From Microcaldota archaeon (lineage in GTDB: Archaea > Micrarchaeota > Micrarchaeia > Norongarragalinales > SBBD01), in the NCBI GenBank assembly GCA_016212475.1, contig JACRGC010000014.1, positions 62,001-126,000 on the forward strand: 64,000 nucleotides of DNA, given 5' to 3'. The notes below the pieces were generated by a model. That model searched no databases. It saw only the letters and a list, made by a program, of their open reading frames with translations, and was not told where the DNA came from. This document shows, one piece after another, positions 1-64,000 of the stretch. Position 1 is the stretch's first letter. Each line of letters opens with the position of its first letter. The position numbers were made by a program, and so were the translations under genes.

Positions 1-83
1 CCGGGCTTGGCTGGCTTGCGCGCGAAGGGAAATTGCAAATAATCGGCGATGTTCCTCTCCTATACAAATTCAGGCTAGCATAA
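1..83 (+). CDS. C-terminal end of a winged-helix-like protein (partial)
   Basis: The frame that starts at base 3 stays open to a TAA at 81-83, directly abutting the next ATG at 84. The 26 visible residues read as a real protein end and include the segment GLGWLAREGKL, which resembles the small winged-helix domain family DUF2582 (GWLAREGKI-type motif). The gene begins outside the window. The zero-base spacing to the glucosidase suggests one transcript. The domain call rests on one short motif and is tentative. Confidence 0.45.
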   Translation, partial: GLGWLAREGKLQIIGDVPLLYKFRLA

Positions 84-2156
84 ATGCCAATAAAAAGCAA
101 TTTGGATTTGCGCATAGAAGTTTTGCCTACTGAAGATCCGGACTGGGGGTTTGCCAGAAACAAGCGCTCGCTTCAGCGGACGCAATTTTCGGAGTTTTCC
201 CAAGGCGTTTATAGCGCGTCCCTAAATCAGTTGGCAATCCCAAACCGGGATTATTCCTATGAAGGCCTGTTTGGCATTTTTGATTCCGAAAACTGGAAAT
301 TCCTAGACGGCATGGCATTTGGAATAAAAGCCAACGGCGCAATTTTCAATTTAATCCCAAAAAACGTCGAAATATTCCCCTGGAAGGCCATTTACAATTA
401 TTCAATTGAAAATACAAGCCAGGAATTCAGCGCGACTTTTTACCTCTTAAAAGAAACCAATTTTCCCGTCCTTAGCGTAAAGTTCGCCTTTTCAGGGGAG
501 CTTCCAAACCCTGAAATCATCATCGAACCCCTAATCGATATCCGGCACATGTATTTGCAATCAAGCGCCCTTGGGCACAAAACCACTTTGCATCCAACCC
601 ACATTGAAATTTCAAGGGATTCGAAATCAATCAGCTTCCTAACCAAGAACCCCTTCTCCTTCAATCAACATCCGCACTCCCAGCACTGGAACTACAAATT
701 AGGCGTTGGCGATAGGCAAATCCGTGGAGAACGCGTTGTTTTTTGCGAGGAATCCCGCGAACTTTTCTGTCCTGGAACCATTGTTTTGATCCCAAAGAAA
801 AATTCAGCAGAACTTCAGGCAAACTGCCATATTGCGGGAAAAAAGCCCAAGTTCGAACTATCCTTGCATGATGAAAAAAAGGCAATATCCAAGGCAAAAA
901 AAATCATCAAAACATATTCGGGCAAAATTTCAAAATTTGCATCTGGGGACGAATCAAAATCCCTTGCCCTAAAGGGGCGTTTAATTGCGCTTCTTGAGAA
1001 TTTTTCCCTAAACTGCGGCAACACCAATGCTCCGGACGCCGGCGCGTACTGGTTTAGGAACATATGGTTTCGGGACGCATTCCAAGGAATTCATGACAAT
1101 TTCGAGCTCTTCTACTCCAATAAAAAAATGCCGATCCGAAGCCTTATCATAAAAGCGCTTGACCTCCAAAAAAACGGGCTAATACCCAACAAGCTCTCTG
1201 AAAAAAAGGAGGATTCGCCCTCTTACAATGCACTGGATTCCACTCTTCTTTGCTTTCTTTGCGGGCTTAAATACCTGAAAAAATCTCCCGACAAAAAACT
1301 CCAATTAGCCCTAAAAAACGGCGTCAAGGCTTTTTTCCAATCCCTTGAAGCAGGTCCGATTCTGCTTGACAATTACCTCCTAAAGTGCCCCGCCAACTAT
1401 TCGTGGGTGGATTCGGAAAGAAAGGAAATGCATTTTGGGTCCGAATTCCTAATTCCAAACCGAATACCGCTCCCCTGGGTTTTGGACCTGGTTGCAAAAT
1501 CAAATTCCAAGGAATCGCTTCAGGAAAACTTGAATTCAAGCAAATATTTCCTGATCGAAACCAACGCCCTTTGGATCTTGTTCCTTAGGGAATTTTCAGA
1601 CATCTTCCCATCCAAGGAATTCGTGCATTCCTCAAGCAATGCGGAGCTTACCTTCAAATCCTTGTTTTTTTCAAAAAACCCCTGTCACATCGTAAATGAG
1701 GCCTTTGAAAAAGCCTCAGAGCTCTCTTCCACTTCCATCTATTCTGCAGCTCTTCTTTCTACTATTTTTACCAACGAGGAAATTTCCGGCCTGATTGCAA
1801 ACTTTGAACCCTGCCTGGTTTACAAGGGGAATCTTTTGTTTGGGGTTTTGGCAACCAACAATTCCCGCCGGATTTTCCTTGGGGATGACCAATACCATTC
1901 GGCAGTAATCTGGCCGCGGGACAGCCTTCCCCTCCATCAGCTGTTGAAAACCGTTGATGATCCAAGGGCAAACGAACTATTAGATAGCCTTCTTTTGCAC
2001 CAGATGGATGAAGGCGCAATCTTCTACAACCACGAGCTGTTTTCCCTTCCCGAAGGCAACAACCCTTGTGCATCCGCCAAAGAGCTTTCACCCGTGCCCG
2101 TCAGGAATCCGGCCCAATTCTGGTCCCAGTGGACGCAGGCGTTTCTTGAAAAATAA
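84..2156 (+). CDS. Amylo-alpha-1,6-glucosidase / glycogen-debranching-like protein
   Basis: A 690-residue protein with the hallmarks of the (alpha/alpha)6-barrel glucosidases that include archaeal glycogen-debranching enzymes. Around residues 321-336 it has a Trp/Arg/Asp-rich motif (YWFRNIWFRDAF) matching the family's FxRD substrate-site motif. Near 380 there is NALDSTLLCF, corresponding to the 'N-x-D-A/S-LWF' strand, and near 608 WPRDSLPLH. The likely role is hydrolysis of alpha-1,6 branch points or related alpha-glucans in the cytoplasm. No signal peptide is visible. The N-terminal ~300 residues look like the beta-sandwich that precedes the barrel in this family. It abuts the upstream winged-helix gene and converges on rnhB. 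The exact substrate cannot be read from sequence; another GH15-like glucosidase is possible. Confidence 0.7.
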   Translation: MPIKSNLDLRIEVLPTEDPDWGFARNKRSLQRTQFSEFSQGVYSASLNQLAIPNRDYSYEGLFGIFDSENWKFLDGMAFGIKANGAIFNLIPKNVEIFPWKAIYNYSIENTSQEFSATFYLLKETNFPVLSVKFAFSGELPNPEIIIEPLIDIRHMYLQSSALGHKTTLHPTHIEISRDSKSISFLTKNPFSFNQHPHSQHWNYKLGVGDRQIRGERVVFCEESRELFCPGTIVLIPKKNSAELQANCHIAGKKPKFELSLHDEKKAISKAKKIIKTYSGKISKFASGDESKSLALKGRLIALLENFSLNCGNTNAPDAGAYWFRNIWFRDAFQGIHDNFELFYSNKKMPIRSLIIKALDLQKNGLIPNKLSEKKEDSPSYNALDSTLLCFLCGLKYLKKSPDKKLQLALKNGVKAFFQSLEAGPILLDNYLLKCPANYSWVDSERKEMHFGSEFLIPNRIPLPWVLDLVAKSNSKESLQENLNSSKYFLIETNALWILFLREFSDIFPSKEFVHSSSNAELTFKSLFFSKNPCHIVNEAFEKASELSSTSIYSAALLSTIFTNEEISGLIANFEPCLVYKGNLLFGVLATNNSRRIFLGDDQYHSAVIWPRDSLPLHQLLKTVDDPRANELLDSLLLHQMDEGAIFYNHELFSLPEGNNPCASAKELSPVPVRNPAQFWSQWTQAFLEK

Positions 2157-2186
2157 TCCTTAATCAATCAGAACAAATTACTTCTC

Positions 2187-2855
2187 CTAAAAAAACTCCT
2201 CAAGCTTAAGCTCGGTTGTCTTCATCCTCTGAATTGTTTCCCACCGGTGCCTTATGTATTTTTGGAGCTTTGCAGTCTTCAAGTTCTTCCTTATGAATTC
2301 AATTGTCTTCTCATCCGATGGGTATCCCGCCCCAAAATCGCCAAGCTCTTTTTTCATTGCCAAAACTTCCTTTTCCCTAGTGCTCTTTGCCATGATGGAA
2401 GCCGCCCCGACAACCGGATACCGAAAATCCGCCTTGTTTTCGCTTATGATTTTTATGTTTTCAATTGCGCTTCCTTTCAAATATTTCCTGATTCTGATTT
2501 CAAATTTCCTTGGCAGTGGATCCGGAGAATCCACATAAACCGCGCCAATATTTCTGACCCTTGCATGCAAAAGCCTAAGCCCATCCGCAATTTTTTCCGC
2601 TTCCATCTCATTGATGCTGATTTTCTTTTTCATGTATTCCGTTATTTCATGTGCGGAAACAATTTGAAGCTCATGCGGGTAGTGCGTGATAATATCGGCT
2701 AGCCTTTCCCGCTCCTTATCCGATAGCAATTTTGAATCCTTAACCCCCATTTGCTTAAGCCTATCCGAGGCATCCTCATCAATTGCAAAAACGCAAAGCA
2801 CAAGCGGGCCAAGGACAGCTCCCCTTCCCGCCTCATCGACCCCAGCTATTAGCAT
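2187..2855 (-). CDS. rnhB: Ribonuclease HII
   Basis: Cleaves the RNA strand of RNA-DNA hybrids and excises single ribonucleotides from DNA. The 222-residue protein starts MLIAGVDEAGRG, the diagnostic RNase HII N-terminus containing the first Asp-Glu of the DEDD active site. Further on are VKDSKLLSDKER, VDSPDP (third acidic residue) and a KADFRYPVVGAASI stretch holding the fourth, followed by GAGYPSDEKT. An upstream in-frame start would add 17 residues, but the family always begins just before GVDEAGRG, so the ATG at 2853-2855 is preferred. The gene is divergent from the tRNA-Trp gene and convergent with the glucosidase. Length is normal for archaeal RNase HII. Confidence 0.95.
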   Translation of the reverse strand: MLIAGVDEAGRGAVLGPLVLCVFAIDEDASDRLKQMGVKDSKLLSDKERERLADIITHYPHELQIVSAHEITEYMKKKISINEMEAEKIADGLRLLHARVRNIGAVYVDSPDPLPRKFEIRIRKYLKGSAIENIKIISENKADFRYPVVGAASIMAKSTREKEVLAMKKELGDFGAGYPSDEKTIEFIRKNLKTAKLQKYIRHRWETIQRMKTTELKLEEFF

Positions 2856-2883
2856 AATTTTTCCCAACCAACGTACGTAAAAC

Positions 2884-2893
2884 AAAATATTAA
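2884..2893 (+). promoter_or_regulatory. Putative TATA box for tRNA-Trp
   Basis: AAAATATTAA lies 29-38 bases before the first tRNA nucleotide, in an AT-rich stretch between the divergent rnhB start and the tRNA. The position fits an archaeal TATA box with a short 5' leader that RNase P would remove. Confidence 0.45.
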
Positions 2894-2959
2894 GGTATAG
2901 GGGCAAATACTTACTGTGTTTGGGGTCATAGTATAACCTGGTAGAACAATAGGCTCCAG

Positions 2960-3122
2960 TGTCTTTGTAATGCAGGTATTTTGAGCCAAAGGGCGATGAT
3001 GTGAACCAAATTGGAGCTCTGAAACGATGAAGAGCAAAAAATGGAAGGAGCGGAATTTCCGGAAAAGTTTCTTGAAAAATCCGTTCTTTAATGGAACTTT
3101 CCCAAAAGAAAGTTCCGGAGAT
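2960..3122 (+). ncRNA. tRNA-Trp intron 1 with C/D-box-like guide elements
   Basis: A 163-base intron between tRNA positions 37 and 38. A bulge-helix-bulge is visible: exon CTCC (2954-2957) pairs with GGAG (3117-3120), flanked by three-base bulges AGT (2958-2960) and ATA (3121-3123) and by the anticodon stem. Inside are TTGA (2981-2984), ATGATG (2996-3001), CTGA (3019-3022) and CGATGA (3025-3030), resembling boxes D/D' and C/C'. The bases before CTGA (3011-3018) pair with tRNA 30-37, placing C34 opposite the fifth base upstream of the box. The bases before TTGA (2971-2980) pair across the 3' splice site, placing nucleotide 39 at the same register. In known euryarchaea the tRNA-Trp intron guides methylation at exactly these two positions. 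TTGA instead of CTGA and a weak first box C are deviations. Confidence 0.7.
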
Positions 3123-3143
3123 ACCTGTGGATAGGGGTTCGAA

Positions 3144-3273
3144 CGACCCAGCTTTTCTTTTAAAAGAAAAGTAGGGTCGCTACAAAAGAAAATAATTTTG
3201 ATTTGCAAATCAATTGCGCTTTCTTTTGCGGCGATATTGCCTTTCTTTCCAAAAGAATGGCAAGTCAAGAAAA
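3144..3273 (+). other. tRNA-Trp intron 2 (T-loop insertion)
   Basis: A 130-base insertion that splits the T-loop between TTCGAA (3138-3143) and T-CCCCT (3274-3279). A relaxed bulge-helix-bulge is possible: AGGGG/CCCCT as outer helix, TTC/GAA as a short central helix, and AAC and AAT as bulges. The intron opens with a long hairpin (CGACCC 3144-3149 paired with GGGTCG 3174-3179, enclosing CTTTTCTTTT/AAAAGAAAAG). It has no convincing reading frame and is far too short for a homing endonuclease. Introns at non-canonical tRNA positions are known mainly from Thermoproteales. Confidence 0.72.
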
Positions 3274-3288
3274 TCCCCTTGACCCCAC

Positions 3289-3294
3289 TTTTTT
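3289..3294 (+). terminator. T-run after tRNA-Trp
   Basis: TTTTTT two bases after the discriminator A of tRNA-Trp, consistent with an archaeal U-tract terminator. Confidence 0.6.
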
Positions 3295-3392
3295 ATTCCT
3301 AGTTTTCCACTTTAATTATTAGGTTTAAATCAGAAAAACATGTAAGGGGGTAGGCGGCGACACGTGGTAGGGGGATATCCCCCTGTTGGGTG
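3295..3392. other. Intergenic region with GC-rich palindrome after secD
   Basis: No gene is visible. The perfect palindrome GGGGGATATCCCCC occupies 3370-3383, extended by flanking GTAG/CTAC-like bases. It lies just beyond the secD stop codon (secD reads leftward), so it may form a 3' hairpin on that transcript. Confidence 0.4.
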
Positions 3393-4988
3393 TCAACTTA
3401 TCTCCTGAACAATTGCGCTGAATGCCGGCCTTGTGATCCCAATTCCAACAAGCACTCCAACAATTGTTGAGATTCCAAAGCCCATGATTTCAACAATTCC
3501 AGATAGGACGAGGGGAAGCATTACGGCAATAATTGCGCCTGCAACTGCAAATATGATGTAAAACGCCTTGGCAATCCTCTCCTTCACATTCTTGTATTTT
3601 TCCATTTCTTCTTCAGCTTTTCCGCGCTTTAATATTTCATCCGTGATGATGATTTGATCGTTTACGCCAGTTCCAATAAGTGCAATGATTCCAGCAACTG
3701 CCGCAAGATCCAAAGTTCCAAACACTGCAATTATTGTGGTTGTCAGGAAAATTTCAAGGAAGCTGATTATCAAAATCGGAACTACCAAGGTAGGCTTCCT
3801 ATACCTGATTGTAATCACAAGGCTAACTGCAACTATTGCAACCCCAATCCCAATAAAGCTGTATGTCAAAAACTGCTCTCCAAGCGAAGGCGCAACAACA
3901 TATGCGCTCCCAATTACCGTTGAAACGGGCAATTTGCCTCCTGAAATGACGCTTTTTAGCTCCTTTAGCTCTGCCAGCGCGTTTTTCCTCTGCGCTTCTT
4001 CAGTAGCTCCGGTAGATCCGCCATTGATCGAATAAGACCTGGAAATCGTTCCCTGCGCTAGGCCAGCTGATAATGTTGGCGCTGAAAGCAGCCCAATGCC
4101 TCTCCATTTTGAAACAACTGTTACGCCAAGCTGAGTGGAATACGTTTGCGGAGTCATCTCATCATCATTCCTGACAATTAGGATTTTCGAGGATTCGGCG
4201 CTTTCACTAAAGCCAGCTTCCTTAAGTATTTTTGCAACCCTTGTATCGTTCATCTCAAGCTTTCCGGTTATGACTCTTGTCCTTTTTGCAAGTTTTTCCA
4301 ACTCCTTTTCAATATTTTCAGAATAAATCAAATCAATATCCGAATTCTCTTTTCTTAGCGCGTCCAAAACCGCCTTTTCAATACCGCCAATATTTGCAAT
4401 TGCTCCGAGCCGATCCTTTGAAATCACAACTGCTGCATTCTCCGGCCTATCCAGCATCATATAAACGGGAAAATTCGCCTTCCCAAAAGCAACTTTTGAA
4501 AACTGCGCCCCGCCCTCCGAATCAACTGCAAAATCTAGCTCCCAACTATACTGGCCGCCAATCCCAGTCACGCGTTCGCCATTTGCCCCTCCGATTGCTC
4601 CTTGCAAAACATTTTTCCCCTCAAGAGCCGCCCTCCCATCGATTAGCGCCTCAAACCTTCCCTGCTCCCGAAGTATCTTTTCAATGCTCTTAAGCACGCT
4701 CTCATCCGCTCTAGGAATTTCAACTATGATTTCCTTATCCCCAAGCGGACGGACAACGGACTGCGAAAGCCCATATTTGTTGATTCTTTGCTTGAGCGTA
4801 TCTACCGTCAGGCTCATGGTATCCGGGGCAATTGCGCCCTCCGAAATCAGGCTGATTGGAATCCTAACCCCTCCCTTGAATTCAATCCCAAAATTTGGGC
4901 CTTTAATAGCAAGCAGCAAAACTGCAAGTACGACTGCAACTAAAAGTATCTGCACTTTCCGATTTGAAAAAATATCCCCAATTGCCAT
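3393..4988 (-). CDS. secD: Protein-export membrane protein SecD (archaeal type)
   Basis: SecD partners with SecF in the membrane and assists late steps of Sec translocation. The 531-residue protein has an N-terminal membrane helix (about 12-30), a large extracytoplasmic domain beginning GIEFKGGVRI (the conserved FxGG motif), and five C-terminal membrane helices from about residue 375 on. The last part contains GTGVNDQIIITDE, the signature of the RND-like transmembrane fold in SecD. It follows secF with a 128-base gap in the archaeal gene order (secF first). The numerous secreted and giant surface proteins in this window are plausible clients. Start is the only nearby ATG. Length is typical for archaeal SecD. 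Confidence 0.95.
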   Translation of the reverse strand: MAIGDIFSNRKVQILLVAVVLAVLLLAIKGPNFGIEFKGGVRIPISLISEGAIAPDTMSLTVDTLKQRINKYGLSQSVVRPLGDKEIIVEIPRADESVLKSIEKILREQGRFEALIDGRAALEGKNVLQGAIGGANGERVTGIGGQYSWELDFAVDSEGGAQFSKVAFGKANFPVYMMLDRPENAAVVISKDRLGAIANIGGIEKAVLDALRKENSDIDLIYSENIEKELEKLAKRTRVITGKLEMNDTRVAKILKEAGFSESAESSKILIVRNDDEMTPQTYSTQLGVTVVSKWRGIGLLSAPTLSAGLAQGTISRSYSINGGSTGATEEAQRKNALAELKELKSVISGGKLPVSTVIGSAYVVAPSLGEQFLTYSFIGIGVAIVAVSLVITIRYRKPTLVVPILIISFLEIFLTTTIIAVFGTLDLAAVAGIIALIGTGVNDQIIITDEILKRGKAEEEMEKYKNVKERIAKAFYIIFAVAGAIIAVMLPLVLSGIVEIMGFGISTIVGVLVGIGITRPAFSAIVQEIS

Positions 4989-5116
4989 GTTTTTTTACCT
5001 AATATTGCATTTCAATCAAAATTCCAATCCATTCAAATCCATCCGTTCCCAAGGGCCAAATCCATACTAAAATTCAAAGCCCAAATCCATCAAAAATCCA
5101 CTGCCAAAATAATTCA

Positions 5117-6247
5117 TCAATTTTTCTTAACTTCCGAATACCAAAGCACTAAAACGGCGTTCCCGCACCAGGTTGCGATAAAATCAATCAATCCCCCAAT
5201 CATCGCAACCGCCCCGATCTGATAATATGTGTCAATTTGCAGCTGGAGTGAAATTGCAAACAAAACCGCAAATGCAGTGATTGCAGAAACGTTCATGACA
5301 AATGCCGTTTTCATGGCATCATACACCCTATCCTTAACATTCCCTTCAGTTCGCTTAAGCGCCCTGATTGTTAGCAGCATATCCGTATCAATTGAAAACC
5401 CAATCAGCATAAGAAGCGCAGCAAGGCTAGCTAGGCTTAATGGAATTCCAAGAAGGCCCATTGCTCCCGCTGTTATGATCAAATCCGCAAGCGCCCCAAA
5501 AAGCACTGCAACGGATGCCACAACCCCCCTGAAAAGTATGACTACAAAAATAGTTGCAATAAGCAAAGAAACCAAAATGATTTCAGCAGTTTTGGATAAA
5601 AAGAACCTTGAAAGGGACGACCCAATCTCCTTGCTGCTATATGTTTTCACCGGAACGATTTCCTTGACGGTTGCAATCAATTCCTCCCTGCCGTTGGTTA
5701 GGGCGTTTTGGTATTCTGACTCGACTAGTTGCAACGCCTTGGCCGGATCAACTGCTTTTTTTGTTGAAGATAATTGCAATAATATTTGATTTGCCTTTTC
5801 AAGAACATCCGCTTCAAGTTTTTTTACGGTTTGAGTTTGCGATTGTATTTTTGCCAAATCCGGCTTATCGCTTTTCATCAAATCCAGCGTCAAGCTTTCC
5901 ATTTGAAGCCTCGAATCCATTTCCTTAAAGGCTGATAGCTGCAAACCTGCGGCATCAATATCCGCATTTGCGCCTACTTCGATTTCAAACCCCCTTCCAG
6001 TTGGGTTCTCAAATACCCTAACCGTGATATCCTTTGAAAATTCCTTGAGGGACGATTCCAACTCGATCCTTTTTGCAGCTAGCTGATCCTGAGGCAAATC
6101 CGCAACAACATTGATTAGCGATCCTCCGCGCAAATCCACCCCCCGCGGGATATCCTTTATGAAAAACAGGGAAATGAATATGAGTGCGAGCGGAATCAAG
6201 ATCAATTTCTTGTAGTGCTTGCCTTCGTAAATGTTGGGTATTTTCAT
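5117..6247 (-). CDS. secF: Protein-export membrane protein SecF (archaeal type)
   Basis: SecF, membrane partner of SecD. From the ATG at 6245-6247 the protein begins MKIPNIYEGKHYKKL, the usual archaeal SecF start; the frame can be extended 22 residues to a TTG at 6313, but that part is not SecF-like. A membrane helix (about 13-32) is followed by PRGVDLRGGSLI (conserved DLRGG motif), an extracytoplasmic domain and five further helices. MLIGFSIDTDMLL is the conserved SecF membrane signature. A TATA-like element at 6337-6347 would give a leader of roughly 65 bases. Co-directional with secD. Confidence 0.94.
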   Translation of the reverse strand: MKIPNIYEGKHYKKLILIPLALIFISLFFIKDIPRGVDLRGGSLINVVADLPQDQLAAKRIELESSLKEFSKDITVRVFENPTGRGFEIEVGANADIDAAGLQLSAFKEMDSRLQMESLTLDLMKSDKPDLAKIQSQTQTVKKLEADVLEKANQILLQLSSTKKAVDPAKALQLVESEYQNALTNGREELIATVKEIVPVKTYSSKEIGSSLSRFFLSKTAEIILVSLLIATIFVVILFRGVVASVAVLFGALADLIITAGAMGLLGIPLSLASLAALLMLIGFSIDTDMLLTIRALKRTEGNVKDRVYDAMKTAFVMNVSAITAFAVLFAISLQLQIDTYYQIGAVAMIGGLIDFIATWCGNAVLVLWYSEVKKN

Positions 6248-6336
6248 CAAATCAACTGTTGCTAATCGAATGCGTTTTAGGCTCTTTAAGAAAACAGATC
6301 CATTCAAAGCCAAGAGTACAGTTTAGGCAAAGGCAG

Positions 6337-6347
6337 TTTTATTAAGG
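6337..6347 (-). promoter_or_regulatory. Putative TATA box for secF-secD
   Basis: Reads CCTTAATAAAA on the minus strand. A transcription start about 26 bases on would fall near 6316, just outside the extended secF frame. Confidence 0.4.
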
Positions 6348-6416
6348 TTAGGATATTGCCAAATTTGGCTTGAAAACCAAATCTTCCAAGCTTCCAAAGT
6401 AGCCCTATCCGCATAC

Positions 6417-6425
6417 CTTTTAAAT
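6417..6425 (+). promoter_or_regulatory. Putative TATA box for lemA
   Basis: CTTTTAAAT about 36 bases before the lemA ATG. A possible Shine-Dalgarno GGGAG lies at 6445-6449. Confidence 0.4.
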
Positions 6426-6456
6426 CGCCATTTACATCTATTTTGGGAGATCTCAT

Positions 6457-7017
6457 ATGACACTTGAACTGATTGCAATTGGAATTGGCGTAGTTGTGTT
6501 GCTTTGGCTTGCACTTACTTACAATTCATTCGTAACGCTTAGGAACCGCATTGACAATGCTTGGTCGCAAATTGATGTCCAGCTAAAGAAAAGATATGAT
6601 CTGATCCCGAATCTGGTTGAAACCGTAAAAGGATACGCAAGATATGAAAAATCCGTATTCGAAAACGTTACAAAGGCAAGGTCTGCCATGATGACTGCCG
6701 GAAACGTAGCCGACAAGGCAAAAGCCGACAACATGCTAACCGGGGCTCTCAAATCCTTGTTTGCTGTTGCTGAAAATTACCCCAATTTGAAGGCCAATGA
6801 GAATTTCAAGCAGCTCCAAGAAGAACTTTCAGGAATTGAGAGCAAAATCGCTTACGCCCGCCAATTCTTCAACGATTCCGTGCTGGAATACAATACCAAA
6901 ACACAAACGGTTCCTTCCTCCATAATTGCCGGAATGCTTGGCTTTCATAAAAAAGACTACTTCCAAGCAGAAGGCAATGAACGGGCGCCAGTTAAAGTTT
7001 CCTTCGACAAATTGTAA
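6457..7017 (+). CDS. lemA: LemA family membrane protein
   Basis: A 186-residue LemA-family protein. It has one N-terminal membrane helix (about 3-22), then the conserved [20 protein letters not shown] segment and [16 protein letters not shown], followed by the three-helix bundle typical of the family. LemA proteins have the N-terminus outside and the bundle in the cytoplasm; their function is not settled. It stands alone, with a TATA-like box and a GGGAG ribosome site upstream, between secF and a small hypothetical gene. The C-terminus (PVKVSFDKL) matches the usual end of the family. No oddities in length. Confidence 0.93.
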
Positions 7018-7145
7018 TATATATGTTTTGGCGGATTTTAGGAAACTATATATATTAGAAATGGGATAGTACTGCTGCTGATTCAAATAATGGCTAATGG
7101 GTCAAAAGCAAATTTAGCTATATTTTGTCGATACGAGGGATTGCA

Positions 7146-7526
7146 ATGAACGAAGAACATATGGATTCACTAATAGCCTTTATTATCCGTGAAAAAAGAT
7201 ACCTGAAAAAGCGCGAAACCTCCTTTACTGAAAAAGAGCTAAAGGAAGGCGAGGACCTGCTCAAGCGCTTCATAAAAGCGGTCCAATCAAGGAAACTTAC
7301 CGATGAGCAGCTAAAAGCACTTGAAACAAATCCCTTAAAGGCCAAAAAGCTCCTCAAGGAGATTGTTCCAAAAGTCAAGGCATTCAACAAAAAACAGCTT
7401 GTAATCCTCATACAAAACTACACGCTGATCCATTCTGTAATTGAAAAAAAGCACAAGGAGCACAAGATATTCGTTGAAACCCTAAAAGCGGATCGGTTCT
7501 ACAACCCGAAAAGAAAAGTGTATTGA
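7146..7526 (+). CDS. Small charged hypothetical protein
   Basis: A 126-residue lysine- and glutamate-rich protein that I do not recognise. The ATG at 7146 is preceded by GAGGGA at 7135-7140, a good Shine-Dalgarno, so it is preferred to the upstream start at 7125. The sequence looks all-helical, with several amphipathic stretches and no membrane segment or cysteine. Its basic C-terminus (NPKRKVY) could contact nucleic acid, but that is a guess. It is separated from the tRNA-binding protein by 44 bases and may share a transcript with it. Codon use resembles neighbours. Confidence 0.7.
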   Translation: MNEEHMDSLIAFIIREKRYLKKRETSFTEKELKEGEDLLKRFIKAVQSRKLTDEQLKALETNPLKAKKLLKEIVPKVKAFNKKQLVILIQNYTLIHSVIEKKHKEHKIFVETLKADRFYNPKRKVY

Positions 7527-7570
7527 AAAGGGGAATTTGATCGGGGAAACAAATTGATTTCGTGATTCCT

Positions 7571-7903
7571 ATGGATACCATCACTTACGATGATTTTGCA
7601 AAAGTCGCCTTAAGGGTTGCAAAGATAATTTCCGCAACAAAAGTCGAAGGCTCAAGCAAGCTCTTGAAACTGGAAGTCAAAATAAAGGACGAAACCAGGA
7701 CAATAGTTGCCGGAATAGCCCAAAATTACACTGTTGATGAGCTAATTGGCAAAAAAATCATAATTGTTGCAAATTTGGCCCCCCGGATACTAAAAGGCAT
7801 AGAATCAAATGGCATGCTGCTTGCAGCTGAAAACGAATCCGGAGAGCTTGGCCTTCTAATTCCAGATCGGGATGAAATCGAGGATGGGGCGTCGATTAGA
7901 TAA
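7571..7903 (+). CDS. Stand-alone tRNA-binding (EMAP/CsaA-like OB-fold) protein
   Basis: A 110-residue single-domain protein matching the tRNA_bind OB-fold found at the C-terminus of methionyl-tRNA synthetase and in CsaA and EMAP II. Visible motifs are DFAKVALRVAKI (strand 1), SSKLLKLEVKI, TIVAGIAQNY (the conserved I-V-S/A-G-I turn) and NLAPRILKGIESNGMLLAA, which corresponds to the family's NLKPRKLRGVESxGMLLAA signature. It probably docks tRNA for a synthetase acting in trans, as archaeal MetRS-beta-like proteins do. An in-frame GTG at 7562 would add three residues; the ATG is preferred. Confidence 0.88.
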   Translation: MDTITYDDFAKVALRVAKIISATKVEGSSKLLKLEVKIKDETRTIVAGIAQNYTVDELIGKKIIIVANLAPRILKGIESNGMLLAAENESGELGLLIPDRDEIEDGASIR

Positions 7904-7988
7904 ATTGAAGAATTCTTAACCTCCGTTCACTTGGGCGAATCTTTTCTAATTCCACCCATTTTCAAGTAACTTCTCATTTTTGAGTATC

Positions 7989-7998
7989 TTATTTATAT
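7989..7998 (+). promoter_or_regulatory. TATA box of the riboflavin cluster
   Basis: TTATTTATAT centred 27 bases before a GTG at 8021 and 33 before the ATG at 8027, so the transcript is leaderless or nearly so. I looked for an FMN riboswitch in the 117 bases upstream of ribB and saw none. Confidence 0.6.
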
Positions 7999-8026
7999 CT
8001 GATTCTGCAATACCTTATTTGTGGAA

Positions 8027-8704
8027 ATGTTAACTTCAAGCCTAGCCTCATTCCGGCAAGGCAAATTTGCGGTCCTATACGATTCTTCCGACCGCGAGGG
8101 AGAAGCGGACCTTGTTCTTCACGCTTCCTTTGCCTCATCCAAGGCCATTCAAACCCTGCGCAAGGATGCCGGCGGGCTTATTTGCTTTGCAACCTCAAGT
8201 GAACTGCTAAAAAAAACCGGGCTTGATTACACAACAAACATGCTCCAAAATTCAAATGTGGCAACTATTAAGGAAATGGTCTCAACCAAAACCCCATATG
8301 GCGATTCTCCTGCATTTTCAATTTGGGTCAACCACAAAAAAACCTTCACCGGAATTACTGATGATGACAGAGCAAAAACCTTTTCCGAACTTGCTAAGCT
8401 TGCCTCTTCAAAAGATGCCAAGCGCTCCTTGATTGAAAATTTCTACACTCCTGGCCATGTTCCTCTTTTATTTGCGCGCGACATCAAAAAAAGAAAAGGC
8501 CACACGGAACTCGCAGTTGCCCTCTCGCAGCTTGCAAAAATGCCTCCCGCAGTAATAATTTGCGAAATGCTTGGCAATGGATCCGCGCTCTCATTTGAGG
8601 GTGCAAAGCTTTATGCCAATAAAAACAATCTCCCATTCATAGAAGGAAAGCAAATACTTGATCATTTGCAAACAAGCAAGATTGGTGGCTCAAATGGAAT
8701 ATAA
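8027..8704 (+). CDS. ribB: 3,4-dihydroxy-2-butanone 4-phosphate synthase
   Basis: Converts ribulose 5-phosphate to 3,4-dihydroxy-2-butanone 4-phosphate, the four-carbon precursor of riboflavin. Visible motifs are DSSDREGEADLVL (the acidic metal/substrate loop, consensus DxEDREnEGDl), GITDDDRAKTF (consensus TGISAxDRAxT), FYTPGHVPLL (consensus RPGHvfPL) and KKRKGHTELAVAL with the C-terminal catalytic His and Glu. An in-frame GTG six bases upstream could also start the protein and would fit a leaderless message. First gene of the rib cluster; it overlaps ribC by 11 bases. Confidence 0.93.
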   Translation: MLTSSLASFRQGKFAVLYDSSDREGEADLVLHASFASSKAIQTLRKDAGGLICFATSSELLKKTGLDYTTNMLQNSNVATIKEMVSTKTPYGDSPAFSIWVNHKKTFTGITDDDRAKTFSELAKLASSKDAKRSLIENFYTPGHVPLLFARDIKKRKGHTELAVALSQLAKMPPAVIICEMLGNGSALSFEGAKLYANKNNLPFIEGKQILDHLQTSKIGGSNGI

Positions 8705-9146
8705 AATCGCAGTTGTAGACACTACCTTTGCCCGAGTTGACATGGCAAAATACGCCCTAGAAGCGCTCTCCAAATTCCCCGATGTGAAAACAATCCAATC
8801 AACCGTGCCCGGAATCAAGGATTTGGCTGTCGAATGCAAAAAACTCCTTGAAAAAGCCGATATTGCAATCGCCCTTGGCTGGGTTGGAGGGGCTGAAATA
8901 GATAAGCAGTGCGCGCATGAGGCATCAATTGGAATTCAAATGGCAAAGCTCCAAACAAGCAAGCACATCCTCGAGGTTTTCATCTTCGAATTCGAAGGAA
9001 CCCCAAGCGAGGTAAAAAGCATAGCTGAAGATAGGGCAAGGAAGCATGCAGTAAATGCCTACAACCTGCTTGCAAATCCAACCATTCTGAAAAATAATGC
9101 AGGCCAAGGGATAAGGCAAGGAAAATCAGATGTTGGCAAATTGTGA
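8694..9146 (+). CDS. ribC: Archaeal riboflavin synthase
   Basis: Catalyses dismutation of two 6,7-dimethyl-8-ribityllumazine molecules to riboflavin. This is the archaea-specific enzyme, unrelated to bacterial RibE but similar in fold to lumazine synthase. The 150-residue protein starts MEYKIAVVDTTFARVDMAK, typical of the family, and contains DIAIALGWVGGAEID, KHILEVFIFEFEG and the conserved C-terminal region with DRARKHAVNAYNLL and GQGIRQGKSDVG. The ATG overlaps the end of ribB by 11 bases, indicating translational coupling. ribH starts four bases after its stop. Confidence 0.95.
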   Translation: MEYKIAVVDTTFARVDMAKYALEALSKFPDVKTIQSTVPGIKDLAVECKKLLEKADIAIALGWVGGAEIDKQCAHEASIGIQMAKLQTSKHILEVFIFEFEGTPSEVKSIAEDRARKHAVNAYNLLANPTILKNNAGQGIRQGKSDVGKL

Positions 9147-9150
9147 TTTT

Positions 9151-9549
9151 ATGAAAATAGCAATAATCGTTTCAAAATTCAACGAAGAACTAACCTCCGA
9201 AATGGAATCAACATCAGAATCAATCCTCAAATCTAAAAAAATGAAATATACTATTATTCGAGTTCCGGGCGCTTATGAAATACCTCTTGCCGCTTCACGT
9301 GCATTGGGTGGAAATTACGCTGGCGCAATAGCCCTTGGGGCGATAGTCAAAGGGTCAACTGCCCACGACGAAGTGATTGCGCACTCAATTGCAAAATCCC
9401 TCCTTGATGTTTCCCTAAAGTTCAATAAGCCAATAGCATTTGGTGTGCTTGGCCCGAAAATCAATTGGCAGCAGGCAAAGGAAAGGGCAAAAGAATACGC
9501 AAAACGCTCAACGGAAACCTTATTGGATGGGCTCTCCCAAACAATTTAA
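9151..9549 (+). CDS. ribH: 6,7-dimethyl-8-ribityllumazine synthase
   Basis: Condenses the ribB product with 5-amino-6-ribitylaminouracil to give the lumazine used by RibC. The 132-residue protein begins MKIAIIVSKFNEELT and shows VPGAYEIPLAA (substrate loop), GAIALGAIVKGSTAHDEVI (phosphate-binding GxT/S and the catalytic His) and FGVLGPKINWQQA, all standard for the family. A start 21 bases upstream exists in frame but would overlap ribC, and the family begins at MKIAIIVSKFN. Its stop is 56 bases before the ribA ATG, so it lies inside the cluster. Confidence 0.94.
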   Translation: MKIAIIVSKFNEELTSEMESTSESILKSKKMKYTIIRVPGAYEIPLAASRALGGNYAGAIALGAIVKGSTAHDEVIAHSIAKSLLDVSLKFNKPIAFGVLGPKINWQQAKERAKEYAKRSTETLLDGLSQTI

Positions 9550-9605
9550 GTTGCGCTTTGGCAAAAGCCCTTCAATATGTAAAAACAAAAATTCAGGCGA
9601 AAATT

Positions 9606-10217
9606 ATGGATCATGACTGCATCGATTTAAATCTTAAGCAAACCGCATCTGCAACTCTTCCAACAGAATACGGCCAATTTAGGATTTTGGTTTTCCAAAC
9701 CCGGGGTTCGGACCTTGCGCACGCCGTACTAATCAAGGGCAATGTAGCGGGAAAAGAAGGGATTCCAATCCGTGTGCACTCCGAATGCCTAACCGGCGAC
9801 GCCCTATTTTCAATGAAATGCGATTGCGGCGAGCAATTGGAAGAAGCATTCAAATATTTATCCAAAAAACCCTCTGGAGTCATAATTTATCTCCGTCAAG
9901 AGGGGCGGGGAATTGGGCTTGCCAATAAAATCAAAGCTTACGCGCTCCAAGATACCGGCCTGGATACCGTTGAAGCAAACCAAGCGCTTGGGCTTCCAAT
10001 TGATTCCAGAAGTTACCATGAAGCCGCCCAGATCATAAAGCACCTAAAAATCAAATCAATTGATCTTTTGACAAACAACCCAAAAAAGCTTGAAAGCCTC
10101 CAAAAATGCGGCATCAAGATAGCAAAAAGAATCGACATCAAGATCAAGCCAAACAAATTCAATTCCGGCTATTTGAAAATTAAAAAATCCAAGCTGGGGC
10201 ATCTCCTGACAAATTAA
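9606..10217 (+). CDS. ribA: GTP cyclohydrolase II
   Basis: Opens the imidazole ring of GTP, committing it to riboflavin synthesis. The 203-residue protein has the full zinc-binding signature HSECLTGDALFSMKCDCGEQ, then YLRQEGRGIGLANKIKAYAL and TVEANQALGLPIDSRSY, and LLTNNPKKLESL near the end. These are the canonical motifs of bacterial-type GCH II. Many archaea instead use GCH III (ArfA), so this is a bacterial-style enzyme in an archaeal context. A longer upstream frame overlapping ribH has no family similarity, so the ATG at 9606 is chosen. No fused RibB domain. Confidence 0.95.
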   Translation: MDHDCIDLNLKQTASATLPTEYGQFRILVFQTRGSDLAHAVLIKGNVAGKEGIPIRVHSECLTGDALFSMKCDCGEQLEEAFKYLSKKPSGVIIYLRQEGRGIGLANKIKAYALQDTGLDTVEANQALGLPIDSRSYHEAAQIIKHLKIKSIDLLTNNPKKLESLQKCGIKIAKRIDIKIKPNKFNSGYLKIKKSKLGHLLTN

Positions 10218-10262
10218 TTTGTTGGATGTTAGTGATTTTTTTTGACTTTCTTCCCAAATCCA

Positions 10263-10273
10263 TTATTTATTTT
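10263..10273 (+). promoter_or_regulatory. Putative TATA box for ribD
   Basis: TTATTTATTTT about 29 bases before the ribD ATG. With the 79-base gap after ribA it suggests ribD can be transcribed separately. Confidence 0.4.
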
Positions 10274-10296
10274 CAATTTCATTTCAGCTGATCCTT

Positions 10297-11373
10297 ATGG
10301 CTGCAAAATCAAATTCTCCCAAATTTTTCATGCAAAAAGCGCTTGATTTGGCAAAACTAGGCGTCGGATCCGTGAAAACCAACCCGCTAGTTGGCTGTGT
10401 AATTGTAAAGAACGGGAAAATAGTTGCAACCGGCTACCACAAAGAGTTTGGGGGGCCTCATGCAGAAGCAATTGCGCTTAAAACCGCTGGCAAAAACGCA
10501 AAAGGATCAACGGTTTACATAACATTGGAGCCCTGCTGTAATTTCGAAGGCAAAAAAACACTTCCGTGCGTAAATGCACTAATTGAAGCGCAGGTAAAAA
10601 AAGTAGTAATTGCTTCAAAAGATCCAAACCCCAAAGTTTCCGGAAAAAGCATCAAATTGCTTAGGGAAAACGGCATTTCTGTTCAAGTTGGCCTTCTCGA
10701 ATCCCAATTCAACCAAATGAATGCGCCCTATTTGAAATTCATCAAAACAAAACTTCCCTATGTTTTTCTAAAAGTCGCCATGAGCCTAGATGGATTCATT
10801 TGGTCAAAATCCAAAACCCTCCTCTCCTCTAAAACTTCCTTGAAATTTGCCCACAAGCTGCGCGCCTCCTCGGATGCAATTTTGGTTGGCATAAACACAA
10901 TCTTAAAGGATGATCCAAAGCTTACTGTTCGTTTCGTAAAAGGAAAAAATCCCCAACGCATTATTTTGGATGTTTCCCTTCGAATTCCTCTTAACGCAAA
11001 AGTGCTAAACGATTCAAATGCCCTGGTTATTGGCAGCAATAACAAATCAAACCTTGACAAAAAGCTACTTTTGGAAAAAAAAGGAATTTCCGTTCTTCTT
11101 CTTCCTTCCAAAAACGGCAAAATCGATCTGAAAAAATTGCTTCTTGAACTTGGAAAGCAAAACATTTGCACTTTAATGGTTGAAGGCGGATCCGCAATAA
11201 TTACCTCCTTTTTCAACGAAAACCTATTCGACAAGGCGTATTTTGTAATAACCCCAAACATCTTGCATGAAGGCATCCCAATGGTTTCTTCAGATTTAAA
11301 AAAATTCCCCAAAATCAGATCCGTTTCATTCAAATCGCTTGGGAAGGATCTGCTTTTGGAAGCTCAATTTTAG
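10297..11373 (+). CDS. ribD: Bifunctional riboflavin deaminase/reductase
   Basis: Two-domain enzyme that deaminates and then reduces the pyrimidine intermediate. Residues ~1-140 are a CMP/dCMP-deaminase fold with the zinc site: GGPHAEAIAL (His and proton-shuttling Glu) and TLEPCCNFEGKKTLPC (two cysteines; the middle differs from the usual GRTPPC). Residues ~150-358 are the NADPH reductase: FLKVAMSLDGFIW, SDAILVGINTILKDDPKLTVR and LMVEGGSAIITSF. Bacteria use this fused, deaminate-first enzyme, whereas most archaea use a separate reductase acting first, so this is a bacterial-type step. Last gene of the rib group, with its own TATA-like element. Confidence 0.93.
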   Translation: MAAKSNSPKFFMQKALDLAKLGVGSVKTNPLVGCVIVKNGKIVATGYHKEFGGPHAEAIALKTAGKNAKGSTVYITLEPCCNFEGKKTLPCVNALIEAQVKKVVIASKDPNPKVSGKSIKLLRENGISVQVGLLESQFNQMNAPYLKFIKTKLPYVFLKVAMSLDGFIWSKSKTLLSSKTSLKFAHKLRASSDAILVGINTILKDDPKLTVRFVKGKNPQRIILDVSLRIPLNAKVLNDSNALVIGSNNKSNLDKKLLLEKKGISVLLLPSKNGKIDLKKLLLELGKQNICTLMVEGGSAIITSFFNENLFDKAYFVITPNILHEGIPMVSSDLKKFPKIRSVSFKSLGKDLLLEAQF

Positions 11374-11487
11374 TTGCATTCCTTTCCTTTCCTAACTACT
11401 CCTCAATTTTACCCTTTCCCAACCTATCTCCATTCCAATTCTAAACTCCTCTTTGCCTCAACTCTTCCTTCCCTTCACTATCAATCG

Positions 11488-11497
11488 CTTTAATAAT
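11488..11497 (+). promoter_or_regulatory. TATA box for fibrillarin
   Basis: CTTTAATAAT centred 26 bases before the ATG at 11519. This supports that start and a leaderless transcript. Confidence 0.55.
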
Positions 11498-11518
11498 CTC
11501 AATTTCAATATTCCTAAT

Positions 11519-12172
11519 ATGCAGCAAATTTACCCTGGCGTTTACAAGATAAACGGCTCCCTAGCAACGCAATCGGCAGTCCGCGGCTTCAAAGTTCACG
11601 ACGAGCCTACAATGCAAATCCAAGGAAAGGAATACCGCGAGTGGGATCCCTTCCACAGCAAACTCGGCGCAGCTCTTTCACGCGGCCTTAGGGAATTCCC
11701 ATTCAAGGAAGGGTCGAGCGTTTTGTATTTGGGGGCTGCAAACGGCGTTACCTGCTCATTCATTTCAGATATAATCGGAAAAGGCTCAATTTACGCGGTT
11801 GAATTCTCAGCGCAGTCAGGAAGGGATTTGATTACGGTTTCACAAAAAAGGACAAATATTTACCCGCTTATTTCAGACGCCCGGTTTCCGGAAAAATACT
11901 CCGAAGATGTTGGGCAGGTGGACGTTGTTTTTGAAGATGTTGCAGATCGCGACCAAGCCGGAATCCTAATTTCAAATTGCAAGCTCATGCTTAAGCGCGG
12001 AGGGATTGCAATGCTTGCAATAAAAGCTCGGTCAATTGATAGCACGCTTCCCCCAAAACAGATCTTCTCAAAAGTCATAACGGAACTTAGGGATGATTTT
12101 GACCTCCTTGAAAAAATAGATTTGGGCCAGTTTGAGAGGGATCACTTGTTTTTAGTGCTGAGGAAGAAGTAA
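11519..12172 (+). CDS. flpA: Fibrillarin-like rRNA/tRNA 2'-O-methyltransferase
   Basis: Catalytic subunit of the archaeal C/D-box RNP, transferring methyl from SAM to the ribose chosen by a guide RNA. The 217-residue protein reads YREWDPFHSKLGAAL (conserved N-terminal block), VLYLGAANGVTCSF (SAM motif I), IYAVEFSAQSGRDL, LISDARFPEKY, VDVVFEDVADRDQAGI and GGIAMLAIKARSID (catalytic Lys region). The upstream in-frame extension to 11453 would cross the TATA box, so the ATG at 11519 is used. Its partner Nop5 is not in the window. The intron of the tRNA-Trp gene here looks like a guide for this enzyme. Confidence 0.95.
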   Translation: MQQIYPGVYKINGSLATQSAVRGFKVHDEPTMQIQGKEYREWDPFHSKLGAALSRGLREFPFKEGSSVLYLGAANGVTCSFISDIIGKGSIYAVEFSAQSGRDLITVSQKRTNIYPLISDARFPEKYSEDVGQVDVVFEDVADRDQAGILISNCKLMLKRGGIAMLAIKARSIDSTLPPKQIFSKVITELRDDFDLLEKIDLGQFERDHLFLVLRKK

Positions 12173-12178
12173 CTCAAA

Positions 12179-12607
12179 TTATTTTGCTACTAAGCCATTA
12201 GGCACAAGACTAACTAATAGGAAGAGTCCAAAATTCAATATTGCTGCGCCCAGTGCTAAATAAATTATGCCTGTTGTAATCGCCAACCATCCCTTCTGAT
12301 GGATTGGCACGCTCCAAAAAGTAGATCCACCAAATTCAAATAAAATGACCGTTTCCTTTTCCTTGATTGCAAAAAAACCTTTCAATAGTGCGTATGCTCC
12401 TCCCATCAAAAAAAATATTGCCGAAAAAAATATAGTCGGAAGCCCCAAATTAGAATTAATAATGGGAATTTTAATTACTGCACTTGTAAAATATCCGATG
12501 GCAACCAAAACCAATCCAATTGATGCTAGTATGTACATAAATCCGACAAATTGTTTTACTTTGGGTTCTTCATCAAACACGAAATCACCAACACAACTAA
12601 ACCACAT
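12179..12607 (-). CDS. Small multi-pass membrane protein, hypothetical
   Basis: About 142 residues with four hydrophobic helices: near VGFMYILASIGLVLVAIGYF, PTIFFSAIFFLMGGAYALL, WLAITTGIIYLALGAAI and LNFGLFLLVSLV. I recognise no family. The ATG at 12605-12607 is used; a TTG two codons upstream is also in frame. It overlaps by 11 bases the end of a 29-codon reading frame on the same strand that follows the TrmB gene, so the three may be cotranscribed. Its 3' end faces fibrillarin, seven bases away. Confidence 0.6.
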   Translation of the reverse strand: MWFSCVGDFVFDEEPKVKQFVGFMYILASIGLVLVAIGYFTSAVIKIPIINSNLGLPTIFFSAIFFLMGGAYALLKGFFAIKEKETVILFEFGGSTFWSVPIHQKGWLAITTGIIYLALGAAILNFGLFLLVSLVPNGLVAK

Positions 12608-12686
12608 TCCCAATAATTGCCATCAAAACAACTCCCGCAAGCAGTATGAACAAATAATCATTCTGGTCCCAGTGCCCGTTGATCAT
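12597..12686 (-). CDS. Possible 29-residue membrane microprotein
   Basis: An ATG at 12684-12686 opens 29 codons ending in TAG. The predicted peptide has a short polar start (MINGHWDQNDY) and one hydrophobic helix (LFILLAGVVLMAIIGNVV). It lies six bases after the TrmB stop and overlaps the start of the next membrane gene by 11 bases, an arrangement that suggests translational coupling. It could equally be a chance frame. Confidence 0.35.
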   Translation of the reverse strand: MINGHWDQNDYLFILLAGVVLMAIIGNVV

Positions 12687-12692
12687 GAGCCA

Positions 12693-13553
12693 TCACTTCT
12701 GCAAAGCCAGTTCCCTAAGCGATGAAATCATGTGCGGATTCTTGAGCCAAAGCCCAACTTCCTCCTCGGCTCCGGTAGTTTCCGGAGTCAAAAACAAAAG
12801 CGCCTCATCATCAGCTAGTACCATCCTGGTGTTGATCTTTTTATCAATCACCTGATGCGCAATTTTAGAAATCTGCGAATTATTTGAAAACAGCGCGTGT
12901 CTCTTATCCTCAATTGAAGATAGCGGCGAAACAACATGAATTTTTACGCCTCTTGCCTTGGCTTTTTCAAAATGCGCAATATTAGCTTTAATTTTGCGAA
13001 CAATCCCATCCGGATGCGAATTAACAACAATCACATTTTTAGCATTCGAAACCATTTCGCCAATGCGCGAATAAATAGAATTCCTTCCTTTCAATGTCCA
13101 AACATTCTCTTCAACTTCAAACTTTTTCGTCCCAACGCTTCTTTCTAAATTCTTATCAAGCGAGTTTCCAAATTCCTCTATTTTCAAAAGCTCTTCTTGC
13201 AAAAAGTTCTCCTTGTGCTTTTTAAGTGTTTGAATGGCCTCCTTGATTGGAACCGGCGCGTACTTGACAGGCCGGCCGGATTTTACAGCTGCAAACCCCT
13301 TCTCTTGAAGCTTATCCAAAACATCATAAACTCTAGGCCTTGCAATTTTCCCAACTGTAGCAATATCTCCAGCTGTATTTACACCACCAAGGGATAGTGC
13401 CAAATATGCCTGCGCCTCGTATTGGTTAAGCCCCAAATTCCTAAGAAGATTCAGCAAAGCAGGGTTTTGCATAATATCTACATTGGCAACTGAATTGTTG
13501 CTTTTAAGCCTTTCTTCAGGAGCAAAACCACTAGTTGCATTATCGTTTTCCAT
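12693..13553 (-). CDS. TrmB-family transcriptional regulator
   Basis: A winged-helix regulator of the TrmB family, whose characterised members control sugar transport and metabolism. The helix-turn-helix is at roughly residues 40-95 (GLNQYEAQAYLALSLGG, then KIARPRVYDVLDKLQEKGF). The rest resembles the phospholipase-D-like TrmB C-terminal domain (NVIVVNSHPDG, KARGVKIHVVSPL, TRMVLADDEALLFL). No sugar-binding domain typical of the longest TrmB proteins is clear. The ATG at 13553 is preferred to the one at 13577 because the TATA box at 13582-13590 is almost on top of the latter. It faces a secreted CARDB-like gene across a palindrome at 13592-13613. Confidence 0.88.
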   Translation of the reverse strand: MENDNATSGFAPEERLKSNNSVANVDIMQNPALLNLLRNLGLNQYEAQAYLALSLGGVNTAGDIATVGKIARPRVYDVLDKLQEKGFAAVKSGRPVKYAPVPIKEAIQTLKKHKENFLQEELLKIEEFGNSLDKNLERSVGTKKFEVEENVWTLKGRNSIYSRIGEMVSNAKNVIVVNSHPDGIVRKIKANIAHFEKAKARGVKIHVVSPLSSIEDKRHALFSNNSQISKIAHQVIDKKINTRMVLADDEALLFLTPETTGAEEEVGLWLKNPHMISSLRELALQK

Positions 13554-13581
13554 ATCCTTCCCAATTCTTATGCCCATCCAA

Positions 13582-13590
13582 CTATATAAA
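13582..13590 (-). promoter_or_regulatory. TATA box of the TrmB-type regulator gene
   Basis: TTTATATAG on the minus strand, about 33 bases before the ATG at 13553. Confidence 0.55.
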
Positions 13591-13591
13591 T

Positions 13592-13613
13592 GTTATTACT
13601 AGTGAATAGTAAC
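13592..13613. promoter_or_regulatory. Imperfect palindrome, candidate TrmB operator
   Basis: GTTATTA (13592-13598) and TAGTAAC (13607-13613) form a 6-of-7 inverted repeat with eight bases between. It lies between the divergent TATA boxes of the regulator and the secreted protein, where a dimeric regulator could repress both. Confidence 0.45.
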
Positions 13614-13623
13614 AAAAGCAAAC

Positions 13624-13634
13624 CTTTAAATAAT
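13624..13634 (+). promoter_or_regulatory. TATA box of the secreted CARDB-like protein gene
   Basis: CTTTAAATAAT about 56 bases before the ATG at 13685. A GGTGG ribosome site precedes the ATG. Confidence 0.5.
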
Positions 13635-13684
13635 ACTTTTGCCATAAAACATAGGTTAGAAATTTCAGCTATCGTGGTGGTATA

Positions 13685-15331
13685 ATGAACGTCAAATCTT
13701 TAGCAATTGGGCTCTTAATGCTAATGGCAGCCCTATTTGTATCCGTAAATGCCATTGAAATCACAACTTCTGATAGCAACCTCTATATTTCTTCAACGCA
13801 GGCTTCGGTTTTTGCATACGTGAAGAACACTGCCTCCGAAACCAAGCAGCTATACTTATCAGTTGATGCCAGATCGCTATCCGCTCAAATCGAGCCATAC
13901 GCAACATCAATTAGGAAAGGTTCAACCGGAGGCTCACACATCAACATAGTTGCCCCGGATTGCTTTAGGGGCTCTGAAACCGTTACAATTTACGCTCAGC
14001 TTTGCTCTTCTTCAACTTGCGAATCCGCATCCAAGAAAGTTACAGTAAATGTTGAACCATCAAGGCAGTGCTCAACCTACATTGAAGGATTTGCCCAAAC
14101 CACGCAGTTCGTTTCAGGAACTTCCTGCGGATCAACAGGCTGCTTTAATGTGGATTCAATTGCTCCAAAGCGCAGTTCATTGATTTCAACAGCTTATTTT
14201 GATGCAACTTCTTATGATTTAAGAATTTCAGGCGGCGATTCATGCGTTGATGTCAAAAGAGGAGAACTCGCAAGAATTAAGCTCACACTCTCAAATAGGG
14301 GCGCAGCTTCCAATTTTGATCTACGCGCAATTTCAGATTCCGACATTTCAGCATTTCCCTCAAAGGACTATGTTGCCCTTTCAAGATCATCTTCAGATTA
14401 TGTTTATGTGGATATCGCGCCAGATAAAGATCTATCAGAAGGCAGGCACTTTGTAACTTTGCAAGCACTCCATTTGGATGAACTTGTAGCTGAAAAAGAT
14501 CTTTGCATCAATTTGGAGGATAAGTTTTCAACTTCATTTACTTCCCCAACATCCGCAGATGCAACCTCTGCAAACGATCTAACCATCCAACTCTCACTTA
14601 AAAACGATGGAACAACAATTCAGCATTATGCAATTTCAGCTTTCAATTCAGATCTAGCAGAAAAGCTAACCGTATTCCCTGAAAAAGTCACTTTGCAGCC
14701 AGGCGCACTCAAATTCATCGATGTGACTTTGAAAACCGCTTCATTGCAATCGGGCACATATAAATTAGATTTTGTTGCAGTTTCAGAAGACTCCGAAGAA
14801 TTTTCAGAAATGCTTGTGACTGTCAAATCAATTGCAAAACCAGCTGAAAAAACCGTTGCTCTTGATTCAACCTCAACCCAAAAGGAAAACAAGCTCTTAA
14901 TTCAAACCGTAATCCAAAACGATGGCGACACTTTGATGGACGGCCTAACTCTTGAAATCAATGGCCTTCCTGAAAAATGGGCCGTTTCAGATATTCCAGA
15001 ATTCAAGGTAAACCCAAACTCGCAAAAAACCATCAAATTCGAAATCACAATGAATACGGATGAAACTGCAAATCCAAAAATTGTCGTTCTAAGGGATGGA
15101 AAAACCCTCTCAACTCAGACGCTTCCGCAAGTTTCGGGAAAAACCGGGGGCTTTACGGGCCTATTCAACCTAGGCTCTGGCAACTGGCTTATTGGAATTG
15201 TAATCCTTCTTGGAATCCTTGCCTTTTTCATGATTGGCAGGAGGGAAGATAGTGAAGGCAACAAGCTGGAGTCAATTAGGCGTGAAATCGGGGAGGGCGA
15301 TTCGCACGATTCTTCAGGATCCCATCACTAA
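13685..15331 (+). CDS. Secreted, C-terminally anchored protein with CARDB/NPCBM-associated-type beta domains
   Basis: A 548-residue surface protein. A signal peptide (about 1-23, ending SVNA) is followed by three or four ~100-residue beta-sandwich repeats whose wording (LTLSNRGAASNFDL, LSLKNDGTTIQHYAI, TVIQNDGDTLMDGL, each followed by a 'V-x-P-G' or 'V-N-P-N-S' strand) matches CARDB/NEW3-type Ig-like domains. A membrane helix lies at about 498-518 (LIGIVILLGILAFFMIG), then a short charged tail ending in His/Ser. Several cysteines in the first half could be disulfides. The domains probably face outward and serve adhesion or scaffolding. Divergent from a TrmB regulator. No specific partner is known. 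Confidence 0.75.
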   Translation: MNVKSLAIGLLMLMAALFVSVNAIEITTSDSNLYISSTQASVFAYVKNTASETKQLYLSVDARSLSAQIEPYATSIRKGSTGGSHINIVAPDCFRGSETVTIYAQLCSSSTCESASKKVTVNVEPSRQCSTYIEGFAQTTQFVSGTSCGSTGCFNVDSIAPKRSSLISTAYFDATSYDLRISGGDSCVDVKRGELARIKLTLSNRGAASNFDLRAISDSDISAFPSKDYVALSRSSSDYVYVDIAPDKDLSEGRHFVTLQALHLDELVAEKDLCINLEDKFSTSFTSPTSADATSANDLTIQLSLKNDGTTIQHYAISAFNSDLAEKLTVFPEKVTLQPGALKFIDVTLKTASLQSGTYKLDFVAVSEDSEEFSEMLVTVKSIAKPAEKTVALDSTSTQKENKLLIQTVIQNDGDTLMDGLTLEINGLPEKWAVSDIPEFKVNPNSQKTIKFEITMNTDETANPKIVVLRDGKTLSTQTLPQVSGKTGGFTGLFNLGSGNWLIGIVILLGILAFFMIGRREDSEGNKLESIRREIGEGDSHDSSGSHH

Positions 15332-15485
15332 TTTTTTCATTTATAAAAATGTCAAATAGCGCAAGCTTTGATTTTTCGTTATTTTTTCAAACGTCAAGGC
15401 AAGTCGTTTCCATTCAAAATTGATATAAACAATCTGCAATATAGACTATTATATGTTATAGGCAATTTGGTTATGGTCGGCTGTT
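15332..15485 (+). other. Intergenic region
   Basis: A T-run (15332-15337) just after the stop is a likely terminator for the CARDB-like gene. ATTATATGTTATA around 15449-15461 is a TATA-like element for the following gene. No other gene is visible. Confidence 0.4.
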
Positions 15486-16058
15486 ATGCTAAAAGAATTC
15501 AAAAAACTTATTGCGGCATTCCCGGAAAAAGGAATGGCGCTTCACGGAACCTCCTATAAAAACGCCCTAAGCATAAAAAAAACCGGTCTTAAGGAAATTG
15601 AAGGGGGCGCTTATTCTGTTCCCCTTCCATCTCCAAAATATCAGAAGGAAATAAAATCTCCCTCTAAACTATTTCATAGAACAATAGGAAGTGTGGTTTT
15701 TGCAACTCACTATGCCGGTGAGAAGTATCAAAACATGACCAATTCCAAATTGACTCCAAAACAACTTCCGGCCATAGTGATATTTAGGGACAAACAAATT
15801 CAATTTATGGGGTATGATCAAGAGAAGTTTCAACCTCGATTTACGGGTAGTTTAAAACATAAACTTTATCGTTCTTTTGGCAAAGCTGTTGGACCGCTAC
15901 CAGCAAATTCTGTTGTCAAAATCGTCCGAATTACTAAAAAAGAGCAATTAGAAATCCTAAGAACAATCACTGCGCCCATTAATCAAACTGCAGCCCTCCA
16001 GAATTTATTGATCAAAAAAACATTGCTTGCAATTAAGAGATTGATCCTCAAGAAATAA
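15486..16058 (+). CDS. Uncharacterised protein, possible ADP-ribosyltransferase-like fold
   Basis: A 190-residue protein not recognised as a named family. Near the start it has ALHGTSYKNALSIKKTGL and around residue 75 VVFATHYAGEKYQN. This pair of motifs ('HGT...A..I...GL' followed by 'vFAT....A..Y') is the general pattern of ART/PARP/RES-like NAD-using domains, where the His of HGT contacts NAD. A third catalytic position near PANSVVKIVRI cannot be confirmed. The C-terminus is very basic. It is isolated, has its own TATA-like box and stands beside no obvious antitoxin. The ART idea is inference from two short motifs only. Confidence 0.5.
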   Translation: MLKEFKKLIAAFPEKGMALHGTSYKNALSIKKTGLKEIEGGAYSVPLPSPKYQKEIKSPSKLFHRTIGSVVFATHYAGEKYQNMTNSKLTPKQLPAIVIFRDKQIQFMGYDQEKFQPRFTGSLKHKLYRSFGKAVGPLPANSVVKIVRITKKEQLEILRTITAPINQTAALQNLLIKKTLLAIKRLILKK

Positions 16059-16069
16059 CCCGCGCCTAT

Positions 16070-16429
16070 TTAGTTTTCAACCCTAGCCGCGTCCATATAC
16101 AAATTATACCGGTATTTGCACTCATCCCTATCCGCTTCAATTGAAAGCTGGTTGCAGATATTTTCCTCTCCCCTCCAGAATGCAACTTCAGAATAACAGG
16201 TGACTTTTGTTGGCGGAATAACCGTTTTATTCGCTGAAAAATATGGCGTGATTCTATTGCAAGGAGTCAAATCCTTATAATCAATTGCAAGCTGCTGAAG
16301 GCAAACGTTTTCCGAAGGCTGCGATTTTGCATAGCAAATAGCCGTTTTGACCTCCCGCTTTGCCGTGCAGCCGGAAAGCACGAGCGAAGCCATTGCAATT
16401 ACTGCGATTATCAGAATGAACTTTCCCAT
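16070..16429 (-). CDS. Small cysteine-rich lipoprotein, hypothetical
   Basis: A 119-residue protein with a lipoprotein-type signal: a hydrophobic helix followed by the lipobox LSGC at about residues 18-21, so Cys21 is probably lipidated outside the cell. The mature part has six further cysteines, probably paired in disulfides, and no domain I recognise. It converges on the ART-like gene with a 11-base gap. Function unknown; an exposed surface or solute-associated role is only a guess. Confidence 0.65.
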   Translation of the reverse strand: MGKFILIIAVIAMASLVLSGCTAKREVKTAICYAKSQPSENVCLQQLAIDYKDLTPCNRITPYFSANKTVIPPTKVTCYSEVAFWRGEENICNQLSIEADRDECKYRYNLYMDAARVEN

Positions 16430-16508
16430 AGATTAATTTTGCACGCTTCAAATATAACCGTTTGGAATTATGGTTTTGGTTGGGGGTTAGGCGTGATTTT
16501 TTTTAGCC
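16430..16508. other. Short intergenic region
   Basis: Seventy-nine bases between two leftward genes. AATATAACCG-like AT-rich sequence at 16448-16458 could serve the lipoprotein promoter. Nothing else is seen. Confidence 0.25.
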
Positions 16509-16889
16509 CTACGTTTTATTTTTCAAAACCGATTCAAATATCCCAAGCAGCCTTTGAAATTCCAAAATCTCCTCCTCCAAAACCTGCTTGTATTCGATCC
16601 TTGTATATCTTCGAAGCCGCTCTTGCTTGTATGCGTGTATATTTTTTATTGAATTCTTCTTTTTTGCAATCCCTTCCAAAACGCGTGCAATTTCGTTTTT
16701 GATCACTGCAATTGCCTCCTCGTTCAACTCCCCGGTTTTTACGGCAGTCCTAAGCTTTACGCCATACGCCTGCTTTTCCTTTATTTTACCGTAATTTTCA
16801 TGCGTATTTTTTGAAAGCTGCCTAATCTCCTCGTGGTTCAGCTCCCTTGCGTTTTGCAAAACCGCTATCACATCCTCTGGCAATTCCAT
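16509..16889 (-). CDS. Helical/coiled-coil hypothetical protein
   Basis: A 126-residue, highly charged, probably all-helical protein with no membrane segment. Long amphipathic stretches (for example ARVLEGIAKKKNSIKNIHAY and QVLEEEILEFQRLLGIFES) suggest a coiled coil. I do not recognise it. It lies 99 bases downstream of the MCM gene on the same strand, so a link to replication is possible, but nothing in the sequence shows it. It does not resemble the GINS subunits. Confidence 0.6.
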   Translation of the reverse strand: MELPEDVIAVLQNARELNHEEIRQLSKNTHENYGKIKEKQAYGVKLRTAVKTGELNEEAIAVIKNEIARVLEGIAKKKNSIKNIHAYKQERLRRYTRIEYKQVLEEEILEFQRLLGIFESVLKNKT

Positions 16890-16988
16890 AAAATCACAAT
16901 TGGCAATTTACAACTTTTGAAATTAAAAAAGAAGATGGATGTTTTTAAAAAATAGGAAAACTGGCAAAATGCCTTCCGTTCCCTTCAA

Positions 16989-19900
16989 CTAGCCCTTCCT
17001 GCTCTTTGAACTCCTAACGTATCCGGATTTTGGCCGATAAAGCTCGGTTTGTTTATGGAGATCTTCGATTAATCTCCTTGCAGTTTGCTCATCAATCCCA
17101 ACTTTTTCAGCTTCCTTTATGATATCTTCAATTGCAACCATGTCAACTTCCTTCTCCTTCTCCTCAATTATTGAAAGTATGGTTCTAGCTCTATCCGTCC
17201 TGCTCTTTGCCTGGCCAATATTGATGATGTCCGAATCAATCCTGCCCGTTTCCTTATCCATAAAGACATTTTGCAAAACATATTCCGTAAGATTGATTGC
17301 CCTATCCGCGTCGCTAGCTTCAACGATGCTGCTAAGCCGCATTTTAGCTGAAGCTTCCGAGAGCCTAATCAACCCCTCGATTTGCCTGGCAGTCACCGGA
17401 TAATTATTCTGCTTTTCGCCAAGCCGACGAAGTTTCAAATAAAATTCCTTTATTTTTTCGGATGCTTCCTGCGAAAGCGCCGGCGAATAATTTTTCCTTG
17501 CATATGCAATGTATTTCCTAAGAAGATTCAGATCGATCGGAGGCACAAGCGTCGAATCCTTGTTGTCGTTATCCGCAGAATACATGTGCCCCTTCAAAAT
17601 ATGCTCTGCAAGCTTGCGATCCCTGCCCTCATCCAGCACGTCCTTGATTGGGAAAATCAAATCAAACCTGGAGTTGTGGCAAATTATCCCCCCAAAGCCG
17701 GCAACGAAATTCTCGCATCCGGGCGTTGAAACATCGTAAACGAATTCCGTGGTTGGCAAAACCTCCCTGATTGATTTTATTTTGGCAAACCCCAAATCCC
17801 CCAAAGAAAGCCTCATCAAATTCTTATAATTTTCAATCGTTTCGGCCCCTAATTTGGAAATTTGATATGCAATCGTGCCTTGCGAGTTTAGAACCTTTTC
17901 CAACAATCCCCTTTTTTCAAGCCTGTTCAAATAAGACCGATAGGTTTCAATCACATTCAATGTTTGCGTCCTTGGATCTATTTCGGAAATGAATTCCGCT
18001 AGGCTTAAGGGTCCATTTCCAAATTTCATCATCCTTTCGGCCTTCATTTTGAGCTTGTTATTCGAAAGCCTTCCATTCAAAATATTGTTTGTCAATCCCT
18101 TCAACGGCCTGTTTTTTCCCCTTAAATTGCCGGAAAAATTGCTCATTGAAAGCGATTTGAGGGTTTCCCTAAATGGCTCAACAGGAACCCTAAGGTAAGG
18201 TTTTGTGCTCTTGAATTCCAATATTTTCTGCTTTGCATCAACCAATGAGTAGCACAAGCTGGGGTTGATTTTTCTTCCTTTTATGAATGTATTTTTTGGC
18301 TGCCATTCGTGCATTGATGCCAAAACATCGTTTTGCAAAAGCAAATAAAGCACATCGGATGCGAGTTTTTCACTGACAGTTGCGCAATAATCCCCCGCGT
18401 GGTAAGCCCGCAGGAATTCCTTTTGCAAATCGGCTGGGGAATTGAAAACAATTTCCGGAACTTCCTTGGTTTTTGCGCCTTTAGAAAGCTTCAAAATGTC
18501 ATTGAACAATAGGAAGACTAGCTTGTTTGCAATGTTGACCTTCATGCCACTTTCCTTATCTGAAATTTTCGTTATTTTGTGGTTGAACAGTTCGAGGCAG
18601 ATTTTTGCAACATCTGCATGCAAATCCTTTTCGTGCGCGCCAAATGCCAGTGAAATCAGGTGCTCTTTTGAATTTGAAATGAACATGGACCCTTCGGCTA
18701 TGTAATACCCAAAAAAACGCATGATCCTCGAATCAATTGGAATGGTTGCCGGAACTTGCGCCTTGCTTCCTCCCTTGGTTTTCAATGTGCAATTCCTTTT
18801 TTCTTCCACGGTCAAAAACTCGGCGTATTTTAGTGCAAGAATTTTTTGTTTAGCCCAATGCGTTGGCAATTTCCCAATCCTTTCAAACGCCTTAATGGGG
18901 GCATTATGCAAATAAATCCCGGAAGTTTTGCTTTCCGGCAATTTCAGCAATTCATCAATCAAATTTATTTCATTTTGAATTTCAATGTTTTCCGGCAATT
19001 TTTTTGGGATTGCTGCAAAATCCCCAACTTTTATTTCGCCGCCTTTTTTAGGAACAACTTTCCCATTTTCAAGCACAAAAATGCTGTGCCCTTCCGTGAT
19101 TTTTACCTTCCTTCCCGTTTCGAGCCTAACCTCGAGCATTTTGGTTCCCAATTTATGCCTAAAAACATATTGCACCGGCTTCCATGAGATTTTGTATGTT
19201 TTTGGGTCGAATGAGGGCACATCCAAATCCGTGATGTAAACCGGCTCGGAAAACTGCGGCCCAAATCCCCTGTAGTATTCCTCGATTATTTCGCCCATTT
19301 TTGCAACTTTTATTTTTCCGTCCTTTCTTACAATAATTGGCTCGGCATAATCAATGCTCTGCAAAGTGGGGCTCAAATCAAATTGTGATGCCGGCGGCTC
19401 ATTTGGGTTGAACCTTCCAAGCTTTGGATTTGCAGCTGCCAATACTGCAGTTTTTGCCTTGAATGTTGTTACAATTCCAGCTTTAGCTACAGATATCTGC
19501 CCGGATTCAAGCGCCTCATGCATTGCAACCCTATCATTCTCATCCATCTTGTCAATTTCATCGATATTTACCTGCCCTCCGGATGCTAGCACCATTGCTC
19601 CTGCTTTCAAAACCCATCCTTCCCCGAATTCGTCTTTTTCGGCGGAAGCTGTGTTGTGCACAACAATCCCATTTGCCAAAAATGCGTGCGAATCAATTGT
19701 AAAATCATACACCCACGGCATCGTTTCGTTGTTTATTGTCTCCGCGCTGATTATTTCATCCCAATAAATGGATGGGTTGCAAAGCTTGCGGAGCTCAATT
19801 GCTTCCTGCGAATCGTATGGGATGCAATTTAGTATTTTAATTCCCTGCTCCCGTTTTGGCCTCCTTCTTCCGGCAACATATTCCCAAGGCACAAATTTAG

Positions 19901-22526
19901 CTGCTGCTTTGTAGTTTTTTTTGATTCTTCCAAACAATTCGGTTGCCTTTGGGAGCAAATCAAGGTTGGAGTGCGCGTGTTTTATTGATTTTATGATTTT
20001 ACCGTGCACCATCTTCATTTTTGATGTTGCAACAAAATCTCCCTTTTTCAGCACCTGTGCTTTTTTCCATATTGAACCGTTTTTTGATGCGCTAAGGATT
20101 GGCGTTGCAAGCGTGGTTATCAGCTCTTTTCCCCTCCTGGTTTTGATTTTCCTAAGCATTTCCGGAGCCTTGATCCTCCAAACTTTTGATGCATTCATGA
20201 ACTGGGCGGATAAATCTTCATTAATTGCCATTACCCGCAAATTAGCGGCAGTTGAAGAAAACGCCCCATTTCCTTCGTAAACATCTCTTTCCCATTTTCC
20301 TTTCACAATGGAGGAAATATTGTCAATTCCCCGATCGTTTTGAATTACCAGTGAATCGGGTGCAACACAAAGCCCAACACCCGATGTACCTTTTCCGGAA
20401 ACATAGATGCATTTAGGAGCTAAATTCTTGACATACATCAGCATTGTCGTTTTTGAAGTGTTGTGCGAAATAATTCCGTTTGCAATGAACCTATGCCCCT
20501 TTGGAATTTCAACATCAAAAACATCTGCAATTCCCGCCTCTTTGATGCTGACAATTCTTTCGCTCAATTGATTTCCAAGTTTATGGTGCAAATCCGCTGT
20601 ATCCAAAACCAATTTTTCCAGCTTCCCCTTCTTTTTTTGCGATTGGAAGCCAATTGCATCCGAAAATTTCTTGATCGAATTCGCCCTTCGGATCACAAGG
20701 CTTTCATTTGCCAAAATTCTTGAGTGAATTCCAAACCGTAAAAGCAAAATCTGGACATCCCGCAAAAATTCAACCCTCTCCTTGCTTGTGCGCAATGTTA
20801 CTGCTTTCTTCCCCCTGCCTTTTGAAAAAACAGATCCATCAGCTTCAAAGAGCCAGCTCAAATACTGCGATGCAACAGCGTTTCCGGATTGCAAAACCAA
20901 ATCCGGCACCCGCTTTTCCCTCAAAAACTGCAAGTTGAAGGCAATATCCGTGCTCCTTATGTGGATTACGTTGATTGGTTTTTTTCCGGGCCGATGCTCG
21001 GTAATTATTTTAGGCTTGATTGCAAACAATTTTTCTATTTTCCCAACTAATTTTGGAATCAAATCAGATTCTTCCGGAATCACATCCATTGCAACTTCCG
21101 TCCTTGTAACCCATCCATCCCCCTGCACATACCCTAAAAATCCCGCCAATTCCAGGTCCAAAACTTTTGGCAATATCGCTTTGAATTTTGGCCCGAATTT
21201 CCGCTCAATTTTTTTCCATTGAAGTTCAAGCGGTTTTGTAATCGTGCACGGTATCCAGGAAATGGTTGCAAGCCTATCGCCAACCTTCAATTCATCCAGC
21301 CGTTTCCATTCCTTCTTCATCCCATCAACCGCAAGCAATGGATGATTGTAAGTTCCTTTGATGCATTTCCCAGACTCTGTAATTATTTCAAGAATCGGCT
21401 GCTGCTTGTATGCATGGAAAACTTTTGCGTAATCCCGAGTGTATCCCTGGCCGGTCAAAACCGGCACATTGATTTTTTGAAGATGTGCTGTTCCCATTTG
21501 CCCAAGCTTAGCAATTGCGCCATTCCCTAAAACCACCCTCTCATCATCAATTAGGCAACCCGGATCCCCAATCAACAACGCGTGGATTTCTCCTCTTAAT
21601 TTTTTTCCATCCGGAAGCGATTTCCCAAAATTCCCGCCGAACAATTGCAATGCAATTGCAAGCTTTACCTCGTCATGGCCGTAAATTGAGGGCGCAACGC
21701 TCCTGATTATCAGCTCTTGCAAATCCGGCTGCTTTGAAAGTTCGATCAATTCCTTTTTTTCGGATTCTGAAATTTCAAGCGCTTCGAATTCCTTTTCAAG
21801 TTTTTCCAAATGATTTACTTCAAGCAATTTTTCATAAACCGCAGAAAGCTTCCCATCCTTTTTCACTGGCCTTTTCCTTAAAATGCCAGTTATCATGAAT
21901 TTTTCCCCCGGAGAAATGATATTGCAAAGATCATCTTCCATCCAAAGCGAAATGTGCGAAGTTGGGGCGTTCCCCCGAAGCTTTTCAACAAGGTCTTGCA
22001 TCTGCGCATTTTGCATGTTGACAAACGTATCTTCCTTTTCAAGATGCTTGAAATCCCTTCGGCCGCATTTGCAAAAATCCGGGTTTTTTAGGCTGTTTTT
22101 TTCCGGCCTTGTCTTTGTGACTTCTCCGCAATGCATGCACTCCCAATTTGCAACCTTGATTACAGGCTTGATATCCGTTGAAAGGCTAACGATCCCCTCG
22201 ACTCTTATGAATTTATCCAAATGCTCAGCTCCAAGATCGGATACCATGATGTTGCGGCTCTCGGGAAGATGCCTGAATCTGCAATACGCCTTCAAGTGCT
22301 TCCCGTTTGCAACCGTGAATTTTAGGTTTTCAAGCGCTACTTCAGCTGCCTTGATGTAATCTTCAGGGTGCGAAATCAATTCGTCCGCAAGCTCGGGGTT
22401 GAACTGCTCAAGCGCCTTGTAATCGATAACCAAAGATCTTCTTTCCGGGTAATTGTTTGCAATCTCCTCGATTTCCGGAGCCATTACGGCCCGCAAAAAC
22501 TCCTCAAATGCAAGTATTTCATTCAT
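16989..22526 (-). CDS. mcm: Replicative DNA helicase MCM with three inteins
   Basis: MCM unwinds DNA ahead of the replication fork as a hexameric AAA+ ring. After removal of three inteins the host protein is about 679 residues, normal for archaeal MCM. It has an N-terminal OB region with a zinc site (CMHC and FCKC at precursor residues ~131-155), Walker A (GDPG, then TSKT after intein 1), Walker B (VNIDEIDKMD), sensor 1 (AANPKLGRF), arginine finger SRFDLIF and a C-terminal winged helix. Each intein interrupts a conserved AAA+ motif, so splicing is essential for activity. The ATG at 22524-22526 follows an AGGT ribosome site; a TTG one codon upstream is also possible. It starts nine bases after the stop of the HD-domain gene, so the two are probably cotranscribed. 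Confidence 0.96.
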   Translation of the reverse strand: MNEILAFEEFLRAVMAPEIEEIANNYPERRSLVIDYKALEQFNPELADELISHPEDYIKAAEVALENLKFTVANGKHLKAYCRFRHLPESRNIMVSDLGAEHLDKFIRVEGIVSLSTDIKPVIKVANWECMHCGEVTKTRPEKNSLKNPDFCKCGRRDFKHLEKEDTFVNMQNAQMQDLVEKLRGNAPTSHISLWMEDDLCNIISPGEKFMITGILRKRPVKKDGKLSAVYEKLLEVNHLEKLEKEFEALEISESEKKELIELSKQPDLQELIIRSVAPSIYGHDEVKLAIALQLFGGNFGKSLPDGKKLRGEIHALLIGDPGCLIDDERVVLGNGAIAKLGQMGTAHLQKINVPVLTGQGYTRDYAKVFHAYKQQPILEIITESGKCIKGTYNHPLLAVDGMKKEWKRLDELKVGDRLATISWIPCTITKPLELQWKKIERKFGPKFKAILPKVLDLELAGFLGYVQGDGWVTRTEVAMDVIPEESDLIPKLVGKIEKLFAIKPKIITEHRPGKKPINVIHIRSTDIAFNLQFLREKRVPDLVLQSGNAVASQYLSWLFEADGSVFSKGRGKKAVTLRTSKERVEFLRDVQILLLRFGIHSRILANESLVIRRANSIKKFSDAIGFQSQKKKGKLEKLVLDTADLHHKLGNQLSERIVSIKEAGIADVFDVEIPKGHRFIANGIISHNTSKTTMLMYVKNLAPKCIYVSGKGTSGVGLCVAPDSLVIQNDRGIDNISSIVKGKWERDVYEGNGAFSSTAANLRVMAINEDLSAQFMNASKVWRIKAPEMLRKIKTRRGKELITTLATPILSASKNGSIWKKAQVLKKGDFVATSKMKMVHGKIIKSIKHAHSNLDLLPKATELFGRIKKNYKAAAKFVPWEYVAGRRRPKREQGIKILNCIPYDSQEAIELRKLCNPSIYWDEIISAETINNETMPWVYDFTIDSHAFLANGIVVHNTASAEKDEFGEGWVLKAGAMVLASGGQVNIDEIDKMDENDRVAMHEALESGQISVAKAGIVTTFKAKTAVLAAANPKLGRFNPNEPPASQFDLSPTLQSIDYAEPIIVRKDGKIKVAKMGEIIEEYYRGFGPQFSEPVYITDLDVPSFDPKTYKISWKPVQYVFRHKLGTKMLEVRLETGRKVKITEGHSIFVLENGKVVPKKGGEIKVGDFAAIPKKLPENIEIQNEINLIDELLKLPESKTSGIYLHNAPIKAFERIGKLPTHWAKQKILALKYAEFLTVEEKRNCTLKTKGGSKAQVPATIPIDSRIMRFFGYYIAEGSMFISNSKEHLISLAFGAHEKDLHADVAKICLELFNHKITKISDKESGMKVNIANKLVFLLFNDILKLSKGAKTKEVPEIVFNSPADLQKEFLRAYHAGDYCATVSEKLASDVLYLLLQNDVLASMHEWQPKNTFIKGRKINPSLCYSLVDAKQKILEFKSTKPYLRVPVEPFRETLKSLSMSNFSGNLRGKNRPLKGLTNNILNGRLSNNKLKMKAERMMKFGNGPLSLAEFISEIDPRTQTLNVIETYRSYLNRLEKRGLLEKVLNSQGTIAYQISKLGAETIENYKNLMRLSLGDLGFAKIKSIREVLPTTEFVYDVSTPGCENFVAGFGGIICHNSRFDLIFPIKDVLDEGRDRKLAEHILKGHMYSADNDNKDSTLVPPIDLNLLRKYIAYARKNYSPALSQEASEKIKEFYLKLRRLGEKQNNYPVTARQIEGLIRLSEASAKMRLSSIVEASDADRAINLTEYVLQNVFMDKETGRIDSDIINIGQAKSRTDRARTILSIIEEKEKEVDMVAIEDIIKEAEKVGIDEQTARRLIEDLHKQTELYRPKSGYVRSSKSRKG
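17673..19358 (-). mobile_element. MCM intein 3 before the arginine finger, with endonuclease-like domain
   Basis: Precursor residues 1058-1619 (562 aa), the longest of the three. It starts with Ser, an alternative nucleophile, after LSPTLQ and ends IICHN before Ser, restoring LSPTLQ-SRFDLIFP. GHSIFVLENG is block B. FFGYYIAEGSMF matches the first dodecapeptide; the second, near FLRAYHAGDYCA, is less typical. A further ~150 residues near 1450-1590 look like an added DNA-binding or helix-turn-helix region (for example SYLNRLEKRGLLEKV). The C-terminal splicing block contains EFVYDVSTPGCENFVAG. Confidence 0.92.
19653..20369 (-). other. MCM intein 2, endonuclease-less
   Basis: Precursor residues 721-959 (239 aa), only 30 residues after intein 1. 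It starts with Cys after GTSGVGL and ends VVHN before Thr, restoring the conserved MCM stretch SGVGLTASAEKD. The splicing blocks are present (CVAPDSLV at the start; VYDFTIDSHAFLANGIVVHN at the end), but I see no LAGLIDADG motif. About 100 residues in the middle (including GRRRPKREQG) have no recognised function. It looks like an intein that lost its endonuclease. Confidence 0.9.
20460..21557 (-). mobile_element. MCM intein 1 in Walker A, with LAGLIDADG endonuclease
   Basis: Precursor residues 325-690 (366 aa). It starts with Cys after GDPG and ends ISHN before Thr, so splicing restores GDPG-TSKT, the ATP-binding P-loop. Block B is visible as GTYNHPLLA. Two dodecapeptide endonuclease motifs, LAGFLGYVQGDG and LSWLFEADGSVF, both keep acidic residues, suggesting an active homing endonuclease. 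Block F/G is DVFDVEIPKGHRFIANGIISHN-like (first and last parts seen). Confidence 0.94.
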
Positions 22527-22535
22527 CAAAATTAC

Positions 22536-23090
22536 CTATTTTTTCAAGCTAAGCTCCCTCCACCAAATCTGGGAAGATCTGCTTTCCATTTCTCCATAAA
22601 TTTCCCGGGAACTTTTAAGAGTCAATTTTTTTCCAGCTTCTTCAAACAGCAGTTTCGCCTGAGAAAAGCCCGATTCCATGTACTCTTTAGCGGTGAATGC
22701 CATTTCCAAAAGATCCGCATCCTTGATTATTTGAATCTCGATTCCATTTATTTTTGGGAATTCAACCCCTGCAATTTTTTCCTGCTCATCAAAAATTTGT
22801 TTTTCTATCCCATGCTTGTTTTTCACATAACTGCTTGAAATTTTATGCAGATCCAAAAGCCTGCTCTCGGGCAGATCGTGAAGAAGGCATGCAAATGCTA
22901 TTTTTTCAGGCTCTTTTTGCCCATCCATTTTTGCAATCATGAATGCAATTACCGAGGATCTGAATAAATGCTCCGCAACGCTTTCGGGATTGCTTATTTT
23001 GCAGTGCCACCATCCGCTCCTTTTTATCCGCTTCAAATCCCCTATTTCAAAGAGGAAATCAACTTGGCTTTGCGCAATTTTTTTTTGCAT
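22536..23090 (-). CDS. HD-domain phosphohydrolase (5'-nucleotidase-like)
   Basis: A 184-residue HD-superfamily protein of the HDDC2/YfbR type, metal-dependent phosphohydrolases that often act on deoxynucleoside monophosphates. The metal ligands are visible as SVAEHLFRSSV (first His), CLLHDLPESRLLD (the HD pair) and IKDADLLEMAF (the final Asp). The ATG at 23090 is preceded by GGGGAG, a clear ribosome site; an upstream ATG adds nine unlikely residues. It is immediately upstream of mcm and co-directional, so a nucleotide-pool or replication role is plausible but not proven. Confidence 0.85.
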   Translation of the reverse strand: MQKKIAQSQVDFLFEIGDLKRIKRSGWWHCKISNPESVAEHLFRSSVIAFMIAKMDGQKEPEKIAFACLLHDLPESRLLDLHKISSSYVKNKHGIEKQIFDEQEKIAGVEFPKINGIEIQIIKDADLLEMAFTAKEYMESGFSQAKLLFEEAGKKLTLKSSREIYGEMESRSSQIWWRELSLKK

Positions 23091-23209
23091 GGTTTTCTCC
23101 CCCCATTCTCCTTCCAATAAACCTAATCAATCCTTTTTAAACATCCTTAAAGGCTTAAGGAAAATTTACTACCATGCAACACCTGTCGAAACTAGCTATT
23201 ATTTGCTTT

Positions 23210-23335
23210 GAGGGGTGCTTTCGGGTGACCTCCATAAGGGGAAGCATCCCCTTATTCGGGCCACGCAGACCTTTTGTCTGCTGAGCCACATAATCGATTC
23301 TGCGGTCGCCTCTATCCCCTCTATTGGCTTTTTTT
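23210..23335 (+). ncRNA. Candidate structured RNA with U-run terminator
   Basis: Between the divergent HD gene and the next gene lies a multi-helix fold. GAGGGG (23210-23215) pairs with CCCCTC (23316-23321). GGTGACC (23224-23230) pairs with GGTCGCC (23304-23310). ATAAGGGG (23234-23241) pairs with CCCCTTAT (23248-23255). GCAGAC (23265-23270) pairs with GTCTGC (23276-23281), with a GGC/GCC extension. TTTTTTT follows at 23329-23335, placing the RNA on the plus strand. ACA follows hairpin B at 23288-23290. I cannot match it to 5S rRNA, SRP RNA, RNase P RNA, a tRNA or a known riboswitch. It could also be the 5' leader of the next gene. Confidence 0.55.
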
Positions 23336-23382
23336 ATCCATTTAATTTTTGTGATAAACTTATTCATTCCGACTCATCCGCA

Positions 23383-23393
23383 TTATATTTAAA
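23383..23393 (+). promoter_or_regulatory. TATA box for the gene at 23416
   Basis: TTATATTTAAA centred 28 bases before the ATG, supporting a leaderless start at 23416. Confidence 0.55.
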
Positions 23394-23415
23394 CTCGGCT
23401 AGAATATACTCTATT

Positions 23416-23985
23416 ATGGACGCAAAAGCCATAGTTCGCGAAATGCTAAACGCCGGCCACACAAAATCCGAGATAGTTTCCAACCTCCAAGAGCTTGGCA
23501 TTTTTGATGCCGAAAAATACTACGAGGACGCACTTAGGGAAACCGGCAAGGGCTCTGTTTCATCAGATCTGAATGTGGGCTCAATTTCGAGCGACAAGGG
23601 AAAAAGCCTATTTGACAAGGATTCCGACACCGACGAGGAGGCAAAGGATATTTTGGATCAGCACACGACCTCTATTTTCCAGGATTCAAGGCCAAAAAAA
23701 GCGGTTACAACTGAAAGCGCAATGGAAGACATCCCCCAATTGGAAATCACATCCATTAACGATGAAGGCGAAAAAGTCAAGAACATAGGGGAAATGCTAG
23801 GGAAAAATTCATCTGCAAAAAACCAGCTGGTTAGGAACATGCCAACTAGTAGCCTTCAACATCTTGACGAGGTCGAATCAAAGCTGGACGAAATGATTTC
23901 GCTATTAAAAGCGGTTTATGAAATAGATAGAAAAATACTTGATGCAAACAGGGATGTTTTGCTAAGGCTCAAAACCGATAAATAG
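23416..23985 (+). CDS. Hypothetical acidic protein with C-terminal coiled coil
   Basis: A 189-residue acidic cytoplasmic protein not recognised. The N-terminal ~40 residues (KAIVREMLNAGHTKSEIVS, NLQELGIFDAEKYYEDA) look like a small three-helix module. The middle is low-complexity Ser/Asp-rich. The last 45 residues (LDEVESKLDEMISLLKAVY, then EIDRKILDANRDVLLRLK) form a likely coiled coil. The start is fixed by the leaderless TATA spacing; a longer frame upstream runs through the structured RNA candidate and is not credible. Convergent with the block of four small membrane genes. Confidence 0.7.
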   Translation: MDAKAIVREMLNAGHTKSEIVSNLQELGIFDAEKYYEDALRETGKGSVSSDLNVGSISSDKGKSLFDKDSDTDEEAKDILDQHTTSIFQDSRPKKAVTTESAMEDIPQLEITSINDEGEKVKNIGEMLGKNSSAKNQLVRNMPTSSLQHLDEVESKLDEMISLLKAVYEIDRKILDANRDVLLRLKTDK

Positions 23986-24003
23986 TTTTTCTTTTGCTAT
24001 TTC

Positions 24004-24486
24004 TTACTTCTTATCCAGTTTCTTTTCAATTGATTCCAGCCGTTTTGAAAGCGAGCCGCTCTCCTCCCTAGATCTATCCGGGTTGAATCCTTGATGTTTA
24101 AGTGTTAACTTTCCGGAATGATCAAAGAAATTCTGCCTGAATTTTCCTCCCCTTGACAAATAGGTTCCTACTTTTTGCTGGTCTGTTTTCTCATAAGCAT
24201 CAATTGCCATAAGCTGCCCCATCATATTCGCCATCATGGTTTCATACGCGGAAAGCCCGCCTCCTCCTTGCATAATGATTATCGGCTGGGGCGGTTTTTG
24301 CGCCTGCGGAGTTGGAAGTGCTGACTCCATATCTGGGGGCACATGCTCCGAAGGAGTTGGCCTGGCATAAACCCTTGAAGCGATAACTGCAAGCAATAGG
24401 AAAATAGCGGATAAGAACATCCAGCTAACATTCAAAAAAAAGCCTCCGCCTGCAAGCAATATCAAAATCAGCAAAACTGCGTCCAT
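24004..24486 (-). CDS. Small membrane protein with Gly-rich linker, hypothetical
   Basis: A 160-residue protein, last of four co-directional small membrane genes. Two hydrophobic helices (about 3-17 and 20-37) are followed by a Pro-rich stretch, then IIIMQGGGGLSAYE and a soluble, basic and finally coiled C-terminus (SLSKRLESIEKKLDKK). The segment PIIIMQGGGG resembles PIIIGGNQPA in the neighbouring gene product, suggesting a shared origin or interaction. No family recognised. Confidence 0.65.
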   Translation of the reverse strand: MDAVLLILILLAGGGFFLNVSWMFLSAIFLLLAVIASRVYARPTPSEHVPPDMESALPTPQAQKPPQPIIIMQGGGGLSAYETMMANMMGQLMAIDAYEKTDQQKVGTYLSRGGKFRQNFFDHSGKLTLKHQGFNPDRSREESGSLSKRLESIEKKLDKK

Positions 24487-24514
24487 AAAAATCCGCCTAA
24501 ATCGAAATCAAGCC

Positions 24515-24895
24515 TTAGTGATGGCCCGAATCGCTTTTTGTATCATTCGACCCAAAGAACTTCTTTAGCATCCTTCCAAAAAGCACAACCCACGCCCCAA
24601 ACCTTCCCGAAATCCACTCGTCCCCATCAGGATCTCCTGGGAAATTTGGCCGAAATGAAATTTTGTTTGGAAAATGAGCTGCCGGCTGGTTTCCCCCAAT
24701 TATTATTGGCTGGACCCCTCCGTGAGTTGCGCCATGCGCAACTGTGCTTCCGCCATGTGCATTGTTTTGGCTTCCCTGCGAGGAAAACAAAAACATTACC
24801 AGCACAACGCAGCTAAGGAATGCAAGAAATGTGGCTCCAACTGAAAAGAAGAAATACGTAACAATTGCCATCAAGACAAGAAGCATCGAATTCAT
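24515..24895 (-). CDS. Small membrane protein, His/Gly-rich, hypothetical
   Basis: A 126-residue protein with one or two N-terminal helices (about 3-36), a linker rich in His, Gly and Ser (including VAHGATHGG), then PIIIGGNQP and a soluble region with a second hydrophobic patch (GAWVVLFGRML). The tail ends in SGHH. It lies 28 bases upstream of the previous gene and nine bases after the next, so the cluster is tightly packed. No family recognised. Confidence 0.65.
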   Translation of the reverse strand: MNSMLLVLMAIVTYFFFSVGATFLAFLSCVVLVMFLFSSQGSQNNAHGGSTVAHGATHGGVQPIIIGGNQPAAHFPNKISFRPNFPGDPDGDEWISGRFGAWVVLFGRMLKKFFGSNDTKSDSGHH

Positions 24896-24904
24896 TTCAA
24901 TCCC

Positions 24905-25183
24905 TCAATAATATCCGCCGCCATACTGCTGCGGCGCTCCCGCATCTGTTTTTGCAAGGAGAATTATGATTAGGAATAAGCCGCCCATCATATATATCGA
25001 TTTGTTTTCCAAATTAAGCGTTGAAATGCCTGCCAAAATAAGCCCGATGAAGGCAGAAAGCATCAAAAACTTGTTCTTGGCAACAACCAGCATGAGGGCA
25101 AAAAGCGCAATTACAATTGGCAAATTGCCCGATTGCGCTGCAAGCAGCATCAATATCACGATGATCAAGAATGTGAAATCCAT
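24905..25183 (-). CDS. Small polytopic membrane protein, hypothetical
   Basis: About 92 residues, almost entirely hydrophobic, with three or four membrane helices (FTFLIIVILMLLAA, LPIVIALFALMLVVA, FLMLSAFIGLILAGI, YMMGGLFLIIILLA) and a short Gly/Tyr tail (QQYGGGYY). The ATG at 25181-25183 is used; a TTG five codons upstream is the only longer choice. Third gene of the tight four-gene membrane cluster in genome coordinate order. No family recognised. Confidence 0.65.
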   Translation of the reverse strand: MDFTFLIIVILMLLAAQSGNLPIVIALFALMLVVAKNKFLMLSAFIGLILAGISTLNLENKSIYMMGGLFLIIILLAKTDAGAPQQYGGGYY

Positions 25184-25223
25184 TTCAGCACCAAACAATT
25201 ACCTGCCCAAAAACAAAGATTTT

Positions 25224-25466
25224 TCAATTGTTGAACAATCCTTCCATTACAACTGTTGGGAATTCAAGCATGAATACAACTGCAAAAATCATGTATGTGA
25301 ACCATGTCACAGGAAGCAAAACAAGGTAGGTGATTGCAATTGTGACAACGAGCGCAATCAGCTTGTTTTCAATAAAGCCAATTGTCATCATTTTGAACAA
25401 GGAAAAGAACGTAAGTATGACTACTACTATATTTAGGCCATCCATAAGGGACAACAGCGCGATCAT
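25224..25466 (-). CDS. Small membrane protein, first gene of membrane cluster
   Basis: An 80-residue protein with two long hydrophobic helices (LNIVVVILTFFSLF and ALVVTIAITYLVLLPVTWFTYMIF in parts). A minus-strand TATA-like GTTTAAATT at 25491-25500 sits ~29 bases before the ATG, so this is probably the leaderless first gene of the four. No family recognised. Confidence 0.62.
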   Translation of the reverse strand: MIALLSLMDGLNIVVVILTFFSLFKMMTIGFIENKLIALVVTIAITYLVLLPVTWFTYMIFAVVFMLEFPTVVMEGLFNN

Positions 25467-25607
25467 ATGTTTACCTTCTATAATCGCTTGAATTTAAACA
25501 TTCCCATAAGTTGGAATTTGGGCCTGCAAAAACTGCGGCAATCTTCGAGTTTACCAATTATTACCTCAACTTCAATTCCTTCCCAAAATCTTAAATTGCG
25601 AAGTTGC
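25467..25607. other. Intergenic region before gatE stop
   Basis: Contains the TATA-like element for the membrane cluster (25491-25500, minus strand). No gene is visible. Confidence 0.35.
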
Positions 25608-27503
25608 TTATTTCCCATCAATCATTTGCTTAAGTTCAGCTGCATCTATCCGAAGCCTATGCTCCTTGATCAGGGTTGCAAACCTTTTTTCAGGAGTTCC
25701 CTCGAGCCCAAGCAGGAGTTTTTTGATCTCCTCCTTCGAAAATTTGCCCAAATTCCCCTTTTTAACCAGTTCCAACGGCTCGATTCCAGGATTTTCCGCG
25801 CAAAGTTTTAATAGTTCCAAAATTGCAGCTTTTGTGATTTTCCCATCCGCAAACATTCCAAATATTTCCATCAAAGTTTCATCGCCAAGTTCATCAGCTG
25901 CAACTCCTTCCCGTTTAAGCGCGGTCATGCTCTCAAGCAAAGTCAATGCTGCCACTTGCGCAATCTCCCTCCTTCCGGAAACAAATTTTTCAAACCGCTC
26001 CCAATCCCTTGACTTTATCATTTTTTCGCAAAGCTGCTCGTTAAGCCCCCATTCCAAATATTTTTTCCGCTTCTCTTCTTCGGATTCTGGAAGTTGCTTT
26101 TGGGCTGTTTCCAAAATCTCCCTGGTGATTTTGATTGGCAAAAGATCCGTTTCCGGATACATCCTAGCAGCTCCGGGAAGCGGGCGCATGAAAATTGAAA
26201 TTTCCCCGTCTGCCTTTCGGGTTTCCTTTGGAACTCCAATTTGCAATTGAACGCACCTATCAAATGCCGCCCGTAACGCTTTTTTGCAAACCGTTTCCGT
26301 TCCAATTACCAAAACAAACAAATCTTCCTTCCCAAGATTCAGCTCTTTTTCCAAAACATCAATTTCTGAAATAGAAATCCCGTATTTTTCCTCTATTTTT
26401 TCATCCGAATGTACGATTCCCTTGGCGGAAGAATACTGCTTTACGTACGCTGAAACTTCGGACCCGAACCTATAACTGGGCATGATCTCTTCCCCAAACA
26501 ATCCTGCAAACGATTGGAGTTTCATCCCAAACACTTCCTCTTTTCGCCTAATCCCTTCGGAAATCAATTTGCATCCTGTTGATTTGAATGCAAATGTCAG
26601 ATTTTTTATTGAAAAATGCTCATTCCCAAGGATCATATGCCTCTCCTTTAGCCTTTCCCTAAGTTTTAGCAGGCTGATTTGCCGCTTCACTTCGTTATCG
26701 ACAAGAATTGGGATATTCGAAAGCTCTTGCACTCCTTTGATTTCAACCCTCTGGCCCGCGCTGATGCTAATGTTCAAATCCTGCCTTATGCTGCCAATCC
26801 CCCTTTGCACTTTTCCAGTTGCCCGGAGGAGGCCGCCAATTTTTTTAGCAATTTCCATGGCCTGCAATCCGCTTTTAATCGTTGGCGAAGTTGCAATTTC
26901 AATCAATGGGATCCCAAGCCTATCCAAGCTGTAGTTGATGTCGCTACTTCCCGGGGTTTTTTCCAAAATCGCGCATGATTCCTCCTCGAGGGCAATTGTT
27001 GGGATGCCTATTTTGATTCCATCCAATTCAATGTTCCCATCAAGGGCCAAAAGGGCTGTCCTTTGGAATCCGGATACCGCCGACCCATCGATCACGGTTT
27101 TTCGCATCACAAAAAGCGTGTCGACAACATCCGCACCTAGCATTTTGGCAATTGTTGCCCCAAGGACCAATGCTTCCTTGTTCATTTCTTGCGGAGGCTC
27201 CTCATCCTTTTCAACTGCGCATGAATTCTTCCCATCCCAAAAATAATTGAACTTTTTTCCTTTTGCAGCTTCAAATGCAGCTGATGGGTCGATAGTCCCA
27301 GTTTCGCCAACCACCGCTCTTAGCCTTCTTGAAAAATTGTTTTGGTTTTTGGGCACCTTTGCCTCCATGGTTTTTCCTGCCTCCGGGGATTCCTTCGCCT
27401 CTTCCTTTGATGGATCGAAATAGCAAGAGCAAAAAAGCTTTTTTGAATTCACCCTTTGGTGGATTTCAAGCCCGCACTTAAATCCCAAATCCGAATAGTC
27501 CAT
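25608..27503 (-). CDS. gatE: Glutamyl-tRNA(Gln) amidotransferase subunit E
   Basis: With GatD it converts Glu-tRNA(Gln) to Gln-tRNA(Gln), the archaea-specific route to glutaminyl-tRNA. The ~631-residue protein opens with GLEIHQRVNSKKLFC, the conserved GatB/GatE phosphorylation-site start. It continues with GFQRTALLALDG, IALEEESCAILE, YSLDRLGIPLIEIATSP (signature), VQRGIGSIRQDLNISI, RVEIKGVQELSNI and PLPGAARMYPETDLLPI. A C-terminal YqeY-like helical tail follows. The ATG at 27501-27503 is preferred to a GTG three codons upstream. GatD lies 68 bases upstream on the same strand, as is usual. Confidence 0.97.
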   Translation of the reverse strand: MDYSDLGFKCGLEIHQRVNSKKLFCSCYFDPSKEEAKESPEAGKTMEAKVPKNQNNFSRRLRAVVGETGTIDPSAAFEAAKGKKFNYFWDGKNSCAVEKDEEPPQEMNKEALVLGATIAKMLGADVVDTLFVMRKTVIDGSAVSGFQRTALLALDGNIELDGIKIGIPTIALEEESCAILEKTPGSSDINYSLDRLGIPLIEIATSPTIKSGLQAMEIAKKIGGLLRATGKVQRGIGSIRQDLNISISAGQRVEIKGVQELSNIPILVDNEVKRQISLLKLRERLKERHMILGNEHFSIKNLTFAFKSTGCKLISEGIRRKEEVFGMKLQSFAGLFGEEIMPSYRFGSEVSAYVKQYSSAKGIVHSDEKIEEKYGISISEIDVLEKELNLGKEDLFVLVIGTETVCKKALRAAFDRCVQLQIGVPKETRKADGEISIFMRPLPGAARMYPETDLLPIKITREILETAQKQLPESEEEKRKKYLEWGLNEQLCEKMIKSRDWERFEKFVSGRREIAQVAALTLLESMTALKREGVAADELGDETLMEIFGMFADGKITKAAILELLKLCAENPGIEPLELVKKGNLGKFSKEEIKKLLLGLEGTPEKRFATLIKEHRLRIDAAELKQMIDGK

Positions 27504-27571
27504 AATGATCACAAAACGATTTGCATGCGCACTACTGCAATTTTCAAATTATTCTTCCCATTCAAGCTTTC

Positions 27572-28930
27572 CTATTCCAAAATATCCTTCTCAACAAGCC
27601 TTTTGTTGAATTCGCCCGCAAGATTTTCAAGAAGAATTTTTTTTGCCTCCTCAATATTTTTCGAATGCGCAAGCGTAAATGCAAGTTTTACGTACGCAGT
27701 TTCGGTTAGCATATCCTCGCAAAATACCGCTCCGGCATCAAATAGAAGCCTTAAATTCCGATAAACCGAAGGGCTGACCCTGCCATAAATCGTCTGCGAG
27801 GTTATCGCAATCAAAACCCCCTTTTCGGATGCGCTTTGAATTTCCGGAAGCCAATTGAACTTTTTATCAAATACGCCCGAATCGGTTCCTCCCTGGCCTG
27901 TTGGAACGTGCCCAAGGCCCGTTGCCTCGAGCACCACCCCCCTGCATCCGTTTGAAACTAAAAACTCAAGCAATTTCGGATCCGATCCGGGGTAAATTTT
28001 AAGGATTGCAACGCTGTTTTCCATTTCCGTATCCGCAATTGTTTTTCCATCCTTCCTTTTTTTGAAATTCCCATTCAACATTTCAATTTTCCCATCAGCA
28101 AGAATTTTGGCAAGCGGCGAATCGTTAACGGATCTAAAAGCATCCCTTCTTGTCGAATGCATCTTCCTAGCCTTTGTGCCTCGATGCGCATAGCAAAAAT
28201 CATCCGAATCGGAGCCGTGCATAACTATTGCAACTTCGGCGCAATCCGAATACGCGGCAAACCAAGATCCGCAAACCAAATTAAGCGTCCCATCAAAACT
28301 CCCCCTATCCGGCGATTTTTGCGCGCCAACAAGCGCAACTGGCTTTCCTAGATCCGTTAGCATGAATGAAAGCGCGCTTGCAGTGTAGTGAAGAGTATCC
28401 GTGCCATGCGTAATCACAACTCCTTTGATTTCCGGATCGTTCAATTGCTTGGCAACTTCAATTGCAAGAATTTTCCAATTTTCAATTGTCATATCCTCGC
28501 TTGGAGTGCGGAAGGGCGAACTGAGGCTTTTTAGGTTGACAAAATTTTGAAGCTCCGGCGCCATTGCAAGTATTTCCTCGGGAGTCCTTGACATGAAAAC
28601 CCCGCCGGTTTTGTAATCGATGTGCGTCCCAATTGTCCCGCCCGTTGAAATTATTGCAATTGATGGCAAATCTTTTTTTTCAACAATCAGCCTTGGCATC
28701 TGCGATAATTTCCCTGCGCTTCCGGTTTTTTTGATTTGCATCCCCGGAGCAAATTTCAAACCCACATTGTAGCCGTTATCCAGCTTTAGTGTGATGACAT
28801 TTTCGCCAACATCCGAAATTTTAGGTAGTAATATCCCTGCGTGCGATTTCCCATTCAGCAAAACCTCTACGGCATCGCCTTCCATTATTTTTCCAGCATT
28901 CAAGAGACGCTCAATTTCCCGCGAGTACAT
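27572..28930 (-). CDS. gatD: Glutamyl-tRNA(Gln) amidotransferase subunit D
   Basis: An asparaginase-like subunit that releases ammonia from glutamine for GatE. The 452-residue protein has an N-terminal beta-barrel domain typical of GatD (about 1-80), then the amidohydrolase part with IISTGGTIGTHIDY (first catalytic Thr), FRTPSEDMT, VITHGTDTLHYTASAL (second Thr with Asp) and VGAQKSPDRGSFD. The ATG at 28928-28930 is chosen over a TTG three codons upstream. It is divergent from an unknown gene and followed by gatE. Confidence 0.97.
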   Translation of the reverse strand: MYSREIERLLNAGKIMEGDAVEVLLNGKSHAGILLPKISDVGENVITLKLDNGYNVGLKFAPGMQIKKTGSAGKLSQMPRLIVEKKDLPSIAIISTGGTIGTHIDYKTGGVFMSRTPEEILAMAPELQNFVNLKSLSSPFRTPSEDMTIENWKILAIEVAKQLNDPEIKGVVITHGTDTLHYTASALSFMLTDLGKPVALVGAQKSPDRGSFDGTLNLVCGSWFAAYSDCAEVAIVMHGSDSDDFCYAHRGTKARKMHSTRRDAFRSVNDSPLAKILADGKIEMLNGNFKKRKDGKTIADTEMENSVAILKIYPGSDPKLLEFLVSNGCRGVVLEATGLGHVPTGQGGTDSGVFDKKFNWLPEIQSASEKGVLIAITSQTIYGRVSPSVYRNLRLLFDAGAVFCEDMLTETAYVKLAFTLAHSKNIEEAKKILLENLAGEFNKRLVEKDILE

Positions 28931-29022
28931 GGAAACCAAAACGGATGGGAATTTTATAATGGTTTGGAAACGGCCCTACCTGAAAATCGTGTCTGTGCGT
29001 TCACTTCATCGCAATATCCTTG

Positions 29023-29032
29023 TTTTAATAAT
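29023..29032 (+). promoter_or_regulatory. TATA box for the gene at 29054
   Basis: TTTTAATAAT centred 26 bases before the ATG at 29054, giving a leaderless start and ruling out the long upstream extension inside gatD. Confidence 0.5.
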
Positions 29033-29053
29033 TTCCCTCCTCTATTTTTATTC

Positions 29054-29983
29054 ATGTCAATGGAATTGGTATCTGCGATATTAAAGTCAAAAAGCCCTAA
29101 CCAACTTGTAACCCGCCACCTGATTCCAAAGCTTGAAATGCAAGAATCCCAAATAATCCAAAGATTTGAAGACAAAACGGAAAGCCAAGGGGAACTTGGG
29201 CTGCATGGCCGTGGAAATATACAAAAACTTGTGCTGACCCGGGAAAATTCCGCCCGGCAAATGCCAATTCAAGTGTTTTATTCCCCAAGGCCCCTTATAG
29301 GAATCAAAGGCCAACAGGAATATCTGCCAAAAGTCGAGATTGGAAATACTGCATACTATCGCGTACCGAGGGCTGATTTTGAATCGGCTTCAAATAGATT
29401 TGGAATTTCCCAATCCGAAAATAATCCTTTTACTTTCGGAACAAATAAAATATTGACATTTCCAGAATCCATATTCCAAAGGCCCGGCTGGAAGGAAAAG
29501 GTCAAAATAATTGGAAAAACCGCATTTGTATCCGTTGGGGAAGCTGATTTTGATGCAATTTCAGAGTTGCACGAAAAAATCACATTTCTCAACCGGCTTA
29601 AATTTACCCTCACGCACCTGTTGCATCCAGATCCTTCAAAGTACGCCCAAAAAATGAATATTCCCAAAAAAGATCCCTATTTCGAATTCGTAAGGAAGAA
29701 CCGTGGAAATTTGGGGTTTGTAAAAAAATTGGCGGATATTCTTCAAACCAAGCGTGAAAGGCCTGCGAGGAATCAAAACGAAAAGGGCTACGACCTTATG
29801 AGGCAAACAAGGGATCGCATCCAAAAAAATATCAAAAGATCAATAGTCAATCGTTTTTCTTTATCTCCAGAATTAGCGCAGTATTATGCGGTTATTTACT
29901 CGGATTTTGTAGGCTCCAAATCCAAGGCTGCACTTATGGCCCTTTCTAGGCATATTGCAAATCCGCAATCGGCTAAATCATAA
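29054..29983 (+). CDS. Uncharacterised basic protein
   Basis: A 309-residue protein I do not recognise. A longer frame reaches back to 28841 inside gatD, but the TATA box at 29023-29032 fixes the ATG at 29054 (or the ATG two codons on). It has no signal peptide or membrane segment. The middle contains two similar-looking beta stretches (VEIGNTAYYRVPRADFESAS and IIGKTAFVSVGEADFDAIS), which may be an internal repeat of a ~90-residue domain. The C-terminal third is helical and Lys/Arg-rich and could bind nucleic acid. It overlaps the convergent asparaginase gene by 11 bases. Confidence 0.62.
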   Translation: MSMELVSAILKSKSPNQLVTRHLIPKLEMQESQIIQRFEDKTESQGELGLHGRGNIQKLVLTRENSARQMPIQVFYSPRPLIGIKGQQEYLPKVEIGNTAYYRVPRADFESASNRFGISQSENNPFTFGTNKILTFPESIFQRPGWKEKVKIIGKTAFVSVGEADFDAISELHEKITFLNRLKFTLTHLLHPDPSKYAQKMNIPKKDPYFEFVRKNRGNLGFVKKLADILQTKRERPARNQNEKGYDLMRQTRDRIQKNIKRSIVNRFSLSPELAQYYAVIYSDFVGSKSKAALMALSRHIANPQSAKS

Positions 29984-30833
29984 CTTCTATTTTTTCGCCG
30001 GTTGCATACCCCCTCGCCATGTTTTTTGTGTTGAATGCAATTCCGATATCGCCATCCCTTCTTAAAATGATTATTCCCCCCTTTCCGGAAGTTCTCCTCT
30101 CCAAAAGCGAAATTGTTTTTTCGGCGGCCAATTGCGCAGATTTTTCAGTTTTCAAATAATCGCAGCCGGCTTTGCATGCGAGTATTTTCATGAAGCTTTC
30201 GCCATGCCCGGTTGCAGATGCGCCTCCGGTTTCAAAATCGCAATACCCTCCAGCTCCGATAAGCGGCGAATCCCCAACCCTTCCATGAAGCTTGCCTCTT
30301 GTTCCTCCAGTCGAAGTTCCAGAGCACATGTTTCCATTCAAATCAAGAGCAACCGCGCCAACTGTCCCAAAGCCCTCGTCTTTTTTTGTCGAAAACAAAT
30401 CAAACTCCTTTTTTGAAATCATCCTTTGCATATCTATTTTTGGAAAGCCGCTTTTTTTTGCAAATTCGCCCGCGCCTTCGCCAACAAGAAGCGAATGCGG
30501 CGTTGTATCCATCACTTTCCTTGCAATTGAAATAGGATTTTGGTAATTGCGGATTGCAGCAACAGCCCCTGCTGAAAGGTCGGATTTCATGATCTGCGCA
30601 TCCAGTTCGACTTCTCCTTCCTCATTTAGCACGGCGCCTATCCCCGCATCAAATGCCCCCGAATTTTCCATGCTTTCAATTGTCTTTTCAACGCAATTCA
30701 CCGCGCTTCCATTATTCTTCAAAATAGCCATTCCAATTTCAAGCGCATCTTGCATTCCTTTTTTATGCGCGTCAAATTCCTCGCCAGGGATTACCCAAGC
30801 GCCGCCATGCACAACAAGAACCGGTTTATCCAT
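29973..30833 (-). CDS. Isoaspartyl peptidase / L-asparaginase (Ntn hydrolase)
   Basis: A plant-type asparaginase that hydrolyses isoaspartyl peptides and asparagine, activated by self-cleavage. The ~286-residue protein starts MDKPVLVVHGGAW (family hallmark). It has the autocleavage site before Thr157 in GFGTVGAVALDLNGN, the nucleophile after processing, and CSGTSTGGTRGKLHGRVGDS and GAGGYCDFETGGASATGHGE binding the substrate. The ATG at 30831-30833 is preferred to a GTG three codons earlier. It lies 37 bases after pgk on the same strand. Likely role: repair of damaged proteins or asparagine catabolism. Confidence 0.94.
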   Translation of the reverse strand: MDKPVLVVHGGAWVIPGEEFDAHKKGMQDALEIGMAILKNNGSAVNCVEKTIESMENSGAFDAGIGAVLNEEGEVELDAQIMKSDLSAGAVAAIRNYQNPISIARKVMDTTPHSLLVGEGAGEFAKKSGFPKIDMQRMISKKEFDLFSTKKDEGFGTVGAVALDLNGNMCSGTSTGGTRGKLHGRVGDSPLIGAGGYCDFETGGASATGHGESFMKILACKAGCDYLKTEKSAQLAAEKTISLLERRTSGKGGIIILRRDGDIGIAFNTKNMARGYATGEKIEVMI

Positions 30834-30870
30834 GCGTTTCACAACCTGCTAAATTTAGCTCGCAAATCGA

Positions 30871-32124
30871 TTAGAATTTTTCCCTATCCCTAATGTATGC
30901 CCTTTTCAGCGCCTCAACCCCTGGCAGTTTCTTTCCCTGCAAGTACTCGACTACTGCCCCGCCTGCAAGCGAGATGTGGGAAATTTTAGATTTGTCTATT
31001 TTGAATTTTTCAACAGCTGAAATGGAGTGCCCCCCTCCCATCAATTTGAATGCATCCGCAAGTTCAACTGCTTTCAAAACCCTGCGCGTGCCCTCTTCGA
31101 AAAGCGGATTTTCGTAGACGCCAACTGGCCCTTTGAAGTAAATGGTTTTTGATTGGAGTATGATTTTCTCAAAATTAGAAATGGTCTTTGCGCCCAAATC
31201 AAAGCTTGGCTTGCCGTTTGCAATTTTTTCGTAATCCAAGACATCAACCTCTTTCCTGGCATTGTTTTGCTCATATGCAAAATCTATGGGCATTATTATT
31301 TTCCTTGGGTATTTTGAAACATATTCGGAAAGCTTTGGCAAAAGCTTATCGAAGCCGTTTTTTTCAAAATACTTTTTCTTTTCAATCCCCAAATCAATTC
31401 CGGCGGCTGCAATGCAAAGCTCTCCTAAGACTCCGGATGCGAGTATGCGGTCAACAAGCTCTGATTTGCATGCAAATTCCAAAAGCCCAATCACATCATC
31501 CGGCTTTGCCCCGCCCAAAATGTAAATGTTTGGGTGGCTTGAATTATCAAGGGCGTTTCTTAGCCCCTCGAGCTCCTTTTGCATGACCCGCCCAGCTGCG
31601 CTTGGAAGGATTTGCGCAAACCCGACAACCGATGCCTGGGCCCTATGTGAAACAGAAAATCCATCCAATATGAAAAAATCGCAAACCTTTGAAAGAGATT
31701 TTACCATTTCAGTTTTTCCATAATCCGAAATTTCAGAAAATTTTGCAGTTTCTTCCTCGTAAAACCTTGTATTTTCCAAAAGCACGACATCCCCGGCCCG
31801 CATTTTTTTGATCTTTTCGACTGCCTTTGACCCGAAAAGATCCTCGCAATATTCCACGTATTTCTTCAAATGCGTCGACAACAGGGCTGCATGCTGCGAA
31901 AGCGGCAAAAAATCAGGGTCCCCCTTCCTTCCCTGATGCGCAATCACAACAACCTTTGCGCCCCTTTGCGCAAGCTCCAAAATTGTTTTTGCATGCCTGG
32001 CAATCCTTTCCGAATCCTCTATTTTGCCAATTTTTGCATCGTATGGGCAGTTAAGATCGGGCCTAACAAGGCAAGTCTTTCCCTCAAGCGCAAAATCATC
32101 GATTGTGAAAAATTCCTTTTGCAT
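30871..32124 (-). CDS. pgk: Phosphoglycerate kinase
   Basis: Transfers phosphate between 1,3-bisphosphoglycerate and ADP in glycolysis and gluconeogenesis. The 417-residue archaeal-type protein has LVRPDLNCPYDAKIG (consensus RVDLNVP; Val replaced by Pro), HQGRKGDPDF (substrate Arg loop), LLENTRFYEEE, YILGGAKPDDVIGLL, IYFKGPVGVYE and LMGGGHSISAVEKF (nucleotide loop). A strong ribosome site GGAGGAGTGA precedes the ATG. It heads a leftward group with the asparaginase. With the debranching-like enzyme at the window start it shows a working lower glycolytic pathway. Confidence 0.96.
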   Translation of the reverse strand: MQKEFFTIDDFALEGKTCLVRPDLNCPYDAKIGKIEDSERIARHAKTILELAQRGAKVVVIAHQGRKGDPDFLPLSQHAALLSTHLKKYVEYCEDLFGSKAVEKIKKMRAGDVVLLENTRFYEEETAKFSEISDYGKTEMVKSLSKVCDFFILDGFSVSHRAQASVVGFAQILPSAAGRVMQKELEGLRNALDNSSHPNIYILGGAKPDDVIGLLEFACKSELVDRILASGVLGELCIAAAGIDLGIEKKKYFEKNGFDKLLPKLSEYVSKYPRKIIMPIDFAYEQNNARKEVDVLDYEKIANGKPSFDLGAKTISNFEKIILQSKTIYFKGPVGVYENPLFEEGTRRVLKAVELADAFKLMGGGHSISAVEKFKIDKSKISHISLAGGAVVEYLQGKKLPGVEALKRAYIRDREKF

Positions 32125-32205
32125 TTAATCACTCCTCCGTAATTGTTTTTCTATTAATATTTTAATTTCTATTGCACTCCAATTGCTTGGTTTCAAAACC
32201 CATTT

Positions 32206-32919
32206 TCAGCTGATTTTTTCCTGCAATTCATCCTCCTCCCCATACCTTGCGGTTGCAATCCTGCGAATCTGCCTTGCACGGGTTTCCCCAACGCCCTCGA
32301 CTTTTTGAAGCGAGCTTTCGGAAGCTGAAAACACCTTTTGCAGCGTCTTGAATTTTGCCAATATGTTCTTTGCATGCACAGGCCCAATCATTTGCATCCC
32401 CTCCAAAACCATTTGCAGCGAATCATCCTTCCCGACTGCTTTTTTTTCAAACCTAAGCCTCATGTCCTTTTTTCCGCGCTCCTTTTGGACCAAAAGCACA
32501 TTCAAGAATTCGACGAATTCCTCATCGCCATCGAATTCAAACACCGGTATTTTGTAATCCGTTGCAATTGAGATTTTGGCGCCAATAACCGCCCTTTTTT
32601 GCAGGCGAGTAAATTCCCTCCCGATTATGCAAAGAAGCGGGTTTGAAAAATTCGCCGCCATGTTCTTGCATTGCTCAAAAAGCCTCCCATCCATTATGGA
32701 AGATTCAAAATCATTTGCGGACTTCCTCTCGATTGCAACCTGCTCGTTGATTATGAAATCCGCAACATCGAGCCGTTTTGGGTGAAGCTTGATTCCGCTT
32801 GAAAAAAGAAGCCTTGCAACATTCGACCTAAGCTCCCTATCGTCAATAATGACTTTCAATGCTTCATCCTTTCCATTCCCTATTTTTTTGGGATTGGGAT
32901 CTGCCGTTTGCTCTTCCAT
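32206..32919 (-). CDS. XPF/ERCC4-type structure-specific nuclease with HhH domain
   Basis: A 237-residue nuclease of the XPF/Mus81/Hef family. The ERCC4 domain (~25-150) has IIDDRELRSNVARLL and the active-site IERKSANDFESSI (consensus ERKxxxD). The C-terminal third is a tandem helix-hairpin-helix (MIGPVHAKNILAKF and VEGVGETRARQIRRI) for DNA binding. No helicase domain precedes it, so it is the short form known from Crenarchaeota and not the helicase-fused Hef of most Euryarchaeota. I see no clear PCNA-binding motif at the end. The ATG at 32917-32919 is preferred over an upstream TTG. It is 24 bases downstream of ksgA. Confidence 0.93.
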   Translation of the reverse strand: MEEQTADPNPKKIGNGKDEALKVIIDDRELRSNVARLLFSSGIKLHPKRLDVADFIINEQVAIERKSANDFESSIMDGRLFEQCKNMAANFSNPLLCIIGREFTRLQKRAVIGAKISIATDYKIPVFEFDGDEEFVEFLNVLLVQKERGKKDMRLRFEKKAVGKDDSLQMVLEGMQMIGPVHAKNILAKFKTLQKVFSASESSLQKVEGVGETRARQIRRIATARYGEEDELQEKIS

Positions 32920-32943
32920 TTTTCTCAAAAGTCTTTATGCAAA

Positions 32944-33732
32944 TCAGCTAAAAAACGCATCGTATTTGGCGCAAATTTCGTGCAATTCTTCAAGCGAAAG
33001 CGTCCTTGCCCGCTTTGCCGAGTTGATTTTTTTGCAAAAATCCAAAATCTGCTGCTTTGTCTTGTTTAGCGCCTGCGTCGAATGCGACAGCGCTTTTTTT
33101 ATGGATTGGTTCTTGTGCTGGAAAAGCGCCGAAACTACCGCCTCGTCAAGCTTTCCCTTCGGGTTTTTCACAAGGTAAACTAGCGCCGAATCGACTTTTG
33201 GCACCGGTGAAAAGGCGGCTGCAGGCACGGTTTGCAAATAATCGATATCCGCAAGGTTTTGCGCCATCACGGATAGTTTGGAATAATCCCCCGAATTAAC
33301 CTCTGAAACCAGCCTCAATGCAAACTCCTTTTGCACGCAAAGAACCGCCTCCTTGAATTTCGAGTTTAAAATCTTAAACAAAAGTGGCGAGGAGATATGG
33401 TATGGCAAAAACCCGATTATTACCTCATAATCCAAGGATGCTTGCATGGCATCGGCGCAGATGATCTCGACATTCTTCATTTCCCCTGCCTTTTCCTTCA
33501 AAATCGTGCAAAGCTCCTTATCGATTTCAAGCGCTATTACCTTTTTTGCCTTTTTTGAAAGGACCTTTGTGATTGCGCCTTCCCCCGCTCCTATTTCCAA
33601 AACAATTTTTCCCTTAAGGTCCAAATCATCAAAAACATCCGCTATTGCAGAATAATCGGAGAGGAAAACCTGCGATAGCCTCTTTTTTTGGCGGAAATTT
33701 TCGTAATATGGCTGGTGGCTGCTTTGCATCAT
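32944..33732 (-). CDS. rsmA: 16S rRNA adenine dimethyltransferase (KsgA/Dim1)
   Basis: Dimethylates two adjacent adenines near the 3' end of 16S rRNA. The 262-residue protein has QVFLSDYSAIADV (start of family), VLEIGAGEGAITKVL (SAM motif I), VIALEIDKELC (motif II), IICADAMQASL and GFLPYHISSPLL (motif IV; the usual N-L/I-P-Y reads F-L-P-Y, so the Asn is missing), then FSPVPKVDSALV. Its start overlaps the stop of the surface-protein gene by three bases (ATGATG with TGA inside), indicating coupling. The altered motif IV is unusual, as that Asn normally contacts the target base. Confidence 0.93.
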   Translation of the reverse strand: MMQSSHQPYYENFRQKKRLSQVFLSDYSAIADVFDDLDLKGKIVLEIGAGEGAITKVLSKKAKKVIALEIDKELCTILKEKAGEMKNVEIICADAMQASLDYEVIIGFLPYHISSPLLFKILNSKFKEAVLCVQKEFALRLVSEVNSGDYSKLSVMAQNLADIDYLQTVPAAAFSPVPKVDSALVYLVKNPKGKLDEAVVSALFQHKNQSIKKALSHSTQALNKTKQQILDFCKKINSAKRARTLSLEELHEICAKYDAFFS

Positions 33733-35984
33733 TGCAATATCGCATTTGAAAGGATTTTGACTTTTTTATTCCCATCGGAAAGCGCCTCAAATTCAGCTGC
33801 CCGGAGGGATTCGGCCTTTGAATTGGCAAATATTGAATAACTTATGAGCATGCGCTCTCCCTTCCCCAGTTTTTCCTTTTTCCATTTTATGTGCTTTCCA
33901 AAAATTATTTCCGTGACCTCTGATGGCGGGTTTGAAATTGTCGAAAGCACCTGGCCTTCCGGGACGATATCCGTAATCTCCAAATTCTGCAAATCCGCCA
34001 AGTTGTTGAAGATTTCTAGCCTTACGATGTTGTTTTCAAAGCTCTTCTTGAAGTGCACTTTTTCAGAATGCCTTCTTATGCCTGCGAATCCAAACGCTGC
34101 GAAAATCAAAACCAAGGCGGTTTCAGTAAATGGCAATTTGGATGTGCCAAGCGAAAGGAACGCCGTATATCCGGCTGCGTTTTTCCCATTTCCGCCATCC
34201 TCCGTTATTTTTTTTGCATCCAAATTTTCCGCAAAAACGCTTCTTTTTTCCTCCTTGTATTTGACTGCCCACTCGCCCTCCTCGTTTAGCAGCACTTGCG
34301 CGGATCCCAAATCCAGCCTGAATGCATACTCCTTTCCCGCCGGCGAGACCACCTCGACATCCCCGCTAGCGGGCTTGTCGTTTACTTTTACGGCAATTTC
34401 CAAATAGCCTTGGGGTGCATGTTCTGGCACAATGATTTCAATGGTTTCATCTTTGATTTCGATTTTTTTTGGCGCAGTAGGTTTTTTTGGCTCTTCACTA
34501 TTCGCCTCTTCTTTTTTTATTTCAATTTCCTTGCTTGGCTGCGGGGTTGGGGTTGATTTTGGCGATTCAAAGCCTGAGCTTGCAAAAGAAACCGTATTTT
34601 GGGCCGGCGGCAAATTCCCCGAAATCCTCCTAGTAATTGTCGATGCGCCCGCCTTGCAAATAAAATTTTCGCAAACAAAATCCTGCATGTAATAAGCGCC
34701 GTTCCCATACGCATCCTCCTGCCTAAAACTTTCCTGCGGCGGGCAAGCCTTGTCCAGATATGCCAAAGAATTGCTGCAGCATTGGTGTTCCGATGGGCAT
34801 TCCTGCCGAAATGGCTCGAAGGTTGCCGCGATTTCATCGAAATTTGTTTCAAATCCCAAAACAAATATTTTCAAGGAGCAAATTGTTGGGCTTTCCATCC
34901 TTCCTACAAAGAATTTCATTTTTCCAAATTTTCCATTTTCCAAAAATTCAATGCTTGTTTGCCAAATTGCGCTTCCATTCCCGCAGCTTAGATTCCCGGC
35001 AAATGTCTCCGCGGCATACCCTGCATTTTCAAATTCCGCCTCGTAATATGCTTTTCCATCGGCAAATTTTGCCTGTGTGGAAACCAAGCCGATTTTTGGC
35101 ATTCCCCTAAGCGCAACAACCCCCGCAAAATCCGACCGCAATTTCAACGTAATTTTTGGGTATTCGAAAAATTCGCGGCTGTAATACCCGGAAAATTTTC
35201 CCCTGCCATTCGAAACCATTCTTCCAATTGCGCCATTTAGCCTATCCGTTGCTGATTTTGCCGATGCAATCGAAGCCAAATATGTCCCATAGTAATTCAT
35301 CAATTCGTTCTTGTAGTTTTGATAGTCATTTTTGGAAATTTCCATCCATTCCTGGCTGTTTTTGCTCCTCAAAAGCAATATGGGCAGCAAACTTGGGGCC
35401 GTTTGCAAAACCGATGCATCCGCGTTAGCCACCTCATTTGCCTGCTGCATCGAATTTTCATCCCCGAGTGAAATTTCTGTTTTGCCTGCAGCATAGGCCT
35501 CAATCACAACTCGAGCTGAATTTTTAACAAAAGCGCCGGTTTGCGATTTTTCGTATCCCGGACTTATCGTATAGGTGTAGCACCAATTGTCGCAGGAATA
35601 TGTGACCAGGGGGTAAGCGCCGTTGCACCATTTGAAAGTCCCTGCAGGCATCCCTGCGCAATTCCCGCAGGTATCGAATACAGATCCGCACCAAAGCCTC
35701 TCCGATGGTGAAAAAACATCCTCTATTGCATTGCGATCTATTTCAAAAAGCGAGCTTGAATTGGTGATGTTTATGGACATCGAAATATTTTTGGCAATTG
35801 AGAATTTGCCCTCGGATTTTATGGCTGCAAGTTCTGGCGTAATCTCTAAATTTTCAAACATGCTACTTGGAGCCAAGCCTATTTCCAAATAGCTGTTCGA
35901 ATTCTCGTAAACAATAGCAAACTGCGTGATTTCAATTGCGGATGCGCATGTTGCAAGCAAAAAGAAAATCAAGAGCCTTTGCAT
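33729..35984 (-). CDS. Membrane-anchored cysteine-rich surface protein
   Basis: A 751-residue protein. Signal peptide 1-16; first ectodomain with a cysteine cluster at 99, 106, 109, 120, 131 and 135; a helical stretch about 205-260; a beta-rich region about 275-395 (YPKITLKLRSDFAGVV, MPKIGLVSTQAKF); a second cysteine cluster 396-443; a Pro/Thr/Lys linker (~470-510); an Ig-like domain (~515-580). One membrane helix lies at about 610-636. After the helix is a ~110-residue domain (LEIFNNLADLQNLEITDIVP) of DUF11-like style. I cannot name it. The order of cysteine-rich domain, then 'GVV..G.P.I' strand and Ig domain, recalls archaeal fusexins (HAP2/GCS1 relatives), but this is a weak resemblance. 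Overlaps rsmA by four bases. Confidence 0.7.
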   Translation of the reverse strand: MQRLLIFFLLATCASAIEITQFAIVYENSNSYLEIGLAPSSMFENLEITPELAAIKSEGKFSIAKNISMSINITNSSSLFEIDRNAIEDVFSPSERLWCGSVFDTCGNCAGMPAGTFKWCNGAYPLVTYSCDNWCYTYTISPGYEKSQTGAFVKNSARVVIEAYAAGKTEISLGDENSMQQANEVANADASVLQTAPSLLPILLLRSKNSQEWMEISKNDYQNYKNELMNYYGTYLASIASAKSATDRLNGAIGRMVSNGRGKFSGYYSREFFEYPKITLKLRSDFAGVVALRGMPKIGLVSTQAKFADGKAYYEAEFENAGYAAETFAGNLSCGNGSAIWQTSIEFLENGKFGKMKFFVGRMESPTICSLKIFVLGFETNFDEIAATFEPFRQECPSEHQCCSNSLAYLDKACPPQESFRQEDAYGNGAYYMQDFVCENFICKAGASTITRRISGNLPPAQNTVSFASSGFESPKSTPTPQPSKEIEIKKEEANSEEPKKPTAPKKIEIKDETIEIIVPEHAPQGYLEIAVKVNDKPASGDVEVVSPAGKEYAFRLDLGSAQVLLNEEGEWAVKYKEEKRSVFAENLDAKKITEDGGNGKNAAGYTAFLSLGTSKLPFTETALVLIFAAFGFAGIRRHSEKVHFKKSFENNIVRLEIFNNLADLQNLEITDIVPEGQVLSTISNPPSEVTEIIFGKHIKWKKEKLGKGERMLISYSIFANSKAESLRAAEFEALSDGNKKVKILSNAILQ

Positions 35985-36029
35985 GCTATATTCATTACTT
36001 CAATTCGGTCAAAAGGCTTTGGTTGATAA

Positions 36030-36052
36030 AAAATCAACTTTTAGTTGATTTT
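36030..36052. repeat. Perfect 10-bp inverted repeat
   Basis: AAAATCAACT (36030-36039) and AGTTGATTTT (36043-36052) around TTT. It lies between the stop of the small surface gene and the start of the cysteine-rich gene, both leftward, so it may act as a terminator hairpin or a regulator site. Confidence 0.45.
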
Positions 36053-36145
36053 AACCGCCAAAAAAAAGGTTTGCACATGAAAAATTCAATCATTTAAGGC
36101 AATTGGTTTGAAATTCCGCCCTCGCCTGATTTTAAATAAATATTT

Positions 36146-36224
36146 GCAGCGGAATTCCCTTGCCTAAAAGCCGACGAAACAACCCATGAAACCCAAAGGG
36201 CGAAATTGGCAAGGGCTCCGCTGC
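36146..36224. repeat. Long stable stem-loop downstream of small surface protein gene
   Basis: GCAGCGGA (36146-36153) pairs with TCCGCTGC (36217-36224), and CCCTTGCC (36157-36164) pairs with GGCAAGGG (36208-36215), leaving a 3/1 bulge and a 43-base loop. It lies 39 bases beyond the stop of the leftward gene at 36263, so it can form the 3' end of that mRNA. Read on the plus strand the stem is followed directly by ACA (36225-36227), as in H/ACA guide RNAs, and a TATA-like TTTTAAATAAAT lies at 36130-36141, but too close to the stem for a normal start. Confidence 0.45.
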
Positions 36225-36262
36225 ACAAGAATAAAAAAGAAAAAAGGCAAATTGCGCCTTTT

Positions 36263-36862
36263 TCATTCCAAATCTATCCAGACATCATACGACGTATAGT
36301 TCGAAGTTTTTGGAACTATGACTTCAAAGCCAACCGATCCAAATCCGTTTGTCGAAGTTTTTTGCACTATATCCGAGCAAACGAAATAGTTGAACGCGGC
36401 ATCCTTGAAAATCCCAACTCCGTACTGATCCGTAGTGTTTAGGAAGTTGGTTGATGACTGGCCGCAGATAGTTCCGTTGTTCATGTAGTGGTTTCCGGTC
36501 ACATAATACCCTGTCAGTGCAAAGTTGTTATCCGTTGCAGTGTTGTTAAGTGCTGTTGTAAACGGTGTTTGCGGCGTTGCCCCTGCCTTGAAGAAGTAAA
36601 TCTTACCCTGGGTTACAAGCCTTGTGTAAAGTATTGCCGAAGCAGGGTTCGTGTTCAATCTTACGGTGGTGTTGATGTGCCCAAAGAACCCAACATATTG
36701 CTGCATTCTTGTAGTCACGTTTAGCAAAGTGGAAGTTCCGTTTTCCGTTGGCGCAGCTACTGCTGTATTATCCGTTTGTTGAATAGCCGCAGAAGCAAAC
36801 TTTACAGCTATTGCTAAGATCAGCAAAAAGCCTATAGCTCCATACACGTACTTATTACTCAT
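36263..36862 (-). CDS. Small secreted or anchored surface protein, hypothetical
   Basis: A 199-residue protein with a positively charged start and one hydrophobic helix (about 8-26), ending FASA, which may be a cleaved signal or an anchor. The remainder is polar, Thr/Asn-rich and full of N-x-S/T sequons (for example NVTT, NTTV, NGTI, NTTD, NYTS). Two cysteines may pair. It has its own promoter (minus-strand CTTTAAATTC at 36921-36930) and a stable stem-loop after the stop, features seen with abundant transcripts. Pilin- or S-layer-like roles are possible, but no motif proves either. It is divergent from the giant gene. Confidence 0.65.
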   Translation of the reverse strand: MSNKYVYGAIGFLLILAIAVKFASAAIQQTDNTAVAAPTENGTSTLLNVTTRMQQYVGFFGHINTTVRLNTNPASAILYTRLVTQGKIYFFKAGATPQTPFTTALNNTATDNNFALTGYYVTGNHYMNNGTICGQSSTNFLNTTDQYGVGIFKDAAFNYFVCSDIVQKTSTNGFGSVGFEVIVPKTSNYTSYDVWIDLE

Positions 36863-37312
36863 ACTCGCATCAACTCTGTGTTTATTCGATTTGGCAAAGC
36901 GCCCATGCGCAAAACCTATCGAATTTAAAGGGCTGCTAAAAAACTTAGCCAGCCCAGGTGGGAAACAATGGAAAAAAATTTGAGTATATAAGCCTTAGCA
37001 TTTCTTATTGATTTTTTTACGAGGAAAACACAACTGCTTGAGGTGGAAAAAATTGCGTTGGTTCATTTTAATGTTATATCCTCTTGATGGTTCGATTCAA
37101 TGCGATGCTAACTTCGGCAAGCGTTAAAGAATTTTTTGCGATTTCTTTTTAAACCTCTTTTTAAAGGAAATTTACAATTATTGCTTTAATAACAATAATG
37201 AAGCAATAATCAACTATTGAAGAAGCAATAAATTAAGGCTAAAAAGAAGCTGTAATAACCTTTAAATACAACCTGAAATTAATGTTCATTCCGCCTTTTG
37301 TGGGATTAAAAA
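36863..37312. promoter_or_regulatory. Regulatory region between small surface gene and giant gene
   Basis: A 450-base AT-rich region without genes. It holds a minus-strand TATA-like element for the left gene (36921-36930) and CTTTAAATA (37260-37268), about 49 bases before the giant gene's ATG, giving a leader of ~20 bases. A 7-base inverted repeat ATTGCTT (37180-37186) / AAGCAAT (37201-37207) is followed by a third AAGCAAT (37223-37229), upstream of that TATA box where an activator or repressor could bind. Confidence 0.5.
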
Positions 37313-40300
37313 ATGGTTGTCATCCAGCGTAAGAAAGACCAGTTTACAATCACCTTGCCAAAAGATGTTGTAAGCCTCATGGGTTGGGATAAGGGTGTTG
37401 AATTGTACCCCTACCCTGACGATAAGGGAAACCTGATTTTGAAGCAAATAAGTGCAACCGAAAACCCCCCTCTTGAAAGCGATTTGCAAAAAAAGGCAAT
37501 TGGAAAGCACAAAGGCCAAAATGCAATGCTCTTTCCGATGTTTGTTTTGCTGCTTGCCTGGATTGTTTATTTTTTTGTCCAGGGGCTGCCCCTAGCCTTA
37601 AGTGTGCCGATCATGACCGGATCGGAAATAATTGCGCCAATTGATTTTTCGGTCTCCCCAATACCTATTGCAACAATCGACCCAACTCCGAACACTACTC
37701 CTATCCCTTCGCAAACCCCTTCCCCCAACATTTCCCCCTTTCCATCAGATACTCCTTCGCCAATGCCGACCCCTTCAGCAACCTTTTCTCCAACCCCTTC
37801 TGAAACCGCTTCGCCAGCGCCAACCCCAACAACTACTCCCTTCCCCGAATTTTCGCCTTCCCCATCTTCAACTCCGCTTCCAACTGAAGTTGCTTCGCCT
37901 TCCCCAACTCCGACTTTTTCGCCAACACCTACGCAAGACCCTTCCCCAAACATTTCGCCTTCCCCAACAATCGAATCCCCTTTGCCATCAATCGATGCTT
38001 CGCCATTCCCATCCACCAATCCATCTCAAACCCCTTCCCCAAACATTTCCCCATTCCCCTCCGATAATCCTTCGCCAGCCCCAACCCCTTCGGCAACATT
38101 TTCCCCAACCCCTTCCGATTCTCCTTCCCCTATGCCAACCCCATCAACCACTCCCTTCCCCGAATTTTCACCATCCCCAACCGGTTCTCCAAGCCCATCT
38201 GAAATGCCTTCTCCTGCGCCAACGCCTACATTTTCTCCAACTCCTTCCGTTTCAATTTCTCCTTCGCCAACCGCAACAATAATTCCAATTGAAGAAAACG
38301 CATCAATTTCCCTTAAATTAAATCCAACTGCAACTCCTTTCCCATTCATCCAATTCGACCTGCTCGCAAACCTAAAAGCATTCCTTGAGCCATTAAACGG
38401 CGAATCAATCTCCCTATTCCTGAATTCAATTTTCTTTGGCAACCAAACAACCAATTCTTCAGGGGACGCGGTATTTTCCCTCAACCTATCCGAAGGGAAT
38501 TATTCAATACTGGCAGTATACGAAGGAAATTTGGAAAAGAACATTTCGGCAATAAATGCAAGCTTGGATTTAGTCCTGATTTCTCCAATTGTAAATGAAA
38601 CCAACCAAACCCTTGATTACTCCGGAAACCTATTTGCAGATACGTTCCCGCAAGGCGCAAATCTTTTCCTAGATGGTCAATTCCAATCGCTAACGCCATC
38701 AAACCTAACCAATCTCACAATTGGCTACCATTCCGTCCTAATCAACCTCTCCAACTATTCGCAGTATTATGATCCGGCATTTTACATTGCAAATGACTCG
38801 AGTTTATTTGTCAATCTAACCGCTTTTGCATTTTCGGATTCAGCTCTCAATCTAACCAACCAATCCGAGTTTAATTTCACAAAAGGCAAGCGCAAAAAGC
38901 CAACGCAATTCAGCGTGGTTTTCAAGAACAAGAAAAAAAGCTACAAGATAGGGGAAGAGATCGTAATTGATTTGGATTTGCGGGACGATTCCAACAAAAA
39001 AATCAATTCGGGCTCATTCAAGGCCTTTTTGGTATCCGAAGATGGCCAACATGAAGAAGAAGTGGCTTTAAAGGACATTTCGTCAGGAAAGCAGTTGATC
39101 ATTCCGCCCCAAAACTCAATTCAGCCGGGTTATTATTCCATAAATTTCCAAGCGCAGTTCCAAAAGAAAACAATTGTCAAGAAAAACCAAGCAAATGCTC
39201 CTGCAATTGCGCTTGATGTCAACCAAACTTTAAACGGATCGGATCAATTAACCCGAGCTATTCCAACAATTCCAATTCCCTCCATTGAAGAAACCGCCCA
39301 ATTCCCAGGTGCAAAATCAAATGGGAATTCTAACAATCAACCCGCTGCAAATCAAAATCCAAATTCCGCTCAAAATCCAATTGCGCCCCTAAATGAAATC
39401 GCGCCCCAACTCGCCCCCGATGAAATTGAAATAGTTGAAAACGTTGCGGACGAGGGCGAAGTCGATGGCTTTTTCTATGGCCTTGTAAATCTCAACACTG
39501 AAAAAAGCATCTACCTTCCAGGAGAAATTGCAAACATAACGATTGGAGTCCTAAACCCGGACGGTTCAAGGGCGGATTCGGCAACAATTGATGTGCAGAT
39601 TACCTCTCCGACTGGAATAGTTTCAACCTTCTCCACCTACCCTGGAATTATTTCCGACAATTTCAATGGTGAATATTCACTCGCATTCCCTGTCACTGAA
39701 ATCGGAACGTATTTAGTTTACGCCCATGCGCAAAAACCAGAAGTGGGAATCGATTCAGATTTTTCAGATGCATTCGAAGTGCGTTCAAGCAGGGTTTTTG
39801 ACATAAAAAGAAAAGAACCCACATTGATTGAACTAGGGCTAACTCCGGTTACAATTGAAATCACTCCAACTCAAGATGTTTCAAATGCAATTGCCTATGA
39901 ATACATCCCAAGTTCATTTACAACCGGCCCATCATCCCTTTCAGTTACTGATATGGGCAATGGCTACAAGCAAATAACTTTCAATTTGGGAAATCTCAAC
40001 GCCGGCCAAACAAAAACAATTCAGTACTCCTTCGAACCGCCTGCACTTTCCCCGATGCTTTACCTAAATGGCAGGATGAAAATCGAATACGATGCAGGCG
40101 CAATATTTGAAGAGGCGCGCAACTGGACAATTGGAGCTGATGATCGTTTTTTCATCCATGAATTTTATTTCTACTTCAACCAAACCTATTCTGCAGCAAC
40201 GCCCTACCCATGGGAGCCCACCGTTCTTTGCGTAAATCATCCGTATAACCTGACCGTTGGAATCGTCAATGGCATTTCTGCAACGGATGTTGATAACGTT

Positions 40301-43300
40301 TCAATCCAATCCTCAATTGGAGGCCCCTACACGAATCTTCCATCCAATAATTGGGTATTTTGGGCTGGTGATGGAAACCCGCATAATGTGAGCTGGACCG
40401 CTTCAACTACTTCCCCCACATTTGGCTACAGCACAACAAACTTTACGATCAAACCCACCGTAACTGGCTCATACTCCCTTCGAAGTTTCATGGCAACCCG
40501 TAACGGAGTTGTCCAGTTCTCAAGCAATGTAGTTACAGTAACCGTTAGGAACTGCACCCAAATAGAAATTGCAAACAGGGATGTTTCTGTTCGGGGCCCG
40601 GATGGGACGCCGGACATCCTGATGCCCGGCTCAACTGGCTATGTTGCAATTCCGCTATTCAACTATAACCAAACAAATGATTTGAATTCAATTACCGCAA
40701 CCCTATCTATTCTCCAAGGAGCAACCGATCAGGGCTGGTATTTGGAGGAAGGATCTACGCAGCTTTTGAACTTTTCAATTTCCGGGTACTTAGGCAACGT
40801 AACCCCCTTCTTCAATGAAAGCGTGGCGCTTTGGAGGGTTAGGGTTCCGGATGCGGCAGATACCGGACAAACCTACACTGCAAAAATCGTAGTAACCTCC
40901 CCCGGTCAAGCAACAACTTACACTCGTGATTTTACACTTCAGCCCGAATCCGTTGTTTTGTTCACATCATCGGATGATTATGTTGGTAGCACCAATGAAG
41001 ATGCACAAGAGCATTTCAACATGTCCTTTGTAGCCTGCAACTATGGGGATTCTGCAATTACGGATGCAACTATCCAGATAGATTTTCCAACGGCTTATTT
41101 TAATTTCATAAACGCCTTTCCAAACAACAATACGCAATTAAGTTTATCGCCGCAATGGACCAATGTGAAAATAGCTACTTCGCAATGCTGGGGTGGGATT
41201 TTGCGGTTTGATCCAATCGATCTGAACGGGCTTGGGCATCTTTTTACAACTACTGTTTCATGGAGCTCTGGGACAAAATCCGTTTCAGATGACCGCTCGG
41301 TTTTCCAGCCATCCGCGCTTGCCGACAATACTTTCCCCTTCGTCAGGTTCTCTGCTGACAATATTACCTACATGCCAAATGCATCAGTTACGCAAAACTC
41401 AACGGTTAACGTCTACACTAAAATAATCTGGATGGGGGGCACTACGGGAGTTAAAGACGCCAATTTGCACATAGTTAAAACAAATCTGGCGCAGGGCTTT
41501 GTAAAGCCTTATAATTTCACGCAATTTTCTCCACTTCCCGGCTATCCTGTAGGTTCGGTTGGCGAGGGTTGGGTTACAAAATACGGCAGCATTTCAGTTG
41601 TTACGGAAGGAGGCACCAAAGAATTTACCTTCACAACAAATGCCTCGGCAACCCCGGATTTCCAGCCCGGAGGGAAGAGATATTTCTTTTCAGCTAGGGG
41701 ATCGGCCGGAGCGGAAACAGCAGCCGGAAACCCCAACCGTTTCAAGCTTGATGACAATAAGTACGCATTAGTGGTGCAGGGCCCATTTCTCAAGTCATTG
41801 AATTATTATTCCTCGGCTCCAAGCGGAACCCCTACTTTAGGGATGCCATCGACCTTTTCCTGCGGAACTTACAATATCAGCACGGTTTTGTTCAATAAGG
41901 GAAACCGTGACGACTTACTGCTAAACATAACGGATTATTTTCCCTCATCAATCACTCCGGCCAATTACTCCCCCTCCGTCATAAATATTACATCATTAAA
42001 TGCGACGTGGGGCTCTTCCATCAACTTTACCGCCAATGGAACCGCACACCGGCAATCCTTTAATTATTCATTTGTTGCGCCCCTTGGCTCCTTTACAAAT
42101 TCGCAGTTCCAACTAAAAGCCTACAATGGAACTTACCCTGCAAAGCATGATGGCCAGCTGTTTTATGTAAACCTCTCATGCACGGACCTTCCGCAATACC
42201 AAAACGTTTCAGTTACGCCAGCTTCTTCAGGGTTTGGATTTAGGAAGGAATTTTCAGTTGCGGTATATTCCGTTTTCCACAACCTTACGGTAAACCTTTC
42301 AAAATCGCCAGATGGTTTGACTAATTGGTCGGTAATCAATACGACCACTGCGATTTCTACTGGCAGCTGGGCCTATGCAAACTTCTCCCAGTCATTTACC
42401 TGCACAGACATCGGCTCTTGGTATTACAATTTCACGATTTTTGATACGGATGGCAATATCAATACAACAACGGTTTCGCTTGGGACAACCTATACTGTAA
42501 CCAAGGATACTTTGCAAATAAACCTGATAATCGGAAACGCCTCCCTTGCAAACAGGAGCAGTTCCAACAACGACCTTCTTAGGGTTTTGGTAAACGATAC
42601 AAACGGCACATATCTTGGGAACTATGGTCTTAATTTTTCAGTAACATATGACGGGACAAATTACGGCCCAGCTACCCTTAACAATACAAACACAACCGGC
42701 TATTTGGATTACAATTTCAATGCAACCTGCAACCAATCAAACACACAATATGCATCAAGGCCCGACCAAAGCTGGAAGGTTTCGCTTGTAGGAAGCTCCT
42801 GCTATAATGACATCACTTCAACAATTTACGCCCTTCAAATCAAAGGCTATTTGATAAACAATGTAACCAACCCTTCGGGAACATCTAATTTCACAGACCC
42901 AATTGAAATTGTGGGCCAGGGAAATGTGCGGGATGATTGCGGCAATTTCATCTCGCCAGTTGAGGATTCATCAATTGCAACCGTTTTCAACTTCACTGCA
43001 AACAATACAAACAGGCTTTTCAATGGAAGCTCGCTAGGAGGAGGCTTTTACGAGGCAAGGTGGCCATCATCCGAAGATAAGATGGGCGGCTATTACAACC
43101 TAACAATGAATACTTCCGCATCAAAATACTACGGAGCTTTCACAACACAAGTAGGCCCCGACCCCGCATATCTATTCTATTTGTTTGCAAAGCCAAAGCT
43201 TGCGGGCCCATTCGTAAATCCAATTGGCCAGGGCTGGGGAGTTCCTGTAAATTATTCTGTCAATTATACCTCGCCGGTTTGGAACATCAATACAACTGCA

Positions 43301-46300
43301 AGGCTAACTTTAAGGTGCCCAAGCTGCTCTCCTGCAGTCCCCTCATTTGAAGTAACTCCGGCGAGTTTTTGCGTTGGATGCGTAAACAAGACCTCCCTTT
43401 GGACCTACAATTATACCTGCGCCGCTGGCAATTCACAAGTCGGAACCTGGTTCTTTACATATTCTGCAAACACTTCCGATGGGCTTTCAGCTTCCTTATC
43501 TGAAAATTCAACAACCGTTGGAAAAGACCTGATAAACTATACGCATATCCGCGGAAACAACACAATTGTCAACAGATCCGGAGAGCAGGTTGTCAGGTTC
43601 ACCCTCAACTTGTCTGATATGTCAAGAGGCACTTTTGCAGGTTCGCCAGCTGCAACAGTAACTTTTAATGTATCTTCCAATTCCACCTACAATTTAACGG
43701 CGGGAACCAACACCACAAATTCAACCGGGTCTGTGGATTTCTATTTCAATGCAACCTGCGACCATACGCCTGGCAACCAAAGCTGGTGGGCGCAGGTTTC
43801 CTCGGATACTTGCTATGTAGATACGTTATCCCCAAGATTCAATGTGTCGGTTTATGCCGATTTTGCTTTTGCAATATCCACACTTAACGGCACGGGCGCG
43901 CAATACACAATTGGCCAAAACGTGACCCTTACATTGGCAACCAGGGATGAATGTTCGGTTCTTGCAGGCAATGCAACCGTTGGCTTTAACATAACCGGCA
44001 TTTTCAACATGACGCATTGCGCCGGAACCGATATCGTAAATGATTTCAACGGGTCCTATTCGTGCACTTTCAATACCAGTTCGCTTGCAGCAGGCAGCTA
44101 CAATGTTACTGCAAATGCCTCCAAGGAGTATTTCAATTTCAACAGCTCGCTTGCAGGCAGCGTGTTCCAATTGTTTTCCCCAAACAATACCGCGCCAGTA
44201 ATAATCAACATAACCGAATATCCCTCTCCGGCAGGCTGGGGGGAGCAGCTTAACTTTTCCGCAAGGGTCCAAGAGCCCGAAAGCCAGGATGTGATTTTGG
44301 TGCTATATAATGCAAATGCATCAACCGGCCCGTTTAGCATCTTAAACCAATCCCTTTGCGCAACTTGCGCAAACACTATTGTAAATTACACGGTTGAAAA
44401 CAAATTCACCTGCAGTGATATTGGCCTTAAGCATTTTGTTTTCAATGGCACGGATACCCAGGGGACGAATGGCACTTCGGGAATTTCGAACTGGACAATT
44501 GAAAAGGACAATGTCACGATTTCCTACATTTCCGGCAACAGCCAAAATGTCACAAGGCAAAACGGCACAATCACGCTTGCGCTAAATGCCTATGATTATG
44601 ACAACCGGTCCGGTGCAGCCAATGCGAATGCAACAATTTGGGTCACAACCAATTCAGTTGCATTTGATTCCGGCAATTTCACACAGGCAAATTCATCTGG
44701 CAATTTCAGCATAATTTTCAAGCCCTCATGCAGTTACGCTGTTGGTTTGCACAACTGGAGCGGCGGGGTTTTGCTTGATGCATGCTACGCCCAGGCAAAT
44801 TCAACCCAAAACTATTCCTTCTTTGTAATTGGCGCTCTCAACAACAACGTAACATTCCCGCTTGGCCAAAATTATACTGCGGGAACAAACGTAACTCTTA
44901 GGGGAAATGTCACGGATGATTGCGGAAATGCAATTACCGGGGCGGCAATCAACTTTACCGTGCAAAACGGAGGCGGCCCATTTTCCTGTCCTGTTGTTTA
45001 TGAGGAAGGCTTTGGCTCTTACAATTGCTCAATCAACACAACTACGCTTGGCGGAGGCGATTATAGGGTTTTCATGGGTTCATCTAAGCTCCACTACACA
45101 AACGGCTCCACACAAAAACAAAACGCATTCAAAATCGCAACTGCCCCCGTTCTAACGAATCCTCTTGCAAACCTCACATCCGTTTATTGGGGCGCTTCAA
45201 TTGAGTTCAATGTCACGGTAACGGACAAGGATGACAACGTCACCGTTTCACTTTGGGAAAAAGCGCCCGGAGCTGCCGAATACACCTTCATTACATCCCA
45301 AATCTGCACAAACTGCACAAATTACAACCTTACCTTTTCGGATTCGACCCATAGCGCCTGCACGGATTTTGGGCAATGGCAATTCAAATTCAATGCAACC
45401 GATACTGTCAACTTCACGGATCAGACGACTAACAATACCTTCAACCTAACCCCAAGGAACCTAACCTTCCAGCAAATATCCGGAAACAGCTCGGTTGTGC
45501 ATCGTGTTACAAACACTTCCTCACTTGCTGTAAAATTCGTTGACGCTATTGATTCCGCCCAAGATATCGGGACGGGGGTTTCAGGAACGCTTTATGTAAC
45601 AACCGATGGCGGCGCAGTTTCCTATGTTTCCGGAGGCGCAAACACATCCCTTAATGGAATCATCCGAAGGGCATTTGATCCAACATGCAATTGGCAAGTT
45701 GGCCCGCAAAGCTGGAAAATAGAATCAGCTGCAACCTCTTGCTACTTTGGCGTCAATTCTACGGTTTACAATATTTCAATTATAACGGATACGCCAAACA
45801 ATACAATTGTTGCTCCGGTTAGCGGGGCATGCTTTACTCCAGGAACGCAAATCATAATCAATTCAACAATCAAGGATGAATGCTCCGGCATTGCAACAGC
45901 AACCGTTTCGGGAACAGTTAGGCAATCCGGAAGCTCCTCAGCTTGCGGAACAGCTACGGATCTGGGAACCGGCAATTACAGCTGCGTTTGGAATTCAGCT
46001 GGCAGAAGCTACGGCCTTTACAACGTCACAATAAATGCCAGCAAGCAATACTACACAAATTCAACAAACACATCAATTGATTCCCTTCGGCTTGCAGCAG
46101 TTCCCGAGCTTAACGATCCGCGGGTAAATGTTGGCGTGGATGGCTGGGGAAAAGCTCGGACTTTTAACATTACCGTCAAGGATCCATCCGGAGACACCAT
46201 AAATGTTTCGCTTTGGGTTAAGCCAAACAACAGCAATGTGTGGCAGTTTAGGGGCTCGCAGCTTTGTCCTTCTTGCAGTACGTACACCAACCTCACCTTT

Positions 46301-49300
46301 ATTGACGAGACATTCACCTGCGGAAATTACGTGACGAATTCCTCATGGGATTTCATGTTCAATGCAACAACTTCGCTTTGCACTTCTCTAACAAACCAAT
46401 CCTCCGTTGCCAATTTCACAATGCAGCAAGATGATGTGAATGTAGTAATTGGCGCAAGCATTTCAACTGTCAATAGGGATGGAGCTTCTTCTGGTTATTT
46501 GCGGCTGTATGTAAATGACACGGACAATTCCTCAATTGTTGGCGCAGGGGTCAATGGATCATTTTGGATCACAACAAATGGGAGCATCATAGATTCAGGC
46601 TATTTCAACCAAACCAATGCAAGCGGCTATTTCAACTATGATTTCAACCCATCCTGCACTTACAATGCAAGGCAGCAGGTCTGGAGGGGCGGCGTCTTGA
46701 ACGATATTTGCTACAAGAGCAAGAACTCCTCAGATTCATTCCTTGACGTCATAGGGCAGGTGCATGTTGCAATTCTAATCCCTGAAAACAATTCCATATT
46801 CAATGTCACAAACAATGTAACCCTAAGATATAATGTTACCTCTGAATGTTTGGTGCAGGAGGGCTTCCTTAACACCTCAATTACTAATGCAACTTTCATC
46901 CACAACCAAACCCTTGCAAATTATTTGTGCGATCCAACCTACAATGAAAGCAACGGCTTTTACAACTGCACATTTGGAACATCAAATAGGCCGCAGGGCA
47001 ATTATTCTATTCTTGTAAACGCAAGCATGCCCTACTACAATTCAAATGTCACATTGTTTTCCAACAGATTCTATTTGAAAAACGTCATTACAAATTCCAC
47101 AACTCCAATTGTCAACAATTCGATGGGCGGATGGGGCCAAGCCTACCAATTCAACACGACAATTTACGACCCCGAAGGGGAATCCGTAACCTGCCAGTTA
47201 TTTACAAATACCTCATCGAATTTTGATTACAAGGGGAATGCAACAATTGCAAATGGCCAGGGAACGTGCGCAGTATCCATCCACAGTTTTAGCTGCCAAG
47301 ATATGCGAAACAACTCGGGATTCATGTTCCAAATAATCAATGGCGAGCCAACAAACACATTCAATACCTCAATAAACACAACCCTTAACCTAACGCAAGA
47401 TACGGTTGCAGTTGCATTGGCTTTTGGGAATGCGTCCGTTGTTAACAGGAGCGGATCGAATTTGACAACGCTTTCTCTTAGGGTTTTTGACAATGACAAC
47501 CAAACTTACCTTCCCGCGCAAACAAATGCGACAATTTGGATAACGACAAACAACATTAATTTTGATTCCGGCAATGCGACGCAAACAAACTCCTCAGGCC
47601 ATGCAACAATTTCATTCAATCCAACCTGCAGCTATTCCGTAGGCCCCCAAATTTGGGCAGGAGGGACATTTGGGGATGCATGCTATTTCAATGCAAATTC
47701 CCAAAACATGACCCTGACGATCCAGGGAGAATTGAATGTGAATATCACATCGCCCCTTGGCAACCTAATTTCCATTGGCCAAAATGTGACAATTAGGGGA
47801 AATGTGACGGACGATTGCGGAGTGCCTGTTGCCGGTGCGAATGTGAACCTTAGCATCCGCGACGGAGGAAATGCAATTGCGTGCGCAAATGTGATTGATG
47901 AAGGTTCTGGAATGTACAACTGCACATTCAACACAACTGCGCTTGTTGGCGGAACCTACATGGCATTCATGAACGCATCCAAGCAATACTATTTCCTCTC
48001 GCAAACATCAAAAGCAAACAGCTTCCATATTTCCGCAGCTCCGCATCTTTCAAATCCTGTTGCCAACCTTTCAGCGGTCTACTGGGGCGCTTCAATACTT
48101 TTCAATGTGACTGTTTGGGACGAAGATGACAACGTTACCGTCAATTTGTGGCAAAAACTCCCGGGCGCAGCCGAATATTCGTTCATCTCCTCGCAAATCT
48201 GCACGAATTGCACAAACCAAACCCTCACCTTCACGGATTCATCGCATGTCACATGCAGTGATTTTGGCACTTGGCAGTGGAAATTCAATGCAACAGATAC
48301 GCAAAGCCTGATTGCGCAAACAATCAACAAAACTTTTGATTTGGAAAGAAGGAATTTGACCGCAACAGTCTCCCTTGGAAACAATTCCGTTGTGCACAGG
48401 GTGCTTAACACAACCGCGCTCAATGCAAGGTTCCTTGATTTTGTTGACGGATCGGACCTTCCTGATGGGGTTACCGGCACCCTTTATGTGACAACCGACG
48501 GTTCGGCCACTTATGTTGCTTCAGGAACAAATTCTTCCGTAGATGGAGTTGTTTCCCGTGCATTCGATCCAACCTGCAGCTACATTGTAGGCCCGCAAAG
48601 ATGGCTGATTTCAGTTCCGCAAACAAGCTGCTACTATGCAACCAATTCGACGAATTTCAACCTCTCAATCATAACCGTACCATTCAACAACACGATAATT
48701 TCGCCAATAAGCGGGGCTTGCTACACTCCGGGGACATCCGTTTTAATCAACACAAGCATCCGCGATGAATGCTCCGGAGTTGCAAGCGGAACGGTTGAAA
48801 CCACAATCAAAAGAGGCGCGTCAACTTTTGCTTGCGGATCATCCACAGATTTAAGCGCTGGCAATTACAGCTGCAATTGGGATTCCACAGGAAGAAGCTA
48901 CGGCCTTTACAACATAACTGTCAATTCAAGCAAGCAATACTATGAAAATGCATCCAACACTTCAATAACTTCACTTCGTTTGGCAGCGGTTCCACAGCTA
49001 AACAATCCGCTTGTGAATATTCAAGCAGATGGATGGGGAGTTAAGCGCACATTCAACATCACCGTATTCGATCCATCCGGAGACACCATAAATGTTTCGC
49101 TTTGGGTTAAGCCAAACAACAGCAATGTGTGGCAGTTCCGAGGTTCGCAGCTATGCCCATCCTGCAGTTCGGGATCAGGAACCAACCTGACTTTTGTTGA
49201 TGAAATTTTCACATGCGGAAACTTTGCCTCAAACATCACATGGGATTTCATGTTCAATGCAACCACTTCGCTTTGCACATCCCTAATAAATCAATCTTCG

Positions 49301-52300
49301 GTTTCCAATTTCACGCTTGAGCAAGACGATGTGACTGTAATTGTTGGCGCTTCAGCTTCCTCAATCAATCGGGACGGGTCAGCAAATGGCATCCTTAGGG
49401 TTTATGTGAACGATACCGACAATGCATCAATTGTTGGCTCTGGAGTAAACGGCACTTTCTGGGTCACGACAAGCGGATCTGTATTTGATTCCGGAGTTTT
49501 CAACCAGACAAATTCATCGGGCTATTTCAACTACAATTTCAACCCCTCCTGCAGTTATTCTGCAAGCAGCCATAATTGGAAGGCCGGAGTCCTAAATGAT
49601 ATCTGCTACAAGAACAAGAACTCATCCGCAAGCGGGCTTGATGTGATTGGGCAGGTGCACGTTTCGCTCCTGCTTCCTGAAAACAATTCCCTCTACAACG
49701 TCACCAATAACGTAACGGTCCGCTATAATGTTACCTCGGAATGTTTAGCGCAAGAAGGCTTCCTCAATACCTCCATAACAAACGCCACATTCATCCACAA
49801 CCAAACCCTTGCAAATTACCTCTGCTCGCCAACTTTCAATGAAAGCAACGGCTTTTACAACTGCACGCTTGACACATCAAATAAGCCGCAAGGAAACTAT
49901 TCAATCATGCTAAATGCTTCAATGCCCTATTACAACTCAAATGTCACATTGTTTGAAAACAGATTTTACCTAAAAAACATCCAAACAACCGCCCAAAACC
50001 TTAGTGTGAATAGGCAAGCTGGGGGCTGGGGGCTTGCATACCAATTCAATGTTTCCGTTTTTGATCCGGAAGGCGAATCCATTGCCTGCAACCTATTTGT
50101 CAACACTTCTGCAGGGTTCAAATACCAAGGCTCATCCGTAATTCCAAACGGGCAGGGCAATTGCACGGTAACAGTTGGAAATTTCACTTGCGGTGATTTG
50201 CATAATGATTCGCAGTATTTCTTCCAAATCGTAAACGGCGAGCCATCAAACACATTCAACACATCAATAAATGCCGACTTAAATCTGACCGCCGACAACC
50301 TGACAATTGATTTTGTTTCCGGCCAAAATTCATTTGTCAACAGGAGCGGAGGAAACTTCTCATCAATTGTTATGCGATTCTTTGATACGGACAACCAAAC
50401 CTACGATCCTCAAATAAACGGCACGATTTGGGTTACAACCGATGGGGCAAGTTTTGATTCCGGAAACCAATCCCAAACAAATTCCTCCGGCCATTTGCAA
50501 ATCTATTTCAACCCCTCCTGCAGTTATAGCGCGGGCATCCAAACATGGAAAATTGGCTCGACAAACAACTGCTATTTGCCGCTCAACACAACAACATCTA
50601 GCCTAACTATTTTTGGAAGCCTAATAAACAACATCACCTTGCCATTTGGCCAAGAAATCCTTCGCGGCCAGAATGTAACCATCAACGCTTCGGTTGCAAC
50701 TGATTGCGCAGTTCCGGTTACGGATGCAACTGTGAATTTCTCGGCTAGGCACAACAATTCAATGCAGCTTTATGGTTGTTCCGGAGTTTTAGCTTTCAGC
50801 TCCGGAAATTACAGCTGCACGTTCAACACATCCCAAATGTATGCCGGAGCTTACAACGTAACATTCAATTCAACAAAGCCATTTTTCAACAATGAAACAT
50901 TCGCACAAGAGTTCAGCCTTGGCGCAACTTCCTTCTGGGTGGAAACAATTTCGCAATTCGGCAATGTGGTTGTCGCACCAAACCCCGGAGGCTATGGCGA
51001 AACGTATTACTTAACCGCAAATGTGACCGACGAGGACAACGATACCATGACGATTTATTCATTTGTCCGCCAACTGACGCCAACCCTGGGCGAGTGGACC
51101 TTGGCTGGCTCGGTTACAAGGCAGGGCCAAAACCAATCCGTGAATTTCTCAAAGACATTTGGTTCATCTGGAGACATTGGCGATTGGCAGGCAATGCTTA
51201 ATTCAACCGAGGATGATTTGGCAAACAACGGCAGTTCAACTTACTACAATTTCACAATTGAGCGCGATGATACGCGAATCGACCACTACCTTGGAAATTC
51301 AACAACAGTTAGCAGGCTTGGCTCGAATGCAACAAGATTCATTGTCCGCGTAGTGGATACGGATAGGCCCGCAACCAACATTGCCTCTGAAGAAGGCAGA
51401 ATCTGGGTCACAACAAATGGCTCGTTATTCGATGCTGGCGCCCAGGTATTCACAAACTCTTCCGGATGGATCGACACAACGATTTTCAATCCCGACTGCA
51501 ACTACCAAGTAGGGCTCCAGCAATGGAAAGCCGGATTGCTTGACGGTTCTTCGCTTTTCAAGCCATCTAATTCCAGCAATTTCAATGTGACAATTACTTC
51601 GGAATTTGTACCTGCCCTTTCATCCCCATTGAACTTAACCTTCCTTAGGGGGGTTGATAACCTCAACTTCCGCGCAAACATCACAGACATCGGAGGCTGC
51701 GGTTTGGTTTCAGGCGCAACTGTTTTGGTTGCCCCGGATACCGGCTATACCTGCAATGCAGTAGATGAAGGAAACGGATTTTACAATTGCACCGCCCCAA
51801 ACACAACAACTGCGGGCTGGACTTATGGGTATCACAATGTTACTGTAAATGCCTCAAGATCACATTATTCAAATTCTTCCGTTACAAGGACAATTGCATT
51901 TTATCTAGCAAGCAGGCCAACGCTTAGCTCTCCGGCAGTTATCCCCTCCTCAGGCGGTTGGGGCGGGCAATTCAACTTCTCCGTAACTGTAACTGATCTT
52001 GATGACAACAACGTCACGGTTTACCTATTCAAACGAAAAAGTGGAAATTCAACATGGGTATTTTTGCAAACACAAAGCTGCAGTTCCTGCTCTTCCACCT
52101 CCCTTAATTTCGTGCAAACATTCAACAATACCGATGTTGGCGCATCCGAATATTTCTTCAATGCAACCGACCAATACGGCTACACTACCAACACATCAAT
52201 TTCCTCATTTACAATTGCAAAGGATACCGTCACACTTGAAATCGAATCCGGAGTGAATTCGGTTGTAAACCGGGAAGGGTCATCCACAACTCCACTGGTC

Positions 52301-55300
52301 CTTAGGGTTTTTGACCAAACACTTGGAGCATATGTGGGATCAAATGTGAATGCAAGTTTCTTTGTTACCCTAAACGGGATAGTTTTCAACACTCCCCAAA
52401 ACACAACTTCAAATTCCTCCGGCCACATCGCGCTTAATTTCAATCCCGACTGCACATTTGCCTCAGGAATCCAAAGATGGAGGGGAGGAGTCCAAAACGA
52501 CCTTTACTACTCGGATTCACTGACATCGAATTTCTCGTTGAATGTCACCGGGCAATTGATGGTAAACCTTTCGACCCCATTAAACGGAAGCACGTTCTTT
52601 ACATCTGATCAAATTTCCATTCGATCAAACGTTACGACGGATTGTTCCGCAGAAGGCCCCCTCAATGCTTCAACTGTTACAATCCAAATCCAATCACCAA
52701 CAAATGCAACCGAGCTTTGCACTCCTGTTTTGAATGAGGGCAATGGCCATTTCAACTGCACTTGGGATTCATCAGGAAAATCGCCCGGAGTTTGGAGCAT
52801 CCGGCTGAATGCAACAAATTCAACCTACAATCCAAATAGCACATTATTTTTTGAGCGCTTCACGCTTGTAAATGCGCAGCCTTCTTATGCAAACGTAACT
52901 GTAACCCCAAGCTCCGGAGGTTGGAGCCGGCTCTTCACATATTCTGTAAATGTTACCGATCCTGATGGAAATGCCGTCAACTGCTCCCTTTACACCAGCA
53001 CGGATAATGGCAATTCATGGACTTTGCAGGGCCAAAACTACACTCTCCCATATGGGAATGGCACTTGCCAATTCAACGTGAGCAATTTTGTTTGCTCTGA
53101 AATTGGAACCGACAATTATTTCAAGTTCAACATCTATGATTACCAATCCGGATCAGTACTAAACTTCTTCAACACTTCAAATACCGAAGGTCCAAACCTT
53201 ACCGCCCCGACACTTTCCCTTCAACACTTCATCGGAAATGAAACCTCAATCAACAGGAGCAATGGCGCCCAACTTCTTTCAGTTAGATTTTATGATTCGG
53301 AAAAAGGCGCTTATCTAAACGGCAGCATCAACGGCACGGTTTGGGTCACAACAGATGGCTCAAATTATGATTCCGGAAATGCAACCCAGACAAATTCATC
53401 CGGTTATTTGCAGGCTATTTTCAACCCATCCTGCAGTTACAATGCAGCAAAGCAAAAATGGATCATTGGATCGACAGATAGCTGTTACCAAATCGCAAAC
53501 ACCTCGCAATTCAATGTTTCCGTATTTGCAGATATCAAAAACACTTTGCTATTGCCAAATGGCGCAAATTACCCCCGGGGAACAAATGTAACTATGCGCG
53601 CCAATCTAACCGATGAATGCGGTATATCCCTAACGGACGCCCAAGTCAACCTTTCATATAGGCGCGCTCCAAATGATTTCTCATGCACCCCTGTTGAAAA
53701 TGAGGCAACCGGCGCTTACAACTGCTCTTTCAATACGACAAGCCTTGCTGCAAGATTCTACAATGTGACAATAAACTCCTCAAAGGCATTCCACAACCTG
53801 AATTCGACATTATTCACAAGCATTTTCAGGATTCAAACCAGCCTAACTCTTAACGAGCAATTCGTAAACACATCAAATGAGGATGGAAATACCGGAAGCA
53901 CAGGCGGATGGAAGGAAACATTCAATTTCAATGTTTCAGTAACGGATGAGGACAACGATTTGGTGACCGCATACTTATTCATAAGGCAAGGCTACTCCGG
54001 GGATTGGACTTTAGTTAGCACACGCACATGCTCAAGCAATTGCAATGCAACCCTCCTAACAATTCCAAAGAGCAATTTTGCATGCGGCGATATTGCAGGC
54101 TGGCAATTCTTCTGGAATGCATCCGATGGGAACTTCTCGGCAAATCTAACCCCAACAAACTTCACAATTGAGCGCGATGACATAAACCTCACCTATATTT
54201 CAGGGGATGCGGAAACAATTTGGAGGAATGGCTCGCAATCAACTACGCTATCAATGCAGGTTCGCGATCTTGACAATGCAAACACTTTGATTGGAACTGG
54301 CCTAGCTTCGGGAACAAGGTGGGTTACATACAATGGATCAGAATACGATGGCGGCATTGGCGTTACAACAAGCTCTGGATTTTTCAACTCCTCATTTGAT
54401 CCAACCTGCACATATTCCCCTGGAATCCAAGGGTGGAAAATCGGAACCACTGCAAACAGCTGTTATAAGGAAGTGAATTCATCGGTTTTCAACATCACTT
54501 TCCAAACAAACATGTCGGTTGCAATCGCGCGCCCGCTTGGCGTGAATTATACCCGGGGCTCTAGGGTGCCGGTTGATTTCAATGTAACCGATGAGTGCTT
54601 AAACCCTGTGAATTCAACAACCCCTGTTTTATATTTCGCAGGCCCTTCGCTATATACTGAAAATTCCGGCTTTACAATTTTTGGCAATGGCACGCACAAC
54701 TTCTCATGGGATAGTTCCGGAAAGGAATACGGCTACTACAATCTTTCAGTGCAGGTTGACAAGCAGTATTATTCGCAGGCAAACACCTCTAGGACAAATT
54801 CACTGCAATTGGTCGCAGGCCCAGAACTACAACTTGCTTCCCTAGATAAGGCGCTTGGAGGGTGGGGCGAAACATTCATATGGTCGGTTGATTGCAGGCA
54901 AACCGACGGAGAAATTTTCAATGTGACGCTTTGGAAAAGGCTCAACTCAACATATGATTGGTCTGCTGTTGAAACCAAGAATTGCACCGGAGTAGACTTT
55001 GTAACCAAAACCTACACGGAAACATTTGCGTGCGGAGACATTACCCCTTCAGGCTCTTCGCAGTGGAAATTCAATGCAACAAACCAATGGGGTTTTGGAA
55101 CCGAACTTTCGGCAAGCGCATTCACAATTGAAAAAGATGATACGGATGCATCCTTGGTTGCCGGCTCTGGAATAGTTGTTGGCAGGGAAGGATCAACTGT
55201 TGGAAGGCTTGCGCTTCAAATCCTTGATACGGATAAAAGTTCAGCTCCGGTTGGCGCAGGAGTCAACGCTTCAATTTTTGTCACGACAAATGTTGCACAG

Positions 55301-58300
55301 TTCGATCCTGGCAACCTGAATTTGACGGATTCAACCGGCAATGTGACAATCTACTTCAATCCATCCTGCTCCTATGCAGTTGGGCCGCAGAGATGGACCG
55401 GAGGAGCTGTCAATGACACTTGCTATAAGAATTCTCCTCAAACAAACTATTCCTTGAATATTTCCGGGCAGTTAAGAAGCGACATCCTGAATCCAATCTA
55501 TCTTCAAGAATTCAACAAATCAAACCAAATCCTAATCCGATTAAATGCATCTTCGGATTGCAGCGCAGAAGGGCTTATCACAACTGTAACCCCTCTTGTA
55601 ACTGTTGTTTCGCAAAATTCCACATCGCACAGCTGCACGCCTATCCAATCCGAAGCAGGCGGCAACGCAGGACTTTACAACTGCACTTGGGATTCATCAA
55701 ATAGGGCGCAAGGGAATTATTCCATCCAGCTAAATCTTTCAAAGCCGGGGCTTTACGCATCAAATTCCACGCTTTACAGCTATTGGTTTTACCTAAAAGA
55801 TGTCGCGCCAATTGCGCAAAACGCATCCGTCAACCCATCAAGCGGAGGTTGGAGCCGTGTTTACAATTACACCTTGCAGGTTTCTGATGATGCGGGCGAT
55901 AACGTCACATGCACGCTTTTCGTTTCATCCGATGACCAAGCAACCTGGCAAAACAAGGGCACAACAATTGTGAATGGGCAGGGCAACTGCACAATTTCAG
56001 TCAACAACTTGGCATGCGGAGAAATCGGCGAGGACAACTGGTTCAAATGGCACATCATAAACGGCGAACCTGCAAACCAATTCAACACATCGCCGGTTTA
56101 TGGCCCCAATCTTTCAACAACAAACATCACACTCCAGCACGTCCTTGGGAATGGGACTTCCGTGAACCGGAGCAATGCCGCCCAGCTTTTGCAGATGCGC
56201 ATTTACGATTCTGAAAACCAATCCTACGTGCCAAGCGGGGTCAATTTGACTTTCTGGCAAACAACAGATGGGTCGACCTATGATTCGGGCAACCAAACCC
56301 AATCCAACGCATCAGGACATGCAGGCACATATTTCAACCCAAGCTGTTCTTATAGCGCAGCGCTTCAAAACTGGTTTGCCGGTTCAACGGATAGCTGCTA
56401 CACGCAAACAAACTCATCCGTTTTCAACGTAACCGTCCTTGCAAACATGAATATCAATTTCCTCTCGCCGGTTTCTTCGCAAAGGTTTGCAATCAATACC
56501 AATGTAACGCTTAGGGCAAATGTGACTGATGACTGCTCTTTGCCTGTGCTATCCGCCGCAGTACTTTTCAACGCATCAAAATCAACCAATACAATCTGCT
56601 CGAACGTTTTTGATGAAGGCTCCGGAACATATAACTGCACTTTCAACACTTCGGGAAAACCATACGGGACTTACAATGTCACAACCAATGCAACAAAACT
56701 TTTCCACAACTTCAAGACGAATTCAACTTCCAGCAGTTTTGTAATTGCCAGCATTCCAACCCTAACCCTGACAAATGTTACGCCCGGAGTTGGCGGCTGG
56801 AGCGAAAATTTCACATTCTCAGTAGTTGTCGATGAGCCCGATGGCGATGTAGTAACACTTAAGCTTTGGGAAAACAAGATTGGCTCGGCAGAATCAAGCA
56901 TTTACACAACAACAGTCAATGGCACAGGCGTTTCCGTAACCTTCAATTATTCCCACGGTGTGTCATCGGCCCGCGGCAATCACACCTTCAAGTGGAACGC
57001 AACAAACAATGACGCACCTGTGCAGACAAATTACACAAATTACACAGTTGAAAAGGATGATGTTATACTTGAATATTCCCTTGGGGCCAACATTTCAATC
57101 CATAGGCCCGGCGCAGATATTGCCGAATTCAAAGTTCGGGCAAGGGATATAGATGCGCAGGGAGTTTCCTACCTTGGAGGCGGATTTTCAGGAAGGCTAA
57201 ACCTTACAACAAATGGATCATCATACGCTTACTTTGATTTGTTCACGGACCCATCCGGCTATTTGGACAAGAACGATTTCGACCCCGATTGCAGTTACCT
57301 TCCAAGGGCCCAAAAATGGTTCATGAGCATTTTTGAAAACAGCGATTACAAAGCTGCCAACACCACGGTTTATGATTACAACATCACCGGCACGATGAAT
57401 GCCACTTTAACCGCCCCATCCGGCCAGAAATTCTTCCGGGGCCAAAACATCCCTCTTAGGGGATATGTCGAGGATGATTGCCAATTGCCAGTGAATAGTT
57501 CAACTGTTTTGCTATCCTCAAGGCCATCTACCGGATCGAGCACGGTCTATTCCTGCTCGCCGGTTTACGACGAAACAACCGGGTATTACAATTGCACAAT
57601 CCCCTCGGTGGATTCTGCCGGCCTGGCAATTGGGCCGTACAATTCCACAATCAATGCGGCCCTAGAATTCTACAATTCCTCCCAAGAAGTGGTTTTGAAT
57701 GCCTTCACACTGACGGCAAAGCCAACACTTGAAAATCCCGCAGTTGATTTCAGTTCTGAGGATTGGGGTAGGCTTAGGACCTTTTCAGTAACTGCAAATG
57801 ATCTTGAAGGGGATAATGTTACCGTTTACCTATGGAAGAAAGTAGGCTCTGGCCAATATTCCCTCCTAAACCAAACAACTTCCACTTACCTAAATCCAAC
57901 CACAGTTTTGTTCAAGCACAGGTTCACATGCGCCGACATTGGCACCAACTATTTCAAGTTCAATGCAACTGATGCAAGCAACAACAACACGAATGAAACG
58001 GATGAAACTTCATTTACAATTACCGCAGAAACCGTGCAGGTCCAATTCTCAGCAGGAGCTGGGGGCACAATCAACCGTGAAGGCACATCGAATGGAACTT
58101 TCCGTGTGCGCATTTTCGATACGCACAACAATACCTTCCTTGGCGCAAACAACAACATTTCCTTCTGGGTAACAACCGATGGGGTAAATTATGATTCCGG
58201 CTCAACTGTTTTAACGGATGCAAACGGATACGCATTTGATTTCTTCGACCCATCCTGCAGCTACTCTGCCGGTTCGCAGCTCTGGTTTGCAGGCACGCTT

Positions 58301-61300
58301 GGAAATATTTGCTACCAAGACCTCAATGAATCAGGAACGCACTCCTTTAATGTCAGGGGCCAGATGAAAAACGACATAATTTACCCGCCAAATGGATTCA
58401 TTGTGCCTGTAGGCGACAACCTTACAATATCAACTAATGTAACCTCCGAATGCCGCGATCCAAGAAATTCGGCAGCAGTTGGAATCCAATTGATTTCCCC
58501 CGCAGCAGTTCTTGAAACTTGCATTGGTGTAAGCGGACTTGGGGGCGGGGGTTTCAATTGCACAATCAACACCAGCAACAAGCAAGGAGGCAACTGGAGC
58601 ATAAAATTGAATTCTTCCGAGACAAATTTCCTCTCAAACACAACAACCTATGCCAATTGGACTTTCTTCTCAAACACTCCCCCAACTTACCAAAACCAAA
58701 GCGTAACGCCAACACTTGGCGGATGGAGCGAAGTATTTTCATATTCGGTTTTTGTTTCGGACCCCCAATTGGATCCGGTTAGCTGCACGCTCTACACTTC
58801 AACAAATGGCGGAATTACAAATGTGAGCAGGGGCAATGCCTCGGTTTCAGGGGCCGGAACCTGCATTGTAAACGTTACGGCATTCACTTGCGGAGACATT
58901 ACCGCAAATACGGTTTTCTTCTTCAATGTAAATGATGGGACAAATATTTACAATACATCTGCAAATACCTCCATGTTCCAAATTGAGGCAAACGATGCGC
59001 AAGTGCAATATTCGTTTGGAAATGCATCGACAATCAATAGGTCGGATAACCTTGCAACCAACCTAATTGTCCGTTTAATAAACCAAGACAACACCTCCAT
59101 GAATCCAAATTCAGCAAACATCACATTCTGGGTGACAACAAACGGATCAAGCTTTGATTCCGGAAACCTTTCGCAAACCAATAGCTCCGCCCATGCGCAA
59201 ATTCTCTTCAATCCATCCTGCAGCTACAATACGGGTATCCAACTATGGAAAGCTGGGACAACGGATGTTTGCTACAAGCCTGCAAATTCATCCAATTTCA
59301 ATGTGACGGTCATTGGGAATTTGCAATATAATTTGCTATCCCCAACCGGAGGGAATTTTGGCAGGGGAACCAATGTCACGATTCGTGCAAACATCACGGA
59401 CGAGTGCTTTGTATCCCAGCCAACTGGAGTTGCACTCCTTTACAATTACACGAGGGATCCGCTAACATATTCGTGCTCACCAATTGCAAACGAATCAAAC
59501 GGCGCCTACAATTGCAGCTTCAATACAACAAGCCTTAATGCAAAAACCTACAACCTCACGGCAATTTCAAGCAAGCTTTACCTCAATCCAAACACAACTA
59601 CTTTTATAGATGCATTCCGCGTGCAAACCTCGCCAGTGCTTTCATTTGCCCGAGTGAACACCTCTACTGAAGATGGGAACGATAGCAGCGTTGGAGGCTA
59701 CTCGGAAACTTTCAATTTCTATGTGAATGTGACCGATGAGGATGGCGATGCGGTAACCGGCGCACTTTACCTGCGGCAAGGGGTTGGCTCTTGGAGCCTT
59801 GTTTCTTCGCCTAGCTGCTCATCTGATTGCAACAACACCCAATTCAGCTTTGCAAAATCCGATTTCGCATGCCCCGCCCCCAACGATTTGGGAGAGTGGA
59901 ATTTCATGTGGAACGCAACAGATTCGGCCGGGCTTAATGCATCGGCCGGAGTCATGAATTTCACAGTCGAGCAAGACGACATGCGGCTAGAATACATAGC
60001 AGGAAATGGCACGACGCAATATAGGAACAATACCGAATCAACCGTGCTTTCGGTTAGGGTGTACGATATCGATGACGCCAGGTATTTGGCACTTGGGGAA
60101 GCATCGGGAATGCGCTGGGTCACAACAAATGGTAGTTTGCAAGATTCCGGAACGGGCCTATCCGTCCTGTCAAATGCCTTCTTCAATTCCTCGTTCGATT
60201 CGACCTGCAGCTACAATGTCGGGCTCCAGAAATGGAGAATCGGAACTACGAGCAATGTTTGCTTCAAATCCGTAAACTCATCTGATTTCAATATTACTCT
60301 AAGGACGAACCTGAGCGTAACGATCAGCATGCCAAACGGCCAGGCATACAATCGCACCTCAATTGTCCCTGTATCATTCACTGCAATGGATGAATGCTCT
60401 GTTGGAATTGCCGGCGCATCAACATCTCTTGTATTTACGGGGGAGCAAAACAATTATTCAGCTACTTCCGGATTTGTCGATTTGCTAAACGGCACGTACA
60501 ATTATTCCTTTGATACGAACGGAAAAGCATTCGGCGGATATAACATAACTGCCCAGGCAAACAAGACCTATTACGATTCCAAGAACGGCACAAAAGCGCC
60601 GGGCTTTAGAATTATAATAAACCCGGATTTACAATCCCCAACCGTTAACCATGTATCTGCCGGCTGGGGCGAAACATGGCAATTCCAAGTCCAATGCAAG
60701 CAAAATGACAACGAGGCATTCAATGTCACGCTCTACAAACGCCTAAACTCCTCATCGTCCTGGGCTGCTTTGGAAACCCAAACCTGCCAATCAACAACTT
60801 ATGATACAAAAACCTTTACCGAAACCCTCTCTTGCGGCGATGTGACGCCATCAGGAACAACAGAATTCAAATTCAATGCAACGAATGCTTACGGCCAATC
60901 AACCGAAGTTACCGGTTCGACCTTTACCGTTGAAAAGGACGATGTTTCCGTAACATACTATGCAGGCAACGATGAAAATTCTACAAGGGAAGGATCAACA
61001 ACTACTTTGCTAAAGCTAACCATTGCAGATACGGATAGGGGTTCAACACTTGTGGGCTCCGGAATAAACACCTCGTTCTTCATCACAACCGATGGGACGA
61101 ATTTTGATTCGGGCACATACAATACCACGGATTCCCAAAGCAACACCTCCTACTATTTCGATTCCTCTTGCACTTACCTTCCAATGCAGCAAAAATGGGC
61201 CGGAGGAGTGCAAAACGATGCCTGCTACAAGAACAAATTATCTAGCAATTTCACAATCAATGTTTACGGCCAATTAAAGAACAATTTGCTTGTGCCAACA

Positions 61301-64000
61301 TTCCAGCAGCAGTTCAACAAATCAAACCAAATACTTATTCGGTTAAACGAAACCACGGATTGCCCAGCAGAAGGCGGAGTTGCCCAAACTGCAACAACAA
61401 TCCGGGTAATTTCATCGAACAATTCAATTTACTCCTGCTCTTCTGTAAACGATGAAAACAGCGGGCTTTACAACTGCACTTGGGATTCGAACAGCAAGCA
61501 GCAGGGCAATTATTCCATCCAGCTAAATTCGAGCAAATCTTTCTACAATTCCAACTCGACCCTCTATTCGCAGCAATTCTATCTTCGGGATGTCCCCCCA
61601 ATTGCGCAAAACCTATCCGTTACTCCAACCGGCGGAGGATGGAGCCGGCAATATAATTATTCATTGCAAATCAATGATGACGCTGGCGATAATGTCACAT
61701 GCACGCTTTTCATATCAACCGACAACCAAACAACCTGGCAAAACAAGGGAACTTCGCAGGTAAACGGCGCTGGCAATTGCACGGTTTCAGTAAACAGCCT
61801 AACATGCGGCGAGATGGGCGTTGACAACTACTACAAATTCTACATTATCAACGGCGAACCGACCAATTCGTTCAATACATCATCAGCCTACGGGCCCAAC
61901 CTGACAACTAGCAATGTCACGCTATTCCATATAGTTGGAAATGAAACTTCGGTCAACAGGAGCAATGCAGCGCAGCTTTTGCAGATGCGGATTTATGATT
62001 ATGAAAACCAATCCTACCTCCCATCTTCTGTCAACATCACCTTCTGGCAAACTACCGATACAATAAATTATGATTCAGGAAACCAAACAACCACGAATTC
62101 CTCGGGAGTTGCCGGCACATACTTCAATCCAACCTGCTCTTATAGCGCTTCCAAGCAATTGTGGGTTGCCGGAACTACGGATAGCTGCTACACGCCAACA
62201 AACTCATCCGCATTCAATGTTTCTGTAATTGGGGATATGAAAATAAATTTCCTTGCGCCGGTTTCATCGCAAAGGTTTGCAATAAATTCCAATATTACCC
62301 TAACCGCAAATATAACCGATGATTGCGCATTGCCCGTTTCATCGGCATCCGTTTTCTTCAACACCTCAAGGACAACAAATACTATCTGCTCGAATGTCTT
62401 CTACGACGGAAATGGCGGATACAATTGCACCTTCAACACATCCGCAATGCCATATGGCGCATACAATATCACAACGAATTCAACCAAGAATTTCCACAAC
62501 TTCAAGATGAATTCAACATCCAGCAATTTCATAATTGCAAGCATCCCAACCCTTACGCAATCCAATGTCACTCCGGGCCTTGGAGGGTGGGGCGAGAATT
62601 TCACTTTCTCAGTAGTTGTCGATGAGCCGGATTCCGATACCGTAACATTAAGGCTTTGGGAAAACAAGATAGGTTCGGCGGAAACAAACCTTTATACAAC
62701 ATCTGTCAATGGCACGGGCGTTTTAGTAACGTTTAATTATTCCCATGGAGTTTCTTCCGCCCGCGGCAACCATACATTCAAATGGAATGCAACAAACAAT
62801 GACGCGCCGGTTCAGACAAACTACACAAATTATACGGTTGAGAAAAACGACGTTGTTCTTGAATTTGTTTCCGGGGCCAATTTCACAATCCATAGGGCGG
62901 ATTCCTCATCAACCGGGCTTGCAATCCGTGCAAGGGATATCGATTCGCAAGGCGTAGTTTACCTTGGCGGAGGATTTTCAGGAAGGATTAATGTAACAAC
63001 AAACAATTCATACGATGGCTCTTATTTTGACCTTTTCTCCGACCCATCCGGGTATTTCAACAAGACGGATTTTGACCCCGATTGCTCGTATGTCCCAGGA
63101 TCCCAATCATGGTTTGGGACAATTTTCGAAAGCACCAATTACAAGGCGGCAAACACAACAAATTTTGCTTTCAATGTAACGGGAGATACGAATGCAACCT
63201 TGCTTTCACCCTCCGGCCAGCGCTATTATCGAGGCCAAAACATAACCCTTAGGGGGATTGTGCAAGATGAATGCAGCAACTATTTGAATTCATCAACAGT
63301 TGCATTGAGCGCAAGGATCAGCACGGGCGCAAGCGCAATCTACACTTGCAGCCCGGTAAACGATGAAGGCAGCGGCTATTTCAATTGCACAATTCCTGAC
63401 GTGGATTCGGCAGACCTTGCAGTTGGGAATTACAATGTCACAATAAATTCAACAAAAGCTTTCCACAACCAATCGCAAAAAACAAATCTCAATGCATTCA
63501 CGTTGACTGCAAGGCCTGTTCTTGTAAACCCAACAATTGATGCATCAACCGAGGATTGGGGCTATCTCTATACCTTCTCCGTAACCGCAACAGACATCGA
63601 GGGCGATAATGTTGCTGTTAATTTATGGAAGAAAGTAGGCTCTGGCCAGTATTCCCTTCTAAACCAAACAACCGGCACGTACCTTAATCCAACTTCGGTT
63701 TCGTTCAAGCACAGGTTCACATGCTCAGATATTGGCCTTAACTATTTCAAGTTCAATGCAACGGATTTCAGCAACAACAACACAAACGAATCCGACGAAT
63801 CCGCCTTTACCATCACAAAAGAGCTCGTCCAAACCCAATTCGTTTCGGGCGCCGGATCAACAATTGATCGTGACGGAAATAGCAATGGAACATTCAAAGT
63901 CAGGATTTTTGATAATCACCTAAACACCTACGTTGGCTCTGGAATAAACGTAAGCTACTGGGTTACAACGGAAGGATCCACTCAGGATTCTGGGAATGTC
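37313..64000 (+). CDS. Giant modular surface protein, 3' end outside window
   Basis: One reading frame of 8,896 codons without a stop, still open at the right edge. Anchor motifs at 44729, 50519, 59219 and 63083 are all in the same frame, so I see no frameshift. Residues 1-46 are an AbrB/SpoVT-like swapped hairpin (FTITLPKDVVSLMGWDKGVE, then LILKQI). Residues ~72-102 form a membrane helix. ~112-327 is a Pro/Thr/Ser stalk. ~330-700 holds cysteine-free beta domains, one PEGA-like (LFLDGQFQSLTPSNLTNLTIGYHSV in two parts). A further linker and Ig-like domains follow. From about 42190 on there are at least 22 modules of ~320 residues with conserved cysteines. N-x-S/T sequons are dense throughout. 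Probable topology: N-terminus in the cytoplasm, everything after the helix outside. Likely an adhesin, stalk or cell-surface fibre. No enzyme domain is visible. Confidence 0.9.
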   Translation, partial: MVVIQRKKDQFTITLPKDVVSLMGWDKGVELYPYPDDKGNLILKQISATENPPLESDLQKKAIGKHKGQNAMLFPMFVLLLAWIVYFFVQGLPLALSVPIMTGSEIIAPIDFSVSPIPIATIDPTPNTTPIPSQTPSPNISPFPSDTPSPMPTPSATFSPTPSETASPAPTPTTTPFPEFSPSPSSTPLPTEVASPSPTPTFSPTPTQDPSPNISPSPTIESPLPSIDASPFPSTNPSQTPSPNISPFPSDNPSPAPTPSATFSPTPSDSPSPMPTPSTTPFPEFSPSPTGSPSPSEMPSPAPTPTFSPTPSVSISPSPTATIIPIEENASISLKLNPTATPFPFIQFDLLANLKAFLEPLNGESISLFLNSIFFGNQTTNSSGDAVFSLNLSEGNYSILAVYEGNLEKNISAINASLDLVLISPIVNETNQTLDYSGNLFADTFPQGANLFLDGQFQSLTPSNLTNLTIGYHSVLINLSNYSQYYDPAFYIANDSSLFVNLTAFAFSDSALNLTNQSEFNFTKGKRKKPTQFSVVFKNKKKSYKIGEEIVIDLDLRDDSNKKINSGSFKAFLVSEDGQHEEEVALKDISSGKQLIIPPQNSIQPGYYSINFQAQFQKKTIVKKNQANAPAIALDVNQTLNGSDQLTRAIPTIPIPSIEETAQFPGAKSNGNSNNQPAANQNPNSAQNPIAPLNEIAPQLAPDEIEIVENVADEGEVDGFFYGLVNLNTEKSIYLPGEIANITIGVLNPDGSRADSATIDVQITSPTGIVSTFSTYPGIISDNFNGEYSLAFPVTEIGTYLVYAHAQKPEVGIDSDFSDAFEVRSSRVFDIKRKEPTLIELGLTPVTIEITPTQDVSNAIAYEYIPSSFTTGPSSLSVTDMGNGYKQITFNLGNLNAGQTKTIQYSFEPPALSPMLYLNGRMKIEYDAGAIFEEARNWTIGADDRFFIHEFYFYFNQTYSAATPYPWEPTVLCVNHPYNLTVGIVNGISATDVDNVSIQSSIGGPYTNLPSNNWVFWAGDGNPHNVSWTASTTSPTFGYSTTNFTIKPTVTGSYSLRSFMATRNGVVQFSSNVVTVTVRNCTQIEIANRDVSVRGPDGTPDILMPGSTGYVAIPLFNYNQTNDLNSITATLSILQGATDQGWYLEEGSTQLLNFSISGYLGNVTPFFNESVALWRVRVPDAADTGQTYTAKIVVTSPGQATTYTRDFTLQPESVVLFTSSDDYVGSTNEDAQEHFNMSFVACNYGDSAITDATIQIDFPTAYFNFINAFPNNNTQLSLSPQWTNVKIATSQCWGGILRFDPIDLNGLGHLFTTTVSWSSGTKSVSDDRSVFQPSALADNTFPFVRFSADNITYMPNASVTQNSTVNVYTKIIWMGGTTGVKDANLHIVKTNLAQGFVKPYNFTQFSPLPGYPVGSVGEGWVTKYGSISVVTEGGTKEFTFTTNASATPDFQPGGKRYFFSARGSAGAETAAGNPNRFKLDDNKYALVVQGPFLKSLNYYSSAPSGTPTLGMPSTFSCGTYNISTVLFNKGNRDDLLLNITDYFPSSITPANYSPSVINITSLNATWGSSINFTANGTAHRQSFNYSFVAPLGSFTNSQFQLKAYNGTYPAKHDGQLFYVNLSCTDLPQYQNVSVTPASSGFGFRKEFSVAVYSVFHNLTVNLSKSPDGLTNWSVINTTTAISTGSWAYANFSQSFTCTDIGSWYYNFTIFDTDGNINTTTVSLGTTYTVTKDTLQINLIIGNASLANRSSSNNDLLRVLVNDTNGTYLGNYGLNFSVTYDGTNYGPATLNNTNTTGYLDYNFNATCNQSNTQYASRPDQSWKVSLVGSSCYNDITSTIYALQIKGYLINNVTNPSGTSNFTDPIEIVGQGNVRDDCGNFISPVEDSSIATVFNFTANNTNRLFNGSSLGGGFYEARWPSSEDKMGGYYNLTMNTSASKYYGAFTTQVGPDPAYLFYLFAKPKLAGPFVNPIGQGWGVPVNYSVNYTSPVWNINTTARLTLRCPSCSPAVPSFEVTPASFCVGCVNKTSLWTYNYTCAAGNSQVGTWFFTYSANTSDGLSASLSENSTTVGKDLINYTHIRGNNTIVNRSGEQVVRFTLNLSDMSRGTFAGSPAATVTFNVSSNSTYNLTAGTNTTNSTGSVDFYFNATCDHTPGNQSWWAQVSSDTCYVDTLSPRFNVSVYADFAFAISTLNGTGAQYTIGQNVTLTLATRDECSVLAGNATVGFNITGIFNMTHCAGTDIVNDFNGSYSCTFNTSSLAAGSYNVTANASKEYFNFNSSLAGSVFQLFSPNNTAPVIINITEYPSPAGWGEQLNFSARVQEPESQDVILVLYNANASTGPFSILNQSLCATCANTIVNYTVENKFTCSDIGLKHFVFNGTDTQGTNGTSGISNWTIEKDNVTISYISGNSQNVTRQNGTITLALNAYDYDNRSGAANANATIWVTTNSVAFDSGNFTQANSSGNFSIIFKPSCSYAVGLHNWSGGVLLDACYAQANSTQNYSFFVIGALNNNVTFPLGQNYTAGTNVTLRGNVTDDCGNAITGAAINFTVQNGGGPFSCPVVYEEGFGSYNCSINTTTLGGGDYRVFMGSSKLHYTNGSTQKQNAFKIATAPVLTNPLANLTSVYWGASIEFNVTVTDKDDNVTVSLWEKAPGAAEYTFITSQICTNCTNYNLTFSDSTHSACTDFGQWQFKFNATDTVNFTDQTTNNTFNLTPRNLTFQQISGNSSVVHRVTNTSSLAVKFVDAIDSAQDIGTGVSGTLYVTTDGGAVSYVSGGANTSLNGIIRRAFDPTCNWQVGPQSWKIESAATSCYFGVNSTVYNISIITDTPNNTIVAPVSGACFTPGTQIIINSTIKDECSGIATATVSGTVRQSGSSSACGTATDLGTGNYSCVWNSAGRSYGLYNVTINASKQYYTNSTNTSIDSLRLAAVPELNDPRVNVGVDGWGKARTFNITVKDPSGDTINVSLWVKPNNSNVWQFRGSQLCPSCSTYTNLTFIDETFTCGNYVTNSSWDFMFNATTSLCTSLTNQSSVANFTMQQDDVNVVIGASISTVNRDGASSGYLRLYVNDTDNSSIVGAGVNGSFWITTNGSIIDSGYFNQTNASGYFNYDFNPSCTYNARQQVWRGGVLNDICYKSKNSSDSFLDVIGQVHVAILIPENNSIFNVTNNVTLRYNVTSECLVQEGFLNTSITNATFIHNQTLANYLCDPTYNESNGFYNCTFGTSNRPQGNYSILVNASMPYYNSNVTLFSNRFYLKNVITNSTTPIVNNSMGGWGQAYQFNTTIYDPEGESVTCQLFTNTSSNFDYKGNATIANGQGTCAVSIHSFSCQDMRNNSGFMFQIINGEPTNTFNTSINTTLNLTQDTVAVALAFGNASVVNRSGSNLTTLSLRVFDNDNQTYLPAQTNATIWITTNNINFDSGNATQTNSSGHATISFNPTCSYSVGPQIWAGGTFGDACYFNANSQNMTLTIQGELNVNITSPLGNLISIGQNVTIRGNVTDDCGVPVAGANVNLSIRDGGNAIACANVIDEGSGMYNCTFNTTALVGGTYMAFMNASKQYYFLSQTSKANSFHISAAPHLSNPVANLSAVYWGASILFNVTVWDEDDNVTVNLWQKLPGAAEYSFISSQICTNCTNQTLTFTDSSHVTCSDFGTWQWKFNATDTQSLIAQTINKTFDLERRNLTATVSLGNNSVVHRVLNTTALNARFLDFVDGSDLPDGVTGTLYVTTDGSATYVASGTNSSVDGVVSRAFDPTCSYIVGPQRWLISVPQTSCYYATNSTNFNLSIITVPFNNTIISPISGACYTPGTSVLINTSIRDECSGVASGTVETTIKRGASTFACGSSTDLSAGNYSCNWDSTGRSYGLYNITVNSSKQYYENASNTSITSLRLAAVPQLNNPLVNIQADGWGVKRTFNITVFDPSGDTINVSLWVKPNNSNVWQFRGSQLCPSCSSGSGTNLTFVDEIFTCGNFASNITWDFMFNATTSLCTSLINQSSVSNFTLEQDDVTVIVGASASSINRDGSANGILRVYVNDTDNASIVGSGVNGTFWVTTSGSVFDSGVFNQTNSSGYFNYNFNPSCSYSASSHNWKAGVLNDICYKNKNSSASGLDVIGQVHVSLLLPENNSLYNVTNNVTVRYNVTSECLAQEGFLNTSITNATFIHNQTLANYLCSPTFNESNGFYNCTLDTSNKPQGNYSIMLNASMPYYNSNVTLFENRFYLKNIQTTAQNLSVNRQAGGWGLAYQFNVSVFDPEGESIACNLFVNTSAGFKYQGSSVIPNGQGNCTVTVGNFTCGDLHNDSQYFFQIVNGEPSNTFNTSINADLNLTADNLTIDFVSGQNSFVNRSGGNFSSIVMRFFDTDNQTYDPQINGTIWVTTDGASFDSGNQSQTNSSGHLQIYFNPSCSYSAGIQTWKIGSTNNCYLPLNTTTSSLTIFGSLINNITLPFGQEILRGQNVTINASVATDCAVPVTDATVNFSARHNNSMQLYGCSGVLAFSSGNYSCTFNTSQMYAGAYNVTFNSTKPFFNNETFAQEFSLGATSFWVETISQFGNVVVAPNPGGYGETYYLTANVTDEDNDTMTIYSFVRQLTPTLGEWTLAGSVTRQGQNQSVNFSKTFGSSGDIGDWQAMLNSTEDDLANNGSSTYYNFTIERDDTRIDHYLGNSTTVSRLGSNATRFIVRVVDTDRPATNIASEEGRIWVTTNGSLFDAGAQVFTNSSGWIDTTIFNPDCNYQVGLQQWKAGLLDGSSLFKPSNSSNFNVTITSEFVPALSSPLNLTFLRGVDNLNFRANITDIGGCGLVSGATVLVAPDTGYTCNAVDEGNGFYNCTAPNTTTAGWTYGYHNVTVNASRSHYSNSSVTRTIAFYLASRPTLSSPAVIPSSGGWGGQFNFSVTVTDLDDNNVTVYLFKRKSGNSTWVFLQTQSCSSCSSTSLNFVQTFNNTDVGASEYFFNATDQYGYTTNTSISSFTIAKDTVTLEIESGVNSVVNREGSSTTPLVLRVFDQTLGAYVGSNVNASFFVTLNGIVFNTPQNTTSNSSGHIALNFNPDCTFASGIQRWRGGVQNDLYYSDSLTSNFSLNVTGQLMVNLSTPLNGSTFFTSDQISIRSNVTTDCSAEGPLNASTVTIQIQSPTNATELCTPVLNEGNGHFNCTWDSSGKSPGVWSIRLNATNSTYNPNSTLFFERFTLVNAQPSYANVTVTPSSGGWSRLFTYSVNVTDPDGNAVNCSLYTSTDNGNSWTLQGQNYTLPYGNGTCQFNVSNFVCSEIGTDNYFKFNIYDYQSGSVLNFFNTSNTEGPNLTAPTLSLQHFIGNETSINRSNGAQLLSVRFYDSEKGAYLNGSINGTVWVTTDGSNYDSGNATQTNSSGYLQAIFNPSCSYNAAKQKWIIGSTDSCYQIANTSQFNVSVFADIKNTLLLPNGANYPRGTNVTMRANLTDECGISLTDAQVNLSYRRAPNDFSCTPVENEATGAYNCSFNTTSLAARFYNVTINSSKAFHNLNSTLFTSIFRIQTSLTLNEQFVNTSNEDGNTGSTGGWKETFNFNVSVTDEDNDLVTAYLFIRQGYSGDWTLVSTRTCSSNCNATLLTIPKSNFACGDIAGWQFFWNASDGNFSANLTPTNFTIERDDINLTYISGDAETIWRNGSQSTTLSMQVRDLDNANTLIGTGLASGTRWVTYNGSEYDGGIGVTTSSGFFNSSFDPTCTYSPGIQGWKIGTTANSCYKEVNSSVFNITFQTNMSVAIARPLGVNYTRGSRVPVDFNVTDECLNPVNSTTPVLYFAGPSLYTENSGFTIFGNGTHNFSWDSSGKEYGYYNLSVQVDKQYYSQANTSRTNSLQLVAGPELQLASLDKALGGWGETFIWSVDCRQTDGEIFNVTLWKRLNSTYDWSAVETKNCTGVDFVTKTYTETFACGDITPSGSSQWKFNATNQWGFGTELSASAFTIEKDDTDASLVAGSGIVVGREGSTVGRLALQILDTDKSSAPVGAGVNASIFVTTNVAQFDPGNLNLTDSTGNVTIYFNPSCSYAVGPQRWTGGAVNDTCYKNSPQTNYSLNISGQLRSDILNPIYLQEFNKSNQILIRLNASSDCSAEGLITTVTPLVTVVSQNSTSHSCTPIQSEAGGNAGLYNCTWDSSNRAQGNYSIQLNLSKPGLYASNSTLYSYWFYLKDVAPIAQNASVNPSSGGWSRVYNYTLQVSDDAGDNVTCTLFVSSDDQATWQNKGTTIVNGQGNCTISVNNLACGEIGEDNWFKWHIINGEPANQFNTSPVYGPNLSTTNITLQHVLGNGTSVNRSNAAQLLQMRIYDSENQSYVPSGVNLTFWQTTDGSTYDSGNQTQSNASGHAGTYFNPSCSYSAALQNWFAGSTDSCYTQTNSSVFNVTVLANMNINFLSPVSSQRFAINTNVTLRANVTDDCSLPVLSAAVLFNASKSTNTICSNVFDEGSGTYNCTFNTSGKPYGTYNVTTNATKLFHNFKTNSTSSSFVIASIPTLTLTNVTPGVGGWSENFTFSVVVDEPDGDVVTLKLWENKIGSAESSIYTTTVNGTGVSVTFNYSHGVSSARGNHTFKWNATNNDAPVQTNYTNYTVEKDDVILEYSLGANISIHRPGADIAEFKVRARDIDAQGVSYLGGGFSGRLNLTTNGSSYAYFDLFTDPSGYLDKNDFDPDCSYLPRAQKWFMSIFENSDYKAANTTVYDYNITGTMNATLTAPSGQKFFRGQNIPLRGYVEDDCQLPVNSSTVLLSSRPSTGSSTVYSCSPVYDETTGYYNCTIPSVDSAGLAIGPYNSTINAALEFYNSSQEVVLNAFTLTAKPTLENPAVDFSSEDWGRLRTFSVTANDLEGDNVTVYLWKKVGSGQYSLLNQTTSTYLNPTTVLFKHRFTCADIGTNYFKFNATDASNNNTNETDETSFTITAETVQVQFSAGAGGTINREGTSNGTFRVRIFDTHNNTFLGANNNISFWVTTDGVNYDSGSTVLTDANGYAFDFFDPSCSYSAGSQLWFAGTLGNICYQDLNESGTHSFNVRGQMKNDIIYPPNGFIVPVGDNLTISTNVTSECRDPRNSAAVGIQLISPAAVLETCIGVSGLGGGGFNCTINTSNKQGGNWSIKLNSSETNFLSNTTTYANWTFFSNTPPTYQNQSVTPTLGGWSEVFSYSVFVSDPQLDPVSCTLYTSTNGGITNVSRGNASVSGAGTCIVNVTAFTCGDITANTVFFFNVNDGTNIYNTSANTSMFQIEANDAQVQYSFGNASTINRSDNLATNLIVRLINQDNTSMNPNSANITFWVTTNGSSFDSGNLSQTNSSAHAQILFNPSCSYNTGIQLWKAGTTDVCYKPANSSNFNVTVIGNLQYNLLSPTGGNFGRGTNVTIRANITDECFVSQPTGVALLYNYTRDPLTYSCSPIANESNGAYNCSFNTTSLNAKTYNLTAISSKLYLNPNTTTFIDAFRVQTSPVLSFARVNTSTEDGNDSSVGGYSETFNFYVNVTDEDGDAVTGALYLRQGVGSWSLVSSPSCSSDCNNTQFSFAKSDFACPAPNDLGEWNFMWNATDSAGLNASAGVMNFTVEQDDMRLEYIAGNGTTQYRNNTESTVLSVRVYDIDDARYLALGEASGMRWVTTNGSLQDSGTGLSVLSNAFFNSSFDSTCSYNVGLQKWRIGTTSNVCFKSVNSSDFNITLRTNLSVTISMPNGQAYNRTSIVPVSFTAMDECSVGIAGASTSLVFTGEQNNYSATSGFVDLLNGTYNYSFDTNGKAFGGYNITAQANKTYYDSKNGTKAPGFRIIINPDLQSPTVNHVSAGWGETWQFQVQCKQNDNEAFNVTLYKRLNSSSSWAALETQTCQSTTYDTKTFTETLSCGDVTPSGTTEFKFNATNAYGQSTEVTGSTFTVEKDDVSVTYYAGNDENSTREGSTTTLLKLTIADTDRGSTLVGSGINTSFFITTDGTNFDSGTYNTTDSQSNTSYYFDSSCTYLPMQQKWAGGVQNDACYKNKLSSNFTINVYGQLKNNLLVPTFQQQFNKSNQILIRLNETTDCPAEGGVAQTATTIRVISSNNSIYSCSSVNDENSGLYNCTWDSNSKQQGNYSIQLNSSKSFYNSNSTLYSQQFYLRDVPPIAQNLSVTPTGGGWSRQYNYSLQINDDAGDNVTCTLFISTDNQTTWQNKGTSQVNGAGNCTVSVNSLTCGEMGVDNYYKFYIINGEPTNSFNTSSAYGPNLTTSNVTLFHIVGNETSVNRSNAAQLLQMRIYDYENQSYLPSSVNITFWQTTDTINYDSGNQTTTNSSGVAGTYFNPTCSYSASKQLWVAGTTDSCYTPTNSSAFNVSVIGDMKINFLAPVSSQRFAINSNITLTANITDDCALPVSSASVFFNTSRTTNTICSNVFYDGNGGYNCTFNTSAMPYGAYNITTNSTKNFHNFKMNSTSSNFIIASIPTLTQSNVTPGLGGWGENFTFSVVVDEPDSDTVTLRLWENKIGSAETNLYTTSVNGTGVLVTFNYSHGVSSARGNHTFKWNATNNDAPVQTNYTNYTVEKNDVVLEFVSGANFTIHRADSSSTGLAIRARDIDSQGVVYLGGGFSGRINVTTNNSYDGSYFDLFSDPSGYFNKTDFDPDCSYVPGSQSWFGTIFESTNYKAANTTNFAFNVTGDTNATLLSPSGQRYYRGQNITLRGIVQDECSNYLNSSTVALSARISTGASAIYTCSPVNDEGSGYFNCTIPDVDSADLAVGNYNVTINSTKAFHNQSQKTNLNAFTLTARPVLVNPTIDASTEDWGYLYTFSVTATDIEGDNVAVNLWKKVGSGQYSLLNQTTGTYLNPTSVSFKHRFTCSDIGLNYFKFNATDFSNNNTNESDESAFTITKELVQTQFVSGAGSTIDRDGNSNGTFKVRIFDNHLNTYVGSGINVSYWVTTEGSTQDSGNV
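37649..38293 (+). repeat. Pro/Thr/Ser stalk with ~315-base internal duplication
   Basis: The encoded stalk consists of TPSP-type phrases. A block that starts at 37712 (TPSPNISPFPSD...) recurs at 38027, an offset of 315 bases or 105 codons, with mostly the same order of phrases (PTPSATFSPTPS, then TTPFPEFSPSP). This points to tandem duplication inside the stalk. Such regions usually span a cell wall or S-layer and are often O-glycosylated. Confidence 0.75.
45152..50941 (+). repeat. Two-fold duplication of a three-module block
   Basis: 45152-48046 and 48047-50941 are related copies. Anchor cysteines are displaced by 2889, 2895 and 2892 bases. A 68-base run is identical between 46181-46248 and 49070-49137, and further near-identical stretches occur around 46850/49740. 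The near-identity at DNA level marks this as the most recent duplication seen in the array. Confidence 0.85.
52451..64000 (+). repeat. Six-module superrepeat, two copies (second incomplete)
   Basis: Sequences in 52451-58255 recur about 5,790 bases on. Matching landmarks are 53879/59669, 55811/61601, 56972/62762 and 57841/63634 (offsets 5790-5793). Protein matches are closer than DNA: the stretch starting at codon 56972 and its partner at 62762 encodes the same 28 residues with many third-position differences. This copy is therefore older than the three-module block upstream. Confidence 0.85.

Follow-up and report, generated by a model that had tools for sequence, protein, structure and literature searches.

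A putative SPEARE-type protein of 12,372 residues from a micrarchaeon that joins an Ig-like body to a HerA-like ATPase

How DPANN archaea attach to and use their hosts is a long-standing question. A locus of a Microcaldota archaeon (Micrarchaeota; genome G000, 1.37 Mb in 17 contigs) raises it anew: what is encoded by a reading frame that runs off the end of the window, and what might so large a protein do? The window is the whole 64,000-nucleotide stretch that was analysed (G000:C12:62001-126000, within a contig of 187,032 bp). From the evidence below we infer that the protein acts in transport or in contact with a host, and that it probably helps the cell to touch a partner cell or trade material with it. 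The source is a tiny DPANN archaeon; the same protein type is known already from related parasitic archaea, and this member is unusually long.

Extent and layout of the giant gene

The frame starts at an ATG (37313), six bases downstream of an in-frame TAA, and extends beyond the window to end at window coordinate 74431 (gene at C12:99313-136431 of the contig). The product has 12,372 residues, a mass of ~1.33 MDa and a pI of 4.7. The initial annotation described a frame open from 37313 to the window end, of at least 8,896 codons; this holds, and the frame continues to 12,372 codons. A chance open frame or frame artefact is rejected, as the five remaining frames across the same DNA carry 437-755 stops each. 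The annotation would have yielded to stops in the frame or to misassembled repeats; the gene includes neither an internal stop nor an N, and collapse or duplication of repeats by the assembler appears unlikely because the modules are divergent (~29% identical), Tandem Repeats Finder detects no near-identical array in the gene, and orthologs in independent genomes are colinear. The features of the locus are as follows (window coordinates, strand, description):

36263..36862, minus strand, divergent neighbour: secreted or anchored protein of 199 aa, 48% identical to a 208-aa protein of the G001 giant-gene cluster
37261..37268, plus strand, TATA-box-like TTTAAATA, 45 bp ahead of the ATG
37313..64000, plus strand, in-window part of the giant gene (8,896 codons open to the window end; stop at 74431)
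37313..37462, plus strand, residues 1-50: AbrB/MazE-like domain (Pfam MazE_antitoxin, E=0.02, below cut-off)
37517..37621, plus strand, residues 69-103: hydrophobic N-terminal membrane anchor (hydropathy)
37640..38302, plus strand, residues 110-330: Pro/Ser/Thr-rich stalk (31% Pro; no Lys, Arg or Cys)
38300..41866, plus strand, residues 330-1518: head with PEGA and MG2-like domains (Pfam)
41867..64000, plus strand, residues 1519-8896: in-window part of the module array (modules 1-23 and part of module 24)
beyond the window, plus strand, residues 10171-11975: conserved tail with a NEW3-type domain (Pfam)
beyond the window, plus strand, residues 11976-11995: transmembrane helix (hydropathy)
beyond the window, plus strand, residues 12000-12372: cytoplasmic HerA-like ATPase of ~375 residues (Pfam)

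The TATA-box-like element is consistent with a start at 37313, a fit that is not significant on its own, and translation may instead begin inside the frame, at the ATG of codon 72 or of codon 76. The choice bears on the N-terminus. Read from M1, residues 1-50 lack sequons and cysteines and are predicted to be cytoplasmic; a PDB search with this AbrB-like region returns nothing, and no counterpart is found among 19 related genomes, including some cut short at the giant gene. The helix that follows is preceded by a Lys/His-rich segment and has no such residues after it, which argues for an N-in/C-out orientation, and since it begins at residue 69, behind the AbrB-like domain, it has the look of an anchor that is not cleaved. 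Initiation at codon 72 or 76 would leave a signal-like N-terminus; SVXNc_0300 has a Sec signal peptide there.

The predicted extracellular body and the C-terminal ATPase

The body is dominated by an array (residues 1519-10170) of 27 contiguous tandem modules, each of ~322 aa and three Ig-like folds. Pairwise identity among the modules averages 29% and reaches 74%; a three-module block (4-6) is duplicated as 7-9 (55-70%) and a six-module block (13-18) as 19-24 (46-74%). Structure prediction of a single module, a check proposed in the initial annotation, gives all-beta sandwiches for one module and the next domain (AlphaFold2, pLDDT 89); by Foldseek the model resembles tandem Ig and macroglobulin-type domains as well as the extender from a large bacterial adhesin. 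Several cysteine positions are shared by 21-25 of the 27 modules and may form disulphides. Sequons number 733 in the ectodomain compared to 285 expected by shuffling (sd 14), or 2.6 times expectation, and are absent from the first 70 residues and from the ATPase domain; an AglB/STT3 homolog is encoded in the same genome. The stalk, Ig-like modules, sequons and cysteines of the annotation are thus all present, the last as recurrent columns with presumptive disulphides, and an extracellular, glycosylated, Ig-like body of adhesin type is supported by these sequence features. An Ig domain is ~4 nm long; the 81-domain array is estimated at ~300 nm in contour, and the entire ectodomain, folded back as a hairpin, could extend ~200 nm.

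The last 3,476 residues, which lie outside the window, include a second transmembrane helix and a HerA-like ATPase, and they alter the meaning of the giant protein. Pfam places DUF87 (44.5 bits, cut-off 23.2) and HerA_C (38.4 bits, cut-off 22) at the C-terminus. A profile of 15 ATPase homologs has archaeal HerA as its best PDB match (E=1e-13), and the modelled ATPase of an ortholog (L039; AF2 pLDDT 87) has only HerA among its best Foldseek matches. The Walker A P-loop, the Asp-Glu of Walker B and an SQ motif are invariant in the alignment of the 15 homologs, and the Walker motifs of the giant protein look intact. Named families fit less well: (i) the NCBIfam HerA equivalog scores 31.8 of 800 bits, (ii) TraC scores 31.8 of 567 bits and CedD is also far under its cut-off, and (iii) T4SS-DNA_transf reaches 19.3 of 20.1 bits, with no VirB4, TraG or VirD4 model above its curated cut-off. 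With HerA, TraC and CedD far below the NCBIfam cut-offs, the domain is assigned to the HerA/FtsK superfamily and to none of these three families. The restriction endonuclease originally proposed for SPEARE proteins was considered, and no such family matched well.

Most of the protein, thousands of residues, is predicted to lie outside the cell, with a transmembrane helix toward the C-terminus, and the charges place both ends inside. Together with the distribution of sequons and the hydrophobic N-termini that precede the ectodomain in the Aenigmatarchaeota orthologs G338a and G341a, this suggests that the ectodomain most likely forms a loop fixed to the membrane at each end, not a free-tipped fibre; the double anchor requires either M1 as the true start or an N-terminal helix that stays uncleaved. 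Accounts of the locus as a very long extracellular fibre or adhesin are therefore retained for the glycosylated, adhesin-type Ig-like body and doubted for the simple free-tipped fibre, as each end appears to be membrane-anchored or cytoplasmic.

A DNA-uptake device is one reading of such a molecule. The loops would capture partner cells or free DNA, and a HerA-like ring would pull the DNA in as a supply of nucleotides or genes. CedB-type ATPases pull DNA into cells of Sulfolobales, the HerA/FtsK relatives are DNA translocases, and CedD is among the NCBIfam matches. By contrast, no CedA-like channel gene was seen beside the giant gene, and the ectodomain comprises Ig-like, PEGA and macroglobulin-type folds with no nuclease or DNA-binding family detected by Pfam. 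DNA uptake is accordingly considered quite improbable.

Relatives and neighbouring genes

The ATPase family is present in all 5 of the phylum-level groups screened, mostly DPANN, at very different rates. At E<=1e-40 its members occur in 6 of 301 Micrarchaeota genomes, 55 of 156 Aenigmatarchaeota (phylum of G303), 66 of 371 sampled Pacearchaeota (phylum of G312) and 2 of 394 sampled Euryarchaeota (phylum of G313); at E<=1e-20 it occurs in 24 of 34 Nanohalarchaeota (phylum of G305). Other very long frames encode 12,145 (G485), 12,056 (G640), 11,262 (G338), 11,249 (G341) and 10,914 aa (G477), and the lengths of many relatives are lower bounds, since their genes are cut at a contig end. The G338 and G341 proteins of Aenigmatarchaeota are full-length, colinear orthologs of the same architecture, with identities of 27% in the head (residues 720-1517) and 34-42% in the tail. 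Their N-termini have several hydrophobic segments ahead of the ectodomain, and the module array is present in the two of them, with 20 full modules apiece, as well as in several relatives that are truncated. In an ATPase tree without an outgroup, the giant micrarchaeal copies fall within an Aenigmatarchaeota clade (support 96/94), of which the simplest reading suggests acquisition from Aenigmatarchaeota. Beside the clade of micrarchaeal giants sits a family member (L097, G411) with a very acidic ATPase (pI 4.8; 27% Asp+Glu ahead of the ATPase), as in halophiles.

A paralog in the same genome (G000:C14:24042-36887, up to 4,281 aa) clusters in the tree with other Micrarchaeota. This second giant has a signal-like N-terminus, a Pro-rich stalk, a repeat-rich and Ig-like ectodomain, a transmembrane helix and a HerA-like ATPase, and its own coiled-coil partner is encoded after it. 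In G485 (C8:11518-52129) two family genes, of 12.1 kaa and 1.4 kaa, adjoin each other, and similar tandem pairs occur in other genomes.

The ATPase is the most conserved part of the family (43-65% identity), while ectodomains range from about 200 to >11,000 aa and some members total only about 600-1,300 aa. The giant ectodomain is thus not needed for the core ATPase function, and the conserved function appears to sit in the motor. This pattern weighs against a protein that is mainly an adhesin or surface coat, in which the ATPase would only organise, retract or signal from the anchored protein with no cargo moved. The stalk and adhesin-type Ig modules would suit such a coat, as would the AbrB-like N-terminus if it binds DNA or another cytoplasmic protein; with the motor as the conserved part, this reading is judged very improbable.

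In nearly every locus long enough to show it, a gene for a coiled-coil protein lies directly downstream of the ATPase gene; the exceptions are one intervening gene in L040 and a second ATPase gene in G485. A coiled-coil profile built without the four micrarchaeal sequences recovers the partner of the giant gene at 1e-97 and that of the paralog at 1e-35. The partner is predicted to be cytoplasmic, and its identification as archaellum FlaC/D/E is not supported by Pfam. Many loci then encode a second, ~2,000-aa surface protein; its ortholog in G000 (C12:24878-31003, 2,049 aa, 40% identity) is encoded ~68 kb upstream of the giant gene. The coiled-coil profile weakly matches this second surface protein (E about 1e-5; L055:2076-7931, L048, L049), hinting at a coiled-coil segment shared by the two. 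These are the only genes that recur widely; no channel subunit was seen around the family loci in their conserved neighbourhood.

The neighbourhood bears on a type IV secretion 'straw', as proposed for nanohaloarchaeal giant proteins (PMC10266531), in which the Ig-like ectodomain would bind the host and a VirB4/TraG-like ATPase would inject effectors. The overall plan is as in SVXNc_0300 and BNXNv_0298, the ATPase is weakly similar to TraC, CedD, TraB and TraD, and the two adjoining ATPase-bearing genes of G485 recall SVXNc_0299/0300. However, a coiled-coil gene and not a PF03135-type VirB4 gene follows the giant gene, HerA models outscore those of type IV secretion, no channel gene is conserved nearby, and the N-terminal anchor, which is also present in the Aenigmatarchaeota orthologs, is ill-suited to a free-tipped straw. 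Type IV secretion is thus viewed as unlikely.

Other genes of the region are noted. A type IV pilus-like cluster (C12:142576-147612; secretion ATPase and two membrane platform proteins, named by eye) followed by pilin-like genes (region G000:C12:142576-150988) lies a short way beyond the giant gene and its partner. A link to the giant gene was considered and rejected; the cluster is not among the gene families common to the loci, so its proximity is probably coincidence. Within the window, an MCM helicase gene of 1,846 codons (16989-22529, minus strand) is interrupted by intein splicing domains, which Pfam matches in three stretches, together with a LAGLIDADG domain. Riboflavin biosynthesis genes (8021-11373; RibD by Pfam, others by eye) represent more biosynthesis than is usual for a reduced DPANN genome.

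Proposed mode of action and comparison with known systems

On balance, the giant protein is best explained as a DPANN host- or partner-contact protein of SPEARE type, with membrane anchors at either end and a basal ring driven by ATP. The same plan appears in G338, G341 and the 4.3-kaa paralog, and members of one coiled-coil partner family accompany it at nearly all the examined loci. By analogy to solved HerA/FtsK relatives, the ATPase would form a hexamer, and as a result several ectodomains would stand over one ring. The N-glycosylated Ig-like loops, with a reach of perhaps 200 nm, would bind or tether the partner cell, and ATP hydrolysis, with the cytoplasmic coiled-coil partner, would power polymer transfer (of DNA or protein) where the cells touch, much as membrane-anchored FtsK, VirD4 or CedB motors do. 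As the conserved neighbourhood showed no channel subunit, the term 'translocase' is based on superfamily resemblance. A further proposal is tentative and more doubtful than the contact role: that DPANN archaea possess a contact machine distinct from type IV secretion, in which a HerA-like ring, double-tethered glycosylated loops, the coiled-coil partner and the second surface protein move material between symbiont and host. A single gene in which a giant body of adhesive type is fused with a conserved motor, and which is tied to one coiled-coil partner gene, is a concrete candidate that is testable in cultured relatives.

The known systems that share parts of this plan include: (i) HerA proteins of archaea (PDB 4d2i) and of bacterial defence (8wiv), which have the same ATPase core fold and motifs, whereas the giant protein is membrane-anchored, fused to a giant ectodomain and without an obvious HAS barrel, and has no NurA or Sir2 partner beside its gene, (ii) the membrane-anchored motors VirD4/TraG, FtsK and CedB/CedD, which likewise have transmembrane segment(s) directly ahead of a HerA/FtsK-superfamily ATPase, but which score far below curated cut-offs here where NCBIfam models exist and differ in their conjugation or segregation partners, none of which is seen next to the giant gene, and (iii) giant bacterial adhesins (6xi3), which have a comparable long Ig-like extender array, while the giant protein adds transmembrane-helix anchors, a cytoplasmic ATPase and cysteine-bearing modules that are only ~29% alike.

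The closest likeness is to the SPEARE proteins of Nanohaloarchaeota. Hamm et al. (2019) described these proteins of up to 8,553 aa, stated a laminin-G domain for all of them and remarked that Micrarchaeota and Aenigmarchaeota have similar sequences (PMC6642349). La Cono et al. (2023) reinterpreted the domain at the C-terminus as an ATPase like VirB4/TraG, proposed effector secretion and reported the largest protein of a cultivated archaeon, at 9,409 aa (PMC10266531); proteomic detection and a host-contact role are published (PMC6642349, PMC10266531). Thus, giants of this kind, which had been thought mostly undescribed, belong to a type already known with the same C-terminal plan (PMC6642349, PMC10266531), and open-licence papers searched for a DPANN-wide account yielded the SPEARE papers alone. 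At 12,372 aa, the protein exceeds the cultivated-archaeon record (PMC10266531) and is the longest among the frames screened, with larger archaeal proteins possible elsewhere. By its architecture, the giant protein appears to be a variant of the SPEARE type, of which NAR1_1133 (5,998 aa), a Nanopetramus SG9 protein (8,553 aa) and SVXNc_0300 (9,409 aa) are named members. It differs in that no laminin-G domain is found in Pfam scans over the whole protein, nor any protease or beta-propeller; read from M1, its N-terminus looks like a membrane anchor behind an AbrB-like domain and not like a signal peptide, and its next gene encodes a coiled coil instead of a VirB4-type ATPase. It is further set apart by its length, its micrarchaeal origin and its 27 regular three-domain modules. 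Common to both are thousands of residues outside the cell, tandem Ig-like domains, a transmembrane helix on the C-terminal side and a cytoplasmic P-loop ATPase.
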